Shown: piece after piece, positions 1 through 64,000 of the stretch
How positions within the stretch are numbered: position 1 is the stretch's first letter
How the letters are laid out: the number at the start of each line of letters is the position of its first letter
Origin: Branchiibius hedensis
GTDB lineage: Bacteria; Actinomycetota; Actinomycetes; Actinomycetales; Dermatophilaceae
DNA: 64,000 bases
NCBI RefSeq assembly: GCF_900108585.1
Contig: NZ_UESZ01000001.1
Coordinates: 1,798,001-1,862,000 of the forward strand
Direction: 5' to 3'
Position numbers and translations under genes: made by a program
Notes under the pieces: model-generated
Databases searched by the model: none
Told to the model about the DNA's origin: nothing
What the model saw: the letters and a program-made list of their open reading frames with translations, nothing else

Positions 1-3000
1 CTGCTTGTTGGTTTCGGGGTCACGGGTCTTGGCGAACGCCATCTTCTGGATCCGGTAAAAGTCGAACGGGTCTGCGCCAGTTGGCGGCTCAGCGTCGATC
101 CCGGCCAGCGGGTACACGTCCACTTCCTCGTACCCGAGGTGCAGCTCCATCAGAGCCCGACCTGCTTCGACGTACGGTGCGGCGTCCTCGACCAGCGGTA
201 TCCGCGGCAGCATCTTCTTCAAGTCGGCGGCGTACGTTGCGCGGTAATCAGGTGAGTGCAACAAGCCATATACGTAGTGGAAGACATCGTCCTTGGTGAA
301 CGAATCGCCATACGCCGCAACGAACTTGGCCAGCGCCTCGTCGGTGATGTTGTCGATCCGGCGGTAGCCGTCGATGATCTCGCCGTTGCCCGTGCTGGTG
401 TCGATGCCCAGGGTGCCGTCGTCGGCGTCAATTTTCTCGTAGCGCCAGCGGGCGAAGAATTGACCGCTGTACGAGAAGAAGGACAGGTCGGGGATGTCAT
501 GTAAAGCCAGAAGCCCTGACTCCACCTCCGCGCGAGGAGCCACCACCATGAACCCGAGCCCGGCTTTTCGTCCCGCGAAGTAGCTAGGGGTGCTACCCAT
601 CTCATCGACTAGCCCGCTATCGCAGTAGATCAGCTCCTTCGTGAATGGCCTATAGCCCCCCACCTGTACCGCCTCGATGTCTACGGCGAGCGGACGATCC
701 TGCTCGTGACGGGTACGAAGTTTGCGGGACCAACTCAAGTCCGCTGGGCTGGACGCAACGGAGGAAGAACTCAGCCCAGCGTTGAAAGCCCTGATCGTAT
801 GCTCCACATTTCGGATGAGACTCCTTTGGCCGAAGTTCCACACCCAGGCATCTCGTTTGGTCTTGACGCCTGCTGCGTACGAGCCGAAAACCGTCGGGCG
901 GGAGACCTTGTCGCCGATCGGCATAAACCGCCCGAAGTCGTCTCGGCGCTGGTTGATCCAGTCACCGAACTCGTTCGGAATGACCTCGACGGCAGAGAGT
1001 TCGACCACGGAGCCTGCGTCCGCCACGGCTGCCAGCTTGGCCTCTCGGGTTAGGTAGTCGCCGACGTCGGTGTAGTGAATACGAGCCACGCCGGAACGTT
1101 CGGGGTCGCGCACCAGCACGGTCACCGCGACGGTCGCCCGCGAGCCAGCAGAGAAGACACCACCGCCTTCCCTTTGGCGCTGATCTCCGGCGGTTCGAGC
1201 GTTGCCGCGCAGGTTGTAGACGTAGATGTCGCTGAACTCGGTGCCGAGCGTTTTGCGCATGCCGTCGGCGGTGTTGGAGTCGATCCATCCCCCGTTGGTG
1301 ACGAACGCGATGACGCCGCGGTCGCCCAGTCGCAGCGTGGCCCACCGGAATGCCCGGATGTAGCTGTCGTACAGCGAGTTCTTGTTGGTGGCAGTAGACA
1401 AAGCGGCGTAGGTGTCGCGGATGGAGGCGTCCAGGCCGGGGTAAGACTCGTTGGCGTTGTCGTCGTTGGCGGAGTCCTGCCCGGATGAGTAGGGCGGGTT
1501 GCCGATGATGACGGTGATCGGCAGGGCGCGTTGTTTGACGATGCGGTCGTTGTTGGTGACGAACACGCTCTCATCGAGGGTGTCGCCGTCCTCATAGGAC
1601 TGGAACGTGTCAGTGAGCACCAGGCCCGGGAACGGTTCGTACTCGACGTCATCCGGCACCTGCGCTGTCTCGCGGCGGGCGTCCAGATACGCCGACTCGA
1701 TGTTGACCGCGGCGATGTAGTACGCCAGCAACAACAACTCGTTGGCGTGAATCTCGTTGCGATACTTACGGATCAGGTCTTCACGTTCGATCAAGCCCAG
1801 TTGCAGCAGCCGCACGATGAACGTTCCGGTGCCGGTGAACCCGTCCAGGATGTGCACGCCCTCAGAAGTCAGGCCCTGATCGAAGTGCTCGCGCAGCAAA
1901 TCATCAGCCGAGCGCAGAATGAAGTCGACGATCTCGATGGGGGTGTAGACCATGCCGTTCTTGTCGACCATCTTCTTGAAGGCTTTGGCGAAGAAGTTGT
2001 CGTACAGCTCCACCAGGATGCGCTGCCGGCCCTCGGTGTTGTCGATGTCGTCCAGGCGCAACGCCACCGACTCGTAGAACTGCTCCAGGCTCGCGGTTTC
2101 GGTGTCCAGGGCGTGCTCGTCAAGAACGGCCAGCATCCGCTCCATGATCTGCGCGACCGGGTTGGACTTGGCGAAGTCGTAGCTACCGAACAGTGACTGG
2201 AAGATGGGGCGGGTGATGAGGTGCTGCGCCAGCATCTCGATCGCGTCGTCACGGGTGATGCTGTCGTTGAGGTTGCCGCGCAATCCTTCGAGGAAGTCAT
2301 CGAACTGTGCTGCAGCCGTGTTTGATTCAGCCGTGTTCGACTCATCACCCAGCAGGCCGGTGAGGCGTTCAATCAGTTGCTGGGCGATGACGGCGACGTC
2401 ACCGGCCCAGTTCTCCCAGTATTTGCGGTCGCCGACCTTCTGCACGATCTTGGCGTAGATCGCATCCCGCCATTCACCGAAGTCCAGGTCCAACCCTTCC
2501 TGGGTGGCGGACCCGTCGGTGGTGTTGCCGTCCTTGTCGATGCCGCCGAACCCGATCCGGGGGGAGGTCTTCTTCTTGTTCAGGTCGATCTTGTTGATCT
2601 CGGCGTTGAACCGGTCATCATGCGACCGCAGCGCGTTCAGCACCTGCCAGATCACCGAGTACCGCTTGTTATCCGCCAACGCCTTCTCGGGGGCCTCCCC
2701 GGCCGGGACGGCCACCGGCAAGATGATGTAGCCGTAGTCCTTGCCCGGTGCCCGGCGCATCACCCGACCCACCGACTGCACGATGTCCACCTCGGAGCCG
2801 CGCGGCGTCAGGAACATCACCGCATCCAGGGCTGGCACGTCGACCCCTTCGGACAGGCACCGGGCGTTGGTCAGCACCCGGCAGACCCCCTCGGTCGCAG
2901 GGGCCTTCAACCATTCCAAGCGCTCGTTGCGCTCCAGCGCGTTGAACGTGCCATCGATGTGCTCGCACTCGACCCGCAGGTCACGCGACGGTTCGTCGCC

Positions 3001-4611
3001 GGCGTAACCCCGGCTAGTCGAGCCGTCAGCAGACTCCTCGAAGTCATCCTCGAAGTCGTCATCCTCGGCGGTGCGGCGTTCGATGGTTTCGATGTGGCGT
3101 TCCACCACGGCCGGGAACGCCGACGCGATCGCCTTGCTGGTCTTGATGTTGGGCAGGAACGCCACCGCACGCTGCATCGGTGCCAGCGGCTCGGTCGGCA
3201 TCGTGTCGAAGTGCTTGGCCAGGCCGTTCCAGCAGCCGATGATCTTGGCGGCGTCGGACAACTGGATCTCACCGTCTTCGGCGAGCTCGCTCTGGAAGTT
3301 GCCCGAGACGTACCGTTCGTCCACGGTCAGGATCAGCACCCGGTAGTCGGTCAGCAGGTTCTTGCTGACCGCTTCACCGAACCCGAGCCGGTGCAGCTCC
3401 GGCCCGAACAGTGCCTCATCGTCCATCGAGGCCAGCACGGCATCTTTGAGTTTCGCCTTGCCCTTGGAGGCTTCCCCGAATATCCGCGGCGTCGCCGTCA
3501 TGTAGAGCCGCTTAGAAGCGGGCAGGAACGTGTTGTCGTGGACCTTCACGAACGCTGACTCATCCACCCCGGCCAACGTGACACCGGTGGTGCGGTGCGC
3601 TTCGTCGCACACGATCAGGTCGAACCCGCCCAGCTCGCTGGCCTTGATCGCCTCGGAGACCACCTGGATCGACTGGTAGGTGGAGAACACCACCGTCATC
3701 CGGTCCGGCTCAGTCGCAGCGTCCTGCAACCGGGAAGACACCAGGTCGACGTTGGTGGTGGCCGGCAGCGGCATGTCCACTGACGAAATGTCCTCGGTGC
3801 TGGCGGTCGCCTTGGACGCTTTGGGGTCCGAGCACACCCCGAGCATCCGCAGCGGCACCTGCGCGTTGTTCGCCCACGCCGGGACCGTCTGCGACAGCAG
3901 CGAAATCGACGGCACCAAGAACAACACCCGCCCGCCAGCACCGACAAGCTCCTCCGCCAGGCGCAGCGAGGTGTACGTCTTGCCGGTGCCGCACGCCATG
4001 ATGAGCTTGCCCCGGTCGTGCTCCTCGAACCCGGCCAGCACGTCGTCGATCGCTTTGCGCTGATAGGGACGGACCGTGTTCTTACCCAGGGTCGGCATCG
4101 TCTCCGGGGTGGAGATCTCATACGCCGACCAGTCAACGCTGGAACTGGCCAACTCGGCCATCCCGATCCGGGTCACCGGGATGGTCTGGTTGTGCATCAC
4201 CGCTTCGGCGTTCGATCCCCAGTCGGCACCGGTCGACACGATGATCCGCCGCGTGAACTGCGCCGTCCCGGAGGCCGCCAGGAACCCATCCAGGTCAGCC
4301 TTGGAGACGTGGTGATTCTGCGCGTAGAACTTGCACTGGATCGCCACGTTCCCACCGGTCAGGCGGTCCACTGCAACCAGGTCGATCCCGGTATCGACCT
4401 TCCCGTCCCGGCCAGGCCAGTCCTTCCACCGCCACACCTCGGTGAACTGGTCGGCGTACGTCGGGTCCGTCCGCAGGAACGTCACCATCAACCGCTCAAA
4501 CCGGTCACCCTTGTCGTACTCCGACGTCGCTGACGCCCGGATCTGATCCAGAACGTCATAGATGGTGACGGCGGTTGCTGCAGGCGACGGTGACGGCATG
4601 GGCGTCATCAT
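1..4611 (-). CDS. Type ISP-like restriction-modification enzyme (nuclease-helicase-methyltransferase), 3' end cut by window edge
   Basis: At least 1537 residues read without interruption from ATG at 4611; the C-terminus lies beyond base 1. Domains in order: an Mrr-like PD-(D/E)xK nuclease near residues 80-100 (GIDLVAV then IQCKFY); a superfamily 2 helicase with Walker A ACGTGKT near 206, DEAH near 333, TATPR near 370 and motif VI SVGRVMRR near 612; and a gamma-type N6-adenine methyltransferase with DGFTGTGTF near 920 and the catalytic NPPY near 1038. This single-chain order is known from the Type ISP (LlaGI/LlaBIII) restriction enzymes, whose distal region carries target recognition. It would act in the cytoplasm, cleaving unmodified foreign DNA and methylating its own. 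It is transcribed divergently from the gene at 4747. ATGs at 4608 and 4599 are alternative starts. The family is secure; activity and recognition site cannot be read. Confidence 0.9.
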   Translation of the reverse strand, partial: MMTPMPSPSPAATAVTIYDVLDQIRASATSEYDKGDRFERLMVTFLRTDPTYADQFTEVWRWKDWPGRDGKVDTGIDLVAVDRLTGGNVAIQCKFYAQNHHVSKADLDGFLAASGTAQFTRRIIVSTGADWGSNAEAVMHNQTIPVTRIGMAELASSSVDWSAYEISTPETMPTLGKNTVRPYQRKAIDDVLAGFEEHDRGKLIMACGTGKTYTSLRLAEELVGAGGRVLFLVPSISLLSQTVPAWANNAQVPLRMLGVCSDPKASKATASTEDISSVDMPLPATTNVDLVSSRLQDAATEPDRMTVVFSTYQSIQVVSEAIKASELGGFDLIVCDEAHRTTGVTLAGVDESAFVKVHDNTFLPASKRLYMTATPRIFGEASKGKAKLKDAVLASMDDEALFGPELHRLGFGEAVSKNLLTDYRVLILTVDERYVSGNFQSELAEDGEIQLSDAAKIIGCWNGLAKHFDTMPTEPLAPMQRAVAFLPNIKTSKAIASAFPAVVERHIETIERRTAEDDDFEDDFEESADGSTSRGYAGDEPSRDLRVECEHIDGTFNALERNERLEWLKAPATEGVCRVLTNARCLSEGVDVPALDAVMFLTPRGSEVDIVQSVGRVMRRAPGKDYGYIILPVAVPAGEAPEKALADNKRYSVIWQVLNALRSHDDRFNAEINKIDLNKKKTSPRIGFGGIDKDGNTTDGSATQEGLDLDFGEWRDAIYAKIVQKVGDRKYWENWAGDVAVIAQQLIERLTGLLGDESNTAESNTAAAQFDDFLEGLRGNLNDSITRDDAIEMLAQHLITRPIFQSLFGSYDFAKSNPVAQIMERMLAVLDEHALDTETASLEQFYESVALRLDDIDNTEGRQRILVELYDNFFAKAFKKMVDKNGMVYTPIEIVDFILRSADDLLREHFDQGLTSEGVHILDGFTGTGTFIVRLLQLGLIEREDLIRKYRNEIHANELLLLAYYIAAVNIESAYLDARRETAQVPDDVEYEPFPGLVLTDTFQSYEDGDTLDESVFVTNNDRIVKQRALPITVIIGNPPYSSGQDSANDDNANESYPGLDASIRDTYAALSTATNKNSLYDSYIRAFRWATLRLGDRGVIAFVTNGGWIDSNTADGMRKTLGTEFSDIYVYNLRGNARTAGDQRQREGGGVFSAGSRATVAVTVLVRDPERSGVARIHYTDVGDYLTREAKLAAVADAGSVVELSAVEVIPNEFGDWINQRRDDFGRFMPIGDKVSRPTVFGSYAAGVKTKRDAWVWNFGQRSLIRNVEHTIRAFNAGLSSSSVASSPADLSWSRKLRTRHEQDRPLAVDIEAVQVGGYRPFTKELIYCDSGLVDEMGSTPSYFAGRKAGLGFMVVAPRAEVESGLLALHDIPDLSFFSYSGQFFARWRYEKIDADDGTLGIDTSTGNGEIIDGYRRIDNITDEALAKFVAAYGDSFTKDDVFHYVYGLLHSPDYRATYAADLKKMLPRIPLVEDAAPYVEAGRALMELHLGYEEVDVYPLAGIDAEPPTGADPFDFYRIQKMAFAKTRDPETNKQ

Positions 4612-4729
4612 GTCGCACCCTGGCCCGGACCGTGCCGGCTAGGGCGGGACAAGTTCGAACGCAGCGACCACGCCTCCACGTCCGGCCTGAGCGCTGCGAG
4701 ATGGACGGGCGCTGGCGTCAGCGGGCAGA

Positions 4730-4740
4730 CGTCGCACCGT
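4730..4740 (+). promoter_or_regulatory. Signal I element (CGTCGCACCGT)
   Basis: Exact 11-mer, followed by 6 nt and the ATG at 4747. The fixed spacing suggests a promoter for a leaderless mRNA. Confidence 0.65.
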
Positions 4741-4746
4741 GACCGT

Positions 4747-5493
4747 ATGAGTAGGAACCGCCGCAACTCCGGCAACTGGGACGTAGCTTCCGTCATCCTG
4801 GTCGCCATTCTGGCGCTCGGGGCCATCAACGCGTTGAAGTCGCACGTTGGCAACGTCATCGCGACCCCGAGCGCCTCGTCGGTGCCGTCAGTGACTACGC
4901 CCGACGCCAAGGCGATGCTGGCGAAGCTGAACGCGTTGAAGACGCTTTCCAGCGAACCGAACACTCCCGGCTACCAGCGTGGATGCCGAACCGGTCAGGC
5001 GTGCAGCTTCGGCGCCGCCTGGAGCGACAACACCAGCGCCCCGGACGGGCATAACGGGTGTGGCACCCGTGACGACGTGCTGCGCGAACAGATGTCGGAC
5101 GTGAAGCTCAAATCCGGCAGGCGGTGCATCGTGGTCGCAGGCACATTGAACGACCCGTACACGGGCAAGACGATCCATTTCGCCAAAGCCGACGCCTCCG
5201 CGGTGCAGATCGACCACATCGCGCCGCTGGCGTACGTGTGGCGGCTGGGCGCCAACACCTGGACCCAGGCTCAGCGCAATGCCTACGCCAACGACACCGC
5301 CACGGTGCTGTTGGCCGTCGACGGCCCAGCAAATGAAGCCAAAGGCGACTCCGGCCCCTCGCAGTGGATGCCCGCCAACAAGGCGTTCGCCTGCACCTAT
5401 GCCACGAAGTTCACCGCGGTCCTGGTCAAGTACCAACTGCCCGTTCCGCTCGCCGATAAGGCGGCACTCACTCGCGCGTTCGCCACCTGCTGA
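4747..5493 (+). CDS. Secreted or membrane-anchored HNH nuclease (DUF1524/GmrSD C-terminal type)
   Basis: 248 aa. A hydrophobic segment at about residues 14-30 acts as an uncleaved signal anchor or signal peptide. The body carries the actinobacterial secreted DUF1524 signature: a cysteine-rich stretch, GTLNDPYTGKTI, then the HNH core VQIDHIAPLAYVWR, a downstream FAND-like AND, VDGPANEAKGD and WMPANKAF. The family is a histidine-metal nuclease fold usually exported. The conserved DH of the active site is present. Signal I lies 6 nt before ATG, which fixes the start. Followed 30 nt later by a small gene. Its role on a mobile element (nutrient, competition or DNA processing at the surface) is inference. 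Confidence 0.85.
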   Translation: MSRNRRNSGNWDVASVILVAILALGAINALKSHVGNVIATPSASSVPSVTTPDAKAMLAKLNALKTLSSEPNTPGYQRGCRTGQACSFGAAWSDNTSAPDGHNGCGTRDDVLREQMSDVKLKSGRRCIVVAGTLNDPYTGKTIHFAKADASAVQIDHIAPLAYVWRLGANTWTQAQRNAYANDTATVLLAVDGPANEAKGDSGPSQWMPANKAFACTYATKFTAVLVKYQLPVPLADKAALTRAFATC

Positions 5494-5523
5494 CGCCACC
5501 CAGAGAATAAGGACGTAGACACC

Positions 5524-5778
5524 ATGCCCTCCGACACCACCGAGCCGGAAACCACCGACGTACTCGTCGTCGCGACGGTCACCGTGCGCCTCCAATGCGG
5601 CGACAACCCAATCCGGACCGAGGTCGCGGTCGACATTCCCGACCCCCGCGTCACCGACTTGGCGCTGACGACCGTGCCACGGGCACTGCGCAACGCCGCC
5701 GAGGCCGCCGATAGACACGTCCCACCCGTCATTACTCTGCCGACGGAACTCACCGATCACTTCGACGAGGACGCGTAG
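5524..5778 (+). CDS. Hypothetical small acidic protein
   Basis: 84 aa, not recognised. An AAGGACG ribosome-binding site lies about 10 nt before ATG. The sequence predicts a beta-rich core (alternating Val/Thr, with the pattern VLVVATVTVRLQCG) followed by a helix (ALRNAAEAADR) and an acidic tail. No signal peptide or membrane segment. It sits 30 nt after the HNH nuclease and 2 nt before the J-like gene, so all three are probably cotranscribed. Function unknown. Confidence 0.6.
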   Translation: MPSDTTEPETTDVLVVATVTVRLQCGDNPIRTEVAVDIPDPRVTDLALTTVPRALRNAAEAADRHVPPVITLPTELTDHFDEDA

Positions 5779-5780
5779 CC

Positions 5781-6428
5781 GTGGCCGACTTCTTCGACCT
5801 CAAACCCATGACCGACCGGACGTGGATCGGCCAGCACGGCAAACGCCCCAGCCAGTTCCGGGCGACGTGGGCCGACACCAAGGCCCTGCTGAAAACGGAG
5901 ATCTCTCACATCACCAAGCGCGAAGCTGGCCGCCCGATCATCGAGGTCGACATCGACGCGGCCGACTTCCGGTTGGATGGTGATCTGCGGGCCCGCGCGA
6001 ACTTCCGATCGGGCGCGGTCGCTCTGTACGTCGAGGCCAAGAGTGGCCCGCTGGTCTTCCGGGCAGACCGCCTGTTCAACCCGTACTACTCGGGTCCAAA
6101 AGACTGGCAGCAGAACGTTCGAGCGATCGCCAAGACCCTCGAAGCCCTGCGTGCCGTGGACCGCTACGGCGTGACCGGCTCCGGCGAGCAGTACGCCGGG
6201 TTCAAGCAGATCGAGGCCAGAGGCGCCTCGGTGATGGACCGTCCCACCGCAATCCAGGTTCTGGTCAACGCCTCCGGCACGGCCGTCACCCAGACTCCCT
6301 CCGGCGCTGAACTGATCAAGCTGCACCGGGCGGCGCGGCGCAACACTCACCCCGATATCAACAACGGCGTCCGGGCGCAGTGGGATCTGGTCGAAGAAGC
6401 CGCCGCGTTTCTCGGGCTGCGCGAGTAG
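5781..6428 (+). CDS. Protein with C-terminal J-domain-like HPD motif
   Basis: 215 aa with GTG start, 2 nt after the previous stop. The N-terminal two thirds are an unrecognised alpha/beta region (VEVDIDAADFRLDG, LYVEAKSGPLVFRADR). The last ~40 residues contain helix-HPD-helix: HRAARRNTHPDINNG then WDLVEEAAAFLGL, which resembles the shortened J-domains of phage and plasmid proteins; the HPD triad is what stimulates DnaK ATPase in true J proteins. The N-terminal DWQQNVRAIAKTLEALRAVDRYGV segment suits protein-protein contact. Part of the operon starting at 4747. Chaperone co-option is an inference from the HPD motif alone. Confidence 0.6.
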   Translation: MADFFDLKPMTDRTWIGQHGKRPSQFRATWADTKALLKTEISHITKREAGRPIIEVDIDAADFRLDGDLRARANFRSGAVALYVEAKSGPLVFRADRLFNPYYSGPKDWQQNVRAIAKTLEALRAVDRYGVTGSGEQYAGFKQIEARGASVMDRPTAIQVLVNASGTAVTQTPSGAELIKLHRAARRNTHPDINNGVRAQWDLVEEAAAFLGLRE

Positions 6429-6514
6429 GCGACACTGCTGCGTCGCAGGCGGTTTCGTGACGTAAGCGTACTCGCGGTGCGAAGGCTGGTGACGGAACAA
6501 GCGCAGCGCCTCTG

Positions 6515-6525
6515 CGTCGCACCGT
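6515..6525 (+). promoter_or_regulatory. Signal I element
   Basis: CGTCGCACCGT followed by 6 nt and ATG 6532. Upstream CTGGTGACG-n-A-n-CAAGCGCAGCG (from 6486) is nearly repeated upstream of the 50919 gene, so more than the 11-mer is shared. Confidence 0.65.
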
Positions 6526-6531
6526 GGAGGC

Positions 6532-6771
6532 ATGAGAGTTATCGCCGTAACTCCCCGACACACCGGGGTCGCTGTTTCCACCTCTGACGGAGCCGCGTAC
6601 TACAAGTTCGGGATCCGAGACTCTGGTAGTCCGTTCGTCTACCAGGTGTCCGGGCGCACGTTGCCCTCGATCCCTCTCGACCTGCAGGCCGATCACTTGG
6701 TGATCGCCGGCAAGCACTACCAGTTGGCGCCCCGTCACCGTGGCGTTCCCCGGCTAATCCCAGCGGGCTAA
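6532..6771 (+). CDS. Hypothetical small protein
   Basis: 79 aa; the start is fixed by the Signal I element 6 nt upstream. Predicted mainly beta strands, no membrane segment, no known motif. Overlaps the next gene by a TAATG junction, so it is translationally coupled to the membrane protein at 6771. Function unknown. Confidence 0.6.
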   Translation: MRVIAVTPRHTGVAVSTSDGAAYYKFGIRDSGSPFVYQVSGRTLPSIPLDLQADHLVIAGKHYQLAPRHRGVPRLIPAG

Positions 6772-7133
6772 TGGACCAGCACGAGAAGCGCGTACTTGCC
6801 GCCGCGTCCGTCGTGGTGGCCTGCCTGTCGCTGTTCGTCACCGCATTGGCCGCTACCTGCATCGACCCAGGGACCGGCTGGCCGGTCAACCCGTGGGCAT
6901 GGTTCGTTGCGCCGCTGGTGCTGGCCAACGCAGGGCTCGCGGGCTGGTTCGGCATCTTGCAGGCAGAACCACGCGAAACTGCCTCTCCCCCGCCGGGTTG
7001 GCACGGACGCTTCTGCCGCGCGCAGGGGCACCGATTCGTGCTCGGGACTTTGACTATTGTCCGCTCGGACGGCACCAGGGCTGCTGTGCGCAGTGTCAGA
7101 TGCCAACGATGCGGGGTCGAGCTCGACGACTAG
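6771..7133 (+). CDS. Small two-TM membrane protein with C-terminal zinc-ribbon-like half
   Basis: 120 aa. Hydrophobic segments at about 11-28 and 42-62. The cytoplasmic tail contains CRAQGHRF and ends CQRCGVELDD, a C-x2-C knuckle that with the upstream Cys/His could bind zinc. Overlaps the preceding stop (TAATG). The small size and lack of a known family leave the function open; membrane anchoring of a nucleic-acid or protein-binding knuckle is inference. Confidence 0.55.
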   Translation: MDQHEKRVLAAASVVVACLSLFVTALAATCIDPGTGWPVNPWAWFVAPLVLANAGLAGWFGILQAEPRETASPPPGWHGRFCRAQGHRFVLGTLTIVRSDGTRAAVRSVRCQRCGVELDD

Positions 7134-7143
7134 ACAGATCTAC

Positions 7144-7154
7144 CGTCGCACCGT
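7144..7154 (+). promoter_or_regulatory. Signal I element
   Basis: CGTCGCACCGT, 6 nt before ATG 7161. Confidence 0.65.
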
Positions 7155-7160
7155 GACGGC

Positions 7161-8036
7161 ATGACAACCCTCACCGACATCTCCTACTCGGCTGCCGGCA
7201 TCTTGGACGGCAAGCACGACAGCATCCGGGCACTGGTGGCCCTGTCGGTTGCTGCGGGCGGCCCGAACGCTGCGCTGGTGCAGCGGTTGCGCAACAGTTT
7301 CGCCGCCGAGGTGGTGCGCGAGGCGTCCTTGAAACCGGGCCCGCTCGCTCAGCGGCTGTCACGGGTCGACGTGGACGCCGTGCTCGACGCCGCGGATGCC
7401 GTCGGTGCTCGCTTCATCCCTGGCGACCGGCTGCTCCAACTGGCCGACCTACCCGTCCCGCCGATCGGCCTGTGGGTTCGTGGCCGCACCGACCTGCCCA
7501 TGAGCGGCTTCGTCGACGCGGTAGCGGTCGTCGGCTCCCGCGCCTGCACGGCCGGCGGTAGGGAAACCGCGCACCGTTTCGCCTTCGACCTGGCCCGGGC
7601 GGGCCGCCGGGTTGTCTCCGGCGCCGCGTACGGCATCGACGCCGCGGCGCACCGTGGAGCCATCGACGCGGGCGGCGTCACGGTCGCAGTTCTGCCATCC
7701 GGCGTGGACCGGCCCTACCCGGTGGCCTATGCCCCGCTGATCGAACGCATCGCCACCGACGGTCTGGTCATCTCCGAGTACGCCCCCGGCGCTGCGCCGG
7801 CCCGCCAGTCGTTCCTGGATCGCAACCGGATCATCGGCGCCCTGTCCGGCTCGATGCTGGTGGTCGAAGCAAGCCACCGGTCCGGATCCCTGAACGCTGC
7901 CCGCCAGGCCCGCGAAATCGGCCGACCGATCTTCGCGGTGCCAGGTCCGGTCAGTAGCGACCAGTCGACCGGAACCAACAACCTGCTCTCGCAAGGGCTC
8001 GCCGCTGCCGTCACGGACGCCGGAGATCTGCCGTGA
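7161..8036 (+). CDS. DprA/Smf-family DNA-processing protein
   Basis: 291 aa. The Rossmann-like DprA core spans about residues 110-285: VGSRACTAGG, SGAAYGIDAAAHRGAI, VLPSGVDRPYP, ISEYAPG, RNRIIGALS and VVEASHRSGSLNAARQA are the diagnostic blocks. Chromosomal DprA loads RecA on incoming ssDNA in transformation. Here it is a plasmid copy without an obvious C-terminal winged helix, so it may protect or process ssDNA entering by conjugation. Signal I fixes the start. It overlaps the nucleotidyltransferase gene by 4 nt (GTGA), implying joint translation. Confidence 0.88.
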   Translation: MTTLTDISYSAAGILDGKHDSIRALVALSVAAGGPNAALVQRLRNSFAAEVVREASLKPGPLAQRLSRVDVDAVLDAADAVGARFIPGDRLLQLADLPVPPIGLWVRGRTDLPMSGFVDAVAVVGSRACTAGGRETAHRFAFDLARAGRRVVSGAAYGIDAAAHRGAIDAGGVTVAVLPSGVDRPYPVAYAPLIERIATDGLVISEYAPGAAPARQSFLDRNRIIGALSGSMLVVEASHRSGSLNAARQAREIGRPIFAVPGPVSSDQSTGTNNLLSQGLAAAVTDAGDLP

Positions 8037-8788
8037 GCCCGAATCCCGCTGTGCTGCGGGTGATCGTCGGGTCGCAGGCTTACGGCGTCGCGACCGATCA
8101 GTCCGACACCGACATCATCGCGATTACCGTGGACTCACCCCAGCACCTAATCGGCCTGGGCAGCCGCACCAAAGCCACCGTGCAGCGGGACGCCGGTCAC
8201 GGCGAGCGGTCACGGGCCGGCGACACCGAGACCACCACGTATCGGTTGCGGCACTTCGTCCAACTGGCCAGCCAGGGCAATCCGCACCTGTTGGACCCCC
8301 TGTTCGCCGCACCCGACATGGTGCTCGAAGTCACCGATCTCGGCCGGCAACTGCGCCAGATGCGGCACGCGTTCCTGTCGGTGCGCACCGTCCACCGGTG
8401 CCTCGGGTACGCCGAAAGCCAGAAGCAGCTTCTACTGGGGCGCGGCACCCGTCAGTCTCGAATGCCGAAGCGCCGCGAGCTGATCGAGATGCACGGCTAC
8501 GACACCAAATACGCCGGACACATTCTGCGGTTGGGGATCCAAGCCCACGAGGTCGCCACCACCGGCGACCTGCAGTTGCCGATGTATGCCGGCGACCGCG
8601 ACCTGGTCCGCGCCGTGCGGGCCGGGCAGGTGGCACTGTCCGGGGTCCTGTCGCGCTTCGACGCCTACGCCGACGCCACCCGGAAGGTACTGAACTCCGG
8701 GCGCTGCGCCGTACCGGAACGCCCCGACATCGCGTCAGTCGATCGTTGGCTGATCGACGCCCACCGGGACTGCTGGGGATGGGGATGA
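8033..8788 (+). CDS. Predicted nucleotidyltransferase (RlaP/YcgL-like)
   Basis: 251 aa, GTG start overlapping the dprA-like stop. N-terminal signature GSQAYGVATDQSDTDI is the GS-x10-D-x-D motif of polymerase beta-type nucleotidyltransferases; the helical remainder (HFVQLASQGNPHLLDPLF, GYAESQ, KYAGHILRLG) matches the large RlaP-like family common in phages and plasmids. Members probably add nucleotides to RNA or protein, but the substrate is not established. Cotranscribed with the DprA-like gene. Confidence 0.85.
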   Translation: MSPNPAVLRVIVGSQAYGVATDQSDTDIIAITVDSPQHLIGLGSRTKATVQRDAGHGERSRAGDTETTTYRLRHFVQLASQGNPHLLDPLFAAPDMVLEVTDLGRQLRQMRHAFLSVRTVHRCLGYAESQKQLLLGRGTRQSRMPKRRELIEMHGYDTKYAGHILRLGIQAHEVATTGDLQLPMYAGDRDLVRAVRAGQVALSGVLSRFDAYADATRKVLNSGRCAVPERPDIASVDRWLIDAHRDCWGWG

Positions 8789-8809
8789 GCGCTGGCTCCT
8801 TCCCCAGGC

Positions 8810-9535
8810 TCAGCCCACGAAGTTGAAATGGTAGGACTCGCCGGCGGTGCCGTACCGGAACGGATTGACGAACCCGTAGCGTCCGCCGTTGATGCGCAAC
8901 CAGCGGTTGCCGGCGCCTCCCCAGCCGAACTCCTCACCGCGACAGTCGGTCTCGCGGAAGTCAATCGCCACTGCCATTCCATGATTGGACGTGCCCGGCA
9001 CGGCTTCACGCGGGGCACCGAACACGCGGAACCAGTACCGCTGCTCGGCGACCGGACGGTAGGTCAGGTCGATCAGGGCATAGTGACCGAACTGCTTCTT
9101 GTATGCCGCTTCGAGCGAGTTCAGTTGCTGGTTGGCGTAGCAGTTCAGGTATCGCTGGGTGTTCTTGGTGTAGCCGTAACCAACGCTGCCCGGGCTGTTG
9201 AACTGCTTGTTCACCGGGCACAGGGTTGACGTCGACAACCGGCCGTTGACAGTTCGGAAACGGGTCGACTGCGACTCGATCACACCCCTGTTGATGTACC
9301 CGCCGGGGACCTTGATCCAACTGCCGTTGACCAGAGTGCCGCTGACGAACGAGTGCGATCCGCGATGACCGACGACACGGGCTGTGGTGGACGGCGCCGA
9401 CCGGACATTTGCCGACCGATCACCTGCTACCCAGCCGCGAATGCTGGTCCCGGCGTTCGCCGGTGCGACCTGGGCGACGGACAGGGCTGCTACTGCGACA
9501 GCAGCGCTAGTCACAGTCTTCTTGACGATGTTCAT
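8810..9535 (-). CDS. Secreted SH3b plus M15 D,D-carboxypeptidase (VanY-like)
   Basis: 241 aa. Signal peptide at residues 1-28 (cleavage after ANA). Residues ~35-90 form a bacterial SH3 domain (NVRSAPSTTARVVG, GSWIKVPGGYIN). Residues ~130-241 match peptidase M15B: DLTYRPVAEQ, SNHGMAVAIDF with the zinc-binding His and Asp, and the terminal ESYHFNF with the third ligand His. The enzyme would trim stem peptides of peptidoglycan outside the cell, easing mating-channel assembly or entry. Shine-Dalgarno GAGGAGC precedes ATG. A Signal I element lies 84 nt upstream, so here the transcript would have a leader. Confidence 0.88.
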   Translation of the reverse strand: MNIVKKTVTSAAVAVAALSVAQVAPANAGTSIRGWVAGDRSANVRSAPSTTARVVGHRGSHSFVSGTLVNGSWIKVPGGYINRGVIESQSTRFRTVNGRLSTSTLCPVNKQFNSPGSVGYGYTKNTQRYLNCYANQQLNSLEAAYKKQFGHYALIDLTYRPVAEQRYWFRVFGAPREAVPGTSNHGMAVAIDFRETDCRGEEFGWGGAGNRWLRINGGRYGFVNPFRYGTAGESYHFNFVG

Positions 9536-9619
9536 TCGTGCTCCTCATGGCGGACGTGCCGATGGCACGCCCGGTCGTTGTTTGCCGCGGCCGCGCAGGG
9601 TCGCGTTGCCGTCGTACGA

Positions 9620-9630
9620 ACGGTGCGACG
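9620..9630 (-). promoter_or_regulatory. Signal I element, minus orientation
   Basis: Reverse complement of CGTCGCACCGT, oriented toward the M15 peptidase gene but 84 nt from its ATG. It is opposed by a plus-strand copy at 9651, giving an inverted pair 20 nt apart. Confidence 0.5.
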
Positions 9631-9650
9631 ATCAGAAGGCCGAATCCCTT

Positions 9651-9661
9651 CGTCGCACCGT
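9651..9661 (+). promoter_or_regulatory. Signal I element without an adjacent start codon
   Basis: Exact 11-mer followed by AAC where a start codon is normally found. It lies in the 250-nt divergent gap 9536-9785; no convincing gene is seen immediately downstream. Confidence 0.45.
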
Positions 9662-9768
9662 GAGGGCAACTCCGGCGGATCACGGGCAGCGCAAGTTCGA
9701 GGTCGCGCCGGAGTCCCCACGTCGAAGCAGCAACCCGGAGACCCGTTCTGCGCGCCGACTGGCGCAGG

Positions 9769-9779
9769 CGTCGCACCGT
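9769..9779 (+). promoter_or_regulatory. Signal I element
   Basis: CGTCGCACCGT, then 6 nt, then GTG 9786. Confidence 0.6.
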
Positions 9780-9785
9780 GCATGC

Positions 9786-10103
9786 GTGGAACTCGAACCG
9801 CTGGCGTGGCCGAGAGATTGCCCGCCGAACAGCCGCACCGGATTTGTCCTCATCCTCGGCGTGTTCGTCGCGGCGGCAGCCGATCTGGCCGCCCTCGCCG
9901 CTGTCGTCTTGGACGCTGGGTTTTGGCGAACGGTGGCCGTATACGTCGCAGCACCAACGACCCTGATCGTCCTCGTAACCCTTGGTCTGGTCGCGCTCAC
10001 CGAGACTCGTCGACGTCGGCAACACCGCACACGACGTCGCACCGTCAGCGACGTGAACACCCACTCACCAGTTGAGTCGATGCCAGTGGTGCGCCATGGC
10101 TGA
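9786..10103 (+). CDS. Small two-TM membrane protein
   Basis: 105 aa. I chose GTG 9786 because it is 6 nt after a Signal I element; longer upstream readings lack support. Hydrophobic segments at about 18-42 and 50-72, followed by an Arg-rich cytoplasmic tail (TRRRRQHRTRRR). No family recognised. Its stop overlaps the ATG of the gene at 10096, beginning a three-gene coupled operon. Confidence 0.55.
   Translation: MELEPLAWPRDCPPNSRTGFVLILGVFVAAAADLAALAAVVLDAGFWRTVAVYVAAPTTLIVLVTLGLVALTETRRRRQHRTRRRTVSDVNTHSPVESMPVVRHG
10035..10045 (+). promoter_or_regulatory. Signal I element inside the 3' end of the 9786 gene
   Basis: Exact 11-mer, 7 nt before an in-frame GTG (10053) and 50 nt before ATG 10096. 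It may give internal transcription of the downstream genes, or be coincidental. Confidence 0.35.
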
Positions 10104-10509
10104 GGTCATCGACTTGCACCCGGCGCCCGATTGGGCCACCCCCACCACCGCCGTCGTGTCGGTGTTCGCACGCGACGGGCATCCAGTGCTGCTGACGCGG
10201 CACATCCTGTCCAGCGTCGGCGGCCAGGTGATCCTGAACAACGGTGCCCGGTTCGACTGCCAGCGCGGTATTGCGCCACGTCGCCAGGTCCGGTTCCCCG
10301 GCGGTGTCGCCACCGTTCGCCTGTTCCTGCCCGGCGACCCGCTCGCCGACATCGAACGCGCCAAAATCGAGCAGGCGATCAACTTCTCAGTGGCCGGTGC
10401 CGCAGCACTAGCCATCCACGCCGATCCCTCGAACGCCGCCGCCGCCGATGCTCTACGCGCAGGCGTGGAAGCCTGGGCCGGCTCAGCGTTGCGACCGGCC
10501 GCGCGATGA
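10096..10509 (+). CDS. Hypothetical protein
   Basis: 137 aa from ATG 10096, which overlaps the previous stop. Mixed alpha/beta with a C-terminal Ala-rich helical region; segments FARDGHPVLLTRHILSSVGGQVILNNGARFDC and VRFPGGVATVRLFLPGD are beta-rich. No membrane segment, no recognised family. Its TGA overlaps the next ATG (ATGA). Confidence 0.55.
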   Translation: MAEVIDLHPAPDWATPTTAVVSVFARDGHPVLLTRHILSSVGGQVILNNGARFDCQRGIAPRRQVRFPGGVATVRLFLPGDPLADIERAKIEQAINFSVAGAAALAIHADPSNAAAADALRAGVEAWAGSALRPAAR

Positions 10510-10742
10510 AGTCCACGTACACCCCTTCGCCGAATGCAAGGGTGCGGCGACGAATCTGGTTCTACGTCGCCCTCGACGTCCTGTTGGCCGCCCTTGTATT
10601 CGCACCATGGCTGGCCGCGGACACCCCGTCGTTACTGTCCGTGATCCTCCTAGGCGTCAACATCGCCATGACCTGCCTCGCTATTTACATCGACCTTCAG
10701 CCGCACCGAATCACCTTGGCGTACATCAGTTTTCTGGTTTGA
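10506..10742 (+). CDS. Small two-TM membrane protein, possibly truncated by the TnpB element
   Basis: 78 aa, starting in an ATGA overlap. Hydrophobic segments at about 19-36 and 42-62. The stop codon lies exactly at the edge of the TnpB element (the TGA at 10740-10742 is followed at once by the conserved ACCTCCCCGCCC end), so the original C-terminus may have been replaced on insertion. Function unknown. Confidence 0.55.
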   Translation: MKSTYTPSPNARVRRRIWFYVALDVLLAALVFAPWLAADTPSLLSVILLGVNIAMTCLAIYIDLQPHRITLAYISFLV

Positions 10743-10900
10743 CACCTCCCCGCCCTAAAGGGCGGGGATTCCAGACTCAGGCTGCCGGTGCCCGCGCTGC
10801 GGCGGGTTCCGGTCTTACGCCCTCAATACCTGCGGGGCGTTGACCAGCCCCGGCAGCCTTGTCCACGGGTGAACCGTGGGTCGTGCTGCCCCGCCCGAAG
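10743..10900 (-). ncRNA. Putative omegaRNA (reRNA) overlapping the tnpB 3' end
   Basis: In studied TnpB elements the guide RNA scaffold is encoded by the 3' end of tnpB plus the right end and finishes just after the terminal hairpin, with the guide taken from flanking DNA. Here the equivalent region ends with the GC hairpin at 10747-10768; the guide would be read from bases below about 10742, i.e. from the 10506 gene. Extent is inferred by analogy. Confidence 0.4.
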
Positions 10901-12144
10901 GCGCGGGCAACCACGACGGCTGCAGCGTTCTTGTCCCGGTCGCTGGCGACACCGCACGAAGTGCAGGTGTAGGTGCGCTGGTCCAGGGGGATGCGGTGCT
11001 TGGCTCTCGCGCCACAGTGGAAACAATCCATCGTGGTGAACGCCGGGTTCACCAGTTTCAGATCACGGCCGGCTTTGGCCGCTTGCCAGACCATGGCCGC
11101 TTTGGTCGCCCCGCACGCGGCGTCCGCGGCCTTGCGCGCCAGGGACCGGTTCTTGGACATGAACTTGGGTCGGAAGTCTTCGACCGCGACCCGATCATGC
11201 TGAGCCACTAGGGCTTTAGCCCATTTGTGGGCGGTGTCGCTGCGCTGGTTCGCGATCTTCTGGTGCGCCTTGGCCGTCAACTTCTTGGCCCGCCGGTAAC
11301 CCTTGGTTGGCGGGGTGCCCCTGGGGTTGCCGTGCGCTTGGTAGGAGCGTCGGGCCATCATCCGCTGATACCGCGCCAGCTTCTGCGCGGCTGTTTTGCC
11401 GTGCCCTGGGTACAGCAAGTCGAAGGTGCCGGACTCGTCCACCTGCGTGACCACACCGGCGTCATCAACATGCGCGGTGACCGTGGTCGCCAGTTGCTTG
11501 ATGCCCCAGTCGATTCCGACCACCCGACCATCACCCACCGCCGGCAACGTCTCATCCGGTGCCTGCACCACGAACGAGGCGTACCAGTGCCCGACCGCGT
11601 CCTGGAACACCGTCACCGAACTCGGCTTGCCCGGCAACGGCCGTAACCACACCACCGGGATCAACACCCCACCCGGTAGCCGCAGGGCATCCCGCCCGGT
11701 GGCCGGGTGAGTGGTAAGCCCGAAGTTGTGCCCGGCATACGACAACGTCGCCAACGAGTGGTGCCGGGACTTGAACCGAGGCAACCCAGCCCGCCTCGTG
11801 ACCCGGACCTTGTTCTTACGGTCCAGCAACGCCTTCGTGCGCGATTTCGCGAACGCGCGGCAGGTCTGCTGCTGCGGATCCTGCGCCGACAGCGCCAACC
11901 AGTTGGCCCCCTCGGCATCGACGCCGGGACCAGAAACGTTGTGCCGCAACTGCGTCACAAGCGCCGCCTGATCCTTGTAACCGAACGTCGCCGCCAGATC
12001 CCCGGTCGCACGAGCCTGCCGGAACCGGGTCTGCGACGCCTCGACCAACTGGTTCCACACGAACCGGCACGCATCCCACTCCCGCCCCAAGTACGCGCGG
12101 GCCTGAGCGCCCGGGCGCAACCGGTAGGTGTAACGAACCTTCAC
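10777..12144 (-). CDS. tnpB: TnpB RNA-guided endonuclease
   Basis: 455 aa, full length for the family. N-terminal helical domain (YRLRPGAQARAYL, CRFVWNQLVEA). Split RuvC nuclease with all three acidic residues: D in VGIDWGIKQLA, E in VAVEDFRPKF, D in GVASDRDKNAAA. Zinc ribbon CFHCGARAKH ... CTSCG lies between the last two. TnpB proteins cut DNA next to a short motif using an omegaRNA guide and help retain the element at donor sites. Catalytic residues are intact, so it may be active. A minus-strand Signal I 11-mer is 48 nt upstream. Confidence 0.93.
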   Translation of the reverse strand: MKVRYTYRLRPGAQARAYLGREWDACRFVWNQLVEASQTRFRQARATGDLAATFGYKDQAALVTQLRHNVSGPGVDAEGANWLALSAQDPQQQTCRAFAKSRTKALLDRKNKVRVTRRAGLPRFKSRHHSLATLSYAGHNFGLTTHPATGRDALRLPGGVLIPVVWLRPLPGKPSSVTVFQDAVGHWYASFVVQAPDETLPAVGDGRVVGIDWGIKQLATTVTAHVDDAGVVTQVDESGTFDLLYPGHGKTAAQKLARYQRMMARRSYQAHGNPRGTPPTKGYRRAKKLTAKAHQKIANQRSDTAHKWAKALVAQHDRVAVEDFRPKFMSKNRSLARKAADAACGATKAAMVWQAAKAGRDLKLVNPAFTTMDCFHCGARAKHRIPLDQRTYTCTSCGVASDRDKNAAAVVVARAFGRGSTTHGSPVDKAAGAGQRPAGIEGVRPEPAAARAPAA

Positions 12145-12192
12145 GACTCCACCACATCACCAGGCACCGACAACATCACCCTCATACCCCAC

Positions 12193-12203
12193 ACGGTGCG
12201 ACG
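12193..12203 (-). promoter_or_regulatory. Signal I 11-mer upstream of tnpB
   Basis: Exact 11-mer on the coding strand of tnpB, 48 nt before its ATG and inside the element's hairpins. Might drive tnpB from the plasmid's own regulator; chance is not excluded. Confidence 0.35.
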
Positions 12204-12330
12204 GATGATCCGAAGTGTCCGCGTCACGGACGCGATTCACCCCCGCCCTAAAGGACGGGGCACCCTCGCTTCCGCTTGGTGGCTACGCAGGTACTGGCGA
12301 GGCGTTGAACGGTAGCTCGGCGTCCACACC

Positions 12331-12341
12331 CGTCGCACCGT
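12331..12341 (+). promoter_or_regulatory. Signal I element
   Basis: CGTCGCACCGT, 6 nt before ATG 12348. Confidence 0.6.
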
Positions 12342-12347
12342 AGCGAC

Positions 12348-12494
12348 ATGAACAGTGCGATGCTTCCCGCTAGTGGTGCCCCGAACGGAGCAACCTTCCT
12401 CCTAGCATTTGCCGTGGCCGGCGCGTTCATTGGTACGTGTTGGCTGGCGTCCAAGGTTCGATCGGTCTTTTCGCGCAGGGGCGTGTCCAGGTGA
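12348..12494 (+). CDS. Small single-TM membrane protein
   Basis: 48 aa, found by placing a start 6 nt after a Signal I element. One hydrophobic segment at about 15-34 (TFLLAFAVAGAFIGTCWLA) followed by a short basic tail (SKVRSVFSRRG). Its TGA overlaps the GTG of the next gene (GTGA), supporting genuine translation. Function unknown. Confidence 0.55.
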   Translation: MNSAMLPASGAPNGATFLLAFAVAGAFIGTCWLASKVRSVFSRRGVSR

Positions 12495-12712
12495 ACGCTC
12501 CAGGCGTCGTCATTGTTGAGCGCGACGGCCGACCGGTGGGCTTCGAGCAGGCACCGACCAGCCCGATCACTGGCTCTGGCCGTTTGTGGGTTGCGGACAC
12601 GCTCAGCCTCTTGGACGCGCACACTCACCGCGCAGACCGTTGGAAACATGCCCGTTGGCGGGGTTCGAGCCGAGCGGCAGCCGAAGCGGCGCTGTTACGC
12701 AACGCCGGCTGA
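12491..12712 (+). CDS. Hypothetical small protein
   Basis: 73 aa, GTG start in a GTGA overlap with the preceding small membrane protein. N-terminal beta hairpin-like part (GVVIVERDGRPVGFEQ) and an Arg/Ala-rich C-terminal helix. No recognised family. An ATG-initiated longer reading from 12437 is possible but lacks context support. Confidence 0.45.
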   Translation: MNAPGVVIVERDGRPVGFEQAPTSPITGSGRLWVADTLSLLDAHTHRADRWKHARWRGSSRAAAEAALLRNAG

Positions 12713-12740
12713 CCGCTGCAGGGCGGACGGACGTCGCAGT

Positions 12741-12781
12741 CGGTTTCGTCTGTTCGCGCGCAACGCGGGCGGGCGAAACTT
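12741..12781. promoter_or_regulatory. Palindromic upstream element (GTTTCG ... CGAAAC)
   Basis: GTTTCG at 12743 and CGAAAC at 12774 flank ~25 nt. The whole ~40 nt is repeated, reversed, at 50956-50996 with only a few differences. In both places it lies upstream of a Signal I element, so it is a candidate operator. Confidence 0.5.
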
Positions 12782-12810
12782 GTCGACGGACGGCTGCGCC
12801 AGCGGACGGA

Positions 12811-12821
12811 CGTCGCACCGT
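12811..12821 (+). promoter_or_regulatory. Signal I element
   Basis: CGTCGCACCGT, 6 nt before ATG 12828; decides the start of the lipoprotein gene. Confidence 0.65.
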
Positions 12822-12827
12822 ACCAAC

Positions 12828-14126
12828 ATGCGCAGTCGCCTCCTGACCACCACCGCGGTTCTGATTGCTTCGGCAACGTTGGTTGCTGGATGCTCCGGCG
12901 CACCAGACGCCACGCGCACCGTCACCGCGACGGTCACCCAAACTTCGGGCGCCAACGTGCACGGCTCCATCCAGGTGGCTGCGTGGTCTTCTGAGCCCTA
13001 CCAGGGATCTTTTGCGGACGCTGGCGCGGGTGGGAAGCTGTCCACGCCGGACGGGTCCTGGTCGTTCTATGCCGACCGCAGCAACGTTTCGAGTTACCTG
13101 ACAGGCGACACCAAGGCGTACTTCGTCTCCAACGGGACGTACACGGCGGCTGACGCGACGAGCACCCCCTCGACCACGCGCGCCGCACCCAGCCAGTCGG
13201 ACTTCACGCTGCTACCTATCGGGTGGACGTTCACCGCGCCTGCACCGACCGCCGGCGTCGACGCACCAGCCTCGTCCAGCGCATCCCGCACAAAGATCGC
13301 CTTGCTGGCCGGTGGCCGCGCAATATCGTTGGCGGGCAACCTCAACGGCGGCGGCAAAGCGGTAGTAGCGATCCCGGCCAGCGCCGTCTCCAGTGCTGTC
13401 GTGCAAGTGACGTACGCGGGCCTGGTCCAGAAATACGATCCGTTCACCGGCCGGCTGCTGACTACAGGTGTTGCGGCTGGCCTTTACGACAACCTGTCGA
13501 ATGTCGGCACAGGCAGTTGCCCGCCCATCAAGTCCGGGTTCGACTCCAGCACCGGGGTCCAGATCAACGCGACGTGCGGCATCGTGTCGGTCACGCGGTC
13601 CGCTTATAACCCGGAAAGCGGCTGGGCCCCAACGGGAACCGTGTGGGTGACGGTTGTCACCATCTTGCCAACCACCACGGCAACGTACCGGCTCAGTGGC
13701 GTCGATCCAGCGGTGTACAAGCTCACCCCGAAGGTGACCGCTGCCGGACTGGGCGGCACGAAAGCATGGTCGGCGACCGTCACCGGTCAACAGACAACGC
13801 TGGTATTCGCTGCTCCGGCGCGGCACGCTTCGCTCGCCCTGTCGATGCAAGTCACCTACACCGGAACCACGACTGACCCCCGGACCGCCTCTCCAACGAT
13901 CACAGTCACACCTGCGGCGCCGACCAGCGCCCCGACGCCCTCGACCAGTGCTGCCACTTCCACGACTCCGGAAGCGCCGACCAGCACGGCGACGCCCACC
14001 CCTGGGACCACCAGCAGCGCCGTGCCCACGCCGCAAACCTTCACGCTCACACCGGTCATCCCAGGCACAGTCACGATCCCTGTCACGGTCAACACAACCG
14101 TCCAGTTCGCCAGTCTCGGCAACTGA
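12828..14126 (+). CDS. Secreted lipoprotein, Thr/Pro-rich
   Basis: 432 aa from ATG 12828; the frame is open for 105 codons further upstream, but the lipobox signal peptide (LVAGC, Cys22) and the Signal I spacing fix this start. After lipidation the protein would be tethered outside the membrane. Residues ~40-330 are beta-rich and of unknown fold (YTAADATSTPSTT, LTGDTKAYFV, IVSVTRSAYNPESGW). Residues ~345-400 are a Thr/Ser/Pro/Ala linker suited to spanning the wall, followed by a short hydrophobic beta segment. It heads the plus-strand tagged-protein operon (14150-16048). Role in surface contact is inference. Confidence 0.75.
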   Translation: MRSRLLTTTAVLIASATLVAGCSGAPDATRTVTATVTQTSGANVHGSIQVAAWSSEPYQGSFADAGAGGKLSTPDGSWSFYADRSNVSSYLTGDTKAYFVSNGTYTAADATSTPSTTRAAPSQSDFTLLPIGWTFTAPAPTAGVDAPASSSASRTKIALLAGGRAISLAGNLNGGGKAVVAIPASAVSSAVVQVTYAGLVQKYDPFTGRLLTTGVAAGLYDNLSNVGTGSCPPIKSGFDSSTGVQINATCGIVSVTRSAYNPESGWAPTGTVWVTVVTILPTTTATYRLSGVDPAVYKLTPKVTAAGLGGTKAWSATVTGQQTTLVFAAPARHASLALSMQVTYTGTTTDPRTASPTITVTPAAPTSAPTPSTSAATSTTPEAPTSTATPTPGTTSSAVPTPQTFTLTPVIPGTVTIPVTVNTTVQFASLGN

Positions 14127-14131
14127 GCTCC

Positions 14132-14149
14132 GCCGCCAACCAATAGGGC
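14132..14149 (+). promoter_or_regulatory. Cassette-boundary element (GCCGCCAACCAA)
   Basis: GCCGCCAACCAA-TAGGGC immediately before the leader ATG at 14150 and 6 nt after the lipoprotein stop. One of five copies, all between a stop codon and a tagged gene or its leader. Confidence 0.55.
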
Positions 14150-14254
14150 ATGACCACTGTTGACGACTCAGGACTCCTTCGTCATCACACCTCGCGCATC
14201 GAGCTTCGCTCGGCGCACGAGGCAACCCGACCGGGCCGAGAGGAGTCAGCATGA
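14150..14254 (+). CDS. Leader peptide 1, coupled to tagged protein 1
   Basis: 34 aa, MTTVDDSGLLRHH...ELRSAHEATRPG type. Its TGA overlaps the ATG of the tagged gene at 14251. The peptide begins like the tag (M-T-T-V-D) and then carries the conserved ELRSAHEATRPG block seen in the other leaders. The RNA over that block folds as a short hairpin (TCGAGC-TTC-GCTCGG). Confidence 0.5.
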   Translation: MTTVDDSGLLRHHTSRIELRSAHEATRPGREESA

Positions 14255-15060
14255 GCACGGTTGATGCGTCGGGTGCGATTCACGGCAGCGACGGCAAGTT
14301 CGCGGGGCACATCGCCAGCGAACCAGCCTCGTCGGTTGCCCTGGCCGAGCCACTGGCACCCAATGCGCGCGAAGCCGAAATCAAGACCGTGTTGGAACGG
14401 GTCCACACCACCGTTCAGGCGCGCGTCCAGTCGCTGTACGCCGCGCACGAAGCGGCCGGCGGGCGCGTCGACATCGACACGGTCCGAGGTGAGGAGCACG
14501 TCCGCTGGACCGACACCGACGGCAACCTGTGGCGACAGACAACGCCGGCCGACCCGGACGCGTTCGATGACTACGACATCGGGCTGCCGGTGGAAACCTT
14601 CGACCGGCAACCGACCGCATGGATCATGCGTGACGGCGCTGTCGTCCGGCAGGAGACCGACCCACGCACCGGCGCCCTGATGCCGTTCATCACCAACGCC
14701 GCAGAAGGCGGTACGCACACCCGCTACTTGGCGAGCAACGCCGACGAGTTCACCGACTCCGACGGGAAGTTCCACCGCAGCGGCGGAAAGGCTGCGTGGA
14801 TCAGCGCCGACAGCGTCGAGTGGTACGAACACGGCGTTTCCCACCGCGACCGCAGCGATGGACCCCAACAGATCGACGCCGATGGCCAGTGCAGCTACTA
14901 CGAGTTGGGCCATTACATTCCAGCCTCGGAGCTCGCCCCCGACCTGCTGGCGCGCCACGGTGTTCGACTGGACCCTCAAGATGGCAACCTGTACGTCGAA
15001 GCTGTCGCCGACGACCCCGATTGCGACTTGATGAACATGTACGCCGAGGGGGATCTGTGA
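14251..15060 (+). CDS. Tagged protein 1 (HRxDGPA/MORN-like body)
   Basis: 269 aa. Residues 1-~30 are the shared tag (MSTVDASGAIHGSDGKFAGH then IASEPASSVAL). The body is a mixed region with EAAGGRVDIDTVRGEEHVRWT and VETFDRQPTAWIM, then MORN-variant-like repeats (FHRSGGKAAWI, VEWYEHGVSHRD, DGPQQIDADG, YYELG). The same body plan is found in the tagged proteins at 22347 and 23398. No signal peptide or membrane segment. Start fixed by the ATGA overlap with leader 1. Function unknown; delivery to the recipient is a hypothesis based on the tag. Confidence 0.7.
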   Translation: MSTVDASGAIHGSDGKFAGHIASEPASSVALAEPLAPNAREAEIKTVLERVHTTVQARVQSLYAAHEAAGGRVDIDTVRGEEHVRWTDTDGNLWRQTTPADPDAFDDYDIGLPVETFDRQPTAWIMRDGAVVRQETDPRTGALMPFITNAAEGGTHTRYLASNADEFTDSDGKFHRSGGKAAWISADSVEWYEHGVSHRDRSDGPQQIDADGQCSYYELGHYIPASELAPDLLARHGVRLDPQDGNLYVEAVADDPDCDLMNMYAEGDL

Positions 15061-15185
15061 TGAGCACCGTCGACGCTTCCGGACTCCTCCGGCTCGCTCC
15101 GCATCGCCTCCGTCATCACACCTCGCACATCGAGCTCAGCGCGGCGCCCGAGGCAACAAGGGAGGATTCGGATGACTACCGTTGA
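15060..15185 (+). CDS. Leader peptide 2
   Basis: 41 aa (MSTVDASGLLRLAPHRLRHH...). Its ATG overlaps the stop of tagged gene 1 and it ends 14 nt inside tagged gene 2 in another frame. Begins with the same eight residues as the tag, then the leader-specific sequence; conserved EATR near the end. Confidence 0.5.
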   Translation: MSTVDASGLLRLAPHRLRHHTSHIELSAAPEATREDSDDYR

Positions 15186-16048
15186 TGCGTCGGGCGCGAT
15201 TCACGGCAGTGACGGACGGTTCACCGGCCACGTAGGTTTAGAGCCCGACATATCCCTGACTTCGTCCAGTCTGTTTACACCGCAGGCGATTCCGCTGAGC
15301 GACCAGGCAGCCTTGGCCGCTCACCGGGCCTACACCAGCGAGGTCGGTGCTGCGCGCAATGCGATCCAAGAACAGATGGACCGCCTGGATGCGCAACTGT
15401 TCGTGCGGGAAATGACTGCTGAGTGGGCGGCCGCGGAAATAATCGACCTGAACCTCACCCGGGTCGACACCGCAGCGGTATCGATCACCGACGATGAAGA
15501 AGACGGCGAACGCGCGGTCTACGTCGCCCGTCGGCCGCCGAACCGTGCTGAAAGTCTGGGCCAACAGCCGCATACTCAGCGGGTTCTACGAGCGGTTCGC
15601 CGTCGACCCAGACGACGGGGACGTGTGGGATGAGGAGTGGGAGCTAGACGTCGCAAAGCTGCGTCGCGAGGGTGCTTTGGAACAGCCCGATGGCGTGTGG
15701 CAGGTTGCCGATGCGGCCAACCAGCAGCGACGGACGTTGTCGTTTTCCCGGATGAGAACCGACGTGCGAGACAAGTGCCCGCGTGCCCGGTTCGTGGCGT
15801 ACTTCAACGATGCTGATGGCCCGGTGCTGGACGGACTGTACGACGCCGATGGGAACCAGGTGTACGGCGACAAAGCCGACCCGAGTTGGCACACCGACTC
15901 CTCCGTTCGCGACGACGATTTCGAGAGCGAGACGGCTGGACTGATCCAGGACATGGGAGACATCGCCCGCGACCACTGGCCGGACACGACGCCGGACTGG
16001 GCGTCGCGGGACATCAACCTGATCGACCTCGGCGGGGCCGAGTCCTAG
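15172..16048 (+). pseudogene. Tagged protein 2, frameshifted
   Basis: The first frame (15172-~15540) encodes the tag (MTTVDASGAIHGSDGRFTGH) and a helical segment; the homologous continuation is in the +1 frame, to 16048. The paralogue at 19827 covers both halves in one frame: its ARFVAYF-DDADG and VYDADGSQVYGD-SDPSWHTD blocks match the second-frame RARFVAYFNDADG and YDADGNQVYGDKADPSWHTD. The shift lies near 15525-15545, in a CG-rich stretch. It could be a true disruption, a sequencing error or, less likely, programmed frameshifting. Confidence 0.75.
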
Positions 16049-16055
16049 CTGCGGA

Positions 16056-17093
16056 CTACTCCCAGCCCGCTTCGTCACGCAGCGCGTTGAACGCCTTACC
16101 CGCCTTGTCCAGGGCCTGCGTGACCGCCTTCGGGTCACCCTTGGACCAGCCGGCAACGTAACCCGGGCTGAAACTGTTCGGTTGGGCGGCGTCGATGCCT
16201 CGCTCCCGCAGCACCATGTAGCTGAACGACTCCGCCTCAGACTCCATCTGCCCGCGGTGCGAGGCGTAGTCCGGTGCGTCACCGTCACAGTGTCCGCACG
16301 CGATGTGCCCTGCTTCGTGCGCCAACGCCTGCGCTTTCTGGGTGTCCGACAACCGCGAGTCGACGACCAGCTTCTTGCTGGTCGGGCTCACGTACGCGAG
16401 GGTGCCGGTCAGGTTGACCGGGTCGCAGCCGGCGATCTCCTCCTCGTGGTAGCTGAACCCACGCGAGGCAACGAAGTCCTGCAGTGCCTTGCTGGTGCCT
16501 GACTCCACCTCGCCGGTGAACGGCTTCGCAGGGTGCTGGGCGATCGGTTCGCCTTCGGTCTGGCTGGCCTCGAAGACCGCGACCGCGGAGAACCCCGCCG
16601 TGATCTGCTTCTTGCGGGTTTTGCCTGGGCGGTGCGGATCCTCCTCGGTGATCCACTTCTTGTTCGGCCCCAGGATGTAGAGAGCCTTCTGACCCTTGGT
16701 GACTTCGCGTCCAGCCTTCTCCCACTGGCGGAACCCGCGCGCGTCGATGGTCCCCATCCGGGTGAAGATCTGATCGGGCTCGGTCAACCCTTCGCGTTGC
16801 GCGACTTGCAACGCCGCCAGCATCTGGTTGTTGGTCGACCACCGAGACATGCCGTTGGCGCGTCGTGCGTCCAGGTAGGCACCCAGTTGCCCGGACTCGA
16901 CCAGGTCGCCGACCGCCTTCTCCAGGTCGGCCTTCATCGCCTCGACCCGATCTTTGCCTTTGAGGTCGGCGTACGGGCTGGCAGCAACGACCGGGTGCTC
17001 CAAGCTCAGTCCGTCGTCAGGTTCCCCCGCAATGTGCCCAGCGAACTTCCCGTCAGCACCGTGGATTGCGCCTGTGATGTCAACCGTGGTCAT
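16056..17093 (-). CDS. Tagged protein 3: ArdC-like antirestriction protein with ImmA/IrrE metallopeptidase
   Basis: 345 aa. Tag at 1-~30 (MTTVDITGAIHGADGKFAGH, then EPDDGLSL). Residues ~45-175 match the ArdC N-terminal ssDNA-binding domain: STNNQMLAALQVA, FRQWEKAGREVTKGQKALYILGP, TAGFSAVAVFEASQT. Residues ~250-330 form an ImmA/IrrE-type zinc peptidase with ALAHEAGHIACGH (HExxH) and a downstream E in MESEAESF. ArdC proteins of conjugative plasmids protect incoming DNA from restriction and can be carried into the recipient. This is the last gene of the minus-strand polycistron and the strongest functional clue for the tagged family. A boundary element precedes ATG. Confidence 0.88.
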   Translation of the reverse strand: MTTVDITGAIHGADGKFAGHIAGEPDDGLSLEHPVVAASPYADLKGKDRVEAMKADLEKAVGDLVESGQLGAYLDARRANGMSRWSTNNQMLAALQVAQREGLTEPDQIFTRMGTIDARGFRQWEKAGREVTKGQKALYILGPNKKWITEEDPHRPGKTRKKQITAGFSAVAVFEASQTEGEPIAQHPAKPFTGEVESGTSKALQDFVASRGFSYHEEEIAGCDPVNLTGTLAYVSPTSKKLVVDSRLSDTQKAQALAHEAGHIACGHCDGDAPDYASHRGQMESEAESFSYMVLRERGIDAAQPNSFSPGYVAGWSKGDPKAVTQALDKAGKAFNALRDEAGWE

Positions 17094-17111
17094 GCCTTGT
17101 TGGTTGGCGGC
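17094..17111 (-). promoter_or_regulatory. Cassette-boundary element
   Basis: Minus-strand GCCGCCAACCAACAAGGC directly before ATG 17093, between two tagged genes. Confidence 0.55.
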
Positions 17112-17120
17112 GCACTCCCG

Positions 17121-17999
17121 TCAGCGACGTGAAAGGTCATCCAGATCAATGACCGCTTCGTACAGGCTGTCCCAAGTGTCCGCCATGTCCGGTTCGAGGC
17201 TGGCGTCCCGGCCACCGAACTGCGTCCAGGCTGTCGCGAACCCGGTTTCGGCAGCCCCTTGCACCAGGGACTCAGGATGTTCGTTTCCGATCATCCGGCA
17301 GGGGTCGAAGTCCACGTCAGCCCCGTCAGAATCCAGCACGGCGTCGATCTGCCAGTAGTCGGAACCGTCCGGGCGGCGGAGAGCAACGAACCTGCCGCTG
17401 GGGCACTCGGCCCGAACCATGTCCCGCAGGCTCTCCAGGTCACGCTTTGAGGCGATGTCGGTGCCCGCGTTGGAGGCTCGGTGCACCACGTCGATCGGCC
17501 TGCCGGGTGCGTCCAGCTCGCGCCGAAGTTTCTCCAGGTCAATGCGTGCGCTGGCGGCGTCGTGGTTCATCGTGCCGGGCACTGCAAAACGATCCAGGAA
17601 CGCGCCTACTTCGTCTGCAGGCATCGAAAACTGTTGCGAGATTCGGTCGCCATCCTCTTCTGGTTCGATCCAAACCACCGAGTCGTCACCGTCGAACTCG
17701 TATGTCACCTCGGCCTGAGTTGCCTCATCCGGTTGCCCACTGGCCGAGGAAACCTCTGCGCGTTCCAGGGCCAGGTGGCGGCCCGCGAGACGAGCCATCT
17801 CCTCGTTGATCTGCTCCCTCATCGCAAGCAGATACGACTCCATTTCGAGGGTCGCCTCACCCGCACGCGAAAGCCGGTCGGTGAGCTGCGCGCCACCAGG
17901 GGTCGACAGGCTGACCGTCGAATCCGCCTCTCCTGCAATGTGTCCCGTGAACTTGCCATCGCTTGCGTGGATCGCGCCCGAAGCGTCAACTGTGGTCAT
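17121..17999 (-). CDS. Tagged protein 4
   Basis: 292 aa from ATG 17999; AGAAGGGACAG supplies a ribosome-binding site, and longer readings run into the neighbour. Tag MTTVDASGAIHASDGKFTGH. Then a coiled-coil-like helix (EATLEMESYLLAMREQINEEMARLAGRH split by loops), an acidic beta region (VTYEFDGDDSVVWIEPEEDGD) and the shared C-terminal module LRDMVRAECPSGRFVALRRPDG ... IDAVLDSDGADV, also present in tagged proteins 2, 7 and 9. Cytoplasmic, acidic. No known family. Confidence 0.7.
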   Translation of the reverse strand: MTTVDASGAIHASDGKFTGHIAGEADSTVSLSTPGGAQLTDRLSRAGEATLEMESYLLAMREQINEEMARLAGRHLALERAEVSSASGQPDEATQAEVTYEFDGDDSVVWIEPEEDGDRISQQFSMPADEVGAFLDRFAVPGTMNHDAASARIDLEKLRRELDAPGRPIDVVHRASNAGTDIASKRDLESLRDMVRAECPSGRFVALRRPDGSDYWQIDAVLDSDGADVDFDPCRMIGNEHPESLVQGAAETGFATAWTQFGGRDASLEPDMADTWDSLYEAVIDLDDLSRR

Positions 18000-18018
18000 C
18001 GCGTGACTGTCCCTTCTC

Positions 18019-18678
18019 TTAGGTCTGAGGTACTTGAGGGTGTGGATTCTTAGAGTCGACCCAGGCGTCGAAAGCATCGAGTTCAGGCTGCTCGACTCGG
18101 TGGTTGCGCAGCCAACGAGTGGCGTGTTTGAGCTCGGCTGACAGGACCGGCTTGCCGTCGGCGAAGTCGCGCAGACCGTACGTCGCGTGATACCTCGCGA
18201 CGTCGGCGGCGTCGGAATCGGTGAACGACTCGCCGCGCGCAGCCTTGCTGGCGGCTTCATTGAAGCGGCGCACCACCTCAGTGCGTTCTGTGGGAACCGG
18301 CTGGCCAGCGGGCACGTAGTACGGCTTGCCCGGCTCCCCCTGTGTGTAGATCTCGATCTTCTCTCGACGACCCTCTCGAACCCACCGGAACGACTGGCCA
18401 GTGGTCGCGAGTCTGCGGTTCAACTCGTAGGTGGGGTCGTCACTGTTGGCGGTCTTGATCTGTTCAATCTTGGCGCGCAACTGCGCTGTCGACAGGTGAG
18501 CGAACTGCTGAGCGATGACGCGGTCGAGGTCGCCCCGCAACGGCCCGTACTGGTCGTGATCCGGCTGCGCCTCTGCCGCCGATGTCAGCATCACAGACGA
18601 ATCAGACTCTGCCGCAACGTGACCCGCAAACTTGCCGTCGGACCCGTGGACCGCACCCGACGCATCGACCGTGCTCAT
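18019..18678 (-). CDS. Tagged protein 5
   Basis: 219 aa. Tag MSTVDASGAVHGSDGKFAGH with AAESDSSVMLTS. Body largely helical: LRGDLDRVIAQQFAHLSTAQLRAKIEQ, a short beta segment (SFRWVREGRREKIEIYTQG), then ARYHATYGLRDFADG and a C-terminal helix. No catalytic motif seen. Its ATG overlaps the stop of leader 5 (ATGA) and it is followed after 19 nt by tagged gene 4. Confidence 0.65.
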   Translation of the reverse strand: MSTVDASGAVHGSDGKFAGHVAAESDSSVMLTSAAEAQPDHDQYGPLRGDLDRVIAQQFAHLSTAQLRAKIEQIKTANSDDPTYELNRRLATTGQSFRWVREGRREKIEIYTQGEPGKPYYVPAGQPVPTERTEVVRRFNEAASKAARGESFTDSDAADVARYHATYGLRDFADGKPVLSAELKHATRWLRNHRVEQPELDAFDAWVDSKNPHPQVPQT

Positions 18679-18791
18679 GCAGACCCCTCCAGGCCAGGTC
18701 GGGTTGCCCCGTGCGCCAAGCGCAGCTCGGTGTGCGGGGCGCGGACACGCGTCGCGAGCCGCAGGAATCCGGCGGTAACGACCGTGCTCAT
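18675..18791 (-). CDS. Leader peptide 5
   Basis: 38 aa (MSTVVTAGFLRLATRVRAPH then TELRLAHGATRPGLEGSA). Starts in an ATGA overlap with tagged gene 6 and ends in an ATGA overlap with tagged gene 5, so all three are coupled. The hairpin in this copy is CCGAGC-TGC-GCTTGG, with a wobble pair that preserves the stem. Confidence 0.55.
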   Translation of the reverse strand: MSTVVTAGFLRLATRVRAPHTELRLAHGATRPGLEGSA

Positions 18792-19708
18792 GTGGTTTCG
18801 CCCCATTCGGCGTCTTCCTCATCGGCCATCCAGGAAGCGCCGGCCATGGCCGCGTCGAGGTCGACGTCGCTGGCTTTCGCCCAGTGATGTAGGTCGGTGA
18901 GCATGTCTTTGACGGCCGTTTGCTTGTCGGCCTCCTCGCCGTGGGCGGCCAGGTATCCGCCGACGAACGGGCTGATCCGCCGCACGCTAGTGTCGCGGTT
19001 GTACTCCGAGCCGTCCGGCCTGAGCACTCCGTCGATGTTCATCGTCAACAGCCGCACGTCGCCGAAACCGACGCTGGCCTTGAAGTGCGGCGACATGGAC
19101 GCCTCGGTGTAGACCAGTCCGCCGGACACCCCTTCGATGTCCGAGTATGCGGCGGTGTCCCACAGGTCGTCCTCCAAGACTGTGCCGTCGGCGGCGACCA
19201 CCTCCCGCGGATGCCACCGGTCGTCGGCGTACTCGTCGCTGTCGCGGAACGTCACCGTGGCAGCGTCCGGGTAGTACGCCCGCACATACTGTGCTGCGGC
19301 GATCGCAGACTTCTCATGCTGCTGCCGCTGAACCGCCCAAGCAGCATTGCCCAGGTCGAAAGCCCGCCGGGCACTGGACGCCGCCCGCTGCAGCATCTGC
19401 TGATCTGGCTCCGGGTCGGTCACGCCCACCTCTGACAGCGTGGGGTCTTCCGCGGCGCGTCCCAGCACGTCGTCAATGCCCCCTGGGGCGACCGGCGTCG
19501 GCTCGATCGAACAGGACAGCATCGTCTTGTCGCCGTACTGCTTGGCCGTCAGGTACACGGTCTCCCCGGAACGCTGCGCCGTCACGTAGCGGCTCCCTGC
19601 TGGCGGCCCGACGGGCTGCTCCAGGGTCACGTCCGACTCGGAGCTGACGTGGCCAGCGAACCTGCCGTCGGACCCGTGGATAGCGCCGGAGGCGTCGACC
19701 GTGCTCAT
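18788..19708 (-). CDS. Tagged protein 6
   Basis: 306 aa from ATG 19708. Tag MSTVDASGAIHGSDGRFAGH, then SSESDVTLEQP. Contains a small beta-rich part (SRYVTAQRSGETVYLTAKQYGDKTML split), a helix (ASSARRAFDLGNAAWAVQRQQ), and the shared module in a variant form: VRAYYPDAATVTFRDSDEY ... WHPREVVAADGTVLEDD, closest to tagged protein 8. C-terminus acidic. No catalytic residues recognised. Coupled at both ends to leader ORFs. Confidence 0.68.
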   Translation of the reverse strand: MSTVDASGAIHGSDGRFAGHVSSESDVTLEQPVGPPAGSRYVTAQRSGETVYLTAKQYGDKTMLSCSIEPTPVAPGGIDDVLGRAAEDPTLSEVGVTDPEPDQQMLQRAASSARRAFDLGNAAWAVQRQQHEKSAIAAAQYVRAYYPDAATVTFRDSDEYADDRWHPREVVAADGTVLEDDLWDTAAYSDIEGVSGGLVYTEASMSPHFKASVGFGDVRLLTMNIDGVLRPDGSEYNRDTSVRRISPFVGGYLAAHGEEADKQTAVKDMLTDLHHWAKASDVDLDAAMAGASWMADEEDAEWGETT

Positions 19709-19830
19709 GCCAGAACCTCCAGGCCCGGTCGGGTTGCCTCGTGCGCCGAGCGAAGCTCGGTGTGCGGGGCGTGGCGACGAAGGCGTCGCGAAGCGAGCCG
19801 CAGGAGCCCGGAGGCGTCGACCGTGCTCAT
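19705..19830 (-). CDS. Leader peptide 6 (best consensus copy)
   Basis: 41 aa: MSTVDASGLLRLASRRLRRH, then APHTELRSAHEATRPGLEVLA. Coupled by ATGA to both neighbours. The CCGAGC-TTC-GCTCGG hairpin is perfect here. Confidence 0.55.
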   Translation of the reverse strand: MSTVDASGLLRLASRRLRRHAPHTELRSAHEATRPGLEVLA

Positions 19831-20699
19831 CGCAGATACTCCGGGTCGGCGTCGAGGTCGATGACGTTGCACCCGCGCGGCACCCACTCCGCATGGGCGT
19901 CGGGCCAGTAATACTCGGCGCGGTCCCCGAGTGCGTTCAGGTCGTCGTTGACGTCCATCTCGAAGTCGTCGTCACGCGCGGCGAAGTCGGTGTGCCAACT
20001 GGGGTCGGACTGGTCGCCGTACACCTGGCTGCCGTCGGCGTCGTACACGCCTTCCATCTGCGGCCCGTCGGCGTCATCGAAGTACGCCACGAACCGGCCT
20101 GCCGGCACCACGTCCCGGACCTCGTCACGGATCGTGGCGTGCGCCTGCTTCGCGGTCGCACGCTCCGCGGCATCCCTGACTTCCCACAGTCCAGTCGCTG
20201 CCGGCTTCCTTGCTTCGGCGCGCAACTTGGTCAGGTCGACCAAGTCGTCTTCGCGGCCGGCCACCCCGAAGCGTTCCTTGAACGCCAACGTCGAGCCGTC
20301 CCGCATCGTGCGGTAGATCGGGTGCATGTCGTCGTCGTCCGGGCACAGCGTCAGCACGATCCGGCCGTCCACATCACTGCGGTCGACGAACACGGTCGCG
20401 ACCTGGGCGTCACGGATGGAGGGAGTGTCGCGCTCCGCCCGAGCCAACTGTGCCGCGAAGTCTTTGACTGCCAGGTCGGCGTCGGCATTGTTGATCTGAT
20501 CCTCGATCGCGTCGAGTGACCGCGCCAGGGCGAGATTGCGTCGCTCAACCGCTTCGAGGGTCGCGTCGTCGTCCAGTGGGTTGCCCGGGCCGGAGGATCC
20601 AGAGGTGAGGCTGACGGAGTCGTCCGCTTCTCCCGCGACGTGACCAGTGAACTTGCCATCGCTTCCGTGGATCGCGCCGCTGGGGTCAATCGTGCTCAT
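19827..20699 (-). CDS. Tagged protein 7
   Basis: 290 aa. Tag MSTIDPSGAIHGSDGKFTGH, AGEADDSVSLTS. Then a long helix (LEAVERRNLALARSLDAIE...), an acidic beta segment (VFVDRSDVDGRIVLTLCPDDDD), and the shared module IRDEVRDVVPAGRFVAYFDDADGPQMEGVYDADG split across ~200-240. It is the intact paralogue of frameshifted protein 2. Coupled to tagged gene 8 by ATGA without a leader between them. Confidence 0.7.
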   Translation of the reverse strand: MSTIDPSGAIHGSDGKFTGHVAGEADDSVSLTSGSSGPGNPLDDDATLEAVERRNLALARSLDAIEDQINNADADLAVKDFAAQLARAERDTPSIRDAQVATVFVDRSDVDGRIVLTLCPDDDDMHPIYRTMRDGSTLAFKERFGVAGREDDLVDLTKLRAEARKPAATGLWEVRDAAERATAKQAHATIRDEVRDVVPAGRFVAYFDDADGPQMEGVYDADGSQVYGDQSDPSWHTDFAARDDDFEMDVNDDLNALGDRAEYYWPDAHAEWVPRGCNVIDLDADPEYLR

Positions 20700-21361
20700 G
20701 CTGGTTCTCCGTTGCTGCGTCGGGTGGCGAGCTCGCTGCGCAGTTCTCCCGTTCGACGCTGCAACTCGGCGAGATGCGCGTCGATCGCGGAGTCCAGGTC
20801 GGCTGCCGCTTCCTGCGGGGTTCGGGGTGGGTAGTCCTGGTCGATCTGGTCGAAGCTCAACGTCACTGACCCGGTGCGGTCAGCGCCTTCGGGGTGGTAG
20901 TTGGCCAGGTTCACTCGCGCGTTCCACAGCCGGTCAGTCAGTTCTCCGGCGTCAACCAGATCCAGGTAGGTATTTCCGCCGGCGTCCAGGACCATCGGCT
21001 CGCCCGAGCCGTCCAACACGCGGTCGGGAAACCAGTCGCGGCTGTCGTGGTCGTACTCCAAGACGACCGCTGTCGAGCCTGGGTAGCGCGAACTGAGTTC
21101 GTGGCGGATCGAGCGAAGGGATGCACCGTGAGCCTCGCGGGTCAGCGCTCCCCGCTCGGGGAAGTCGAAGTGTTGCAGCGCCAGATTGGTGTCCAACACG
21201 TCGGCGGCCAGGTTGTCGCCAACTTCCATCTGCTCCGCGTTCTGCGGGACGCCGAGGACCGCAGGCGCCGACGCTAACGTCACGGTCGATTCGGAACTGA
21301 TGTGGCCGGCGAACTTGCCATCCGCGGCGTGGATCGCGCCCGACGCATCGACCGTGCTCAT
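20696..21361 (-). CDS. Tagged protein 8
   Basis: 221 aa. Tag MSTVDASGAIHAADGKFAGH, SSESTVTLAS. The short body carries the module LRSIRHELSSRYPGSTAVVL ... WFPDRVLDGSGEPMVLD and finishes with an Arg/Glu-rich helix (AHLAELQRRTGELRSELATRR). Soluble; unknown function. ATG overlaps the leader 8 stop. Confidence 0.68.
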   Translation of the reverse strand: MSTVDASGAIHAADGKFAGHISSESTVTLASAPAVLGVPQNAEQMEVGDNLAADVLDTNLALQHFDFPERGALTREAHGASLRSIRHELSSRYPGSTAVVLEYDHDSRDWFPDRVLDGSGEPMVLDAGGNTYLDLVDAGELTDRLWNARVNLANYHPEGADRTGSVTLSFDQIDQDYPPRTPQEAAADLDSAIDAHLAELQRRTGELRSELATRRSNGEPA

Positions 21362-21483
21362 ATCAGAACCTCCAGGTTGCGTCGGGTTGCCTCGTGCACC
21401 GAGCGAAGCCCGATGCGCAAGGTGTGATGGCGAAGGCGATGCGGAGCGAGCCGCAGGAATCCAGCGGCGTCGACCGTGGTCAT
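21358..21483 (-). CDS. Leader peptide 8
   Basis: 41 aa (MTTVDAAGFLRLAPHRLRHH, then TLRIGLRSVHEATRRNLEVLI). Coupled by ATGA to tagged genes 9 (upstream) and 8 (downstream). Confidence 0.5.
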   Translation of the reverse strand: MTTVDAAGFLRLAPHRLRHHTLRIGLRSVHEATRRNLEVLI

Positions 21484-22313
21484 AGCGCTACTCCGGAGAT
21501 GTTGTCGAGGTCGTACAGGCGGTGGTACTTCCCTCGCGACCAGCGCGGTGCCAGACCAGTGCCGTCGATGTTGCCGTAGCCGGACTCGCCGGGTGTTTGC
21601 AGAGCGTCGAAGATCTCCCCGTCACCCGGGTCCTCGAACGGCAGAGTGTTGCCCTGAACATCGGTGACTGCGTCCAGTTCGTAGCTGCCGTCGGAGTCGA
21701 TCACGCCGACGTAGCGTGCGGTGGGGCACTGCTCGCGGACCCGGTCGCGAACCGTGGTCAGCTCGGCCCGGGCGAGGTCGTCCCGGCTCGACTGCCACCG
21801 TGCGGCAGTCAGTGTTCCGACAGCCTGAGACGGCTGCGCTCCGAGCACCCGTTCCATCGGGCTCAACACGCTTCTGCGGATCTTGTCCACGTCGAGCCCG
21901 ACATCGGTGCCGTCGCCGTATCGCTGCTGGAATGCAACAGCCTGGTCACCGGTCATCGGGTCGCTGCAGGCCAAAAGGTTGTAGTCGCCCTGCGACCAGA
22001 TGGTCGCTGTCAGGTCGCCGTCGTCTTCGTCGAAGGAGATCTCGGCGAACGCGCCATCCGGCAGCCCACCGTCAGCGACCAGCGCAGCGGCCATCTGCCG
22101 GGCCTGCAGTTCAGCGACCTTTTCATCCAGGTCTTGCTGGATCTGGATGATCTGCTCAGCCATGTCCAGATTGGCGGCGTTGATCTGATCCAAGTCGGGA
22201 CTTGCCTGTGTTACCCCTGCCAATGCCACCGCCGCATCCGCCTCTCCCGCAACGTGACCGGCGAACCTACCGTCGGCGGCGTGAATCGCGCCACTGGAGT
22301 CAACAGTGCTCAT
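21480..22313 (-). CDS. Tagged protein 9
   Basis: 277 aa. Tag MSTVDSSGAIHAADGRFAGH, AGEADAAVALAG. Coiled-coil-like helix at ~45-80 (AEQIIQIQQDLDEKVAELQARQ split), acidic beta segment (FAEISFDEDDGDLTATIW), and the shared module VRDRVREQCPTARYVGVIDSDGSYELDAVTDVQG (~185-215). The C-terminus (RGKYHRLYDLDNISG) is unlike the others. Boundary element, no leader, upstream. Confidence 0.68.
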   Translation of the reverse strand: MSTVDSSGAIHAADGRFAGHVAGEADAAVALAGVTQASPDLDQINAANLDMAEQIIQIQQDLDEKVAELQARQMAAALVADGGLPDGAFAEISFDEDDGDLTATIWSQGDYNLLACSDPMTGDQAVAFQQRYGDGTDVGLDVDKIRRSVLSPMERVLGAQPSQAVGTLTAARWQSSRDDLARAELTTVRDRVREQCPTARYVGVIDSDGSYELDAVTDVQGNTLPFEDPGDGEIFDALQTPGESGYGNIDGTGLAPRWSRGKYHRLYDLDNISGVAL

Positions 22314-22331
22314 GCCTTGTTGGTTGGCGGC
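22314..22331 (-). promoter_or_regulatory. Cassette-boundary element
   Basis: Minus-strand GCCGCCAACCAACAAGGC directly before ATG 22313, after the stop of tagged gene 10. Confidence 0.55.
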
Positions 22332-22346
22332 GGCTTCCGTTTCGGG

Positions 22347-23303
22347 TCAGACGATGAAACCACGGTTGTACCAACTCAAAAGCCGGTCGCCCTCATCGTG
22401 ATGGAACCCGTTCAGCCGTAGCGAGCCATCCTCAGCGCGGACCACATTGTGCCGTGCCATCTGGTCTTCGGTTGGCTGAACACCCGCACCAAACTCCACG
22501 TAGTCGACCCGACCGTCATAGCCGACGATGGCCGGTCCTTGGTCGGCCTCGCGATGGGTGATGCCTCGGCGTAGGTATTCGATTGTTCGGTCGCCCAGGT
22601 ACGCCGGACCGTCGGTGCGGTGCGGACGACGTTCCTCATCGACGGACCATTGCGTCCCTGTCAGCGGGTAGAAGCTGGTTATCGTCCCGTCAGGGTCGGT
22701 ATGGGAGAGCATGCCTTGGTCGCGCAAGGCTGCCTTCACCAGGTTCCCGTCGGGGGTCAAGACGGCGGTCGGCGTGCGGTCGGTGAACTCCACCGGCACG
22801 CCCATCTGCCGACACCCGCTGGTGTCGCGCCAAGGTCGGCCGTCGCGAGTCCATCTGACTACTTGCCGGGAACGCTTGTCGGTGATGACCTCGATGCGGC
22901 CGCCTGCCGCTTCGTGCGCTTCAACGTCCCTGAGCATGGCTTCCGAAGCCGGTCGCTGTGTCGTGAGGCTCAGCCCCAACCCGAGATTGCCAACCCCGGA
23001 CCGCACACTGTCCGGCCAGTCTTCGACCGGTGTGTTCGCGATGTCGACGCCGCCCACGATGTGCGGTGGCGTGCCGCCGGTCCGAGGATCCATGCGGGCG
23101 TCGCGCAGCACACGCTGTGCTGTACGGCAACGCTGAGTCAGCACCACATGGTCGTGGCTGGTGCCCCCGGGGTCGACCGCCGCATCCGGTTGATCCGGCA
23201 CGGGCTCGCCCAAGGCCACCGACGAATCCGCCTCTCCCGCAACGTGGCCCGCGAACTTGCCGTCGGACCCGTGGATCGCACCCGACGCATCGACCGTGCA
23301 CAT
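22347..23303 (-). CDS. Tagged protein 10 (HRxDGPA/MORN-like body)
   Basis: 318 aa. Tag MCTVDASGAIHGSDGKFAGH (Ser2 replaced by Cys), AGEADSSVALGEP. Then MDPRTGGTPPHIVGGVDIANT, a block shared with tagged protein 11, EAAGGRIEVITDKRSRQVVRW and VEFTDRTPTAVL shared with proteins 1 and 11, and MORN-variant repeats (PHRTDGPAYLGDRTIEYLRRGITHR split; QGPAIVGYDG; VEFGAG). The ATG-TGC start change removes the usual leader stop. Confidence 0.7.
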   Translation of the reverse strand: MCTVDASGAIHGSDGKFAGHVAGEADSSVALGEPVPDQPDAAVDPGGTSHDHVVLTQRCRTAQRVLRDARMDPRTGGTPPHIVGGVDIANTPVEDWPDSVRSGVGNLGLGLSLTTQRPASEAMLRDVEAHEAAGGRIEVITDKRSRQVVRWTRDGRPWRDTSGCRQMGVPVEFTDRTPTAVLTPDGNLVKAALRDQGMLSHTDPDGTITSFYPLTGTQWSVDEERRPHRTDGPAYLGDRTIEYLRRGITHREADQGPAIVGYDGRVDYVEFGAGVQPTEDQMARHNVVRAEDGSLRLNGFHHDEGDRLLSWYNRGFIV

Positions 23304-23401
23304 TCGGACCCCTCCTGGTTGTGTCTGGCCGCACCGTGCGTCGAGCGGAGCCCGGTGTGCCCAGCGAGCCCGAGGAGCCCCGATGCGTCACGAGCCGTCA
23401 T
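23304..23401 (-). other. Leader 10 remnant, stop codon lost
   Basis: A leader-like ORF starts at ATG 23401 (MTARDASGLLGLAGHTGLRS, then THGAARHNQEG), coupled to the stop of tagged gene 11. In this copy the TGA that normally overlaps the next ATG has become TGT, so the frame reads on through the tagged gene in another frame to 23138. Confidence 0.5.
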
Positions 23402-24492
23402 GCCGGTTCCCCGTCGAATCGGCCCTCGTAGTAGGCGTCCGCCGGGTTGAATCGTGGACCGGCTCCGGGCACAAGCCAGCCGCCAGCCGGGTCAGGTTCG
23501 AGTCCGACAGCCCGCGCCCGGCCGGGGAATATTTGGTCGTCCACGTTGCGGCCGTTCTCGATGAAGTGCGCCTTGCCGTCCGATCCGATGACCGCCGGCC
23601 CCTGATTGCGGTCGCGATGTGTGATGCCGTGCCGGCGGTACTCGATGCAGCGTTCGTCGATCATTGCTGGACCGTCGTCGCGGTGAACCAGACCGTCTTT
23701 GTCGTGGTACGCCTCAGACTGGTCGTCGGGGTCGGCGGACCAGGTGTGGGCGCCGCCGTCCGGTAGTTGCCGCTCGAAATGCAACCGGTAGTCGCCGTCG
23801 CCCCATTCGACCCGTTGCGGGCGCAGTAGTTCGCCGTCGGGCAACCGGGTCGCCGAGACGAACCGCTTCTCCACCGCCGGGCCCATGCCGTCATGGACGT
23901 CGAAGTCCTGCGTCTCGGTGAACTCGACCGGCGCTCCGTGAGCGTCTTCGTAGCGGAAGCTAGCGGCGTCCCATTCCCGCGCGGCCACGCCCAGCTCGCC
24001 GTCGGCGTTCGTCCACGACGTGACCCGCTGCGTGTTGCGCGGGTCAGAACCGAAGTGATCATCGTGGACGCTGACGTTCCCCCCGAACTGTTCGTGCAGT
24101 TCCCTTGCCGCCAACGCCTTTTCGCGGCTAGCCGTCAGCGCATCCCGCAGGCTCTCAGGTACCTGGTGGCCCGGGTTTTGCTCGATGTGCTCGGCATACA
24201 GAGCAAGGTGGGCTCGGGCGCGCAGCGGCATGTTACCGATGTAGGTGTTGGCGATGTCGACGTCGCCCACCATGACCGGCGGGCAGCCACCGGTGCCGGG
24301 GTCGATCGTCACCTGGCGCAGTCGCCGCTGCGTCGCAGCATCTCTGGCGCGGATATCCGGGTCGTTCGGCAGGTCGTCGCCGGTGGCGCCCGGCTGGGCT
24401 AGTTCGAGTCCGTCGTCCGGTTCACCGGCAATGTGGCCGGCAAACCGTCCGTCGTTGCCGTGAATCGCGCCTGATGCGTCAACTGTGGTCAC
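23398..24492 (-). CDS. Tagged protein 11 (HRxDGPA/MORN-like body)
   Basis: 364 aa, GTG start. Tag MTTVDASGAIHGNDGRFAGH, AGEPDDGLELAQP. Then IDPGTGGCPPVMVGDVDIANT, helical SRDAL-type region (ASREKALAARELHEQFGGN), VEFTETQDFDVHDG, and MORN-variant repeats (VHRDDGPAMIDERCIEYRRH; ITHRDRNQGPAVIGSDG; HFIENG). First tagged gene of the minus-strand polycistron, immediately after the phage-type nuclease gene. Unknown function. Confidence 0.7.
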   Translation of the reverse strand: MTTVDASGAIHGNDGRFAGHIAGEPDDGLELAQPGATGDDLPNDPDIRARDAATQRRLRQVTIDPGTGGCPPVMVGDVDIANTYIGNMPLRARAHLALYAEHIEQNPGHQVPESLRDALTASREKALAARELHEQFGGNVSVHDDHFGSDPRNTQRVTSWTNADGELGVAAREWDAASFRYEDAHGAPVEFTETQDFDVHDGMGPAVEKRFVSATRLPDGELLRPQRVEWGDGDYRLHFERQLPDGGAHTWSADPDDQSEAYHDKDGLVHRDDGPAMIDERCIEYRRHGITHRDRNQGPAVIGSDGKAHFIENGRNVDDQIFPGRARAVGLEPDPAGGWLVPGAGPRFNPADAYYEGRFDGEPA

Positions 24493-24510
24493 GCCATGTT
24501 GGTTGGCGGC
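24493..24510 (-). promoter_or_regulatory. Cassette-boundary element
   Basis: Minus-strand GCCGCCAACCAACATGGC fills the whole gap between the stop at 24511 and GTG 24492. Confidence 0.55.
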
Positions 24511-25140
24511 TCAGCCCGCTTTGCGCCGGGACGGCTGCGCGCGGGCCCCTCTCTTGGCGGCTTGGCGCCTTGCTCGATGCTTGCCCGCCTCGTGGTCGAT
24601 CTGGCGGAATGTGACGTCGCCGGAACGAAGCACCTTCACTGCACCGCTGCTACGGCACCGTCGGCAGTGCCATGGTGCGTTGACGTCGGCGAAGCTGTAC
24701 TGCATACAGACCGAACACAATGCGATCACTGCCTTGGCTTCATCAAGTGCTGCATGAAACGCAATTCGTCCTCGCTCCCCCGGGCGCGCGACCACGACGA
24801 ACCGCCAAGGGAAAGACGGACCGAACCCGCACGCGCAATCGTCATGCAGTCCGGACACCTCAACCGGTTGGCCGTGTTCACAGCCGGGTGCGTGCATGGT
24901 CGCAGTAGCCAGTTCCCCCGGTTTCCAGAGCCGTTCGTTGTGGGGTCCCTTCACTTCGACGAAAGTGCTCAGCCGCGGCAGATACATGTCACAGCGGTAG
25001 TAGGTGCCACTGGGCATGACGACCCCCTCTGGTTCGTACTGCCACACCATCCGCAGCGCATCAAGGTTGACCGCCCAGTCGGCTTCGAGGGTGGAGCGGA
25101 ACCGGACACCGGCGTACGTCTGCGGAATTGCTCGCATCAC
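24511..25140 (-). CDS. Phage-type PD-(D/E)xK endonuclease-like protein with zinc ribbon
   Basis: 209 aa (GTG 25140, or ATG 25137 within the overlap). N-terminal FRSTLEADWAVNLDALRMVW, YEPEGVVMPSG and YRCDMYLPRLSTFVEVKGPH follow the restriction-like fold found in many actinophage proteins: E in the first helix, D in CDMYLP, and E-x-K in FVEVKG. C-terminal cysteines CSVCMQ ... CRRCRSSG form a probable zinc ribbon, followed by a basic tail. It could process DNA during transfer. Start overlaps the membrane-protein stop. Confidence 0.75.
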   Translation of the reverse strand: MMRAIPQTYAGVRFRSTLEADWAVNLDALRMVWQYEPEGVVMPSGTYYRCDMYLPRLSTFVEVKGPHNERLWKPGELATATMHAPGCEHGQPVEVSGLHDDCACGFGPSFPWRFVVVARPGERGRIAFHAALDEAKAVIALCSVCMQYSFADVNAPWHCRRCRSSGAVKVLRSGDVTFRQIDHEAGKHRARRQAAKRGARAQPSRRKAG

Positions 25141-25550
25141 AGGCCGTCCTGACGGTCCCGTCGATCACGACGGTCCTGCTGGCGTTCCATGCGGCGCATC
25201 TCGCGGCGGTCGACGTAGGTGACGTTGCGCCGGTTGTAGTAGTTCTGCTGGCTGTTGCTGTAGTTGCCGGAGCCGGACGGCGGGCTGTCGATGACCGACC
25301 ACGCCAGCCAGGCGAGGAAGATCACCCCGACCGCGCTACCGGCAGTCTTCTTCCAATCGGTCAGGCCGATCCTGGCGCGCAACTGACTGATCGTGGCGAA
25401 AACGTCGATGACGCCGAACGCTTTGAGCGCCCACAACACAATGGCGCCGGCCACAGCCAAGCCAACGATCCACGCGATCAGGTACACCAGCTTCCCGACA
25501 GCGCGAAGCAGGATGTTCTCCGCGAACCGCCACTCGAACATCCTCAGCAT
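25137..25550 (-). CDS. Two-TM membrane protein with charged tail
   Basis: 137 aa from ATG 25550, overlapping the ATPase stop by 7 nt (TTG 25556 is an alternative). Hydrophobic segments at about 20-45 (LVYLIAWIVGLAVAGAIVLW) and 70-88 (AVGVIFLAWLAWSVI); the tail is Asn/Tyr-rich then very Arg/Asp-rich (RREMRRMERQQDRRDRRDRQ). Position between an FtsK-like ATPase and the tagged genes suggests a membrane partner of the transfer machinery; no family assigned. Confidence 0.65.
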   Translation of the reverse strand: MLRMFEWRFAENILLRAVGKLVYLIAWIVGLAVAGAIVLWALKAFGVIDVFATISQLRARIGLTDWKKTAGSAVGVIFLAWLAWSVIDSPPSGSGNYSNSQQNYYNRRNVTYVDRREMRRMERQQDRRDRRDRQDGL

Positions 25551-27340
25551 TCGCAAGTCCCGTCGCTACGAATGGGTGCTCGGCACGACGGGCACCGTGG
25601 GCCATCGGCGCCTGACGTCCCAGCACCCGCATCTTTAGCGGCACGCTGAGCCTTGGCCTGCGCCTCTAGGCGCCTACTAGCTGCCGCTGCCGCTGCCGCG
25701 CCGAACAGTTGCTCACCGTCGTCGCTGAACGTCTCCGGAGCGTCGCGGCGCGGGTCGAAGGCTGGGCCTTCGTCGTCAAGGTCTTCCTCCGACACGGGAC
25801 AGTATTCGTCCATCTCCGCCTGTGTCGGCTCCGGCCGGGACGTGGTGGGCACGCCACGGCTGGCAAGTTCGGCGTCGAGCTGGCCAGAGGTCGCGAAGAA
25901 CGACTTGAACACCACCGGCGCTTGCCCTTCGAGCTCGGCCCCGCCGACGCCCTTGGAGACCATGCCGCCGTTTGCGACGTTGTCCGGCACCGTCGGTACG
26001 CGGTCGGCAACACTGAACGCCTGATCACGTTGTGTCTTCGAGGGGTTCGGCCCCATCAGAACACGCTGACCAAGCAGCGTCTTCAACGACGGCGGCAGTC
26101 CTGAGTTCTGGTTCGACACCTGACTGCTCAGCAACATGCGGATACCGACGAACCGCTTCTCCGCGGCAATCTTCGTGATGACGCGTTGCAGCTTGAACTT
26201 CAGTCGGTTCTCCTCGATAACCTCTTGCACTTCGGGCATCTTCCGGTCCACTCCAGGCGGAAGCTTCTCCCCCACCAGCAACCCGGCCACCTCGTCCACG
26301 ATGCACAGGATCGGCGGGAACCGCTGGTGGTCGGGCAGGTCGAACCAGTTGGTCACGCCGGCCTGCTCCAGCACCTTGGCGCGGCGGTTGCCCTCCTCGT
26401 AGACCAACGCCAACGCCGTCACCGCCGAACGCAAACCGTCACAGCCCCAGCCGCCGTCGCGCACGTACTTCTTGCACCAGGAGTAGTCGATCGCTTTGGA
26501 CGGCTCGTCCACGATGACCAGCGCAGCGCCCCCGGCGACCTGGTCGGCGATGATGCTGTTCAACGTGTTCGTCTTGCCCGCGCCCGCGGTGCCACTGACC
26601 AATCCGAACGCGTGAGCTCGCCAGTCGATGCTCACGGTGTCGTACTTCTTCTGTCCCGGCGGCGGCAAGATGTCGCCGATCGGGGTCCGGTGCAGATCAG
26701 CTCCGAGACCAGCCAGATTCAATCGGATAGTCGGTGGAAAAGTCGGCGGATCGCTCGGGATGACCTGAGCCGTCAGCTTGTTCGCGTCCGCGACGACGTA
26801 CCAGCCGAACTGCCCGACGACGCTGGTGGCGACCTCGTCCAGCTTCTCGTCGTGCTTGGACGGCATGTAGGACTTCGGCAGACCCAACAGGTAGCCACCA
26901 CCGGGGCGCGGGGCGGCCTGAACGTCCCACGGCTTCACCCCCAACGCTGTCGCGACTGCGCCGCGGCAGCGTGCTGTGTCGTCGTCCAGTTTCGTCAAGG
27001 TCGCTCGGGCCAGGTGCGGGTCGAAGTCAGTCAGGTAGAACCCGGGGTAGGTGTCCTGCAACGTCGCCGCGACCTTCTCCCCCATCGTCGGCTTGGCGTC
27101 GGCCGCCGACAGTGACACTTGGAAGCTCTCCGGCGTCTTCACGCTGCCACCGGCCTTGGCTGCAGCAGTCACCGTCGTCTCGGCGACGTGGCGTCGGAAC
27201 ACTGCCACGTGAGCGTCGGTGTCGATGTTCGCCAAGCTCCACTCGGGGCCCTTGGCCTGACGGACCTTGCTCACGACTGCACCAGAATGACGGTCCGGGT
27301 CGAACCCGGCCGGCAACGGCACCCTCATCTGTTCCAGCAC
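25544..27340 (-). CDS. FtsK/SpoIIIE-type DNA translocase-like ATPase
   Basis: 598 aa, GTG start 7 nt after a Signal II -10 element. N-terminal ~230 residues unrecognised. ATPase core: Walker A GTAGAGKT near 250, Walker B LCIVDEV near 346, then ALVIVDEPSKAID before it and RMLLSSQVSNQ after. The C-terminus is Ala-rich and ends in a zinc ribbon (CPSCRAP ... CEC). FtsK-type proteins pump dsDNA or act as coupling ATPases in actinobacterial conjugation. It heads the polycistron encoding nine tagged proteins, making it a candidate for their recruitment or for DNA movement. A separate VirD4-like protein exists at 35216. Confidence 0.82.
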   Translation of the reverse strand: MLEQMRVPLPAGFDPDRHSGAVVSKVRQAKGPEWSLANIDTDAHVAVFRRHVAETTVTAAAKAGGSVKTPESFQVSLSAADAKPTMGEKVAATLQDTYPGFYLTDFDPHLARATLTKLDDDTARCRGAVATALGVKPWDVQAAPRPGGGYLLGLPKSYMPSKHDEKLDEVATSVVGQFGWYVVADANKLTAQVIPSDPPTFPPTIRLNLAGLGADLHRTPIGDILPPPGQKKYDTVSIDWRAHAFGLVSGTAGAGKTNTLNSIIADQVAGGAALVIVDEPSKAIDYSWCKKYVRDGGWGCDGLRSAVTALALVYEEGNRRAKVLEQAGVTNWFDLPDHQRFPPILCIVDEVAGLLVGEKLPPGVDRKMPEVQEVIEENRLKFKLQRVITKIAAEKRFVGIRMLLSSQVSNQNSGLPPSLKTLLGQRVLMGPNPSKTQRDQAFSVADRVPTVPDNVANGGMVSKGVGGAELEGQAPVVFKSFFATSGQLDAELASRGVPTTSRPEPTQAEMDEYCPVSEEDLDDEGPAFDPRRDAPETFSDDGEQLFGAAAAAAASRRLEAQAKAQRAAKDAGAGTSGADGPRCPSCRAPIRSDGTCEC

Positions 27341-27347
27341 AACCTTC

Positions 27348-27376
27348 TACATGGGCCAGATCCGCGATGCCAGGGT
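27348..27376 (-). promoter_or_regulatory. Signal II promoter (ACCCTG-17-CATGTA)
   Basis: -35-like ACCCTG (27371-27376) and -10-like CATGTA (27348-27353) 17 nt apart, 7 nt before GTG 27340. Drives the ~11 kb minus-strand polycistron. Confidence 0.7.
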
Positions 27377-27380
27377 CGGG

Positions 27381-28154
27381 TTAGTCCCCGGTCAGGATCT
27401 GCTCCGACTGCTCCAGCGCAACCTGGACAGCCTCCTCCAACCTGTCCAGCCACACTCCGAGGTCGGGTGGGATCCGACGAGAACCCTGGGTAGGTAGGTC
27501 TTTCCCGGTCGCCGGAGCCGTCCTGACCCAGCCGTCGCGTCGGCGCGCCTGTGAGATCGCCTCCGTCACCGATCTGGTCGAGAGCGCACCATCAGACAGG
27601 TAGCCGCGTCGGTCGATGCCTACCAGTAGCGGCGCACGTCGCCTGTCCCACTGGGCCAACGCCGCGGCGAACCGGCACGCATGCTGACCGGGCAGGTCGA
27701 TGCGGCGCAGCGCCAGTTCGGCGTCGTCGGGGCTGCGCGTTTCGGCGTACCCGTCAACGACCGCCACCCACCGACCCAGCGCGCAGCACGAGCAAGTGGC
27801 TGGGTCGGTAGTCGCCTCCAACGCAAGCGCGCCGGCCCGCCACAGCGACCCCACCAACACGGCGTCGCCGTTCCTCAGAGCACTGATCTGAGCCCTGGTC
27901 ATTCCGGCCCCGGCGAGCAACCCGATCAACTGATCACGCACCTGACGCACGGTGCCGGTGCCTGTCAACCACGGCGGCGGCCGCCACCCGGTTGCAACAG
28001 TGCTCGGCAACCAGCCGGCAAGGCTTCGGAGCAACGTCGACGGCGCCTGCGGACACTCGGCGGCGAACTCGATCAACAAAGCCAGCGGCGGCTGGAAACC
28101 TGTTTCGATGTCGATCCCGCGGCTGACAAGCCAGTCTGAAAGCAGCGAATCCAT
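27381..28154 (-). CDS. Hypothetical protein coupled to the tyrosine recombinase
   Basis: 257 aa. ATG starts directly after the recombinase TAG (no gap). Mostly helical; contains a CSCC cluster in DPATCSCCALGRWVAVVDG that may bind metal, and LLVGIDRRGYLSDG. No recognised family. Tight linkage suggests a recombination accessory or directionality factor, but its size is above typical excisionases, so this is only inference from position. Confidence 0.6.
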   Translation of the reverse strand: MDSLLSDWLVSRGIDIETGFQPPLALLIEFAAECPQAPSTLLRSLAGWLPSTVATGWRPPPWLTGTGTVRQVRDQLIGLLAGAGMTRAQISALRNGDAVLVGSLWRAGALALEATTDPATCSCCALGRWVAVVDGYAETRSPDDAELALRRIDLPGQHACRFAAALAQWDRRRAPLLVGIDRRGYLSDGALSTRSVTEAISQARRRDGWVRTAPATGKDLPTQGSRRIPPDLGVWLDRLEEAVQVALEQSEQILTGD

Positions 28155-29237
28155 CTACAGGCCAACGCTTTTCACCGCATTACCCGCCATCGGGTTAGCG
28201 TGGCGGATGTAGCGCATCACCGTCTCCGGTTTGCGATGGCGAGTCTGACGCATGATGGCCGTCAACAAAGCCCCACCCGCATCTGCCGTCGTGACGAACC
28301 CGGCCCGCAGAGAATGCGCGCTGAACTGCTGCGGATCCAAACCGGCCGCGGACATACGCCGAGACAGCACCGCCCCCACGCTCGACCCCGACAAAGCCTG
28401 ATCCCCCACCGCGCCGAAGCGATGCACCCGTCGCAGCAACGGCTGATCAGCCGAGACCTCCGGCCACGGATCGCCGCAATGATGGTCGGAGTCGATTTGC
28501 GACAGTTCACGGGCCGCCGCCATCGCCCCCGGGCGGTCATCCGCACCCGACAGCACCAGCCAGGCCCGCACCGCGCACGGCACGCAGGTGTCCCGCCGCG
28601 CCCCGACGGGCACCGCGATCACGTCCCCAGCGCCGAACTGGTCCGTCTTACTGGCCCGGATCATGACCCGAAGATGCGGCTCCACCTCACCCCCGGGCTG
28701 GAACGACACATCGCTGGCTCGCAAGCTGACCAGTTCACTGCGTCGCAACGCCCCCGCGAACCCCAGCAGCAGCAGCGCAGCGTCTCGGCGCGCCGCGACA
28801 CTGCCTGGCCAGTGACGAAAGTCCATATGACTCAAGGTGGTTCGCAGCATGTCTACGTCGAAAGCTGCCGCCTGCCGCGGCGGGCGTCTACGGTGCCGGC
28901 GGATGCTAGCCATCGCCGCAACCACCACCGCGTCGCGCCCCGGCTCAGGCAAACCGGCCACCCGATGCACCGCGTTCGCAGCAGCCACTCGAAGGGCCAA
29001 CGTCGAGGTTGACGCTGCCGGCGACCCATCTGCCCGGGCAACCTGCGCGCAGAACCGTAAGTGCCGGGCCAGAACGTGCGGTGCCAGCGGCAACGACTCG
29101 ACACCCTGCTGCTGGCACCACAACTGCACCTGCGCCCACTGACTGCTGTATGCCCGGCGCGTCGAGTCAGCCCAAGTCGACTCGACAATCTGGGCAAGCT
29201 CAAAGGCGCCTACCGACGGGCGCGCAGGGGTCGTCAC
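28155..29237 (-). CDS. Tyrosine recombinase/integrase
   Basis: 360 aa from GTG 29237; the frame extends upstream to TTG 29327 but that part overlaps the divergent gene. N-terminal SAM-like core-binding domain (STRRAYSSQWAQVQLWCQQQ). Catalytic domain has R in GALRRSELVSLR, K in RASKTDQFG, HSLRAGF (H-x-x-R), H in QTRHRKPETV and nucleophile Y in VMRYIRHAN. A full catalytic set implies activity in integration/excision or resolution of plasmid multimers. No attachment site could be identified. Confidence 0.92.
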   Translation of the reverse strand: MTTPARPSVGAFELAQIVESTWADSTRRAYSSQWAQVQLWCQQQGVESLPLAPHVLARHLRFCAQVARADGSPAASTSTLALRVAAANAVHRVAGLPEPGRDAVVVAAMASIRRHRRRPPRQAAAFDVDMLRTTLSHMDFRHWPGSVAARRDAALLLLGFAGALRRSELVSLRASDVSFQPGGEVEPHLRVMIRASKTDQFGAGDVIAVPVGARRDTCVPCAVRAWLVLSGADDRPGAMAAARELSQIDSDHHCGDPWPEVSADQPLLRRVHRFGAVGDQALSGSSVGAVLSRRMSAAGLDPQQFSAHSLRAGFVTTADAGGALLTAIMRQTRHRKPETVMRYIRHANPMAGNAVKSVGL

Positions 29238-29310
29238 CGACCCATTGTTGCGTCGCAGCGCCGTGAACGAGGAGCCCCACAGGTCACGACCGCTCTGCCA
29301 CAATTCAGCA

Positions 29311-30345
29311 ATGACCCACCTGCTCAAAGTCGACGGTTCCCGGTCAGTGCCGTGTCAACGTACGTCAATGAGCGCTGAATCCCTCACTGAGACCTCTCAT
29401 CTGGAGCAATGGATCACCGACAACCCGCAGGTCATCGACGAGTCGTTGAAGATCGTGACCACGCAGTTCCGGTCATGGACCTCGCAGGTCGGCACCGCGA
29501 CCGAACGACCAGACCTGCTAGCACTGTCCACAAGCGGAGAGCTCGCAGTCATCGAGTTGAAGCGCGACAAGGACCGCCGCATCCACCTTCAAGCGATCAC
29601 TTACGGAGCGCTGGTCGCAGGGTTCACCGTCGACACCCTTTCCCAAGCACACGCAGATTGGTTGAACAAGAACGGCGCGGAATACACCCTCGAACAAGCT
29701 CGGGCCGCCTTGGAAGATCACGTCGAGGACAGTCTGGACGAGGAGCTTTTTCGCCTGCCCCGACTGGTGCTTGTCGCCGAAGACTTCCCTGGGCAAGTGC
29801 TCACCACCGTGCAGTGGCTCGCGACCGTGGCACCCGACCTGGTGATCGAATGCCACCAATACCAGGTGTTTGACCAGGCCGACCAACTCGTTGTCAGCTT
29901 CGGTCGCATCTACCCCGTTGACGACCTTGAAGATCGAAAACTTCGCCCTTCGGCTCAAGCCCTCACCGACGATGTCCGCGAAGAACTGACCACCCGCAAG
30001 CGGCGGGCAAAGTCAGTCAAGGTCATCTTCGACCACGACCTCATACCTGCGAACGCGCAGATGACGATCGAACTCCATACGCTAGCTCGCCCGGACGTGG
30101 TGGACAAGGTAACCGCCTGGCTCGCAGCAGATTCGGCACGCACACAGTTCACATGGCACCAAGACCCCACGAAGCCGCTGCAATGGGCGGTCGAGCCCGA
30201 CAAACAGTGGACTCCCTCAGCGCTGCGCAACCACATCTTCGTCCAGGCCAGCTTGCCGGCGCCGTCGTTCTCCGCGGCCGACGCCTGGTGCTACGACGGC
30301 GAAAGCCTCTGGCGAATCGCTGACAGGGTCAGCCAGGACGAGTAA
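29311..30345 (+). CDS. NucS/DUF91-like PD-(D/E)xK nuclease
   Basis: 344 aa from ATG 29311 (ATG 29368 is an alternative). N-terminal LEQWITDNPQVIDESLKIV, then RPDLLALSTSGELAVIELKRDKD with D and ExK of the active site, and QAITYGALVAG, the usual Q-x6-Y/G helix. This is the RecB-like core used by NucS and DUF91 nucleases. The C-terminal half is unrecognised (VKVIFDHDLIPANAQ; AWLAADSARTQFTWHQD). Divergent from the recombinase. A DNA-defence or repair role is inference. Confidence 0.75.
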   Translation: MTHLLKVDGSRSVPCQRTSMSAESLTETSHLEQWITDNPQVIDESLKIVTTQFRSWTSQVGTATERPDLLALSTSGELAVIELKRDKDRRIHLQAITYGALVAGFTVDTLSQAHADWLNKNGAEYTLEQARAALEDHVEDSLDEELFRLPRLVLVAEDFPGQVLTTVQWLATVAPDLVIECHQYQVFDQADQLVVSFGRIYPVDDLEDRKLRPSAQALTDDVREELTTRKRRAKSVKVIFDHDLIPANAQMTIELHTLARPDVVDKVTAWLAADSARTQFTWHQDPTKPLQWAVEPDKQWTPSALRNHIFVQASLPAPSFSAADAWCYDGESLWRIADRVSQDE

Positions 30346-30354
30346 GCGAACGGC

Positions 30355-30891
30355 TCAAACCAGGGACAACTCCCGGAACGTCACCAAGCCCAACTGATCC
30401 AGCCCGGCCAAGTAGCCCTTCTCGGTGTACGGGTCGACCAGGATCACGCCGTCACCGGACGGCGCGGCCAGTTCGGTGTACGGCGCGTAGTGACTGGCAA
30501 CCAGAACCAACGGCACCGGCTCGCCCCACACACCGGCTCGTCCCAGCACCGGCCCCGGCAACGGGTCCGTCTTGGGTGACATCATCGCCGTGGTCGCCAC
30601 GTCATCGTCCAACTGGTAGCCACCGTCAATGGCTGCCTGCAACGCCGAATGCTGCACGAACGCAGCGACTCCCGCCGCGTGGTCGAAACGGGCAAGGAAC
30701 GCACTCTCGATGTCGTCGGCCGCGATGTGGTCGTAACCGGCCACCACCAACGGCAGCAACTCCGTTGCGGTGTCCGCCACCGCCTGCATCCGGTCGCCGA
30801 ACAACATCACGAACTGCCAACGTGCCCCGTCAGGGTGCACAGGCAGCATCGGATCGCCGTCGCCGTCGATCTGCGAAGTCAGCAAAGCCAT
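30355..30891 (-). CDS. Hypothetical protein
   Basis: 178 aa from ATG 30891. Alpha/beta, with VVAGYDHIAADDIESAFLARFD, VPLVLVASHYAPY and GVILVDPYTEKGYL; acidic, no membrane segment. No family recognised. Signal I is 59 nt upstream; the intervening leader holds a possible 21-codon ORF starting at GTG 30944, 6 nt after the element, that ends inside this gene at 30879. Confidence 0.55.
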   Translation of the reverse strand: MALLTSQIDGDGDPMLPVHPDGARWQFVMLFGDRMQAVADTATELLPLVVAGYDHIAADDIESAFLARFDHAAGVAAFVQHSALQAAIDGGYQLDDDVATTAMMSPKTDPLPGPVLGRAGVWGEPVPLVLVASHYAPYTELAAPSGDGVILVDPYTEKGYLAGLDQLGLVTFRELSLV

Positions 30892-30950
30892 ATCCAAGTC
30901 TCCAAGTGGTCGATCGTCGCGGTCGGATCAAACGCCCGGCCCACACCCTT

Positions 30951-30961
30951 ACGGTGCGACG
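30951..30961 (-). promoter_or_regulatory. Signal I element
   Basis: Minus-strand 11-mer; 6 nt downstream is GTG 30944, start of a short possible leader ORF, and 59 nt downstream is the ATG of the 30891 gene. Confidence 0.55.
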
Positions 30962-30996
30962 ACTGTCGCCAGTGCGTGGGCCACGTCCGGGCACTG

Positions 30997-32085
30997 CTAG
31001 TTTCGCCGGCGGAAGATTCGCGACACCAACGCAGCACGCTCACGCTGCCGCTCCCGGATCGCCGCGTCCTCCACTGACCGCGGCTTCTCCCGCGTCGGGC
31101 AGTGATGGTCCGCGCCGCTGGCAGTCATCAACCCGCACTTGCCGCAGGTGTCGACGGTGACGCCGCGCTCACCGCGAACGAATCGGTTGAACACCTTGCC
31201 CGGTGCGTCACTGTTCGCCATCGCGGCGTACGTGGCCGGATCAACCTTGTAGCCGTACGTTTTCGGCGGCGCCACGCTGCCGTCCTTGCGGGTGTAGCCC
31301 TTCGTGGTCAACGTCATCATGCCCTCACCGGAATCGGTCGAACCGTAGCCAACCGACCGGATCCAGGTGGACTGCACCGGCATCGCCTTCGCGCCGGTGT
31401 TCGCCAACCGCTCGCGGCGGCGTGCCACCAAGTCGCCGGCCGCCGCCAATGACGTACGAGCCCGCTGACCTTCCAAGACAGCACTGACACCCTCGGCGAC
31501 GAACACCTCGTGCTCGGGCGCGAACCCCAAGCCTTTCGTCTCCCACTGACCGTCAGAACCTTTCGTGACACGCACAGTGCCGTGCACCATCCGACCGTCA
31601 GGAAGCGACGCCGAAACCGGCACGTCAAACGTGCGGTCGTGCTGGGCAGCGCTGAACCGATGGATCGCGGTCTTGGACGGCATCCGCAACGTCATACCGT
31701 GACCCGAGTAGGACATGCGGTGCGTGCGACGGTTCCCCGAGATCGACTTGCCCGCAGTCATGTTCGGGGTGTTGTCGTCCGGCATCAACGGGTAGTCGCC
31801 GCCGCCATGGCCGTACTCGGCGTCCACGAACGTCGTACTCCACCACTGATCAATGCCCTCGGTGGTCTTCGGGTCAATCCGGGTGCTGGTGGCGATCGGC
31901 GCGACATACCCCAGGGAATCCAGTTGCCGGGCACGCAGCTCCCGCCAGTCACTACTGACCGGCGCAGCAACAGTGTCACTGCCATCCGGGCCGCGCAGGG
32001 ATACCTCAGCGGCCTCCCCGGCGACGTGCCCAGCGAACTTCCCGTCGGCGCCGTGGATCGCACCCGACGCATCGACCGTGCTCAT
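30997..32085 (-). CDS. Tagged protein 12 (KTSC domain, zinc-knuckle)
   Basis: 362 aa. Tag MSTVDASGAIHGADGKFAGH, AGEAAEVSLRGP. The middle is beta-rich (SYSGHGMTLRMPS; FDVPVSASLPDGRMVHGTVRV). Residues ~275-310 resemble a KTSC domain (TYGYKVDPATYAAM, APGKVFNRFVRG). A C-terminal zinc-knuckle-like CGKC ... HHC follows, then a basic tail ending FRRRN. KTSC domains are found on phage and lysyl-tRNA-synthetase-related proteins, function unclear. Located apart from the other tagged genes, downstream of whiB, coupled to leader 12. Confidence 0.72.
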   Translation of the reverse strand: MSTVDASGAIHGADGKFAGHVAGEAAEVSLRGPDGSDTVAAPVSSDWRELRARQLDSLGYVAPIATSTRIDPKTTEGIDQWWSTTFVDAEYGHGGGDYPLMPDDNTPNMTAGKSISGNRRTHRMSYSGHGMTLRMPSKTAIHRFSAAQHDRTFDVPVSASLPDGRMVHGTVRVTKGSDGQWETKGLGFAPEHEVFVAEGVSAVLEGQRARTSLAAAGDLVARRRERLANTGAKAMPVQSTWIRSVGYGSTDSGEGMMTLTTKGYTRKDGSVAPPKTYGYKVDPATYAAMANSDAPGKVFNRFVRGERGVTVDTCGKCGLMTASGADHHCPTREKPRSVEDAAIRERQRERAALVSRIFRRRN

Positions 32086-32168
32086 CGGACACCACCGACA
32101 ACAGATGCTGCGCGGTAGGCAAAGGGGCCGCGCTCGACCGACGGCGTAGGCAGGCAGAAGGTGCTCAT
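32082..32168 (-). CDS. Leader peptide 12 (divergent)
   Basis: 28 aa (MSTFCLPTPSVERGPFAYRA, then ASVVGGVR). Starts after a boundary element and ends in an ATGA overlap with tagged gene 12. Shares only MST with the other leaders, so the arrangement, not the peptide sequence, is conserved. Confidence 0.45.
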   Translation of the reverse strand: MSTFCLPTPSVERGPFAYRAASVVGGVR

Positions 32169-32187
32169 GCCAGTGTTGGTTGGCGGC
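32169..32187 (-). promoter_or_regulatory. Cassette-boundary element
   Basis: Minus-strand GCCGCCAACCAACACTGGC directly before ATG 32168, after the whiB-like stop. Confidence 0.55.
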
Positions 32188-32202
32188 GACACAGCCGAAG
32201 CG

Positions 32203-32544
32203 TCAGGCTGCAGCGTCGACGCGCTTCTTGCGCTTGTTGGTAGCCCCTGGCTTACGCCCAGCCTTTCTGCCCTTCTTAGCGCCCATGCTGGACCAGTCGA
32301 CCTCTTTGCCGGCGCGCAGCATCACCCCACCCCACACGCCGTAGCCGTCGATCTCCACGCCCTGCCGCAAGCACGACTTCGTCGACAGGCAGGTGTCGCA
32401 GATGGCTTTCGCCCGCAAGAACTCATCCGGCCGGTTCGGCTGGAACGTGTCATCGAGGATTCCCCGACAGGCAATCTCACGCCGCAACGGAATGTCGTCC
32501 GGCGACAGAGCAGGCTCGGCGGTCGCGTCCAAAACAATGTCCAT
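32203..32544 (-). CDS. WhiB-family iron-sulfur transcription factor
   Basis: 113 aa. Four cysteines in the WhiB arrangement: C in IACRGILDDTF, C-x2-C in AICDTCLS and C in SCLRQG, then GVWGGV, the family turn, and a basic C-terminus (GRKAGRKPGATNKRKKR) for DNA binding. WhiB-like proteins bind a [4Fe-4S] cluster and act with the primary sigma factor. On a mobile element it may switch transfer genes. The start is fixed by a Signal I element 6 nt upstream, so it is itself in that regulon. Confidence 0.93.
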   Translation of the reverse strand: MDIVLDATAEPALSPDDIPLRREIACRGILDDTFQPNRPDEFLRAKAICDTCLSTKSCLRQGVEIDGYGVWGGVMLRAGKEVDWSSMGAKKGRKAGRKPGATNKRKKRVDAAA

Positions 32545-32550
32545 GAGTGC

Positions 32551-32561
32551 ACGGTGCGACG
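32551..32561 (-). promoter_or_regulatory. Signal I element
   Basis: Minus-strand 11-mer, 6 nt before ATG 32544 of the whiB-like gene. Confidence 0.65.
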
Positions 32562-32697
32562 CCCTTTCGCTGGTGCTCGGAGCACCGCCCAGGCCTCACG
32601 ACACGAGCAAGCTTCCGTCACGTACCGTTGCGACGCGCCGACGCCGCCGCACCGCTCAAACTCGTCCCAGCGGCGCAATGGCTGAGACAGTTGGACC

Positions 32698-33663
32698 GTG
32701 ACCACCGAAGCTCGGCTCCCGATCAAGGCGTTCATCAGCCACGCCACTGAGGACAAGGAGCGATTCGTCGAGCCCTTCGCGACCGCGCTGCGCGAGAAGG
32801 GGATCGACGCCTGGGTCGATAAGTGGGAGATCAGGGCGGGCGACAGCCTCGTGCATCGGATCTTCGATGAGGGCATTCCTCGGGCCGACGCGATCGTGGT
32901 CGTCTTGTCACATGTCAGCGTTGGCAAGCCGTGGGTAACCGAAGAACTCCACGCGAGCGTCGTCAGGCGGATTACGACCGAGCGGAAGACCAGGCTCATC
33001 CCGATCGTGCTCGACGAGGATGTCGACGTGCCAAGCGCGCTGAAACACCTTCTCTGGGTGTCAGTCCCTCGTGTGGGACTCGATGGGGCAGTCCAGCAAG
33101 TGGTCAACAATCTGTACGGGGTGGATCAAAAGCCGCCGCTGGGCGCGCCACCGGCCTTTGCCGCCCAACCCGTTCAGCAGACCCAGATACCCGCCGACGA
33201 GACCGTGCTGCGGCTGCTGTTTGAGCACCTGCAAGCGCACGACAGCGCGAACGCTTTCCTCCTCTCCGACGCCGTCAGGGACCGTGCGCTGGCGGTAGGC
33301 CTGAGCGAACCATCGTTCATCGAAAGCGTTCAAGCTCTCGCGGCCGCCGGCCAGGTCAGCGTGACCTTCATGACCGGGAGCACTCGATTCATCATCAACG
33401 GAATCCCTAACGGCACGTGGCTCAACCTCGAAGCCTCGAAAGGGGTGGACGTTGAGGGACTGCGCACCAAGATCCTTTCTGACGTTGTGAACCAGGACAT
33501 CCGCAAGATCGAACCGGTCACGTACGGAGCCTCGTTCCGAACAGTTCAGGCCGTGCTGCAGATCCTGCAGGCTCAACAAGTGCTGCGGTTCGCAGTCATC
33601 CGCAACAGCGAGTTGGTCGTGACTGACGTGAGTCCTCTCGCCAGGCGAGCTCTGCTCGGTTGA
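32698..33663 (+). CDS. TIR-domain protein, probable defence effector
   Basis: 321 aa, GTG start. TIR at ~8-135: KAFISHATEDKERFVEPFA, GIDAWVDKWEIRAGDSL, ADAIVVVLSHVSVGKPWVTEEL, with the Glu of WVTEEL at the position of the NADase catalytic residue, and RLIPIVLDEDVDVPSAL. A linker (Ala/Pro/Gln-rich) joins a C-terminal helical/winged-helix-like region (ANAFLLSDAVRDRALAVGLS; VQALAAAGQVSVTFM). Bacterial TIRs deplete NAD+ or make signal nucleotides in anti-phage defence. Divergent from whiB with 150 nt between; no Signal I is found on its own strand. Confidence 0.85.
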   Translation: MTTEARLPIKAFISHATEDKERFVEPFATALREKGIDAWVDKWEIRAGDSLVHRIFDEGIPRADAIVVVLSHVSVGKPWVTEELHASVVRRITTERKTRLIPIVLDEDVDVPSALKHLLWVSVPRVGLDGAVQQVVNNLYGVDQKPPLGAPPAFAAQPVQQTQIPADETVLRLLFEHLQAHDSANAFLLSDAVRDRALAVGLSEPSFIESVQALAAAGQVSVTFMTGSTRFIINGIPNGTWLNLEASKGVDVEGLRTKILSDVVNQDIRKIEPVTYGASFRTVQAVLQILQAQQVLRFAVIRNSELVVTDVSPLARRALLG

Positions 33664-33680
33664 CGTCCACATGACCCCAA

Positions 33681-35219
33681 TCACCCGGCGGTGCGGCGCC
33701 GCCTACTCTCAACCTTCTGCACGTCCACCGGACCCGGGTGCCAACGGGCTTGGGCAATCTCCGGCGGGACCACAGCCTTCCCGTCGCCGTAACGATCCGG
33801 ACGGGCGAACGGCATCGACACCGGCTGCTCCAAGCCGGCCGCTTTGCGGATCGTCCACAAGTCCAGGCGGCGATTCAGTTCCGCAGCCAGCAGATGGTCG
33901 CGCATCCAGTACGGCTGCCCCCACAACTGGTTGAACGCCAGCATCTGGTGAGCAACCTGCTCAGCGTGCTGTCTGGTGGCGGGAGCCCACGGCGTCGCAG
34001 TCGGATCACCGATCCGCAGCGTGCGCCACAAGTCGCTGTCGGCTGGGGACGTGACGTGCTTGTTCAGCGCGAACACCGGCAACGACGGAAACTGGCTGGA
34101 CACCAACCCGCCGCGTGGGAACCAATCGGACCAGTCCACATAGAACATGCGTTGCGCCACCTTCGCCTTCATCCGGTCCATGCTGGCCGTGGCCGCGCGG
34201 GCAATCGCAGACTGCACACGCGGCACGATGCGGTCCTTGGCGGTGTTCTGCCGGGCACACACAAACACCACCGCAGTGCCCCGAGTCGGGTCCGATGCCA
34301 GGGCCTTCGCCCAGGCGTCGACCTTCTCGTCAACGTTCGCGTTCAGTCCGGTCGTCATCTCGATGGCGATCTGGAACCCGTCACGACGCACCCATAGAGC
34401 GTCGGCGGTGCGGGTCGACTCCACCGGCATGAATTCACCCACTTTGCACAGCGACTCCCCCAGCACCGCTTGCAGGTCGGTGAACTCAGCAGCGCGCAAC
34501 GACAACTCGTTCAGCATGACCGCGTGCCTCTCGAACCTGGCGCCGCCGTCCGCGACGCGCCGCCCCGCAGTGACGCTCAGCCAGTCACCGAAACTCAAGT
34601 ATCGACTTTGGGAATCCCAGCGCGGCATGTCGGTACGGCGCACCAGCGCCGGAACCGGATCCAGCAACCGGGCCAGCACCCCGTACTGCAGCAGGTCCGC
34701 TGCGATCAGATTCTTGACCCGCTTCGGGAGATAGTCGCCGCGGTGCCCGGTCGCATCAGGGTCGCCGGTGAAGGCCGCCAACTGTTCCGTCGTCAACGTG
34801 CGCCACATCATGGTCGCCGCAACCATCCGGGCGCGCAGCAACCCGTTCGGCGCGCTCGGCGAAAACAACGAGTGCGGCTGCGGCGGCTTCAACAGCGCCG
34901 GGTCGACGGTCGTCCGGTGCATCCGGCCGTCCTGGATGAGCCGGGTGATTTCGCGCCGCTGCGCCCAAGCCGCCGTCGCGGGGCCGTTCCACATGCCCGA
35001 CCACAGCGGCTCCGTGCGATACGCCGACCGGTGAGCTTTCGGTGCGCGGCTACACATAGAGGTCAACGGCACGTACGGGCCGAACTGACCAGGCATGCCG
35101 CGCTCGGTCAGATGCTTGTTCGCCCGCGGCTCGAACCGAGTGATGCTCGGGTCGTCGTCGGCCGGCGCGTACACGTCCTTGAACCCGTGCGGCTGCGGCC
35201 GCCACCAGCCTGCCATCAC
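33681..35219 (-). CDS. Replication-relaxation/relaxase-like protein
   Basis: 512 aa. Overlaps the coupling-protein stop by 4 nt. The centre has a winged-helix-like region (LTTEQLAAFTGDPDATGHRG, YLPKRVKNLIAADLLQYGVL) followed by a restriction-fold-like part, TADALWVRRDGFQIAIEMTTG then KVDAWAKALASDPTRGTAVVFVCARQ, which resembles the Replic_Relax family found beside TraD/FtsK-type ATPases on actinobacterial plasmids. These are suspected to process or bind oriT DNA. No HUH or tyrosine-relaxase motif was seen, so the nicking role is inference. Confidence 0.6.
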   Translation of the reverse strand: MMAGWWRPQPHGFKDVYAPADDDPSITRFEPRANKHLTERGMPGQFGPYVPLTSMCSRAPKAHRSAYRTEPLWSGMWNGPATAAWAQRREITRLIQDGRMHRTTVDPALLKPPQPHSLFSPSAPNGLLRARMVAATMMWRTLTTEQLAAFTGDPDATGHRGDYLPKRVKNLIAADLLQYGVLARLLDPVPALVRRTDMPRWDSQSRYLSFGDWLSVTAGRRVADGGARFERHAVMLNELSLRAAEFTDLQAVLGESLCKVGEFMPVESTRTADALWVRRDGFQIAIEMTTGLNANVDEKVDAWAKALASDPTRGTAVVFVCARQNTAKDRIVPRVQSAIARAATASMDRMKAKVAQRMFYVDWSDWFPRGGLVSSQFPSLPVFALNKHVTSPADSDLWRTLRIGDPTATPWAPATRQHAEQVAHQMLAFNQLWGQPYWMRDHLLAAELNRRLDLWTIRKAAGLEQPVSMPFARPDRYGDGKAVVPPEIAQARWHPGPVDVQKVESRRRRTAG

Positions 35220-37762
35220 CAGTCCTGCGGATCGTTCGGGATCGGCCGGTTGAACCGGTCAGGGCTGAACCGGTCCGGATCGTTCGGCACCGCCATAGCC
35301 TGCACCGGCGCAGCGACAGTCGAGTCGTCATACGCATCGCCCGCCGAACCTGCCGGCTGCACACCAGGCTTCACCCAGCCCCGGTGCTCCGGGACGCGCT
35401 CAACCACATCGCCGTAGCTCTCGCCAGTGGCCGCTTGCTGATCGGTCAGGAACCGGGCCCAATCGCCTCGCATCTCCCAGTCGCCAATACCGATCAGGCA
35501 CGGAGTCTGACGCACGCCAGCGACGGTCGTGCGCAGCACCGCGAAGTAGCGCGGGATGGCGGCGATGTCAGCGCCGGTGAAGTCCGAGCCGTCCAGCGTC
35601 AGGTCCGACACGGCACTCTTAACGATCTCCGGGTTGTTCTGCCCGAACCACAACATCGTGGCGAACCCGAGGAGCGAATCACGCACACGCTCGTGCAACT
35701 GCTGCGGGTACTGTGTGGCGAAAAACGGGCGCACCCCGTAACTGCGACCTTGGTCGCGCAGCCACGTCACGGTCTCTGGGCTGGACCCGGCCAGCACCGA
35801 CAGCTCGTCAGCAAAAATGTTCACCTGGCGGCCCTGGTCCTGCCAGCCGACACACACACGCCCGATCGCCTCGCGCAGCTGGAACAACAGCAGACTGCTC
35901 AGTAACTGGGTCTGCCGGTCACTGACCTGGGTGCCGTCGGCGGCCGTGCCCAGGTTCACCACGACCGCGTCATGGTTGGCCAGGACGTCCTCCCAACTGA
36001 CTCGCGACCTACCGGCGTCCCACCACGTCTCGATCTCGGCCAACTGCGCCAACTTGTTGCGGGCAGCCTGGGACTGGGTGCGGCGGGTCGAAGCTGACAC
36101 GTTCGCACCGAACAGGATCTCGGTGTACTGCGCCGCCTCCACCGCAGACTCGTCCGTGACGGCAGCCGCCCGCACCACCGACGACAGTTCCGTCGCCGAG
36201 GTGTCACCGAACCCACCCAGCAGGCGGTGCGTCAACGCGATCGGGTTGCCGTGCCCGTGATCGGACAACCACAGAGCCGCCGGAAGGACAGCGTTCAACG
36301 CTTCGATGCTGGCGTTCTCCAGAGTGCCTTCGCCGAACGCGTACCGGGCAGCCTCGATAAACCGTGCCGCCTTCTGGCTCGCAGTTCCCGGAAAAGCGAA
36401 CACGTCGATCGCCGGGGTCGAAGCGTCCGCCAGGTCGATCAACAGCATCGAATCCGGATCACCGGTCACGCTCTGTGCCATCCGCCGGCACGCGGTCGCG
36501 CCGTCGCCCTTGTTCTCGAACACGATCACGCACGAACGGTCATCCACGATGCGCCGTGCCAGAACCCAGCCCAAGCACACACGCATCGCCACGGACTTAC
36601 CGAAACCGGGCACGCCCAACAGTCCGACTCCGCCGTACAGGTCATCGGCGGACAAATGGGCCGGGTTCCCGTCGGCGTCAGCGCCCAGCATCGGACCGAT
36701 CGGAGCCCGCAAACTTGCCGGGACCAGTCGCGACGACGCCGTCGCCGGACCCGAAGCCGAACCTCCCGGCGGCACCGCCAAGCCGGTCAGCATGTGCGGC
36801 GCACACAGCAGCACACTGCGATCCAACGGGTAGACCACCCGGGCGGTACGCGGCACGCCACCAGAGTCAGTGGCTGGTCGACGCTGGTGCTTGGGGGCCG
36901 CCCGGCGCGGCGCCGGAAAATCCAGACCGTCCAGTCGCGACAGCAACCGGTTACGCCCACACCGAGCCAACGCGACGTGCGCGCCCAGCGCGGCAGGAAC
37001 ACTCAGCCCCAGCGCCAACGGCCAGGTGTCAGACACCGAGCCCAGAGCAGGGACAACACCAGCAACATGCGCACCGTAAACACCCGCGCTTCCGGCGCCC
37101 AGCAACCACGGCAACGAACCCGAGCCCACCACGACCGGGTCGGCGTTGATGTCCAAGCCGGGCATCGCCGCGACCACCTGACGCAGCAGGTCGTCAGCGG
37201 TCGACCGGTCCGGGGCACCCACCAGGATGCTGGTCGCCAGTAGTTCCCCACCGCGCGAATAGTGCGACTCGTTGCCACCGCGGGAACTGACCCAGGTCCG
37301 GTACGCCGACACTTCGGCCGGGCGAGGAGTGCGCATCGTGAACGCCACCCACGCCCCCGGAACGTTCGCCCGCCAGACCACCTTGGCAACCTCCGCCGGA
37401 TCGGCGCCGGCAGCAGTGTCACGTCCAGCAACCGACTCCAACCGCACCCGCGCCGACACCAAACAGGGGCGATCCCCTAACCCCGCCAACAAGTCCGGAA
37501 CGTCATCGCACGGCTCGACCACGGCGTCGATCGTCGCCGCCAAGTTCGCCGCCAACGACGCAGCACCGCGCCCTGCTCTCTTACTGGTTGGCGGCGTCAC
37601 CAGGAAAGCGTCAAGTGTGCCGTCGTCGCCGGTCACAGCCAGCAACGTCGCCTGCTTAACCGAACGCAGCGACGACTCGAACGCCTTGGCGCGCTGGACG
37701 TAAATCGCAGGGTCAAGCTGCTTGGAAGCGGTCGGGCTCACCTTGAAAGCGGAGACATTCAC
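35216..37762 (-). CDS. VirD4/TraD-like conjugative coupling ATPase
   Basis: 848 aa, GTG start 7 nt after a Signal II promoter. N-terminal ~370 residues include hydrophobic stretches around 235-285 (LALGLSVPAALGAHVALARCG) that may anchor it in the membrane. ATPase: Walker A GVPGFGKS near 383-390, Walker B NIFADELS near 650, and RPFFATQYPQQL after it, typical of TraG/VirD4 and HerA-like proteins. Coupling proteins link the relaxosome to the channel and select protein substrates, so it is the expected reader of any translocation signal. Operon with the relaxase-like gene. Confidence 0.85.
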   Translation of the reverse strand: MNVSAFKVSPTASKQLDPAIYVQRAKAFESSLRSVKQATLLAVTGDDGTLDAFLVTPPTSKRAGRGAASLAANLAATIDAVVEPCDDVPDLLAGLGDRPCLVSARVRLESVAGRDTAAGADPAEVAKVVWRANVPGAWVAFTMRTPRPAEVSAYRTWVSSRGGNESHYSRGGELLATSILVGAPDRSTADDLLRQVVAAMPGLDINADPVVVGSGSLPWLLGAGSAGVYGAHVAGVVPALGSVSDTWPLALGLSVPAALGAHVALARCGRNRLLSRLDGLDFPAPRRAAPKHQRRPATDSGGVPRTARVVYPLDRSVLLCAPHMLTGLAVPPGGSASGPATASSRLVPASLRAPIGPMLGADADGNPAHLSADDLYGGVGLLGVPGFGKSVAMRVCLGWVLARRIVDDRSCVIVFENKGDGATACRRMAQSVTGDPDSMLLIDLADASTPAIDVFAFPGTASQKAARFIEAARYAFGEGTLENASIEALNAVLPAALWLSDHGHGNPIALTHRLLGGFGDTSATELSSVVRAAAVTDESAVEAAQYTEILFGANVSASTRRTQSQAARNKLAQLAEIETWWDAGRSRVSWEDVLANHDAVVVNLGTAADGTQVSDRQTQLLSSLLLFQLREAIGRVCVGWQDQGRQVNIFADELSVLAGSSPETVTWLRDQGRSYGVRPFFATQYPQQLHERVRDSLLGFATMLWFGQNNPEIVKSAVSDLTLDGSDFTGADIAAIPRYFAVLRTTVAGVRQTPCLIGIGDWEMRGDWARFLTDQQAATGESYGDVVERVPEHRGWVKPGVQPAGSAGDAYDDSTVAAPVQAMAVPNDPDRFSPDRFNRPIPNDPQDW

Positions 37763-37769
37763 ACATCTC

Positions 37770-37799
37770 TACATGGGCCAGGTTGGCGGCGACCAGGGT
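37770..37799 (-). promoter_or_regulatory. Signal II promoter
   Basis: ACCCTG (37794-37799), 18 nt, CATGTA (37770-37775), then 7 nt to GTG 37762. Confidence 0.7.
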
Positions 37800-38630
37800 A
37801 AAGGAACGCTCTGACCAGCAACAACGCATGATTTTTTGGTCAATTTTTCCAGCGGCAGCCGTGAGTCCCCGGGAAGCGCCGCCGCCACGCTCGACCCCGC
37901 GTGCCTCCGGCAGGAGGGTGGTGGGTGGTGGCGTTGGTGGGTGTTGAACGGCTGTGTGGGTGGTTGCGGGGGAGTTGGTGGGATGTGAGGCAGGTCGATA
38001 AAGGATGAGCTGACGTGCTACCAGGGAACAGCTACAAGCAATAGGTGGTACTGAACGGTACTAACTGACAGTAAACGTCATTGGGAGTACCAAGTTGACA
38101 CTGGTTGAGTTTCAGACGCATCAAGTGGCATCCAAGGTAGAAAACTGACAGACCCAGGGTCGACGTGGAGACAGTACCGAACAACCAGACCAGGCAGGAA
38201 GCAGAACACCGAGAAGAACAACGACCAGAACACCGAGAAGCCACCAAGAAGAACACCGAACAGACCCACGAAAAGAACACCGGCGAACCAAGCGAGCAAC
38301 GGAACAACCCAGCAGCAGACCCAGGGAAACCAGGGCACCGAACAGAACAACAACAAGAACCCCGAACAGCAGACGAACAAGCAGCAAACCAGCCAGTCAC
38401 ACGAAAAGACCGCCGAGGCCGAAGGCCGAAGGCTCACAGCAGTCAGTTGCTGCCGGCTGGCCAGGTCGGTTGGCTGCTGCTACCGCCTACCGCCGGATGC
38501 CCACGTTGTCGGCGTTGGTCATCGAACGCGGCCGGTGACTGTCGCTGTTTCGGCGGTCAGCGCTGACGCCAGCGATCGAACGACTTCGACTTACGGACAT
38601 ACACGGAGGTGCGCAGGCGCAGGGACAACC
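37800..38630. other. Gene-poor region, oriT or regulatory candidate
   Basis: About 830 nt with no convincing gene between the coupling-protein promoter and the small basic protein. Contents: a T-run stretch (37830-37852), a G-rich GGTGG/TGGG tract (37914-37990), a segment richer in A/T with repeated GGTACT and GACAG words (38000-38160), and a purine/AC-rich repeat array (38203-38370). ORFs here on either strand are low-complexity and unconvincing. Position next to the transfer genes suits an oriT, but no nic consensus was recognised. Confidence 0.45.
38203..38290 (+). repeat. Four spaced direct repeats AGAACACCG(A/G)
   Basis: AGAACACC recurs at 38203, 38227, 38250 and 38274, i.e. every 23-24 nt, and a degenerate AGAACCCCGAA at 38356. 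The regular spacing on one strand is iteron-like or a multimeric protein-binding array. Confidence 0.55.
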
Positions 38631-38641
38631 CGTCGCACCGT
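38631..38641 (+). promoter_or_regulatory. Signal I element
   Basis: Exact 11-mer, 44 nt before ATG 38686. The downstream gene has its own Shine-Dalgarno, so the transcript is leadered here, favouring a promoter role for the 11-mer over a translational one. Confidence 0.55.
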
Positions 38642-38685
38642 CAGATCAGCACCAGACGTGTGACCGCTACCGGAAAGGAACCGTC

Positions 38686-38853
38686 ATGGCACGCAAGCCG
38701 CGTAACCCTCACGCGCACGCCAACCCGGCGATGGCGGCCGCCCTGCGCGAGTTGCGTCGCTCCGGCGCTGCGGGCGCGCACGCCGATTCCCGCCAGCGCC
38801 GCAGCCGGGACCGTTCCAGCGCGCGTCGCGCAGCGATTCGGGACTTCAACTGA
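38686..38853 (+). CDS. Small basic protein
   Basis: 55 aa, preceded by a GGAAAGGAA ribosome-binding site. Very Arg/Ala-rich (ALRELRRSGAAGAHADSRQR, RSRDRSSARRAAIRDFN), pI evidently high; probably a nucleic-acid-binding peptide. No family recognised. Followed at once by a GC-rich hairpin that could end its transcript. Confidence 0.55.
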   Translation: MARKPRNPHAHANPAMAAALRELRRSGAAGAHADSRQRRSRDRSSARRAAIRDFN

Positions 38854-38859
38854 CCCACC

Positions 38860-38880
38860 CCGCGCGCTTGTTGCGCGCGG
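38860..38880 (+). terminator. GC-rich hairpin, probable terminator
   Basis: CCGCGCGC-TTGTT-GCGCGCGG: a perfect 8-bp stem just after the stop of the small basic protein. No U-tract follows, as is common in high-GC actinobacteria. Confidence 0.55.
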
Positions 38881-38991
38881 CGCTGATTGGTGCAAGTTCG
38901 CCCCAGCGGTCGCCGCCTGGCGAGTACGTTCTCTCCAGGTTTGATCCGATGGCGGATGGCGTCGTCGGTGCCTTCGCCTCCGGGGAGAGTC

Positions 38992-40821
38992 ATGACCCGC
39001 CGCTTGTCGCTATTCCTCGTGTGTCTTCTGTCAATGTTCGGGTTGTCCGGCGGTTTCGCCGGGTCAGCATCGGCAGCTCCAGCCGACACGATGGCAGCAG
39101 TCTCTGCCGCGAATGTCGGCAAAGGTCCGTGCTCGACCAACAGTGCCGGCGGCAGCGGTTTCGATGGAAGCTGCTCCGTAGGGTCGTGGTGTGCTGTGTA
39201 CCTGAAATGGGTATGGGAACAGGCCGGGGTTAGCACCAACGGGATCTCCGCATCGGCTGCGTCATTCATCACCTCGGCCGGGTCATTCGGGGGCACCGTC
39301 CACACTGATCCTGGATATGCGCCGCAGGTCGGCGACGCGATCGTCTTCAACTACAACGGCGCCGGCTTCGCCGACCACGTCGGGATGATCGAGGCCGTTC
39401 ATGGGGACGGCTCGGTCGACGTGATACACGGCAACATCAACGGTGTCGTCTACAGGATCAACAACATCCCGGCGTCCAGGGCACGCGTTGGCGCCAACAT
39501 GAACACCGGCGGATTGACCGTTGGTAACCACGCAGCGGCACCGATCATCTCTGCGTTCGTCACGGCAGGTGGCGCCGGCGGCGGAGGCGGAGGCGGAGGC
39601 GGAGGCGGAGGCGGTCTCTCCGACGGCCAGTTCGTTTCCTACCAGGGAACTGTCTACCGGATCGCTGGCGGTGCACCGATCGCTGTCGCGTCCTGGGACA
39701 ATATCGGCGGTCCGCAACCAACCACGCCCCTTAACGACGCGCAGTGGTCCGCTCTGCGCCAGACCCCCACCGACGGCACCTTCGTTGTCGCCTACGGCGG
39801 CTCCGGCTCCGGCACCGTGTTCCGATTCGCCGGTGGCGCACCCATCGCCGTGTCGTCCTGGGCCAACGTCGGCGGCACCAACGGCCAACCGGTAACCCCC
39901 ATCGACATGGCCGCCGTCACCCACGCCGGACAGGCCGGTGTCTGGTCCCACATGAACAACGTCCCCACCGACGGCACCTTCGTTGTCGCCTACGGCGGCT
40001 CCGGCTCCGGCACCGTGTTCCGATTCGCCGGTGGCGCACCCATCGCCGTGTCGTCCTGGGCCAACGTCGGCGGCACCAACGGCCAACCGGTAACCCCCAT
40101 CGACATGGTCGCCGTCACCCACGCCGGACAGGCCGGAGTGTGGTCCCACATGAACAACCGACCCACTGACGGCACCTTCGTTGTCGCCTACGGCGGCTCC
40201 GGCTCCGGCACCGTGTTCCGATTCGCCGGTGGCGCACCCATCGCCGTGTCGTCCTGGGCCAACGTCGGCGGCACCAACGGCCAACCCGTAACCCCCATCG
40301 ACATGGTCGCCGTCACCCACGCCGGACAGGCCGGAGTGTGGTCCCACATGAACAACCGACCCACTGACGGGACTCGCCTGATCGCAGCAGGAAAGAGCTA
40401 CGTGGTGTTCAAGGGAGCGCCGTACCATGTGGGCCCGAGCAAGGCCGGAGTCGTGGTCGATCAGACGGCCCTCGCGCATGCTGGGCAGTCTGGTGTCTGG
40501 GCGCACCTCTCAGCGGCCGGGGCAGCCACGTCGTCCGAGAAGAAGTTGCCCACGAAGGCGGGCAAACCGTCACAGTTCGCAGTGACCTGGACCGTTGGGA
40601 AGCTGCCACTGGACGCCAAGACAACCACGTATGTCCTCCAATCACGCACCGTGACCAAGGCCAAGAACGGCAAGGTCACCTACGGGACGGCCAAGACGTG
40701 GCTTAACGGAACCGCAAAGACCAGCGGCACATTCACCGGCGGTCCGGGCGTCACCTACCAGTTCCGGGCGCAAGCACGGGACAAGCTCGGCAACCTCACC
40801 GCATGGTCTGGTTGGAGCTAA
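38992..40821 (+). CDS. Secreted CHAP-domain wall hydrolase with tandem repeats
   Basis: 609 aa from ATG 38992 with GGGGAGAG upstream. Signal peptide 1-~28 (cleavage after SASA). CHAP amidase/peptidase at ~45-150: CSVGSWCAVYLKWVW with catalytic Cys and GDAIVFNYNGAGFADHVGMI with His. Then a poly-Gly linker and about five ~60-residue repeats, three of them near-identical 66-residue units (PTDGTFVVAYGGSGSG ... GVWSHMNN), and a fibronectin-like C-terminal region (AKTTTYVLQSRTV; TYQFRAQARDK). Likely degrades peptidoglycan, with the repeats binding wall or surface polymer. Its end overlaps the convergent primase gene by 4 nt. Confidence 0.87.
   Translation: MTRRLSLFLVCLLSMFGLSGGFAGSASAAPADTMAAVSAANVGKGPCSTNSAGGSGFDGSCSVGSWCAVYLKWVWEQAGVSTNGISASAASFITSAGSFGGTVHTDPGYAPQVGDAIVFNYNGAGFADHVGMIEAVHGDGSVDVIHGNINGVVYRINNIPASRARVGANMNTGGLTVGNHAAAPIISAFVTAGGAGGGGGGGGGGGGGLSDGQFVSYQGTVYRIAGGAPIAVASWDNIGGPQPTTPLNDAQWSALRQTPTDGTFVVAYGGSGSGTVFRFAGGAPIAVSSWANVGGTNGQPVTPIDMAAVTHAGQAGVWSHMNNVPTDGTFVVAYGGSGSGTVFRFAGGAPIAVSSWANVGGTNGQPVTPIDMVAVTHAGQAGVWSHMNNRPTDGTFVVAYGGSGSGTVFRFAGGAPIAVSSWANVGGTNGQPVTPIDMVAVTHAGQAGVWSHMNNRPTDGTRLIAAGKSYVVFKGAPYHVGPSKAGVVVDQTALAHAGQSGVWAHLSAAGAATSSEKKLPTKAGKPSQFAVTWTVGKLPLDAKTTTYVLQSRTVTKAKNGKVTYGTAKTWLNGTAKTSGTFTGGPGVTYQFRAQARDKLGNLTAWSGWS
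39766..40359 (+). repeat. Three tandem 198-nt repeats inside the CHAP gene
   Basis: Units start at 39766, 39964 and 40162, exactly 198 nt apart and almost identical in DNA, with degenerate partial copies on both sides. Near-identity at synonymous sites points to recent duplication or gene conversion. Confidence 0.85.
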
Positions 40822-43748
40822 CCGTTCTCGTCCAGGTCCAGCAGTGTCGCAACCTTGAAGGGCACACCCTCGAAGTCGCGCACCCGCACCATCGGGCGAA
40901 GTTCACCGCCGCGACCCAGCCGCCGTTTCCAGAAGTCCGGGCACAGTCCGGTCCCCCACGCGGACGCCCAGACCGAGCTCGCCTTGGTTCCTGGCGGCAG
41001 CAGCCCGCGGTAGGCCCGTTGGGCCACATCGAACGCGGCCGTGTGGTTCATCAGGACCACGGGGGTCTGCCCGTGCCACACCAGCCGGCCGATGGAGGCA
41101 CCACGCGGCTCCCACGGGCGTTTCTCGTCCGATGACGCACGCCAGCCCAGTCGCTCATTGATGATGCTGGCCTTGCCACGCAGCGGGTGCCCGGAGGGCA
41201 TGTCCGCCATCGGTGGCTTGCCGTCCTGCCCCAGGATGTGACCGGTGCCCGATTCGAGCACACCACGCAGCGCCGTCAGCAGGTTCTCACCTGGTGTGAC
41301 GGTCGCTGCCTGACCGTAGTTGGCTCCGACAGCTTCCAGGATCCAGTGCTGCAGCTTGCCCAGGCGGTCCAGGAACGCTTCGTCGCAGCCAGCCCATTCG
41401 GCCAGCATTTCCAGCACGTCGCCGCCCAGCATCAGGTCCGCTGCGATGTCGGCGTGACGGGTGAGTGTTCCCTCGGTGCCGCCATTGCGGCGCAGGAACG
41501 ACGTCGCCGCGTCGCGGTGCATGTCGAACAGTTCGGCCCATTCCCGGTTGGCTTTCTTCCAGCCCTGTTCGGCAGCGGCCCGCTGCACCATCTGCACCGC
41601 CGCGGCCGTGATCTCGTTGGCGGTCAGCGTGGTTGTGTTGAGCTCGACTAACGCGTCGGTTGCATCTTCGGTGCCCAGGAAGCCGCGTGCACCGGTGTCG
41701 AACGCCACGCAGCGTTCCATTACCGAACTGGACGTCAGCGGGTTCTCGGCGGTCACCACGAGCACTGCCAACGGCACGTCGACGCGGCGACGCCCACCGT
41801 CAGCGGTGCGCCGCCGGGTGGAGGTGCCGTTAAACACCGAACGGATGATCGCCTCGATCGAGGACTCCTCGCGTTCGTTCTTGCGGGCGTCACTGCTGGG
41901 TGCCAGGTCGTCGGCCACCCAGATGGGCACGCGAGCCACCACGTCTTCCAGGCTGTACTTGGTGTCGGACGCACCGCCTGGCAGTGTGTCCTGGAATGCG
42001 CCAGGGTCGGACTGCCAGAACGCCATGATCGCTTTGGCTGACCACGACTTGCCTCCGCGCGGCGGTCCGTAGAAGAGGATGGTCGTCTTGGGCCGGATCG
42101 GCACGACCGGCCGCAAGGCGGCAGCGATGACGGTGGCGGCGACCGACTGGTTGCCCCATGCGCCGCCGGTGTATGTCTCGAACACGGTCTGGATGCTGGC
42201 CCGCAGGTATGCCCGGTATTGCTCGTCGGTATCGGCTTCAATCGGCGCCAGACCGAACTTGGAGGTTCCGGGGATCACCCGGTTGGTGCACCCGGGCACC
42301 GTGCCCGAACCGATCAGCCGACCCTCGATGCCCAGCACTGTTTCGCCGGCGACGAACACCGGCAGCCCGCTGACAGTCGGCACCCACCCCATCTGCATCC
42401 ACAGGTAGTTGGTGATCGTCTCCCCCGCCCGGTGCAGCTTCATCGCTTTCAGCCAGGCGCCTGGCAGGTTGCCCCAGTCCGGGCATTTGGACACCGTCGT
42501 CGGGATGACGGCTTTGCGCAGGTGCCAGCGGTTCGGGTTCTCGCTCAGCAGGTCGTCATTACCGTTGACGACGCCTTTGACGATGGAGCCGTCGTGCGAC
42601 TGCCAGGACGTTTCGATCTGCACCCGCACCGGTTCGTTCTCGTCGATCAGTGATGGGTCCAACTTCCCCTCGACCAGTTCCGAGCCCGGGGACCAGTCAC
42701 TCGACTTCGGGTTCGATTCACTCAGCAGACGCCCGGCCATGCCAGCCTTCGGCACCCACGAGCCGCGGCTGGTGTAGCCGTCGTCGCTGACGTGGTACTC
42801 CTCGAAGGTCGCGTCGTCGTCGTTCATCCGCACGTCGCCCGGGTGGAACTCGACCTCCGCCTCGGGCTTGTCGGGCAGGTCGTCCTTGGTGGTGTCCATC
42901 AGGTCGGCGAACGACTTACCCGCGCCGAAAAAGTCGTCCACCCCAGCCTTGGACACACCGTCCAGGCTCGGGTCAGCAAACGACACCACGGCGTGTCGAG
43001 ACTCCAGGAACGCGGCGAGTTTCGAGGCCGCATCCCACACCTGGCGGTTGGTGGCGGTGTCACCGTCGAACGCAACCGTCACCGGCAGGTTCTTCAACCG
43101 CAGCGCATGCCACTCGGGCATCCCTGACCAGTTATGCACTCCGATGATGCACACCACCAGCAGCCGCGCGTCCAGCGACTCCATGACGGATCGCAGGCGT
43201 ACCCGGGAGCCTTCACCGGTCTCGGACAGGTCCGAGATGGACACGCCCTGCTCAACCAGCCATGCGGTCAACGCCGACAACGCCTTGATCTGGCCCTCTG
43301 CGATCAGGACCGCGTCCGGCGCCGCGAAAAACGTCGACGGCGTCGACGGGTGGACGCCCAGCACGCTGTTCGCGCCGGCGACCATCATGTACTTGCCCGC
43401 GGTCGGGTTCGCTGGACGCCACTGGCCGAACCCGGCCTGCGGCTCCACCTGCGCGCCCTGGGTCATCTGCGTCGCCGCCGCCGCCACGCGGTCCAGCGGG
43501 TACCACGGCATCGCCAACGCGGGAAGGTCCGAGCGCAGCGACTTGAAGCCTTTCGAGCGACGGTCGGTACCGGCCCCCAGCACCTGCGCAGCCGTCGCCA
43601 GGTTGGTCTCGTCCACCGAGAACATGCCGGAGGCGTACGCCACCAAAGGGGCAACCGCCGACGCTGACAACTTCATCGCGTCCAACCCTGTGATGCCAGG
43701 GCCGAACGCTGCCGCCGGGAACAACACACCAGAAACCGAATCGCTCAC
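40818..43748 (-). CDS. TOPRIM-SF3 primase-helicase, candidate replication initiator
   Basis: 976 aa, GTG start 6 nt after a Signal I element. TOPRIM-like region at ~145-270: IAEGQIKALSALT with the Glu, VVCIIGVHNW, and VAFDGDTATN with D-x-D. Helicase core: Walker A YGPPRGGKSW near 560 and Walker B-like PIWVADDLAP, followed by TAENPLTSSS (sensor-like). This pairing is known from plasmid and phage primase-helicases that open and prime origins. The best candidate for the plasmid Rep; a likely origin lies ~1 kb away at 44.8-45.6 kb. Confidence 0.83.
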   Translation of the reverse strand: MSDSVSGVLFPAAAFGPGITGLDAMKLSASAVAPLVAYASGMFSVDETNLATAAQVLGAGTDRRSKGFKSLRSDLPALAMPWYPLDRVAAAATQMTQGAQVEPQAGFGQWRPANPTAGKYMMVAGANSVLGVHPSTPSTFFAAPDAVLIAEGQIKALSALTAWLVEQGVSISDLSETGEGSRVRLRSVMESLDARLLVVCIIGVHNWSGMPEWHALRLKNLPVTVAFDGDTATNRQVWDAASKLAAFLESRHAVVSFADPSLDGVSKAGVDDFFGAGKSFADLMDTTKDDLPDKPEAEVEFHPGDVRMNDDDATFEEYHVSDDGYTSRGSWVPKAGMAGRLLSESNPKSSDWSPGSELVEGKLDPSLIDENEPVRVQIETSWQSHDGSIVKGVVNGNDDLLSENPNRWHLRKAVIPTTVSKCPDWGNLPGAWLKAMKLHRAGETITNYLWMQMGWVPTVSGLPVFVAGETVLGIEGRLIGSGTVPGCTNRVIPGTSKFGLAPIEADTDEQYRAYLRASIQTVFETYTGGAWGNQSVAATVIAAALRPVVPIRPKTTILFYGPPRGGKSWSAKAIMAFWQSDPGAFQDTLPGGASDTKYSLEDVVARVPIWVADDLAPSSDARKNEREESSIEAIIRSVFNGTSTRRRTADGGRRRVDVPLAVLVVTAENPLTSSSVMERCVAFDTGARGFLGTEDATDALVELNTTTLTANEITAAAVQMVQRAAAEQGWKKANREWAELFDMHRDAATSFLRRNGGTEGTLTRHADIAADLMLGGDVLEMLAEWAGCDEAFLDRLGKLQHWILEAVGANYGQAATVTPGENLLTALRGVLESGTGHILGQDGKPPMADMPSGHPLRGKASIINERLGWRASSDEKRPWEPRGASIGRLVWHGQTPVVLMNHTAAFDVAQRAYRGLLPPGTKASSVWASAWGTGLCPDFWKRRLGRGGELRPMVRVRDFEGVPFKVATLLDLDENG

Positions 43749-43754
43749 CGACCT

Positions 43755-43765
43755 ACGGTGCGACG
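43755..43765 (-). promoter_or_regulatory. Signal I element
   Basis: Minus-strand 11-mer, 6 nt before GTG 43748; decides that start. CTGGTGACG occurs 22 nt upstream, as in the 6515 and 50926 copies. Confidence 0.65.
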
Positions 43766-43900
43766 GCCGCGGTCGCTAGCGCGGCCGGCCGTCACCAGGC
43801 TTGGTTCTTCCGGAAAGGTCGGGCTGCTACGACGGCAGCACCGTAGCCGGCGTGGGTGACGCCGGACTTCGTTTCCGGTCCTTGGCTGATGCCTGGAGAT

Positions 43901-44695
43901 TCAGAAGTCGTCGGCGGGCAGCGGTTCGATGGCGTTCTGCTCGTTGCGCGCGGCAATGAGCCGCCATTGGTCTTCGCCCGGATCTTCGCCGGCGGCGAGT
44001 CGTCCGGCGAGATGGGACCAGCGAGCGAGCACCTCGAACAGGTAGCCGTCGTCGAAGCTGTCCAGGTAGGAACGTCGTCGGGCGGCGGCCCACCTCAGGG
44101 CGGGCAGCCCGGCCTCGACCAGAAGCGCCCCAGAACCCTCCGGCGGCACTTCGGGGTGGATGACTGCAGCCCCGACAGCATCCTGCTGATCATCGTCACC
44201 GGCGTCGTAGGACCCGAGCGGCACCAATGCAGCCCGTAGCGCTTCGGCCGCCTCCGTGTGGCTCAGGGCGCCGCAGGCGAGTGCATAGCACGAGGCTGGC
44301 ATGAGGTCTTGGGCGAAGGCGATGAGACCGGGGTCGATCTCGGGGTAGGCCATGACTTGGCCGGAGACGTCCAGAGCGTTCAGGTAGGTGCCGAACGGGG
44401 CACCGTCGTCGGTGACGGCGCCATCGAAACCTGGTGCCTTGTCGCCGATGGCGTGGTCGCCGAAACGTGCACTGATGCTGCGCCACGGGTCTTCGCTCGG
44501 CAGAGTGTGGATCAGGTCGCTGATCGCTCCCCCGAGGAAGAAGGAACCCCACTGGGGTTGGACGCTGATCTGCGCAGACATCTGCGCGTCCATGCGCTCT
44601 CGGTAACCAGGTGGGATGAGCGGATCGCTCATCGTCAGGATCCAGCGCACGGCGACATCGACCGGTGCGTCGAAACCGGGCTCGCCTGCCACCAT
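43901..44695 (-). CDS. Hypothetical protein
   Basis: 264 aa from ATG 44695; the frame stays open to 44803 and ATG 44632 is another option. Acidic, mostly helical C-terminal half (ALVPLGSYDAGDDDQQDAVG; LRWAAARRRSYLDSFDDGYL; WSHLAGRLAAGEDPGEDQW). N-terminal VAVRWILTMSDPLIPPGYRER. No recognised domain. Located between the Rep candidate and the origin candidate, so a replication or copy-control role is possible but unsupported. Confidence 0.5.
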   Translation of the reverse strand: MVAGEPGFDAPVDVAVRWILTMSDPLIPPGYRERMDAQMSAQISVQPQWGSFFLGGAISDLIHTLPSEDPWRSISARFGDHAIGDKAPGFDGAVTDDGAPFGTYLNALDVSGQVMAYPEIDPGLIAFAQDLMPASCYALACGALSHTEAAEALRAALVPLGSYDAGDDDQQDAVGAAVIHPEVPPEGSGALLVEAGLPALRWAAARRRSYLDSFDDGYLFEVLARWSHLAGRLAAGEDPGEDQWRLIAARNEQNAIEPLPADDF

Positions 44696-44800
44696 CGTAG
44701 TTTCGCTCGTTCCTTGGGCCAGTTCGTTCGGGACGTGGCTTAGCCTGCCACCTTCGCCGACTGGGGGAAGCCCGCGGGACTGATTCTTGCAGCAAAACGT

Positions 44801-44852
44801 CAAAGGGTCATACCCCTCACGCGTACGCGCGCGCGAGGGGTATGACCCTTTG
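44801..44852. repeat. 18-bp perfect palindrome arms with CG-alternating loop
   Basis: CAAAGGGTCATACCCCTC (44801-44818) and its exact complement (44835-44852) around a 16-nt loop of alternating CG/TA. Related imperfect palindromes follow at ~44903-44971, 45034-45082 and 45513-45561. Confidence 0.8.
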
Positions 44853-45033
44853 GCCTGGTTCCGGGCGGGCGATGCACCCTAAGTAGTTGAAAGTTCAATC
44901 GAAGGGGCCATACCCGTCGGGCGCGTGCGCACGCGCGCGTACGTGTACGCGCGCGCGAGGGGTATGACCCTACGCATCTTTCGGTGAAAACGTCGCTGTC
45001 GGCCGATCACGAGACCCTGACCTGGACCGAATC

Positions 45034-45561
45034 GAAGGGGGATACCCCTCGCGCGCACGCGCGCGTAGGGGTCTGACCCTACCCACCGAGTCTCCAAAAC
45101 CGCAACCCGGACCTGCAAAAACCGCGGCATTCCGGGAAACTTGGCCGTTTCTGGCTGCAACTGGCTGCAACTGGCCACACCATGTGGCCAGTTTTCGCCG
45201 GAACCGCGAAACACAAAACCGCAGGTCAGAGCCCTCTACTACTACTACTTACTACTACTTTTTACTGATCTGACCACTTGACCACACCGTATATACCCCC
45301 TTATGAGGATTCGCATACATTACTTTCGAGGGAGATATATATATATCCAAATCCCCTATAAGGGTTGTTGCGGGCGTGGCCATGTGGCCAGATTGCCGTT
45401 TTTCGACCCCCAAACACCCCCTGACCTGCGCAAACGTCGCTGAATCGTCTGACCACACCCGTGGTCAAGTGGTGGCGGATGCAGCCAGAGCACCGTTTTC
45501 GCACCACACCGCGTAGGGTCAGACCCCTACGCGCGCGTACGCGCGAGGGGTATCCCCCTCC
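45034..45561. repeat. 49-nt inverted repeat pair enclosing the AT-rich zone
   Basis: 45034-45082 and 45513-45561 are near-perfect reverse complements of each other (only a few mismatches), and each arm is itself a palindrome built on AGGGTC-type words. Confidence 0.8.
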
Positions 45562-45952
45562 GATTTTCCACGATCCGGAAGTATTGATCGCCACGCAACT
45601 TCCGCGGCCGCCTGTTCCGCCGACTCAACCATCGATCGGGCAGAAGATCCCGGCGGATGCGACGCGGATCCGAAACCGCCGCCAACCAACCCTGGTGACG
45701 AACCGGCGCCGACGACGAGCCCCGGAAGCCTCCAACGCAGCCTGCCTCCAACGCACCAGCAAGCCTCGAACCCTCACCACCGTGGCCGGCGACCGCCGAC
45801 TCGGGGACGCCGACAACCCAGGAGGTACTCAAGAAACCGCAGGTCACAGCCTTCGGGCACCCTGGCAGGCGGTCGATCTTGGAATAAGTGTGTGGACACA
45901 CCATGCGCCCGCGACCACCCGAGGGCCGACCCAACACGGAGACCACCGCGCC

Positions 45953-46954
45953 ATGACGACCGACACCAGCCCCGCCGACAACCTCGACGACCTGTTCGTG
46001 AACACCGACCCTCGGGTCAGGATCAAGGGTCGCTTGGCCCCGGTGTTGATCTTCGCCAGCGCCGACGGCGGTACCGGAGTCACCAGCTTCGCCACGAGCG
46101 CGGCCGAACTGGCCAGCAATGCCGGCAAGGTGTCCCGCACAGTGCTCGCCGATGCTGACCTGGTCGGTTCCGGCGTCCGCCAACTGCTGCGTGGATCGGG
46201 AGTGTTGCCGACGCTGTTGACCGCCCAACGCACCGGCGACGTGCGCACTGCGCTGGTCTCCCCCGGCACGATGAACACCGATTCGGTCAAGACCCCGGAC
46301 ATCAGCTTCCACACGATCCTGACTCCGAGCGGCTTGGCCGAGCGGGCCGCCGTTGAGCACTCCACTGCGCTGGCCTCCATCGAGGCAGCGGCGACCGTGG
46401 CCGACCTGGTGATCGTCGACGGCGGCCGGCTGACGCCGTACGTCGACGGCTCGGTCACCCAGGACGTCATCGAGCCGCTGCTGCGCTCCGGGGCGTGGCT
46501 GGTGCTACTGACAACCCCGACCCAGCCGGGTCTGGTGGGTGCCGTCGATGTGTTGCGGGCGCTGACTGCCCGTACCGGCGTCCGACTGGAGCGGCTCATG
46601 TTCGCGGTCAACCACGTCCCGCGCCGAACAAGTGACGACCTGGCCCGCCAGATCGAGGCGATGACCCGGACGCTGGCCAAGCTCGCGGTGTCGCTCGGTT
46701 CCGTCCCTGACGATGAGCAGCAGATCCGCTCCAAGCTGCGCGTCGGGATCCTGCCGACCAAGTCGACCGCGCTTGCCCCGGTCTTGGCCTCGGCATTGCT
46801 TCGCGTCACCGGACGTCCGGAGTTCGAGCCGATCGCGGAGGTCAAACAAGCCCGTGCCACCGAACTGGTCGCCGGTGGGCTGGACGAGTTCGACCCGGCG
46901 GCGCCACTGCAACCGGGCGCCCGTAAGCGGCTCGTGGGGTGGCCGCGGCGATGA
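45953..46954 (+). CDS. ParA/CpaE-like P-loop protein with degenerate Walker A
   Basis: 333 aa from ATG 45953 with GGAG upstream. The deviant Walker A is SADGGTGVTS (normally KGGxGKT): both signature lysines are missing. Later blocks fit the MinD/ParA fold: VLADADLVGSG (switch I-like), DLVIVDGGRL (Walker B), WLVLLTTPTQPG and FAVNHVPRR. CpaE and similar pseudo-ATPases share such loss. It may position the plasmid or the mating apparatus without normal ATP hydrolysis. First gene of a five-gene coupled operon next to the origin candidate. Confidence 0.78.
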   Translation: MTTDTSPADNLDDLFVNTDPRVRIKGRLAPVLIFASADGGTGVTSFATSAAELASNAGKVSRTVLADADLVGSGVRQLLRGSGVLPTLLTAQRTGDVRTALVSPGTMNTDSVKTPDISFHTILTPSGLAERAAVEHSTALASIEAAATVADLVIVDGGRLTPYVDGSVTQDVIEPLLRSGAWLVLLTTPTQPGLVGAVDVLRALTARTGVRLERLMFAVNHVPRRTSDDLARQIEAMTRTLAKLAVSLGSVPDDEQQIRSKLRVGILPTKSTALAPVLASALLRVTGRPEFEPIAEVKQARATELVAGGLDEFDPAAPLQPGARKRLVGWPRR

Positions 46955-47238
46955 CCACACCCATCCAGATGCGTTTCGTAGTCGGCGTCGCGGCGTTCGC
47001 CGTCGCGGGCGCAGTCGGGTCTTTCGTCCCGCACGGCTGGGGCTTGGCAGCCTGGCTGGCCGCCGCCCTGGCGGCTGTGATCGGCGCGTGGGCGCTGCGC
47101 CCGCCGACCAGCCCACAGCGGACGCTATGGGGCGCGTTGCTGGTCCTGGGCCTCTGTGCGCCCTTGGTTGCCGTTCCGGTGGCTCTGCTGGCGCTCCCAG
47201 CATCGTCCACAGGTCTTCTGGGGAGGTTCCCACGGTGA
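46951..47238 (+). CDS. Small integral membrane protein
   Basis: 95 aa starting in an ATGA overlap with the ParA-like gene and ending in a GTGA overlap with the next. Three hydrophobic segments at about 10-28, 33-50 and 62-85. Could be the membrane anchor for the ParA/CpaE-like protein. No family recognised. Confidence 0.65.
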   Translation: MTTPIQMRFVVGVAAFAVAGAVGSFVPHGWGLAAWLAAALAAVIGAWALRPPTSPQRTLWGALLVLGLCAPLVAVPVALLALPASSTGLLGRFPR

Positions 47239-48098
47239 GCAGGACCCAGGAACTGGCCGACTTGATCTCGGCCCAGGTGATCGGGCTGGAAGCCGCGCGA
47301 CTGCTGGCTGAAGGCGCTGCGCCGGTAGGTCAGTACGCGGTCCTTCCGGTGTGGTGGTGGGGGTTCGCCCTCGTAGGCCGCCGGGCTGATTCCTCCGGTG
47401 GTCGGCGGACGATGCCGCACCGCCTGAATGGACCGGCGCTGGTAGGGGTCGATGACCTGCCGGTAACTAAGTCCACCGACGCGTTCGGCCAGCACCGCGA
47501 GTTCACCTTCGAGGCCGGTGGGGTCCACCCCCTTTCTGCGACCGAGGCGTTGCGATTCGGCGACGACGTGCGATCGGCCGCCGTTCACACGGCCCACCAG
47601 CACCTGCCGGGGTTGGTCGAGGCTGGTCGTGTCGCCAACTGGGAGATGCTCCTGCTGGCAGAGAAGATCACCCGGGCAGCGATCGTGACCCGGCTCAAAT
47701 CCCTGGTGGGTGCGCTGGTGTCGATCGGTCAAGGTTCGCAGTTCGCTGACGGTGCCGGGTTCGACGACGAAACGATCACGCAGATCGCGGCCACCATGAC
47801 GTTCGGCGATCCGGGTGGATCGTTCGGGCAGGTCGGGCGGTTTGTCGCCAAGGCCGTCGATGCCGACTTCGTCGCGGTCGAGCCGGCGCGGTGGTTGTCG
47901 ATGGAGATCACCAGTCTGGTCAGCCGGGAACTGGCCCGCCGGTTCGGCGACCCCCGCAGCGGGCAGATGATCCGAAGCGCTATCGCCGCCGGCGCCGATA
48001 CTTCTGCTTGGTCGGCGGGCACGGTGCAACGGGCTACCAACCTCAACCTGTCACCGGTGATGAAGAACCGTGCCCTGATCGAGGGGGCGGGCCGGTGA
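47235..48098 (+). CDS. Hypothetical protein
   Basis: 287 aa, GTG start in a GTGA overlap. N-terminal part ELADLISAQVIGLEAARLL and VLPVWWWGFALVGRR, then a long helical region (LEAGRV-type helices: WEMLLLAEKITRAAIVTRLK, ARWLSMEITSLVSRELARRF). Soluble or peripherally membrane-bound. No known domain. Sits within the coupled par/sigma-like operon. Confidence 0.6.
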   Translation: MSRTQELADLISAQVIGLEAARLLAEGAAPVGQYAVLPVWWWGFALVGRRADSSGGRRTMPHRLNGPALVGVDDLPVTKSTDAFGQHREFTFEAGGVHPLSATEALRFGDDVRSAAVHTAHQHLPGLVEAGRVANWEMLLLAEKITRAAIVTRLKSLVGALVSIGQGSQFADGAGFDDETITQIAATMTFGDPGGSFGQVGRFVAKAVDADFVAVEPARWLSMEITSLVSRELARRFGDPRSGQMIRSAIAAGADTSAWSAGTVQRATNLNLSPVMKNRALIEGAGR

Positions 48099-48544
48099 GT
48101 GCACCCGTGCAGCGTCCGATCAACTCCACCGCGGAGATGACTGCCAAAGCCACCAAAGCACGCGCCTTGCGGGCCCGGTGGCTGCTGGCACTCTCCCGCG
48201 GCGAAGCGAGCGTTCCCGAGCTCATCGCTGCCGCGTGCCAACCGGGTGGCCGGCCGCTGTTGGCAGTGCGTATCGACGCCCTGCTCGGTGCCACACGCAC
48301 GCAAGGCACGCTCAACCGGGACATGGCGTTGGCTAGGCAGCGATTGTCGGTGCCCACTGGGATGCTTGACCGTGAGGTGACGGTTGGATGGGTGATGCGC
48401 AACAAGGGCACTCCCGTGCGCCGGTTGGGGGCTGTGCTGGAGGTCAGCGAGATGGGTGACCTACGCTCCCGGCAGCGCGCTTTCCCGGCGTTCCCGTTTC
48501 ACACCGACGCAGTCCTGCGCGAAGTGTGGAGGGCCGCGCAATGA
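48095..48544 (+). CDS. mIHF-like nucleoid protein candidate
   Basis: 149 aa, GTG start in a GTGA overlap. The pattern KARALRARWLLALSRGEASV-PELIAAA, then LAVRIDALLGATRTQGTLNRDMALARQRLSV and VTVGWVMRNKGTPVRRLGAV follows the layout of actinobacterial integration host factor (helical N-terminus, helix-two-turn-helix, RxxGLG-like end), though the GvG-hairpin is only partly matched (TQG). mIHF bends DNA and serves replication and recombination. The assignment rests on pattern resemblance only. Confidence 0.42.
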   Translation: MSAPVQRPINSTAEMTAKATKARALRARWLLALSRGEASVPELIAAACQPGGRPLLAVRIDALLGATRTQGTLNRDMALARQRLSVPTGMLDREVTVGWVMRNKGTPVRRLGAVLEVSEMGDLRSRQRAFPAFPFHTDAVLREVWRAAQ

Positions 48545-49362
48545 GGTCCCAGATCAATCCTGCCGACCCGGTAGCCGTGTTCGCCGCGCTCCCGCATGAA
48601 CAGCGCGTCGCTCAGATCGACGCGTTCCTGGCCGTCAACCGCCCGTACATGCTGCGGTTGGCGATGCGCATGTGCCCGCCGGACATGAACGTCGGCGACG
48701 AACCGCTGCAGGCGGTGATGTCCGAAGCGCACGGATTACTCACGATGCCGGATCTGTACTTGACCGAGGTGCGTTCGCCCGGAGCAGTGCTGGTGGACCG
48801 GGCAGTCAAGAACCTCCAGCGGGAAATCCGGAGCATGCAGCCTGCCGGCACCCGCGCCGATGAGCGCAAGCGTGGTGACCTGGAAAAGTTGCGTCGCGCG
48901 ATGCAGATGACGCTGGGCGTCGACCCGACCCCGCAGCAGCTTGCTGCCGAGCACAACGCCCGGATGATCGCCAAGCGTAAAGACCCCGCAAAGTCCGGCC
49001 TGATCCTCACCCCGCAGGACGTGGAACGGCTCAGTTCACCTGTGCCGTCATCGGTTTCGCTGAATGCCGATCCGGAACTGACCCAGGTGGCCGACGAACA
49101 GGACGTCGCGGATCTGGCCGCATTGTCCGGGGTCGTCGATGCGGTCGTCACCGAATGCGACCGGGTGTCCCGGATGCTCGGGCAGGTCGCCCGGGCGTTG
49201 CTGTCGCCGACGCTGGAAGGCTTGGACTCACCCACGCTCGACACGATTGCGGCCCAACTGGAAGTGTCGACCGCCCAGGTTCGTCGCCAACGAGTGCTGA
49301 TCCAAGGCATCGTGGTGAAACACCTGGACCGGCAGGCCGAGCAAGCGTCAGTGAAACGCTGA
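48541..49362 (+). CDS. Divergent sigma-70-family-like protein
   Basis: 273 aa, ATGA overlap with the previous gene. Segment order resembles a primary-type sigma: region 2-like helices (LAVNRPYMLRLAMRMC; AVKNLQREIRSMQP), region 3-like LRRAMQMTLGVDPTPQQLAAEHN, an inter-domain linker of the VSLNADPEL type, and a region 4-like helix-turn-helix (LDSPTLDTIAAQLEVSTAQV, then RRQRVLIQGIVVKHL). The acidic core-binding motif is not clear. If real it would direct RNA polymerase to plasmid promoters; Signal I or II are candidate targets. Followed by a bidirectional terminator hairpin. Confidence 0.58.
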   Translation: MRSQINPADPVAVFAALPHEQRVAQIDAFLAVNRPYMLRLAMRMCPPDMNVGDEPLQAVMSEAHGLLTMPDLYLTEVRSPGAVLVDRAVKNLQREIRSMQPAGTRADERKRGDLEKLRRAMQMTLGVDPTPQQLAAEHNARMIAKRKDPAKSGLILTPQDVERLSSPVPSSVSLNADPELTQVADEQDVADLAALSGVVDAVVTECDRVSRMLGQVARALLSPTLEGLDSPTLDTIAAQLEVSTAQVRRQRVLIQGIVVKHLDRQAEQASVKR

Positions 49363-49363
49363 C

Positions 49364-49401
49364 CGGACCGTAACCCGTTGTGTTCAGCGAGTTACGGTCC
49401 G
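49364..49401. terminator. Bidirectional terminator hairpin
   Basis: CGGACCGTAAC and GTTACGGTCCG form a perfect 11-bp stem between the convergent sigma-like (+) and nuclease (-) genes. Confidence 0.75.
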
Positions 49402-49413
49402 AGACGACTCACC

Positions 49414-50919
49414 TCAGACCGGCACCCGGCTCGCGGCGATGGTTCCGGCGAGCTCGGCATACGGTTCGGCGACGATGCCCGCTTCCCATATTTCGGCGGA
49501 CACCTTGAACAACACTTCGAGGCGACGAGCGGCCAGCACCGACCACGCCTCCCATTCGGACTTGTCCGCGCTGTGCAACGGAGGCGGCTGGATAGCCAGG
49601 ACCGAGTGCATCGCGGCGCGTAGGCGGGTGTTGGAGCCGTCCTGCATAGACGCTCGCAGACCCAGGTTGGTTTGGACGGTGGCGCACAGGCTGGCGAACG
49701 TTAAGCCCAACGAGCGGATCGCTGAAACGTTGCCTGCCAGCGTCGTGCCGTTCTGCACGTCGTAGGCGTGCAGCGCGTCCAGTGCCATCGTTGTAGAGGT
49801 CATCGCGGCGATGGCCGCGTAGCTGTTGGGGTTCAGGGTGCTGCCGGTTCCGGGGACCGTCTGCCCGGCGGGCAGCACTTCCTCCCACGACTTGGCTTCG
49901 GTTACCACGGTTGCTCCGTTCATCGACTGACTGCCGTGCTCGGCAGCCACAGGTACGGTGCGACGCACACCCGGCAGAATCGTCGGGATCGCCAAACTCG
50001 GCCCGATCAGGGCCGACGTCGTTTTCGCTGAAACCGCGCGTTTGGCGTTGCCGGTCGGACACACCAGTGCCAGCGGGCACCACCCGCACAGTCCGGACTC
50101 CTTCATCGCGAAAACGCCTGTGTCGCTGTTCTTCTGGGCGATGTCGTGGCTGCGTTTGAACGCCTCCACGGTGTCGCGCATAGCCTCGCGGCTGTAGTCG
50201 ACCTCTTTGGCTTTGCCGACGGCGGTGTAGATGAGTGTCGCGCCCACAGGCAGCTTCCCGGTCAGTGCCGCGATAGCCATGCCGTAGATGCGTTGCTGGT
50301 CTGCGTAAGCGTCCCGGTCGCCCTTGTAGGGCGTGCGTGGCTTGCCGGTTTTCCAGTCCAGGATGCGCGTGTCGATCTTGTTCGGTTCGCGCGCATAGAC
50401 GTCGATGTACCCGCGAAGCGGCACTTTGGCGATGGTGAGGTTCTCCAACGGCACTTCGGTCCCGATGACGTCCAACGCCCTCAGGTCGATCGCGTCGGAT
50501 ACCTTCTCCATCTTGGCGGCGACCTCGCCACGCCACGACGTGACCTTCATCGGGTCGTCCGGGGCGACCACATCGTCGCGGACCGTTTCGATGCGTGCCA
50601 GCAGGTCGTGCAGCGTCTGCGCGGTGCGCTGCTCCGCCGGCAACGCCAACGCCTCCTCCAGCACCGCGTGAACCGCGGTTCCTTTCTCGGCGGCACCGAA
50701 CGGGTCGGCCGAACGAGGCAGGGAACGCTCCACCGCCCACCGGGCATGGCAGCCGTCGTGCAGCGCGGCCGCCGTCGAAGGTGACAACGGACGCGGCTTC
50801 AGCAACGACTGTGCGCCCGGATGTTCACGATCAGTCACGATCAAGGAGCCGCCCTGGAACGCCAGCCACTGATTCAGTTCGGGCGCGTCATGGGGGTCTG
50901 GACCGGTTGGCTTACTCAC
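49414..50919 (-). CDS. RecB/AddB-like PD-(D/E)xK exonuclease
   Basis: 501 aa, GTG start 6 nt after a Signal I element. RecB-like core at ~80-300: FGAAEKGTAVHAVLEEAL (GxxxH), LRGYIDVYAREPNKIDTRIL with catalytic D, DWKTGKPRTPYKG (D-x-K-T-G), and YADQQRIYGMAI (QxxxY). Cysteines in CGWCPLALVCP probably bind an iron-sulfur cluster or zinc with a partner. The C-terminal ~200 residues are unassigned. Phage and plasmid homologues process DNA ends for recombination. Divergently paired with the 51102 gene. Confidence 0.83.
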   Translation of the reverse strand: MSKPTGPDPHDAPELNQWLAFQGGSLIVTDREHPGAQSLLKPRPLSPSTAAALHDGCHARWAVERSLPRSADPFGAAEKGTAVHAVLEEALALPAEQRTAQTLHDLLARIETVRDDVVAPDDPMKVTSWRGEVAAKMEKVSDAIDLRALDVIGTEVPLENLTIAKVPLRGYIDVYAREPNKIDTRILDWKTGKPRTPYKGDRDAYADQQRIYGMAIAALTGKLPVGATLIYTAVGKAKEVDYSREAMRDTVEAFKRSHDIAQKNSDTGVFAMKESGLCGWCPLALVCPTGNAKRAVSAKTTSALIGPSLAIPTILPGVRRTVPVAAEHGSQSMNGATVVTEAKSWEEVLPAGQTVPGTGSTLNPNSYAAIAAMTSTTMALDALHAYDVQNGTTLAGNVSAIRSLGLTFASLCATVQTNLGLRASMQDGSNTRLRAAMHSVLAIQPPPLHSADKSEWEAWSVLAARRLEVLFKVSAEIWEAGIVAEPYAELAGTIAASRVPV

Positions 50920-50925
50920 CTATGC

Positions 50926-50936
50926 ACGGTGCGACG
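50926..50936 (-). promoter_or_regulatory. Signal I element
   Basis: Minus-strand 11-mer, 6 nt before GTG 50919. Confidence 0.65.
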
Positions 50937-50955
50937 CTGCGCTTGCTACGTCACC

Positions 50956-50996
50956 AGGTTTCGCCAGTCCGCGCTGCGCGCGAACAGACGAAACCG
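50956..50996. promoter_or_regulatory. Palindromic upstream element (GTTTCG ... CGAAAC)
   Basis: GTTTCG at 50958 and CGAAAC at 50989; nearly the exact reverse complement of the 12741-12781 element. It lies between two divergent Signal I elements, as a shared operator would. Confidence 0.55.
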
Positions 50997-51052
50997 ATTG
51001 CGCCGTCCTGCACTGACCTGAATGACGAGCGCAGGCTCCACTGGTGGACCTT

Positions 51053-51063
51053 CGTCGCACCGT
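51053..51063 (+). promoter_or_regulatory. Signal I element
   Basis: Exact 11-mer, 38 nt before ATG 51102; no start codon at the usual spacing. Confidence 0.5.
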
Positions 51064-51101
51064 ACGGGGGTAAGTGATCCTCGCCTCGAAAGTTGTTGAC
51101 C

Positions 51102-51659
51102 ATGTCCAACCAGTCACCGGCCGACCCGGCCGTCATCCAGTCCGCGCTGATCGCGGCATACTCCATGGTGCCGATGCCGACTGCTGAGCAGATGGCTGCG
51201 GAGAACCTGCCGTTCTCCCCCGCCGAGTACCGTGAGGCGCTGGTCGCTGAGCAGGCGAAGCAGTTGCTCATGTCGACATCTCCCGGTGGTCGCCTGTTCG
51301 CTGATGTCGCTCCGGTTGCCAACGGGGAGAAGGTGTTTCGCTCCATCGTGGCGGGCGTGTCTACGGAGGCGTCCTCAGGTCGAGTCATCGTCACCTTGCA
51401 CACTCGGGTGTCGGACCGCACCCCGGAGGGGACCGAGACGATCCGCACCGAGCACCTGTCCAACCCGTTCGGTCGCGTTACCGCGCGCATCGCCCGTGAC
51501 TTGATCGGTCACAAGGTGCTCGTGTTCGGCGAAATGCAGGAGATGACCGGCCGCGCCGGCCAGAAGGTTCGCGTGTTGAAGGGCCTCAAAGACCTCGGCA
51601 CTGCCTCGCAGGCCGAGATCGACGCGCTGCGTTCCGGCACGACCGCGAACGCTGCCTGA
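51102..51659 (+). CDS. Hypothetical protein, possible OB-fold ssDNA-binding type
   Basis: 185 aa from ATG 51102. The N-terminal third is helical. Residues ~80-165 look like a five-strand barrel: VFRSIVAGVSTEASSGRVIV, TLHTRVSDRTPEG, LSNPFGRVTARIARDLIGHK, VLVFGEMQEM and RVLKGLKDLG, in the style of SSB-like OB folds. Pairing with a RecB-like nuclease fits a recombination module of nuclease plus ssDNA-binding/annealing protein. No family match could be confirmed by eye. Confidence 0.5.
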   Translation: MSNQSPADPAVIQSALIAAYSMVPMPTAEQMAAENLPFSPAEYREALVAEQAKQLLMSTSPGGRLFADVAPVANGEKVFRSIVAGVSTEASSGRVIVTLHTRVSDRTPEGTETIRTEHLSNPFGRVTARIARDLIGHKVLVFGEMQEMTGRAGQKVRVLKGLKDLGTASQAEIDALRSGTTANAA

Positions 51660-51718
51660 CCTGGGGTCAGCCGCCTCTGATCCGGGCGGACGACGCTTGC
51701 CTGCCGAAGCGTCATGCC

Positions 51719-51729
51719 CGTCGCACCGT
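51719..51729 (+). promoter_or_regulatory. Signal I element
   Basis: CGTCGCACCGT, 6 nt before ATG 51736. Confidence 0.6.
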
Positions 51730-51735
51730 ACGGGC

Positions 51736-51942
51736 ATGACGCTTTCTGCTGCCGCACTCACCGCTGCCCACCACGCCGCACACGGCTACGCCCACTCCTC
51801 TGGCTTCGGCTCCCTGGGCGGGATCATCGCGCGCTCGATCATCCACGTCGCGACGTGGCGTCTACTGGGTCGCTTGCCGCTGGGGGCGGTTCTGTTGTTG
51901 GCGGTGGCGGCAGGTGCGTTCATCGTGTTGCGCCGCCGGTAG
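51736..51942 (+). CDS. Small membrane protein
   Basis: 68 aa; start set by the Signal I spacing. His/Gly-rich N-terminus (AAHHAAHGYAHSSGFGS) and a hydrophobic C-terminal segment at ~46-64 ending RRR. No known family. Confidence 0.55.
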   Translation: MTLSAAALTAAHHAAHGYAHSSGFGSLGGIIARSIIHVATWRLLGRLPLGAVLLLAVAAGAFIVLRRR

Positions 51943-51956
51943 GTACCGCGCCGAAG

Positions 51957-51967
51957 CGTCGCACCGT
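51957..51967 (+). promoter_or_regulatory. Signal I element
   Basis: Exact 11-mer, 7 nt before ATG 51975. Confidence 0.6.
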
Positions 51968-51974
51968 TGCGAAC

Positions 51975-52625
51975 ATGAGCGATTCGACTGCCCCTGTTGA
52001 GGTTTCGGTGATGGACGACATCAATCGGCGTTGCGATCAGTGCGGTGCGCCCTCGGAAGTAGTGGTGTCCAATCAGCGCCTCGACATGGCGTTCTGCGGG
52101 CATCACTACCGGGCCCAGGCGACCGCGTTGGCTGACGAGGGGTTTTTCCCCGTGGAGCAGACCGTGGCGCCACCGGAGAAGCCCACCAAACTGGCCACAG
52201 ACTCTCCCGCACCCGCCCCTGTCCCGGCCGCGATGCTGACACGGCTGACCCGTCAGAGTTCGCCGGGCGTGTTCGAGGAGACGCTGACGAACGCCGACGG
52301 CCGCTTGACCAATGCTGGTGGTGGGCACGGCCAACCGGCTCTGCTGGTCTATCGCATGGTGGGTGGCCGCAGGGTTGTGCTGGAGTCGCGATCGTTCGTC
52401 GACGGGGTGCTTACCGACGACGGTGATTTGCCGGCGATCGTCACCTACGACATGCGAGGCCGTCCGTTCCAGGTGCTGCGGTTCCGGGCCGGGTTGCTGA
52501 GCGACGCACTCAACGATGACGGCACGGTCCGCGGGTTTGCGGTGGTGCGCATGGACACCGACGGCGAAGTCGAGCACGTCGAATCGTGGCGTGACGGTGT
52601 CCGCCAGGCTGGCCCGAATCGGTAA
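51975..52625 (+). CDS. Zinc-knuckle protein with DUF7455-like N-terminus and YD-type beta C-terminus
   Basis: 216 aa from ATG 51975 (open upstream, but Signal I fixes the start). Residues ~17-50: RRCDQCGAPSEVVVSNQ and MAFCGHHYRAQA, the C-x2-C ... C-x-H-H arrangement of the small actinobacterial DUF7455 proteins. A Pro-rich linker leads to a beta-rich C-terminal half (LLVYRMVGGRRVVLESRSF; VTYDMRGRPFQVLRF; VVRMDTDGEVEHVESW). Function of the family is unknown. Confidence 0.68.
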   Translation: MSDSTAPVEVSVMDDINRRCDQCGAPSEVVVSNQRLDMAFCGHHYRAQATALADEGFFPVEQTVAPPEKPTKLATDSPAPAPVPAAMLTRLTRQSSPGVFEETLTNADGRLTNAGGGHGQPALLVYRMVGGRRVVLESRSFVDGVLTDDGDLPAIVTYDMRGRPFQVLRFRAGLLSDALNDDGTVRGFAVVRMDTDGEVEHVESWRDGVRQAGPNR

Positions 52626-52629
52626 CTCG

Positions 52630-52658
52630 ACCCTGGCTTGTTCGATGTGGCCCATGTA
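52630..52658 (+). promoter_or_regulatory. Signal II promoter
   Basis: ACCCTG, 17 nt, CATGTA, then 7 nt to GTG 52666. GGTAACTCGACCCTGG is identical to the 63138 copy. Confidence 0.72.
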
Positions 52659-52665
52659 GATCTAC

Positions 52666-53292
52666 GTGAGCACCGATATCGACTTCGACACCAAGTTCCA
52701 GTCCGAGCAGCCCGTCGGCGACGACCTGCCCCCCTTGGAGTCTCTCGCTGAACCGCAGGACGCCCCAGCAGCACCCAAGCCGCGCAAATCGAAGCGGGCC
52801 GCGCAGCGTCCGTCCGCGAATGTCTCAGACGAGGCAAAAGCGGCGAAGGCTGCCGCCGAGCGTGACCGTCAGACCCGTAAGCGTCTGTTCGCTGCGATCG
52901 AACGCCACCGCTCGATGTCAGAGCTCGACGACGACTCGTTGGACGTTGCGGCCCGGCTACTTGGCTGCAAAACAGACCCGGCCGAGGTGGCTGTGTTCAG
53001 CCTGACGTCCGCCCCGAACATCAAGGCCCTGTCGTGCCTGGACTCGTTGCGCCCGTCCTCGACCGACCCCGAAGCGGTGATGGACGCGCTGGTTGAAGCA
53101 GTGGGTGTCGCAGAGGACAAGCCTTTGCTGCGCTCGGTGTGGGCGCTGTTGTCCAGCGTTGACTCCTCGCTGAGCGCCAAGGCCCCCACCGGCGACCCGG
53201 TCCACGCCGGACGTGACCTGGCGAAGGCCGCCCGCGACGTCGACCCCGAAGCGCTGGCGCGGCTGCACCGGATCGCCGAACTCATTTCCTGA
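52666..53292 (+). CDS. Hypothetical first gene of the T4SS operon
   Basis: 208 aa, GTG start. Acidic disordered N-terminus (~1-60), a basic KPRKSKRAAQRP patch, then helices (AKAAAERDRQTRKRLFAAIE; VAARLLGCKTDPAEVAVFSL). No signal peptide or membrane segment. First gene after a Signal II promoter and upstream of TcpC-like and VirB4-like genes, so a cytoplasmic transfer component is likely, but no homologue is recognised. Confidence 0.6.
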   Translation: MSTDIDFDTKFQSEQPVGDDLPPLESLAEPQDAPAAPKPRKSKRAAQRPSANVSDEAKAAKAAAERDRQTRKRLFAAIERHRSMSELDDDSLDVAARLLGCKTDPAEVAVFSLTSAPNIKALSCLDSLRPSSTDPEAVMDALVEAVGVAEDKPLLRSVWALLSSVDSSLSAKAPTGDPVHAGRDLAKAARDVDPEALARLHRIAELIS

Positions 53293-53333
53293 CCGCCTGA
53301 CTCACCGACCACCACCCCGAAGGGCTTGTCACC

Positions 53334-54443
53334 ATGGCCACCAACCTGTTGAACCGCAAGAAGGGCCGCGACGACGCGGTCGGGTCTTCGATCCTGGACG
53401 GCGGCGACCTGTACCAGGTCGAGGAGTTCGTCCCGCGCACTGACTTGGACCTGCGTGAGAAGAACATCCGCAAGGCGAAGGTCATCAAGTGGCTTCTGGT
53501 CGTCTTGCTCTGCGCCGTGCCGTTGTCGTTGTTCGCCGGCTGCCAGGCGCAGATCTCCGCCTCCGACCTGTCGAAGAAGGTCACCGCAGCGCAGTCTGAA
53601 AGCGCAAGCCAGCAGGTGTCGTTGACGGTGTCCGACCCGGGCAAGTTCGCCGCATACCAGTCGCTGCAGTCGTGGCTGGCGTCGGTGCCGAACCCGTTGC
53701 CGGGCGGGCAGATCGTGTCGTGGGACGGTTCGGTGAAGTCGGCCGACTTCACCACCTCGAAGGTGTCCCGGATGACGGAGAACTTTACCGTTGTCGACGG
53801 CGCGGGCCGCGGGTACACCGCTGCGTTCCAGGTGGCGATCGACCCGCGCGGTGGCGCACAAACAGTCGCTGGGCCATCGCTGGTGCCAGTGGTTTCCGCT
53901 GCCACGGACGGGTGGGCACAGGATCAGACGCCATGGCCCGGGATCCAAGCCAACACGCAGGTGTCGGACTCGGTCAGCGCCGCGGTCAACTCGTGGGCGA
54001 AGGCGTACACCTCTGGCGATCCCGACCAGTTGCGGCTGGCTGTTGGTGACACCAACGCCGCCGACTCCTACGTGCCGATGTCCGGTGTGGCGTCAGTTGA
54101 GACGCAGTCCACGGCGTCGACGGCGACGAAGGCCGGTCTGGTGGTTCGTGCCCAGGTTGTTCTGCACTGGGCGGGCCGTTCGGCGAACACCTCGGTCCAG
54201 CCGTTGGAGTTCGACCTGTTGGTGTTGCGCGCCGACACCGCCGCCCCGCAGGTGGTGGCGTGGGGTGCGCCCGGTTCGGGCCTGACCGCCAAGCCTTACC
54301 AGAACGCCATCCAGGTGCCCGCCGATCTGCAGTCGACCCCCACCGCAGCCACGTCACCGTCCTCCAAGGCGTACGACACAGGCGGCGCGTCCGCGCCGAC
54401 GTCGGCTCCCACGTCGGTACCCACCTCGAAGGTGGCCCGCTGA
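53334..54443 (+). CDS. TcpC/VirB8-like conjugal transfer protein
   Basis: 369 aa; GAAGGG precedes ATG. N-terminal cytoplasmic ~55 residues, one membrane segment at ~57-76 (WLLVVLLCAVPLSLFAGC), then an extracytoplasmic part with two NTF2-like domains (~95-190, ending VVDGAGRGYTAAFQVAID; ~215-310, including AAVNSWAKAYTSGDPDQLRL). Thr/Ser/Pro-rich end. The architecture matches TcpC of Gram-positive T4SS, the VirB8 counterpart that scaffolds the channel in the wall space. Stop overlaps the next ATG. Confidence 0.85.
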   Translation: MATNLLNRKKGRDDAVGSSILDGGDLYQVEEFVPRTDLDLREKNIRKAKVIKWLLVVLLCAVPLSLFAGCQAQISASDLSKKVTAAQSESASQQVSLTVSDPGKFAAYQSLQSWLASVPNPLPGGQIVSWDGSVKSADFTTSKVSRMTENFTVVDGAGRGYTAAFQVAIDPRGGAQTVAGPSLVPVVSAATDGWAQDQTPWPGIQANTQVSDSVSAAVNSWAKAYTSGDPDQLRLAVGDTNAADSYVPMSGVASVETQSTASTATKAGLVVRAQVVLHWAGRSANTSVQPLEFDLLVLRADTAAPQVVAWGAPGSGLTAKPYQNAIQVPADLQSTPTAATSPSSKAYDTGGASAPTSAPTSVPTSKVAR

Positions 54444-54607
54444 TGCGCGGCGAGCTCGCCCCGCTGCCCCGGTCGTTGCCGATCGACCGGATGTTGGCGA
54501 CGTCGCGCAAGCATCCGCCGGGCGGCCTACGGATCCGCCGCGGTGACCAGACCAGTTCCATCACGACACGCACGATCACCACGAGGCAGGCTCCACATGG
54601 CAACTAA
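54443..54607 (+). CDS. Small hypothetical protein between TcpC-like and VirB4-like genes
   Basis: 54 aa in a TGATG overlap with the TcpC-like gene; overlaps the VirB4-like ATG by 11 nt. Basic and hydrophilic (RKHPPGGLRIRRGDQTSS), so not a VirB3/PrgI-type membrane protein. May serve mainly translational coupling. Confidence 0.45.
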   Translation: MRGELAPLPRSLPIDRMLATSRKHPPGGLRIRRGDQTSSITTRTITTRQAPHGN

Positions 54608-57600
54608 GACGACCCCGAAGCGGATGAACCGCCCCTTCACCGACACCGTGCCGGACTGGCCGACCGCGGTGAAGCAGGTCTACAACTCCGGCTTGGTCAT
54701 CTCGATCGACAATGACGTGTGGCTCTACCGACGTTGCCCGATGGGGCCGGTGACCTCAGCGATCACCGAGGACGACGCGCTGCGGGTTGGGCAACCGATC
54801 TTCGACGCGCTCGTGGAAATCGAGGGTCTTACGCGCACTGCGGTGAAGTCGCGACGGTTCTCCAAGAACAACTACCGCGAGTTCCACATGCTGCTGGTCA
54901 ACGTGCCGCAACGGTACGTGCCTGACGACGATCAGCCACTGAAAGGCTTTCTGTCACGGCAGTTTTCGGACGCCATCACCTACCGCCGGGAACTGTTGGT
55001 CGGAGTGAAGCTGCGCAACAGTGCGTTCCGCTCGGGCTGGCGGCAGTCGGTCGACGTCTTCTACGAGGCGCTGACGCTGCAGAACGTCGGCGTCCAGTTG
55101 CCCGAGTACGCGGCCGATTACCGTCGGGTCGATGCTGCTCTGACCCGAGCCGGTCTCATGGTCGCCACTCGCGCCGAGATGCACCTGGCCGACTCGTGGT
55201 GGAACCTGGGCGCCAACCCGGACGTGCCGTACCTGGTGCACTCAGACCACCTGCACATGTTCACCTCCACCACCTCCATGACGGAAGCGGCGCGACTGGA
55301 GAAGGCGGACGTCGACTGTCGTGAACCGGAATGGTCGGATCTGCACAACCACCACAGTCTCGGCTTCGTCGGGTTCGACACCTTCAACTACAACTGGCGA
55401 GATGTGAAGTCCCTGGAAACAAACTTCGTGGTCGAACTGGTCCGCCAGGGAGCGATGGCGGTCAGTTTCCGCGGCAAGGTGGAGCCGACGGCGATCACCC
55501 GCAACGAGTTGCGCACGGGCCGCCGCCGGATCCGGGCGGACATCACCGAAGCTCAGGCGCAGGGCGCGATGGACCGTCAGGAGCAGGAGGACAAGCAGGC
55601 CGCCATTGAGCAGATGGAGTCGCTCTACTCCTCTGCCACGCTGCACTTGCCGACCGTCATCGACGCGAGCATCGTTGCAGCCCTGAACGGTTCGCTGGAC
55701 GGCTCGTACGACGTGGCCGGGCTGACCCGCACCGTGAAGCTGTCCAACCTGGTCGAACGCCAGGAGAAGGCGCTAGCCGAGATGATGATGGGCTCCCAGG
55801 TGCGGTGTAACCCGCTGCTGCGTGACTTGCCCGCTACCGCAATGGCGTTCACGGGAGCCCCCGACTTGGCGGTGTGCGGTGACACCACCGGAGCACTGCT
55901 GGGGTTCACCGAGCACGACAAGCAGCCGGTCTACATCTCCAACGACGCCGCGTCCGTCGGCGACGCATTGCCGATCTTCCTGGTCGCCGGCGCCACCGGC
56001 TCGGGCAAGTCCCTGTCGATGCTGAACATGGCCTACCAGTGGGCTCAGGCTGGGATTCCGCAAGTCGTGGTCGATCCGAAACTGCTCCGGCTGGAAACCC
56101 GCATCCCGACACCTTCCGGATGGACCACCATGCGCGACGTTCAGGTTGGCGACCGGGTGATCGGACGAGACGGCCAGCCCTGCAACGTGGTGCACAAGTC
56201 GAAGGTCTTCCAGCCCGACGAAGTGACGATGTTCCGTTTCGAGTTCGACGACGGCCAAGTGCTGTTCGCCGATCTGCAGCATGAGTGGGTCGTAGCGACC
56301 CCGAAGGGTCGAAGCGCCATCGCTAACGGTCGGGGTATGAGTGTCGACGAGCTTCGCGAAGCGAGTCGTAAACTGACGGCTGCGGTGAGCGACCTGGATG
56401 GCGCTGCGGCCCACACCACTACGGATCTACTTCGACGGGCCCAGTCGCTAGGTGTCCATCGGTGGATGGCAGCACACCAATTGAGCGCGGATCTCGAACG
56501 GGCGGGAGTTTCATTTCGGTCCGACCCTGGCCGGCGCCGGAAGACCCGCTGGTGGGAACCCTCCGTCGCTTTCAAGGCGATGGCAGCGCAGGTGTTCAAT
56601 GAAGCCGAAATGGGCTCTCAGCACTGGCAAGTGGCAACCACCGAGGATCTCCTGCGGCGGTTGGAGAACCAGGGAAACGGCCGCCGCCAGACCTACTTCG
56701 CCACCCCTGTTGCCGCCGCCATCGAGGGCCAACACGCCAACCTCCCTGTCGATCCATACCTTCTAGGAGCGTGGCTGGGAGATGGCTACCGCAAGGCTGG
56801 AAGCATCTGCGCCGGCGCATCTGATGCCGCGGAGATGCACAAGCTCCTTCAAGAGTGCTGGCCGCGGCCGATCACCGAAACTGTCGAGCAAGAGGGCCGC
56901 GTCTCACTATTCGGGTTCCCCCGCGCCGAGGACCGCTGCAACTACGGCCACTTCAACTCGTGGGTGCCGACCGTCAAGGACTCCAAACGTTGCTACGCCT
57001 GCGGCACCAGCAAGAAGGATCTGACCACGGCAACAAACCTGACTTTGGGCCACCAGTTGGGCCGGGCGGGACTGATCGGCAACAAGCGCATCCCAATGGA
57101 ATACCTCCGCGCCAGCGCCAACCAGCGCCTTGCGCTGCTGCAGGGGTTGATGGACACCGATGGCACGGTGAAACGTAAGCGCGGCGAATGCAAGATCACC
57201 TTGTCTCGTAAAGTGCTTGCCGAGGATGTACTGACGCTGATCCGGTCCCTTGGCTTCAAGGCACACTGGCACGTTGAACGCGCAGTCGCCGTGTCTCGCG
57301 ACCTCGGGGGCAACGCGGTCCGAAAAGTCTACGGCGAGACGTACTCGATCACGTTCCAGCCCCACCGCCCGGTGTTCCGTCTGCCGCGCAAACTGGAAGT
57401 ACAGCCGAAGCCTGGCTTTAGGGCCCAGTTCGCCTACATCAAGTCGATCACACCGGTGGAATCGGAGAAAGGCCAGTGCATCCGCGTCGACTCTCCAGAC
57501 CACACCTACTTGGTCGAAGACTTCTTGGTCACCCACAACACAGGCTCGGACCACTCACCCACGGTCCTTGCCGCTGGCGGTCAAGTCGCGACCTTCGACG

Positions 57601-58688
57601 ACCTCAAAAAGTCGGACGGCATTCTGGACCCTTTGCGGTTCACTCAGAATGTCCAGGCGGGCCTGGAGTTCGCGTCCTCGATGCTGCTGCAAGTGGCACC
57701 TTGGGATAAGCCCGCCAAACAGTTCGAGACCGAGTTGATGGTCGCGCTCGACTACGGCGTAAAAGAAGGCGCGACGTGCATCGGCCAGGCGTTGAAGCTC
57801 GCTCAGGACGCGGGTAAGGCCAGCGAGGAACTGGTCAAGCCGGTGCTGGACCTTGCGAACGTCAGTGCACTGTTCTCCGCCATCGTCGGTCGTGACCCGC
57901 AGACTAAGGGGTTGGCTGTCGCCGACGGAATCACCCTCATCATGGTCGGCGACACCAATCTCGAACTTCCGCCGATGGGACAGCCTCCGTCGACGTTGCA
58001 GCAGCGCATCGCGGTCGGCCTGGTCCGGATGATGGTGTTCGGCTCAGCGATGGCGCTGACCGGTCGCCGCGGTGTGCTGCACTTCGACGAGGCGTGGATC
58101 GCAACACTCGCCGGCCCCGACGAGTTGGACCGACTTGGGCGACTTGCCCGTTCCCAGCAGGTGTTGCCGGTGCTCTACACCCAGCGCGTCACCGACGTCG
58201 TGAAAATCGGCTTGGCCGGGTACATCAGCCGCGGGCTGATCATGCACCTCAAAGACGAGTCCGAGGCGCGGGCCGCGTGTGAGTTGTTCAAGCTGGAGCC
58301 GACGCCCGAGCGAATCAACCGGATCACCGCTTCGGAGCGGTCCGGCGGCGGGTCAAGTGAGTCCAAAGAGGGCGCCCTGAACTGGAACAGCTTCAAGGCG
58401 CTGTTCAAGCCAGACCCACGCGACCCATCCAAACGAATCAACGTGCGTGGCTCCGTCGGTATCCACGTAGACCTACACGGTCGCGCGGTGCCCGTGGTGC
58501 AGGACCTGCCGCCGGAGTTCTTGGAGATGACCTCGACCAACCCAGAAGACATCCGTCGCCGCACGGAGCGGATGGCTGCCCTGGAAGCGTCCCGCCAGGC
58601 AGCGCTGGAGCGTCACGACCTGCCCGGGTTCGACAGCGAGGCTGACGCCGACGACTTGGTCGTCGACGACGTGTTCAGCCTCTCCTAG
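54597..58688 (+). CDS. VirB4-like T4SS ATPase containing an intein
   Basis: 1363 aa including a 486-residue intein; 877 aa after splicing. GAGGCAGG precedes ATG 54597. N-extein: unrecognised ~430 residues then the P-loop AGATGSGKSLSML just before the intein. The intein interrupts VVVDPK^TGSDHSP, a conserved loop after the Walker A strand. C-extein: Walker B VLHFDEAWIATLAG and VLYTQRVTDVV, RGLIMHLKD, all typical of VirB4/TrbE. VirB4 energises substrate transfer and pilus or channel assembly at the membrane. Without splicing the ATPase core is split, so splicing is needed for function. A terminator hairpin follows. Confidence 0.88.
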   Translation: MATKTTPKRMNRPFTDTVPDWPTAVKQVYNSGLVISIDNDVWLYRRCPMGPVTSAITEDDALRVGQPIFDALVEIEGLTRTAVKSRRFSKNNYREFHMLLVNVPQRYVPDDDQPLKGFLSRQFSDAITYRRELLVGVKLRNSAFRSGWRQSVDVFYEALTLQNVGVQLPEYAADYRRVDAALTRAGLMVATRAEMHLADSWWNLGANPDVPYLVHSDHLHMFTSTTSMTEAARLEKADVDCREPEWSDLHNHHSLGFVGFDTFNYNWRDVKSLETNFVVELVRQGAMAVSFRGKVEPTAITRNELRTGRRRIRADITEAQAQGAMDRQEQEDKQAAIEQMESLYSSATLHLPTVIDASIVAALNGSLDGSYDVAGLTRTVKLSNLVERQEKALAEMMMGSQVRCNPLLRDLPATAMAFTGAPDLAVCGDTTGALLGFTEHDKQPVYISNDAASVGDALPIFLVAGATGSGKSLSMLNMAYQWAQAGIPQVVVDPKLLRLETRIPTPSGWTTMRDVQVGDRVIGRDGQPCNVVHKSKVFQPDEVTMFRFEFDDGQVLFADLQHEWVVATPKGRSAIANGRGMSVDELREASRKLTAAVSDLDGAAAHTTTDLLRRAQSLGVHRWMAAHQLSADLERAGVSFRSDPGRRRKTRWWEPSVAFKAMAAQVFNEAEMGSQHWQVATTEDLLRRLENQGNGRRQTYFATPVAAAIEGQHANLPVDPYLLGAWLGDGYRKAGSICAGASDAAEMHKLLQECWPRPITETVEQEGRVSLFGFPRAEDRCNYGHFNSWVPTVKDSKRCYACGTSKKDLTTATNLTLGHQLGRAGLIGNKRIPMEYLRASANQRLALLQGLMDTDGTVKRKRGECKITLSRKVLAEDVLTLIRSLGFKAHWHVERAVAVSRDLGGNAVRKVYGETYSITFQPHRPVFRLPRKLEVQPKPGFRAQFAYIKSITPVESEKGQCIRVDSPDHTYLVEDFLVTHNTGSDHSPTVLAAGGQVATFDDLKKSDGILDPLRFTQNVQAGLEFASSMLLQVAPWDKPAKQFETELMVALDYGVKEGATCIGQALKLAQDAGKASEELVKPVLDLANVSALFSAIVGRDPQTKGLAVADGITLIMVGDTNLELPPMGQPPSTLQQRIAVGLVRMMVFGSAMALTGRRGVLHFDEAWIATLAGPDELDRLGRLARSQQVLPVLYTQRVTDVVKIGLAGYISRGLIMHLKDESEARAACELFKLEPTPERINRITASERSGGGSSESKEGALNWNSFKALFKPDPRDPSKRINVRGSVGIHVDLHGRAVPVVQDLPPEFLEMTSTNPEDIRRRTERMAALEASRQAALERHDLPGFDSEADADDLVVDDVFSLS
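56082..57539 (+). other. Class-3-type intein with LAGLIDADG homing endonuclease
   Basis: 486 residues. Block A LRLETRIPTPSGWTTM begins with Leu1 instead of Cys/Ser. Block B ADLQHEW has His67 and Trp69. LAGLIDADG motifs: LLGAWLGDGY (~227) and LLQGLMDTDG (~352). Block F has Cys466 (GQCIRVDSPDHTYL) and block G ends THN before Thr+1. Noncanonical residue 1 with the W-C-T set defines class 3 inteins, where the block F cysteine starts splicing. Confidence 0.87.
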
Positions 58689-58691
58689 TTC

Positions 58692-58734
58692 GGTGCGGCG
58701 GGGCATCTTCGTGGTGGTCGAGCCCCGCCGCACC
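58692..58734 (+). terminator. Strong GC hairpin, probable terminator
   Basis: GGTGCGGCGGGGC and GCCCCGCCGCACC form a 13-bp perfect stem just after the VirB4-like stop. No U-tract. Confidence 0.7.
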
Positions 58735-58784
58735 ATCGCCGAGGCGCCGTCCCGCCACGGCTGGTCGCCGGCAGTATGAACATG

Positions 58785-58795
58785 CGTCGCACCGT
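58785..58795 (+). promoter_or_regulatory. Signal I element
   Basis: CGTCGCACCGT, 6 nt before ATG 58802. Confidence 0.65.
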
Positions 58796-58801
58796 GAAGT
58801 C

Positions 58802-59962
58802 ATGGAGTTGGACGCTGCCGCGAGGAGTTTGTGCCTAACCGTCCCTGTTGACGCTCTGGCGCTGCTGGATCTTGCGTTGCGCAGCGCAACCGTGTCGCGT
58901 CGGGTCACCTCAGGTGCCCTGCGATGCTCGTTAGCCGCGCCTCATTCGGGTTGGGGTGTCGACGATTACGCCACCGAACTAAGGGATCGGCTCGCGCTGG
59001 CGCTGTCGACCGCGATCGTTGGCACCAGGGGCAAACCGGCCACGCTAGATGTTGCCGCGATCGCTGCGGGTGGTTCGTTCGCGGCGTGGTTGGACCGGTT
59101 GACCACGAAGATCGTGCACGACTGGTCGGTGAACCTGATTCGGCGGCCGGTGCGTCGGAGCATCCCGACCGACCCTGCTCTGCTGCCTGCGCCGGCGCAC
59201 TCGTTGAGCGCGGTTCCCGACGATCCCGACGAGGTAGTCCCGGAAGCGATCATGCGGGGGCTGGATCGTTCGTTCAGTTCGCTGCGCGGAAGCGCCCGGA
59301 TCCTACGACTGGCACAGGCGTTGGAGCGCGGGTTGCAGTTGGCTCCGATGGCTCGCCCGGCGTTCGACTCGGCGCAGCGCCGGGCGGCTTTCCTGGCGTG
59401 GCTGGAAACGGACGGCTCAAAACCCGCCGTGCAGGCGGTGTTGCGGGCGTTGTTGTTGGGGCGTGACCCAGCCCACGCAGCGGCCGGTCTGCTGGATGAC
59501 ACGGACCGGGACAACGTCGGGTTGGTGGAGTCGATGGTCTCCGAACACACCCGGTCCCAACTGGACCATCTGCTCAGTCACCAGCACAACGTGTGCAAGA
59601 CGCTGATGCAAGCTGCGGCCACCCCGACGCCGTTGCCGCGCCAGTCCACGATTGACGCGATGGTCGCTTTGCTGAACCGTGCCGACCATCGAGCCGGGCC
59701 GCGCCTGTGCCGACGACTGGTGACCACCTGGGCGCACGATCGCGCCGACCTGTCCGTGTCGCAGTGGCGCGATCCGAACGCACGCGAGAAGAACCAGCTC
59801 CAGGCGAGCCTGGACCGCACGGCGTATCAGAAGGCAGCGCAGCGTGTGTCGGAAGCGAGTGGGTGCATGCACGGGTGGACGCCGGAGCAGTTCTCCCACC
59901 ACCTGCAGTCATTGTTCGACGAGGTGGAGTCGGCCGAACTCGTTGCGGCAGAGGCCGGTTAG
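58802..59962 (+). CDS. Hypothetical helical protein
   Basis: 386 aa. Nearly all-helical, Arg/Ala/Leu-rich. Segments FAAWLDRLTTKIVHDWSVNLIRR and LRGSARILRLAQALERGLQ hint at DNA- or sigma-like helices, but no family can be assigned; TLDVAAIAAGG precedes them. The C-terminus (GWTPEQFSHHLQSLFDEVE) is amphipathic. Transcribed from Signal I within the T4SS region and terminated convergently with the 59959 gene (4-nt overlap of stops). Confidence 0.6.
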   Translation: MELDAAARSLCLTVPVDALALLDLALRSATVSRRVTSGALRCSLAAPHSGWGVDDYATELRDRLALALSTAIVGTRGKPATLDVAAIAAGGSFAAWLDRLTTKIVHDWSVNLIRRPVRRSIPTDPALLPAPAHSLSAVPDDPDEVVPEAIMRGLDRSFSSLRGSARILRLAQALERGLQLAPMARPAFDSAQRRAAFLAWLETDGSKPAVQAVLRALLLGRDPAHAAAGLLDDTDRDNVGLVESMVSEHTRSQLDHLLSHQHNVCKTLMQAAATPTPLPRQSTIDAMVALLNRADHRAGPRLCRRLVTTWAHDRADLSVSQWRDPNAREKNQLQASLDRTAYQKAAQRVSEASGCMHGWTPEQFSHHLQSLFDEVESAELVAAEAG

Positions 59963-60249
59963 CCTCGGAGGTCTCGGCGGACTTGGTCCAGGATTTCGCT
60001 GGACACCGCCCACAAACGCCAGGCCAGCACACCAGCGCAGCACGCAGCGAACGCGATGCACGCTCCGCCGAACCACCAGTCGCCGACGCTGAGCTGCCGT
60101 CCTGGCGGCAGGAAGCCCAGCCCGATCCCGTACACCACAGCGCCGAACCACCAGATCACGCTCGTTGGAACGGCGCGGGGCCGCGGGTCGTCGCAGTGCC
60201 GGTGTTCGACGCTGCAGGACGCCTTCGAGCAGCAACGGTGTTCATCCAC
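59959..60249 (-). CDS. Small Cys-rich two-TM membrane protein
   Basis: 96 aa from GTG 60249, 7 nt after a minus-strand Signal I. N-terminus CCSKASCSVEHRHCDD is Cys/His-rich and may bind metal; two hydrophobic segments at ~30-48 and ~56-78 (IAFAACCAGVLAWRLWAV). Divergent from the wall hydrolase gene at 60327. Function unknown. Confidence 0.55.
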   Translation of the reverse strand: MDEHRCCSKASCSVEHRHCDDPRPRAVPTSVIWWFGAVVYGIGLGFLPPGRQLSVGDWWFGGACIAFAACCAGVLAWRLWAVSSEILDQVRRDLRG

Positions 60250-60256
60250 GACGATG

Positions 60257-60267
60257 ACGGTGCGACG
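60257..60267 (-). promoter_or_regulatory. Signal I element
   Basis: Minus-strand 11-mer, 7 nt before GTG 60249; back to back with the Signal II promoter at 60291. Confidence 0.55.
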
Positions 60268-60290
60268 GGCCGCCGGGTGCTGGTACCGCC

Positions 60291-60319
60291 ACCCTGCGGT
60301 TTGACACCTGGCCCATGTA
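60291..60319 (+). promoter_or_regulatory. Signal II promoter
   Basis: ACCCTG (60291), 17 nt, CATGTA (60314-60319), then 7 nt to GTG 60327. Confidence 0.7.
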
Positions 60320-60326
60320 GATAGGT

Positions 60327-62504
60327 GTGAGCGAACTTCCCGCACCGAAACCGAAAGCCCCCTCGTCGGGGCCCGGCGGTTCCGGTGTGTCGTCCGTCGC
60401 TGGCGGGAAGGCACTGACCGACCCCTCGAAGATTCTGAGCAAGGCGCGCGAGTCGATCAACTCGGCGCGTCAGGACGCCGGCGGTTCACCAGCTTCGAGT
60501 TCCAAAACCGGCGTCGCCGGGTCGGTCAAGTCGGTCGCGGCCAGCGCTGCGCAAGGTGCCGCGGGCGGTGACACCGTCTCCAAGGCTCTCGGTGGCGGTG
60601 CGCAGGGTGCCATCTACTCCGGTGTGAAGTCCGCGCTGTCAAAGGAGAACCGTGGCAACACGGCAAAGGTCGCTGCGCTGGCTGTCGCGCCCATGGCCGT
60701 GCCGTTCGTGGTGGTGTTCGTGGCGTTGGCCATGGTCGTCACGATGCTGTCGGCGACGGCGTCGTCCTCATCCGGCTCCGCCATCTCCACCTCGATCAAC
60801 GCCGCGAAAGGTGCCGGAGTAACCCAATCGCAGTTCGCCCAGTACGTCGACCTGCAGTCGCAGACGAACGTGCCGTGGCAGATCTTGGCGGCCTTGTACC
60901 AGTCGCAATCCGCTGGGGGCGGCGCGTGCTCGACGACCCCTTCACCGTCGAGCACCCCGACCTCATCGGCTAGCGCAGCGGCGTCCACCTCATCGGTCAG
61001 TTCCACCACCGGTGCGACATGTGACGACTCGAAGTTCGTCTCTGCCTGGCAGGTTCCGACGGAGGGTTTGTCCTCGGCCCAGGTCGCTGACTTCAAGAAG
61101 AACACTCGCTCATCGACGGCCTGGGTCGCCCAGCATCTGCAGTCCGCGATGTACGACGATCCGACCCGTTCGGACTACATGACGTTGTCTGCTGGTTTGC
61201 GGGTTGCTCCCGGCAGCGGAAGTAAACGCAGCATCGACTCTGACGACCCTGGCGCTCAGGCGACTCAGCAGGCGTGGACGGGTGCCATCGCCAGCCTTCC
61301 GTTGGGGGGCATGTCTCCCGCAAAGGCGCAGTCGGTGTTCCAGACCGCATTGGCCTGGTACCTGGGCAATTCGGCACCGCCCGGGTGTGACGTAACCACC
61401 GGCACTGTCCAGAACGTCAGTGACCCGACCGCGACGAGCACTGGCACGCCAAGCGCGACACCGAGCTCGGCGGCCAGCACGTCACCGACCGGCACGGGGC
61501 TGACCGTGCCGCCGGTGGGTACGTGGCCGCGACGTAACTCCCTGAACAACCCGCCGCTGCCGATCCCAGCGGATTTCGCGGCACTCTACAAAGCGGCCGC
61601 GGCCAAGTACGGGCTGCCGTGGTCGATTTTGGCCGGTATCGGAATGATCGAGACCGGCCACGGCAGCATCGTGTCGTCCAGCCCGACGGGTGCTGCTGGG
61701 CCGATGGCGTTCTTGCCTACCGCGTGGGCGGAGTACGGCGTGCTCGCACCCGGCCACACCGGTAGCCCGAACCGCCTCGATCCCGCTGACGCCATCTACT
61801 CGGCCGGCAACCTGGTCAGCCAGTTGGTCAAGCAGAAAGGCAGCATCGAGAACGCGTTGCTGCAATACGGTGGCGGCGGTGCCGGGTGGTACGTGGGTGA
61901 CGTCCTCTACTACGCCGGTCAGTACGACTCCGGCGCTGTCGGCACCGGCGGTGTGGACTCGTGCAGCGGCGGCTCCTTCGGCATCGGTGAAGGCACCGAA
62001 GCGACTTGCGGCGACGGCAACTCCCGCGGCTTGCCCGATGGCGCGCTCGTGTACGCGGCGAACTGCTGGTACGGCGGGTTGGGCGTTCCGATCTACGCCA
62101 ACGGCGGGTCGGTGCACGGCACCCACTGGCAGTGCACCGAACTTGTTCGTCGGTTTTGGAAGGCGAAAGGTTGGGCGCCGCAGAACTGGACCGGCGGCGT
62201 CGGGAAGACCTTGTGGAACTGGCGAACGCCTGCCGGGGCCATCTCCGAACCGCAGGGGGCGATCACCAAGTTGGCGGCCGGAGACATTCTGTCGATGGCC
62301 TGGGGCAGCACTTCGACCGGCCACGTTGGGATCGTGAACTTCATCAAGCAGACAGGACCGGGACAGTGGCGCGTGCAGATGGCAAGCCAGAACACACCGC
62401 AGGCGATGTGGTACGGGACTTGGGATGGCAAGTCGGTGACGATGGACTTCAACGGGTTCCCCGTGACCGGTGTGATGCACCACCTCGCGCAGGGCGAATC
62501 GTGA
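60327..62504 (+). CDS. Bifunctional SLT-CHAP peptidoglycan hydrolase of the T4SS (VirB1/TcpG-like)
   Basis: 725 aa, GTG start. Ser/Ala/Gly-rich cytoplasmic N-terminus (~1-110), one membrane segment at ~115-140 (MAVPFVVVFVALAMVVTML), a variable linker with Cys/Thr/Ser tracts, a soluble lytic transglycosylase-like domain at ~425-530 (LPWSILAGIGMIETGHG with catalytic Glu; GAAGPMAFLPTAWAEYG; DPADAIYSAGNLV), and a C-terminal CHAP domain at ~580-715 (HWQCTELVRRFW with Cys; STGHVGIVNFI with His). Gram-positive T4SS use such two-domain enzymes to open the wall for the channel. Confidence 0.88.
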   Translation: MSELPAPKPKAPSSGPGGSGVSSVAGGKALTDPSKILSKARESINSARQDAGGSPASSSKTGVAGSVKSVAASAAQGAAGGDTVSKALGGGAQGAIYSGVKSALSKENRGNTAKVAALAVAPMAVPFVVVFVALAMVVTMLSATASSSSGSAISTSINAAKGAGVTQSQFAQYVDLQSQTNVPWQILAALYQSQSAGGGACSTTPSPSSTPTSSASAAASTSSVSSTTGATCDDSKFVSAWQVPTEGLSSAQVADFKKNTRSSTAWVAQHLQSAMYDDPTRSDYMTLSAGLRVAPGSGSKRSIDSDDPGAQATQQAWTGAIASLPLGGMSPAKAQSVFQTALAWYLGNSAPPGCDVTTGTVQNVSDPTATSTGTPSATPSSAASTSPTGTGLTVPPVGTWPRRNSLNNPPLPIPADFAALYKAAAAKYGLPWSILAGIGMIETGHGSIVSSSPTGAAGPMAFLPTAWAEYGVLAPGHTGSPNRLDPADAIYSAGNLVSQLVKQKGSIENALLQYGGGGAGWYVGDVLYYAGQYDSGAVGTGGVDSCSGGSFGIGEGTEATCGDGNSRGLPDGALVYAANCWYGGLGVPIYANGGSVHGTHWQCTELVRRFWKAKGWAPQNWTGGVGKTLWNWRTPAGAISEPQGAITKLAAGDILSMAWGSTSTGHVGIVNFIKQTGPGQWRVQMASQNTPQAMWYGTWDGKSVTMDFNGFPVTGVMHHLAQGES

Positions 62505-63127
62505 TGCGCCGCAGAGCCGTTGGATCGTGCGCGGCCGCAGTGGCAGCCGCTGTGTTGCTCGCGGCGTGCAGTGATTCCGGCGAACCCGCTGCCCGGACGA
62601 CGTCGAGCGCGGCCGTGACATCTAGCGCCTCCAGTGTGGCGTCGTCTGCTGTCACAGCCACGGGCGCGCCGGTTCGGTCCACGTCGGCTTCCTCAGCGTC
62701 ACCGTCCACCTCGACCTCGCACATTGCGCCGTCGCCGTCGCAAAGCGAGACCGATCCCGACTACCCACCGCCGCAGAGCGCAAGTCAGGTACCCCCGCCG
62801 CCGCAGGCGACGACAGCGTTGGTGTCCAAGTTCGTGACAGCGCTGGGCCACACCGCCGGTGTTGGCCGCAAGGCGTGGACGGACGCGCTGACTCCGTTGT
62901 GCTCGACGGAGTTCGGCAACCAGTTGGCCTTGGGCTCGCCCGATGAGATTCCTGACCAGACAGTCACCGGCGCGCCCCGGCTGGTCGGGACCAATCCGCT
63001 GCTTGATGCGGCGTTCTTCGTACCCACCACCAAGGGCGGCTTCACCGTCTGGGTTGACTACAGCACTCCCCCAGGCAAAGTCACCGGTGCCCTACCTGGG
63101 GAGCACGCTCTGGACGACCGGACGTGA
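62504..63127 (+). CDS. Lipoprotein, T4SS-associated
   Basis: 207 aa from ATG 62504, in a TGATG overlap with the hydrolase stop. Signal peptide with lipobox LAAC (Cys22), a Ser/Thr/Pro-rich linker (~25-100), then a folded domain (~105-207: VSKFVTALGHTAGVGRKAW, LTPLCSTEFGNQLALG, AAFFVPTTKGGFTVWVDY) with the flavour of an NTF2-like TcpC C-terminal domain. Probably a channel-stabilising lipoprotein outside the membrane; the fold assignment is tentative. Confidence 0.72.
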   Translation: MRRRAVGSCAAAVAAAVLLAACSDSGEPAARTTSSAAVTSSASSVASSAVTATGAPVRSTSASSASPSTSTSHIAPSPSQSETDPDYPPPQSASQVPPPPQATTALVSKFVTALGHTAGVGRKAWTDALTPLCSTEFGNQLALGSPDEIPDQTVTGAPRLVGTNPLLDAAFFVPTTKGGFTVWVDYSTPPGKVTGALPGEHALDDRT

Positions 63128-63146
63128 GGGCTGGAACGGTAACTCG

Positions 63147-63175
63147 ACCCTGGGTCAACAGTTATGGCCCATGTA
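63147..63175 (+). promoter_or_regulatory. Signal II promoter
   Basis: ACCCTG, 17 nt, CATGTA, 7 nt, ATG 63183. Confidence 0.72.
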
Positions 63176-63182
63176 GGAAGGT

Positions 63183-63812
63183 ATGAGCATCTTGAACCTG
63201 AACCGTACCGGCGCGTCCGCCGGGCTGGCCCTGACCGCGGCCACGCTGCTATCCGGTGCGACCGTTGCCTTCTCCCCGATCGCGTCGGCGGCCACACTGG
63301 TCAACCCGACTGCGCCGTCGTTCACTGACTCGTGCGGGTCTACCAGCGACACGTACACGATCCCGGTGACCACCGGTGTCGACTACTACGACGCCGGGGT
63401 GAAGGTGAACGCCGGTATCCGCAAGGTCGACCCGTCCAGCCCCTTCGTGCAGATTTTCGCGGTCGCTCAGCCGGGGTACGTCCTGAGCCAGTCGGCGTCC
63501 TGGAGCCACCTGTTCAACACCGGCAGCAAGGACAGTGACACCGGATGCGTGGCGAAGACGACCGCCGCTCCGACCAATTCGATCCCAGCGCTGCCGACGG
63601 CCACCGGCACCACCAGCGCGCCGTCGCCCAGCAGCACCATGAAGACGTTGCCGCACACCGGGTTCGAGGCGGACAGCTACATGGCTGCCGCTGGCGTGAC
63701 CGGTCTTGGCGCGCTGGCTCTTGGTGGTGCAGCGATCGGTGTCGGCCGCCGCAAGAACAACGGCCGACACAGCGTCGGCGCGGTTGACGACCAGCCGGCC
63801 GGTAAGGACTGA
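63183..63812 (+). CDS. Sortase-anchored (LPxTG-type) surface protein
   Basis: 209 aa. Signal peptide ~1-34 (cleavage near ASA-A). Mature part with DSCGSTSDTYTIPVTTGVDY and two likely disulfide cysteines, a Pro/Thr/Ser linker, then the sorting signal LPHTGFEADS, a hydrophobic stretch (MAAAGVTGLGALALGGAAIG) and GRRKNNGR. Sortase would attach it to peptidoglycan. Transcribed from Signal II with the transfer genes, so it may act in cell-cell contact during mating. Confidence 0.85.
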   Translation: MSILNLNRTGASAGLALTAATLLSGATVAFSPIASAATLVNPTAPSFTDSCGSTSDTYTIPVTTGVDYYDAGVKVNAGIRKVDPSSPFVQIFAVAQPGYVLSQSASWSHLFNTGSKDSDTGCVAKTTAAPTNSIPALPTATGTTSAPSPSSTMKTLPHTGFEADSYMAAAGVTGLGALALGGAAIGVGRRKNNGRHSVGAVDDQPAGKD

Positions 63813-63815
63813 GTC

Positions 63816-63998
63816 ATGGGCTTGTTCAGCCGCCGCGAGCAGATCTCGAAGGGAAGCCCCGTGGACCGCAACGTCTACTCCGCGCAAATCGAAGACCCGA
63901 CGACCGGCGAAGTCACCGAGATCACTGCCGCCTCAGAGGCTGAGCTCGATAGCCGGATTGACGACGCGGTCGCGTCGGCGTACCCGGAACCGGTCTAG
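63816..63998 (+). CDS. Small acidic protein
   Basis: 60 aa, 3 nt after the LPxTG gene, hence same operon. MGLFSRREQISKG start, then a beta-hairpin-like YSAQIEDPTTGEVTEIT and an acidic helix. No recognised family; cytoplasmic. Confidence 0.55.
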   Translation: MGLFSRREQISKGSPVDRNVYSAQIEDPTTGEVTEITAASEAELDSRIDDAVASAYPEPV

Positions 63999-64000
63999 TT

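What the first reader, a model, noticed from the sequence alone, without database searches (positions are those of the whole stretch)
14150..32168. Twelve proteins share one N-terminal tag on unrelated bodies: possible translocation signal for conjugal effectors
Seen: genes at 14251, 15172, 17093, 17999, 18678, 19708, 20699, 21361, 22313, 23303, 24492 and 32085 (starts) all encode M-S/T-T-V/I-D-x-S/T-G-A-I/V-H-G/A-x-D-G-K/R-F-A/T-G-H, then a short acidic E-x-D-x-x-V/L-x-L stretch, after which the sequences diverge into at least four body types. The DNA of the tag is also highly similar. Known: ArdC antirestriction proteins of conjugative plasmids can be carried into recipients, and one tagged protein is ArdC-like. 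Inference: the tag is a module read by the coupling protein or FtsK-like ATPase that sends plasmid proteins into the recipient (or loads them on the transferred strand), and the bodies are early anti-defence or establishment factors.
Basis: partly seen in the sequence, partly recalled or inferred. Interest (0 to 1): 0.92.

Follow-up and report, generated by a model that had tools for sequence, protein, structure and literature searches.

The report
Shared terminal tag of conjugative-element proteins
A family of bacterial mobile DNA elements puts the same kind of short tag on the front end of many otherwise unrelated proteins, probably an address label read by the element's own transfer machinery, and I found no earlier description of it.

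Summary
All 12 genes carry the tag; synonymous sites in it are near saturation while the protein is kept (pS 0.64, pN 0.15), so selection acts on the peptide. The window lies inside a 150.7-kb integrated element at tRNA-Ala; the 15 tag hits found in the host genome all fall inside it. Related ICEs and 370-570-kb megaplasmids of the same order carry tags of the same build, G-x-F-[AG]-x(5)-E-x-x-V-x-L: 123 N-terminal tags on 58 body clusters. Homologous bodies mostly wear the tag of their own element (both tags in 24 of 34 cross-lineage pairs). Tags track the 35216 ATPase family: 9 of 10 genomes with it have two or more, against 3 of 386 without; 7 of 12 in a set chosen by the ATPase alone. Tagged genes have their own upstream motif. 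Three tag subtypes have no match in 50,697 phage records. Best reading: a short, mostly N-terminal targeting signal, read by the conjugation machinery, for proteins that help the element establish itself. Binding, transfer and even conjugation of these elements are inferred, not shown.

The parts
14251..15060 (+). tagged protein, 269 aa, body group B (with 23303 and 24492)
15172..15633 (+). tagged ORF, frameshifted; rest of the body (group A) in another frame at 15494-16048
16056..17093 (-). tagged ArdC-like protein, 345 aa
   Evidence: Peptidase_M78 1.4e-6, ArdcN 0.0089 (one of the 12 members each; assigned to this protein by the plasmid relatives); phrog_7245 anti-restriction 5e-12; 1313 plasmid records with a relative
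17121..17999 (-). tagged protein, body group A
18019..18678 (-). tagged protein, body without relatives in the set
18788..19708 (-). tagged protein, body group A
19827..20699 (-). tagged protein, body group A; in the model residues 1-4, 8-13 and 15-43 are below pLDDT 50
20696..21361 (-). tagged protein, body without relatives in the set
21480..22313 (-). tagged protein, body group A
22347..23303 (-). tagged protein, body group B
23398..24492 (-). tagged protein (GTG start), body group B
30997..32085 (-). tagged protein; relatives in plasmid zg-Y453 and in G250 wear those elements' tag subtypes
14150..14254 (+). 34-aa leader ORF (MTTVDDSGLLR...), its end overlaps the 14251 start
15060..15185 (+). 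41-aa leader ORF (MSTVDASGLLRLA...) bridging 14251 and 15172
18675..18791 (-). 38-aa leader ORF bridging 19708 and 18678
19705..19830 (-). 41-aa leader ORF bridging 20699 and 19708
21358..21483 (-). 41-aa leader ORF bridging 22313 and 21361
14134..14143 (+). tag-class upstream motif CGCCAACCAA before the leader ORF of 14251
17100..17109 (-). tag-class motif CGCCAACCAA, 6 nt before the 17093 ATG
22320..22329 (-). tag-class motif, 6 nt before the 22313 ATG
24499..24508 (-). tag-class motif, 6 nt before the 24492 GTG
32176..32185 (-). tag-class motif before a 28-aa leader ORF of 32085
25544..27340 (-). FtsK/HerA-like ATPase (by eye), shared by the element family
   Evidence: relatives in 7 of the 26 other stretches compared; P-loop seen in the sequence; no Pfam or meaningful PDB match
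33681..35219 (-). shared protein next to the ATPase gene; function unknown
   Evidence: relatives in 11 of the 26 other stretches; weak PDDEXK-like Pfam hits only
35216..37762 (-). coupling-protein-like P-loop ATPase whose presence tracks the tags; candidate tag reader
   Evidence: no Pfam or meaningful PDB match by sequence
48541..49362 (+). sigma-like protein; candidate for the element-specific promoters
   Evidence: weak Sigma70_r3 0.0037, below cut-off; 8 related proteins in 7 other elements; Sigma70_r4_2 0.0016, below cut-off, in one relative
54597..58688 (+). VirB4-like ATPase interrupted by a LAGLIDADG intein
   Evidence: AAA_10 1.8e-9, LAGLIDADG_3 1.2e-5, Hom_end 1.5e-5

Best explanation
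The tag is a short, mostly N-terminal, probably flexible targeting peptide that marks a class of element-encoded proteins for recognition by the element's own conjugation machinery. The candidate reader is the 35216-type ATPase, alone or with the TcpA-like coupling protein. Marked proteins would be handed to the transfer channel and reach the recipient with or just before the DNA, where they help the element establish itself (ArdC anti-restriction, Fic, DNA ligase, poly(A)/CCA polymerase-like and many unknown bodies). Cargo must fit the local reader, so tag and reader drift together while bodies come and go. Shown here: the tag, its modularity, protein-level selection, association and co-divergence with the ATPase, a separate upstream motif. 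Inferred: binding, translocation, action in the recipient, and that these elements conjugate at all.
For: Protein-level conservation: pS 0.637, pN 0.148, 66 of 66 pairs pS>pN. Modularity: 123 N-terminal tags (one further row, on pRECF1, dropped as spurious), bodies of 60 aa or more in 58 clusters, 34 single. Homologous tagged bodies in different element lineages: in 24 of 34 pairs both tags are closer to the other tags of their own element than to the homologue's tag, in 8 one is, in 2 neither. ATPase association: 9 of 10 against 3 of 386 genomes with two or more hits; of the four ATPase genomes that gave nothing to the profile, 3; of 12 chosen by the ATPase alone, 7 with two or more, 8 with one or more; 6 of 6 tag-bearing megaplasmids encode it at 7.1e-104 or better. 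Tag distance follows ATPase distance, Mantel r=0.79, p=0.0001, 12 elements. Conjugation-type ATPases in the element. Cargo-like bodies, each in 1 of 59 representatives. No match of three tag subtypes in 50,697 phage records.
Against: No experiment. No relaxase was identified, and the tag-bearing megaplasmids are typed 'non-mobilizable' by MOB-suite in PLSDB, so transfer itself is unproven. Co-divergence is expected from common descent too; no other core gene was tested as a control. Subtypes are not clean: in 6 of 12 elements another element's tags score higher than the element's own, and this element and G300 hold more than one subtype. G243 and 4 of the 12 chosen genomes have the ATPase and no tag hit. 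G058, G339, G367, G407 and G416 have a tag hit at E<=1e-4 without an ATPase match at E<=1e-20; pR912A has one tag and no ATPase match. Co-occurrence is per genome; in G059 and G338 tags and ATPase lie on different contigs, and 14 of 16 ATPase loci show no tag within 10 kb. Known T4SS signals are mostly C-terminal or internal (PMC11288057, passages). A HipA-like protein of G339 ends with the tag. In the second model residues 1-20 reach pLDDT 63-67 with short strands.
Confidence: 0.55

Rival explanations
1. The tag binds an element-encoded partner inside the donor (chaperone, scaffold, inhibitor or partition complex) that keeps cargo inactive or places it on the element's DNA; no transfer is involved.
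For: What points to an element-encoded partner fits equally: local tags on homologous bodies, co-divergence. Several other proteins are shared by the family and could be that partner. Transfer of these elements is unproven (PLSDB typing).
Against: The marker that was tested and tracks the tags is a P-loop ATPase next to conjugation-type genes; bodies are partly of kinds proposed to be delivered early (PMC5512222, passages).
Confidence: 0.22
2. The tag is a degron or stability element read by a host protease or adaptor that limits the dose of element proteins.
For: Terminal position, with two C-terminal copies; low-confidence modelling in one case; a tagged HipA-like protein in G339.
Against: A host reader would not be expected to give lineage-specific tags on homologous bodies; no phage match for three subtypes; 3 of 386 order genomes without the ATPase have two or more hits.
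Confidence: 0.08
3. The tag is a by-product of DNA shuffling: a repeated 5' module (promoter, leader, first codons) into which new bodies are recombined, kept for expression, with no role for the peptide.
For: Upstream motif and leader ORFs are repeated with the tag; most leader ORFs begin much like the tag (M[ST]TVDASG).
Against: Synonymous sites near saturation with the protein kept; different leaders precede the same tag in this element; the G, F, E, V, L pattern is kept across elements with different upstream motifs; C-terminal copies.
Confidence: 0.06
4. The tag serves transfer by another route, such as packaging or export, rather than the conjugation channel.
For: The ATPase that tracks the tag matches no known coupling-protein model or structure by sequence.
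Against: VirB4-like and TcpA-like ATPases are in the same element; no capsid or other export family appeared among 20 window proteins scanned with Pfam.
Confidence: 0.05

Closest known systems
XVIPCD of Xanthomonas T4SS effectors
   Same: One module on many secreted proteins, proposed to be recognised by VirD4 (PMC12624023, passage seen).
   Different: A folded domain of killing effectors in a Gram-negative system; here a peptide of about 25-30 residues, with several subtypes, in actinobacterial mobile elements.
Polyvalent proteins of phages and conjugative elements (Iyer et al. 2017, PMC5512222, passages seen)
   Same: Proteins proposed to be delivered with the DNA; ArdC-N proposed as an N-terminal 'header' coupling the protein to the conjugation apparatus; 1 of 59 tagged representatives has LPD29.
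   Different: That header is a folded ssDNA-binding domain; here a short tag precedes ArdC and many bodies without ArdC. A find for 'N-terminal motif' in that paper gave 0.
Proteins translocated by F-type conjugation (PMC8406263, PMC11288057; passages seen)
   Same: Establishment proteins co-transferred through a T4SS.
   Different: Signals of the tested chromosomal substrates there are C-terminal or internal and varied; here one shared kind of terminal signal with its own upstream motif.
N-terminal T4SS signal of Legionella (title seen in the reference list of PMC11288057 only)
   Same: An N-terminal T4SS signal exists.
   Different: Paper not read; no sequence likeness tested.
Capsid-targeting leader of T4 internal proteins (recalled, no call)
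   Same: Short N-terminal leader on unrelated proteins destined for injection.
   Different: A phage-head system; three tag subtypes have no phage match here.
TcpA-type coupling protein (PDB 6o1w; the name TcpA is recalled)
   Same: FtsK-type coupling ATPase; relative at C1:1881363, E 2e-10.
   Different: No such tag is known to me there (recalled).

Membership tests
T4SS protein substrate | Encoded in an element with T4SS-type ATPases | tested here: met
   VirB4-like with AAA_10 1.8e-9; TcpA-like, FtsK_SpoIIIE 2.9e-9 and PDB 6o1w 2.2e-10
T4SS protein substrate | Physically translocated in a T4SS-dependent way | not testable with these tools
   needs a transfer reporter
T4SS protein substrate | Recognition by a coupling ATPase | not testable with these tools
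   only co-occurrence and co-divergence
XVIPCD effectors | Match to a described model of the shared module | tested here: not met
   no Pfam, NCBIfam or PHROGs family is matched by more than 2 of the 12 window proteins at E<=0.1; in 59 of 60 representatives no Pfam family shown is matched by more than one (25 of 30 families shown)
Polyvalent proteins | Several domains in one polypeptide, often ArdC-N or LPD domains | tested here: inconclusive
   LPD29 in 1 and ArdcN in 1 of 59 representatives; 104 of 123 tagged proteins are 100-400 aa
ArdC antirestriction proteins (17093 only) | ArdC-N plus metallopeptidase domain | tested here: met
   Peptidase_M78 1.4e-6, ArdcN 0.0089, the latter weak; phrog_7245 5e-12; best plasmid relatives mostly annotated 'ArdC-like ssDNA-binding'
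ICE | Direct repeats at a tRNA gene with an adjacent integrase | tested here: met
   45-bp repeat at C1:1746128 and C1:1896765, tRNA-Ala; integrase C1:1894973-1896262 named by eye only
ICE | Self-transfer (relaxase, conjugation) | tested here: inconclusive
   no relaxase found among the proteins scanned; related megaplasmids typed non-mobilizable in PLSDB
Phage head cargo | Occurs in phage genomes | tested here: not met
   three tag subtypes, no tblastn match at E<=1 in 50,697 records; the window's own subtype was not searched there
VirD4/TcpA coupling proteins (35216) | Match to a known coupling-protein model or structure | tested here: not met
   no Pfam family, no meaningful PDB match; P-loop and DE motif (G388 K389, D652 E653) invariant in 14 sequences

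The most novel reading that the evidence does not exclude
Actinobacterial ICEs and megaplasmids carry a 'conjugal proteome': from a handful to several dozen proteins per element, under their own promoter class and marked by one kind of terminal peptide code that an element-encoded ATPase reads and delivers into the recipient. Element lineages speak dialects of the code, so the tag could predict delivered proteins in bulk and serve as a portable delivery signal.
Probability: 0.42. Interest if true: 0.93.

Novelty: new variant of a known kind. Interest (0 to 1): 0.87.

Why it matters
Which proteins enter a recipient during conjugation is little known outside a few Gram-negative plasmids, and most bodies here are unannotated. 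If the tag is a delivery signal, sequence alone would list the delivered proteins of a whole group of elements (22 to 40 or more tag matches on each of five megaplasmids; 58 hits in one Cellulosimicrobium genome), a ready catalogue of candidate anti-defence and establishment factors, testable with one fusion. Even if delivery is wrong, a mobile peptide code that tracks one ATPase family across elements has no described counterpart that I found.

Tried and rejected
Tag searched alone: PLSDB by tblastn gave one poor match; 0 of 57 relatives at E<=0.01 with the strict profile; GTDB contigs gave 133 pattern stretches, none confirmed. The wider family appeared only through the ATPase. ArdC plasmids: about 40 kb each of pRECF1, pYJNG and p110066 showed untagged ArdC; the one pRECF1 profile hit was judged spurious and dropped. 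The internal hit (zg-Y453 132451) is the N-terminal tag of an ORF starting near 133300, misjoined by my gene caller. In G303 the ArdC relative is in two pieces 9.7 kb apart, a tagged 101-aa N-terminal piece and an untagged 280-aa rest. Structures: model of 20699 mean pLDDT 61, Foldseek against PDB nothing at E<=0.001; model of 24492 mean pLDDT 44, not searched. A HipA tail as a general source of the motif: 29 of 297 genomes gave a hit at E<=0.01, 11 of the matches in G303, the best elsewhere 5.5e-4; I did not look at them one by one, and G339 itself is not among the listed matches; no plasmid match. Of the 4 chosen ATPase genomes without tags, N-termini near the ATPase were read in three and showed no other shared tag to the eye. 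Sigma identity of 48541 stays weak. Keyword searches of open-licence PMC papers listed no paper that I recognised as describing the tag.

Limits: my gene caller is home-made. Group searches scored at most 20 candidates per genome and the search of the 12 chosen genomes up to 150, so their counts are not on one scale, and 7 of 12 against 3 of 386 flatters the former; 5 of the 12 have a hit at E<=1e-6 against 4 of 386 ATPase-less genomes (G339, G367, G407, G416). The 12 are what remained of 16 loci after setting aside four already used (G303, G222, G300, pCPAA3). No second core gene was used as a control for the co-divergence.


Full report
What is there. All 12 reported genes begin with the tag; twelve positions are invariant in 12 of 12. 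Mean DNA identity over the first 24 codons is 0.74, but synonymous sites are near saturation (pS 0.637) while nonsynonymous change is low (pN 0.148), and pS exceeds pN in 66 of 66 pairs. The likeness is kept by selection on the peptide, not by recent copying of DNA. The bodies form six groups in the window; one is ArdC-like. Gene 15172 is frameshifted.

Where it is. The window is C1:1798001-1862000 of a 4.0-Mb genome. It lies inside an integrated element bounded by a 45-bp direct repeat at C1:1746128 and at the end of tRNA-Ala (GGC), C1:1896765-1896809, about 150.7 kb, with an integrase-like ORF beside the tRNA (named by eye). The 15 hits of the general tag profile in the host genome (20 of 68 candidates scored) all fall inside it. 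It encodes a VirB4-like ATPase with a LAGLIDADG intein, two further P-loop proteins (25544, 35216; motifs seen in the sequence) and, outside the window, a 1277-aa FtsK-type protein that matches the solved 'DNA translocase coupling protein' 6o1w at 2e-10. I identified no relaxase.

How wide it is. The strict tag is private to this element in what I searched: 0 of 57 relatives, nothing confirmed among GTDB contigs, one poor plasmid match. I therefore searched the 35216 ATPase: 10 of 396 genomes of the order have it at E<=1e-20. Of the six other neighbourhoods of 60 kb or more that I first read around it, five held tags of the same build but other wording (G059 and the first 20 kb of G222 gave none then): for example RQPAGVSTGGQFAVEPRTETDVEL in G303 (Pseudactinotalea terrae by equal contig length), RKRDTGEAGNKGEFGTVTRGEADVAV in three genomes of one genus, and RQPKGIPAGGQFAATAHAEPxVxL on Arthrobacter-group megaplasmids. 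The common form is G-x-F-[AG]-x(5)-[ED]-x-x-V-x-[LV], most often with R or H two before the acid (95 tags). In 27 stretches with 2147 called proteins the profile finds 127 at E<=0.01: 124 N-terminal (one, on pRECF1, judged spurious), 2 C-terminal, 1 internal that belongs to a misjoined ORF. The 123 tags sit on bodies in 58 clusters, 34 single. One subtype has 152 matching places on five megaplasmids.

Tag wording goes with the element more than with the body. ArdC wears VDITGAIHGADGKFAGH here, RTRQPKGQPIGGQF in G222 and another form on pCPAA3, and none on three ordinary plasmids; in G303 it is in two pieces, the N-terminal one tagged. Over 34 pairs of homologous tagged bodies from different element lineages, both tags are closer to the other tags of their own element in 24, one in 8, neither in 2; over 33 pairs within a lineage the figures are 9, 21 and 3 (lineages set by me, 120 of 123 tags usable). 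DNA ligase is tagged on plasmid zg-Y453 and untagged here and in G303. Mean tag score is 63.6 within and 27.2 between elements, and tag distance follows ATPase distance, Mantel r=0.79, p=0.0001, 12 elements; but in 6 of the 12 another element's tags score higher than the element's own, and this element and G300 hold more than one subtype. Common descent could give part of the correlation; I tested no other shared gene.

Association with the ATPase. In the order sample, 9 of 10 genomes with the ATPase have two or more tag hits at E<=0.01 against 3 of 386 without. Six of the ten had given sequences to the profile; of the other four (G059, G222, G243, G338), 3 have two or more, two of G059's three being weak. 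Twelve further genomes were chosen by the ATPase alone (16 loci, four set aside as already used): 8 have a hit, 7 two or more, 5 one at E<=1e-6, with 38 in Arthrobacter terrae and 58 in a Cellulosimicrobium; 4 have none. That search scored up to 150 candidates per genome against 20 before, so the two rates are not on one scale. Six of six tag-bearing megaplasmids encode the ATPase; pR912A, with one tag, and three plasmids without convincing tags in the 40 kb read do not. The link is per genome: within 10 kb of 16 ATPase loci only 2 show a tag. In a class-wide sample of 394, the ATPase is in 2 and tags at E<=0.001 in 4, of which only G544 (2.1e-4) is outside the order. Against: G243 has the ATPase and no tags; G058, G339, G367, G407 and G416 have a tag hit at E<=1e-4 and no ATPase match at E<=1e-20. 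Phage records give no match for three subtypes; the window's own subtype was not searched there.

Expression. In this element 53 copies of GTCGCACCGT occur in about 150 kb against 2 in about 94 kb of flanks; 47 stand before an ORF, none of them tagged. Tagged genes use CGCCAACCAA: 12 in the element, 0 in the flanks; 5 stand 6 nt before tagged genes, 4 before short leader ORFs upstream of tagged genes, 3 elsewhere. In the arrays, 34-41-aa ORFs that start M[ST]TV overlap and join neighbouring genes. On plasmid zg-Y453, CCGCACACA occurs 178 times; where a start follows at the set distance, the form without T after it precedes 23 tagged and 7 untagged ORFs, the T form 5 and 61, p=1.4e-11, and only the T form shows a clear second box about 20 nt upstream. 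A sigma-like protein (48541) is shared by the family, but its assignment is weak. So the tagged genes look like a regulon of their own.

What the cargo is. Of 59 representatives (of 60), single ones match NAD-dependent DNA ligase, poly(A)/CCA polymerase, Fic, ArdC-N, LPD29, HD, KTSC, hexapeptide repeats and DUF7007; one matches SoFic in PADLOC. In all, 30 Pfam families were matched at E<=0.01, none of the 25 shown by more than one protein and several by the same protein, so most representatives match little or nothing. No family in Pfam, NCBIfam or PHROGs is matched by more than 2 of the 12 window proteins, so none covers the tag. In one model the tag region is mostly below pLDDT 50, in another residues 1-20 reach 63-67 with short strands; both rest on thin alignments.

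How it most likely works. Shown: a peptide under selection, on many bodies, worded by element lineage, associated with one ATPase of a mobile element that has conjugation-type ATPases, in a separate upstream-motif class. Inferred: the ATPase, alone or with the TcpA-like coupling protein, binds the tag and passes the protein into the channel, so that anti-restriction, repair and other establishment proteins reach the recipient with the DNA. That these elements conjugate is itself inferred: PLSDB types the tag-bearing megaplasmids non-mobilizable. Known T4SS signals are mostly C-terminal or internal, with N-terminal ones of unspecified sequence (PMC11288057, passages); Iyer et al. proposed ArdC-N as an N-terminal header for delivery (PMC5512222, passages); Xanthomonas effectors share a domain proposed to be recognised by VirD4 (PMC12624023, passage). 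The present tag would do that job with a short peptide. The chief rival is an element-encoded partner acting in the donor; a degron or a mere expression relic fits less well.

Verdict. The delivery reading is the best single explanation but rests on association. I found no earlier description in the keyword searches made, which cover open-licence PMC only.

Noticed in passing
54597-58688 (+): VirB4-like ATPase gene is interrupted by a LAGLIDADG intein that seems to lack the usual first Cys and may be a class 3 intein (class by eye, recalled).
   Followed up: partly
whole element; e.g. window 4731, 6516, 7145: GTCGCACCGT motif before 47 untagged ORFs of the element, 53 copies in all against 2 in the flanks; looks like an element-specific leaderless promoter.
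   Followed up: partly
plasmid NZ_CP099467.1 (L134-L152): CCGCACACA occurs 178 times in 375 kb, with a second conserved box upstream in the untagged class: a plasmid-wide promoter, perhaps for a plasmid sigma factor.
   Followed up: partly
L094 / L115 (G339:C84:59225-60592): A HipA-like protein (name by eye) beside a HipB-like gene ends with a tag-like C-terminal tail, E 6e-7; a weaker case in G276.
   Followed up: partly
G303:C7:1160811-1161605 (L044): A 264-aa protein in a tagged array bears the tag at its C-terminus; a true C-terminal tag or a fusion with a decayed neighbour.
   Followed up: no
G303:C7:1138274 and 1147962: ArdC relative in two pieces 9.7 kb apart, the N-terminal piece tagged.
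   Followed up: partly
L154:7926-9629 (C1:1752923-1754629): RRXRR plus HNH protein (2.6e-58), IscB-like architecture (name recalled), with a close relative in G338 (8e-155).
   Followed up: no
32698-33663 (+): Protein whose N-terminus looks like a TIR domain (by eye).
   Followed up: no
10777-12144 (-): TnpB-like protein (by eye) inside the element.
   Followed up: no
15172-16048 (+): Tagged group A gene split by a frameshift: pseudogene, assembly error or programmed shift.
   Followed up: partly
C1:1762459-1767306 and C1:1783258-1785342: The element carries polymerase III alpha-like (by eye) and NAD ligase-like genes with relatives on a megaplasmid, as if it kept its own replication set.
   Followed up: partly
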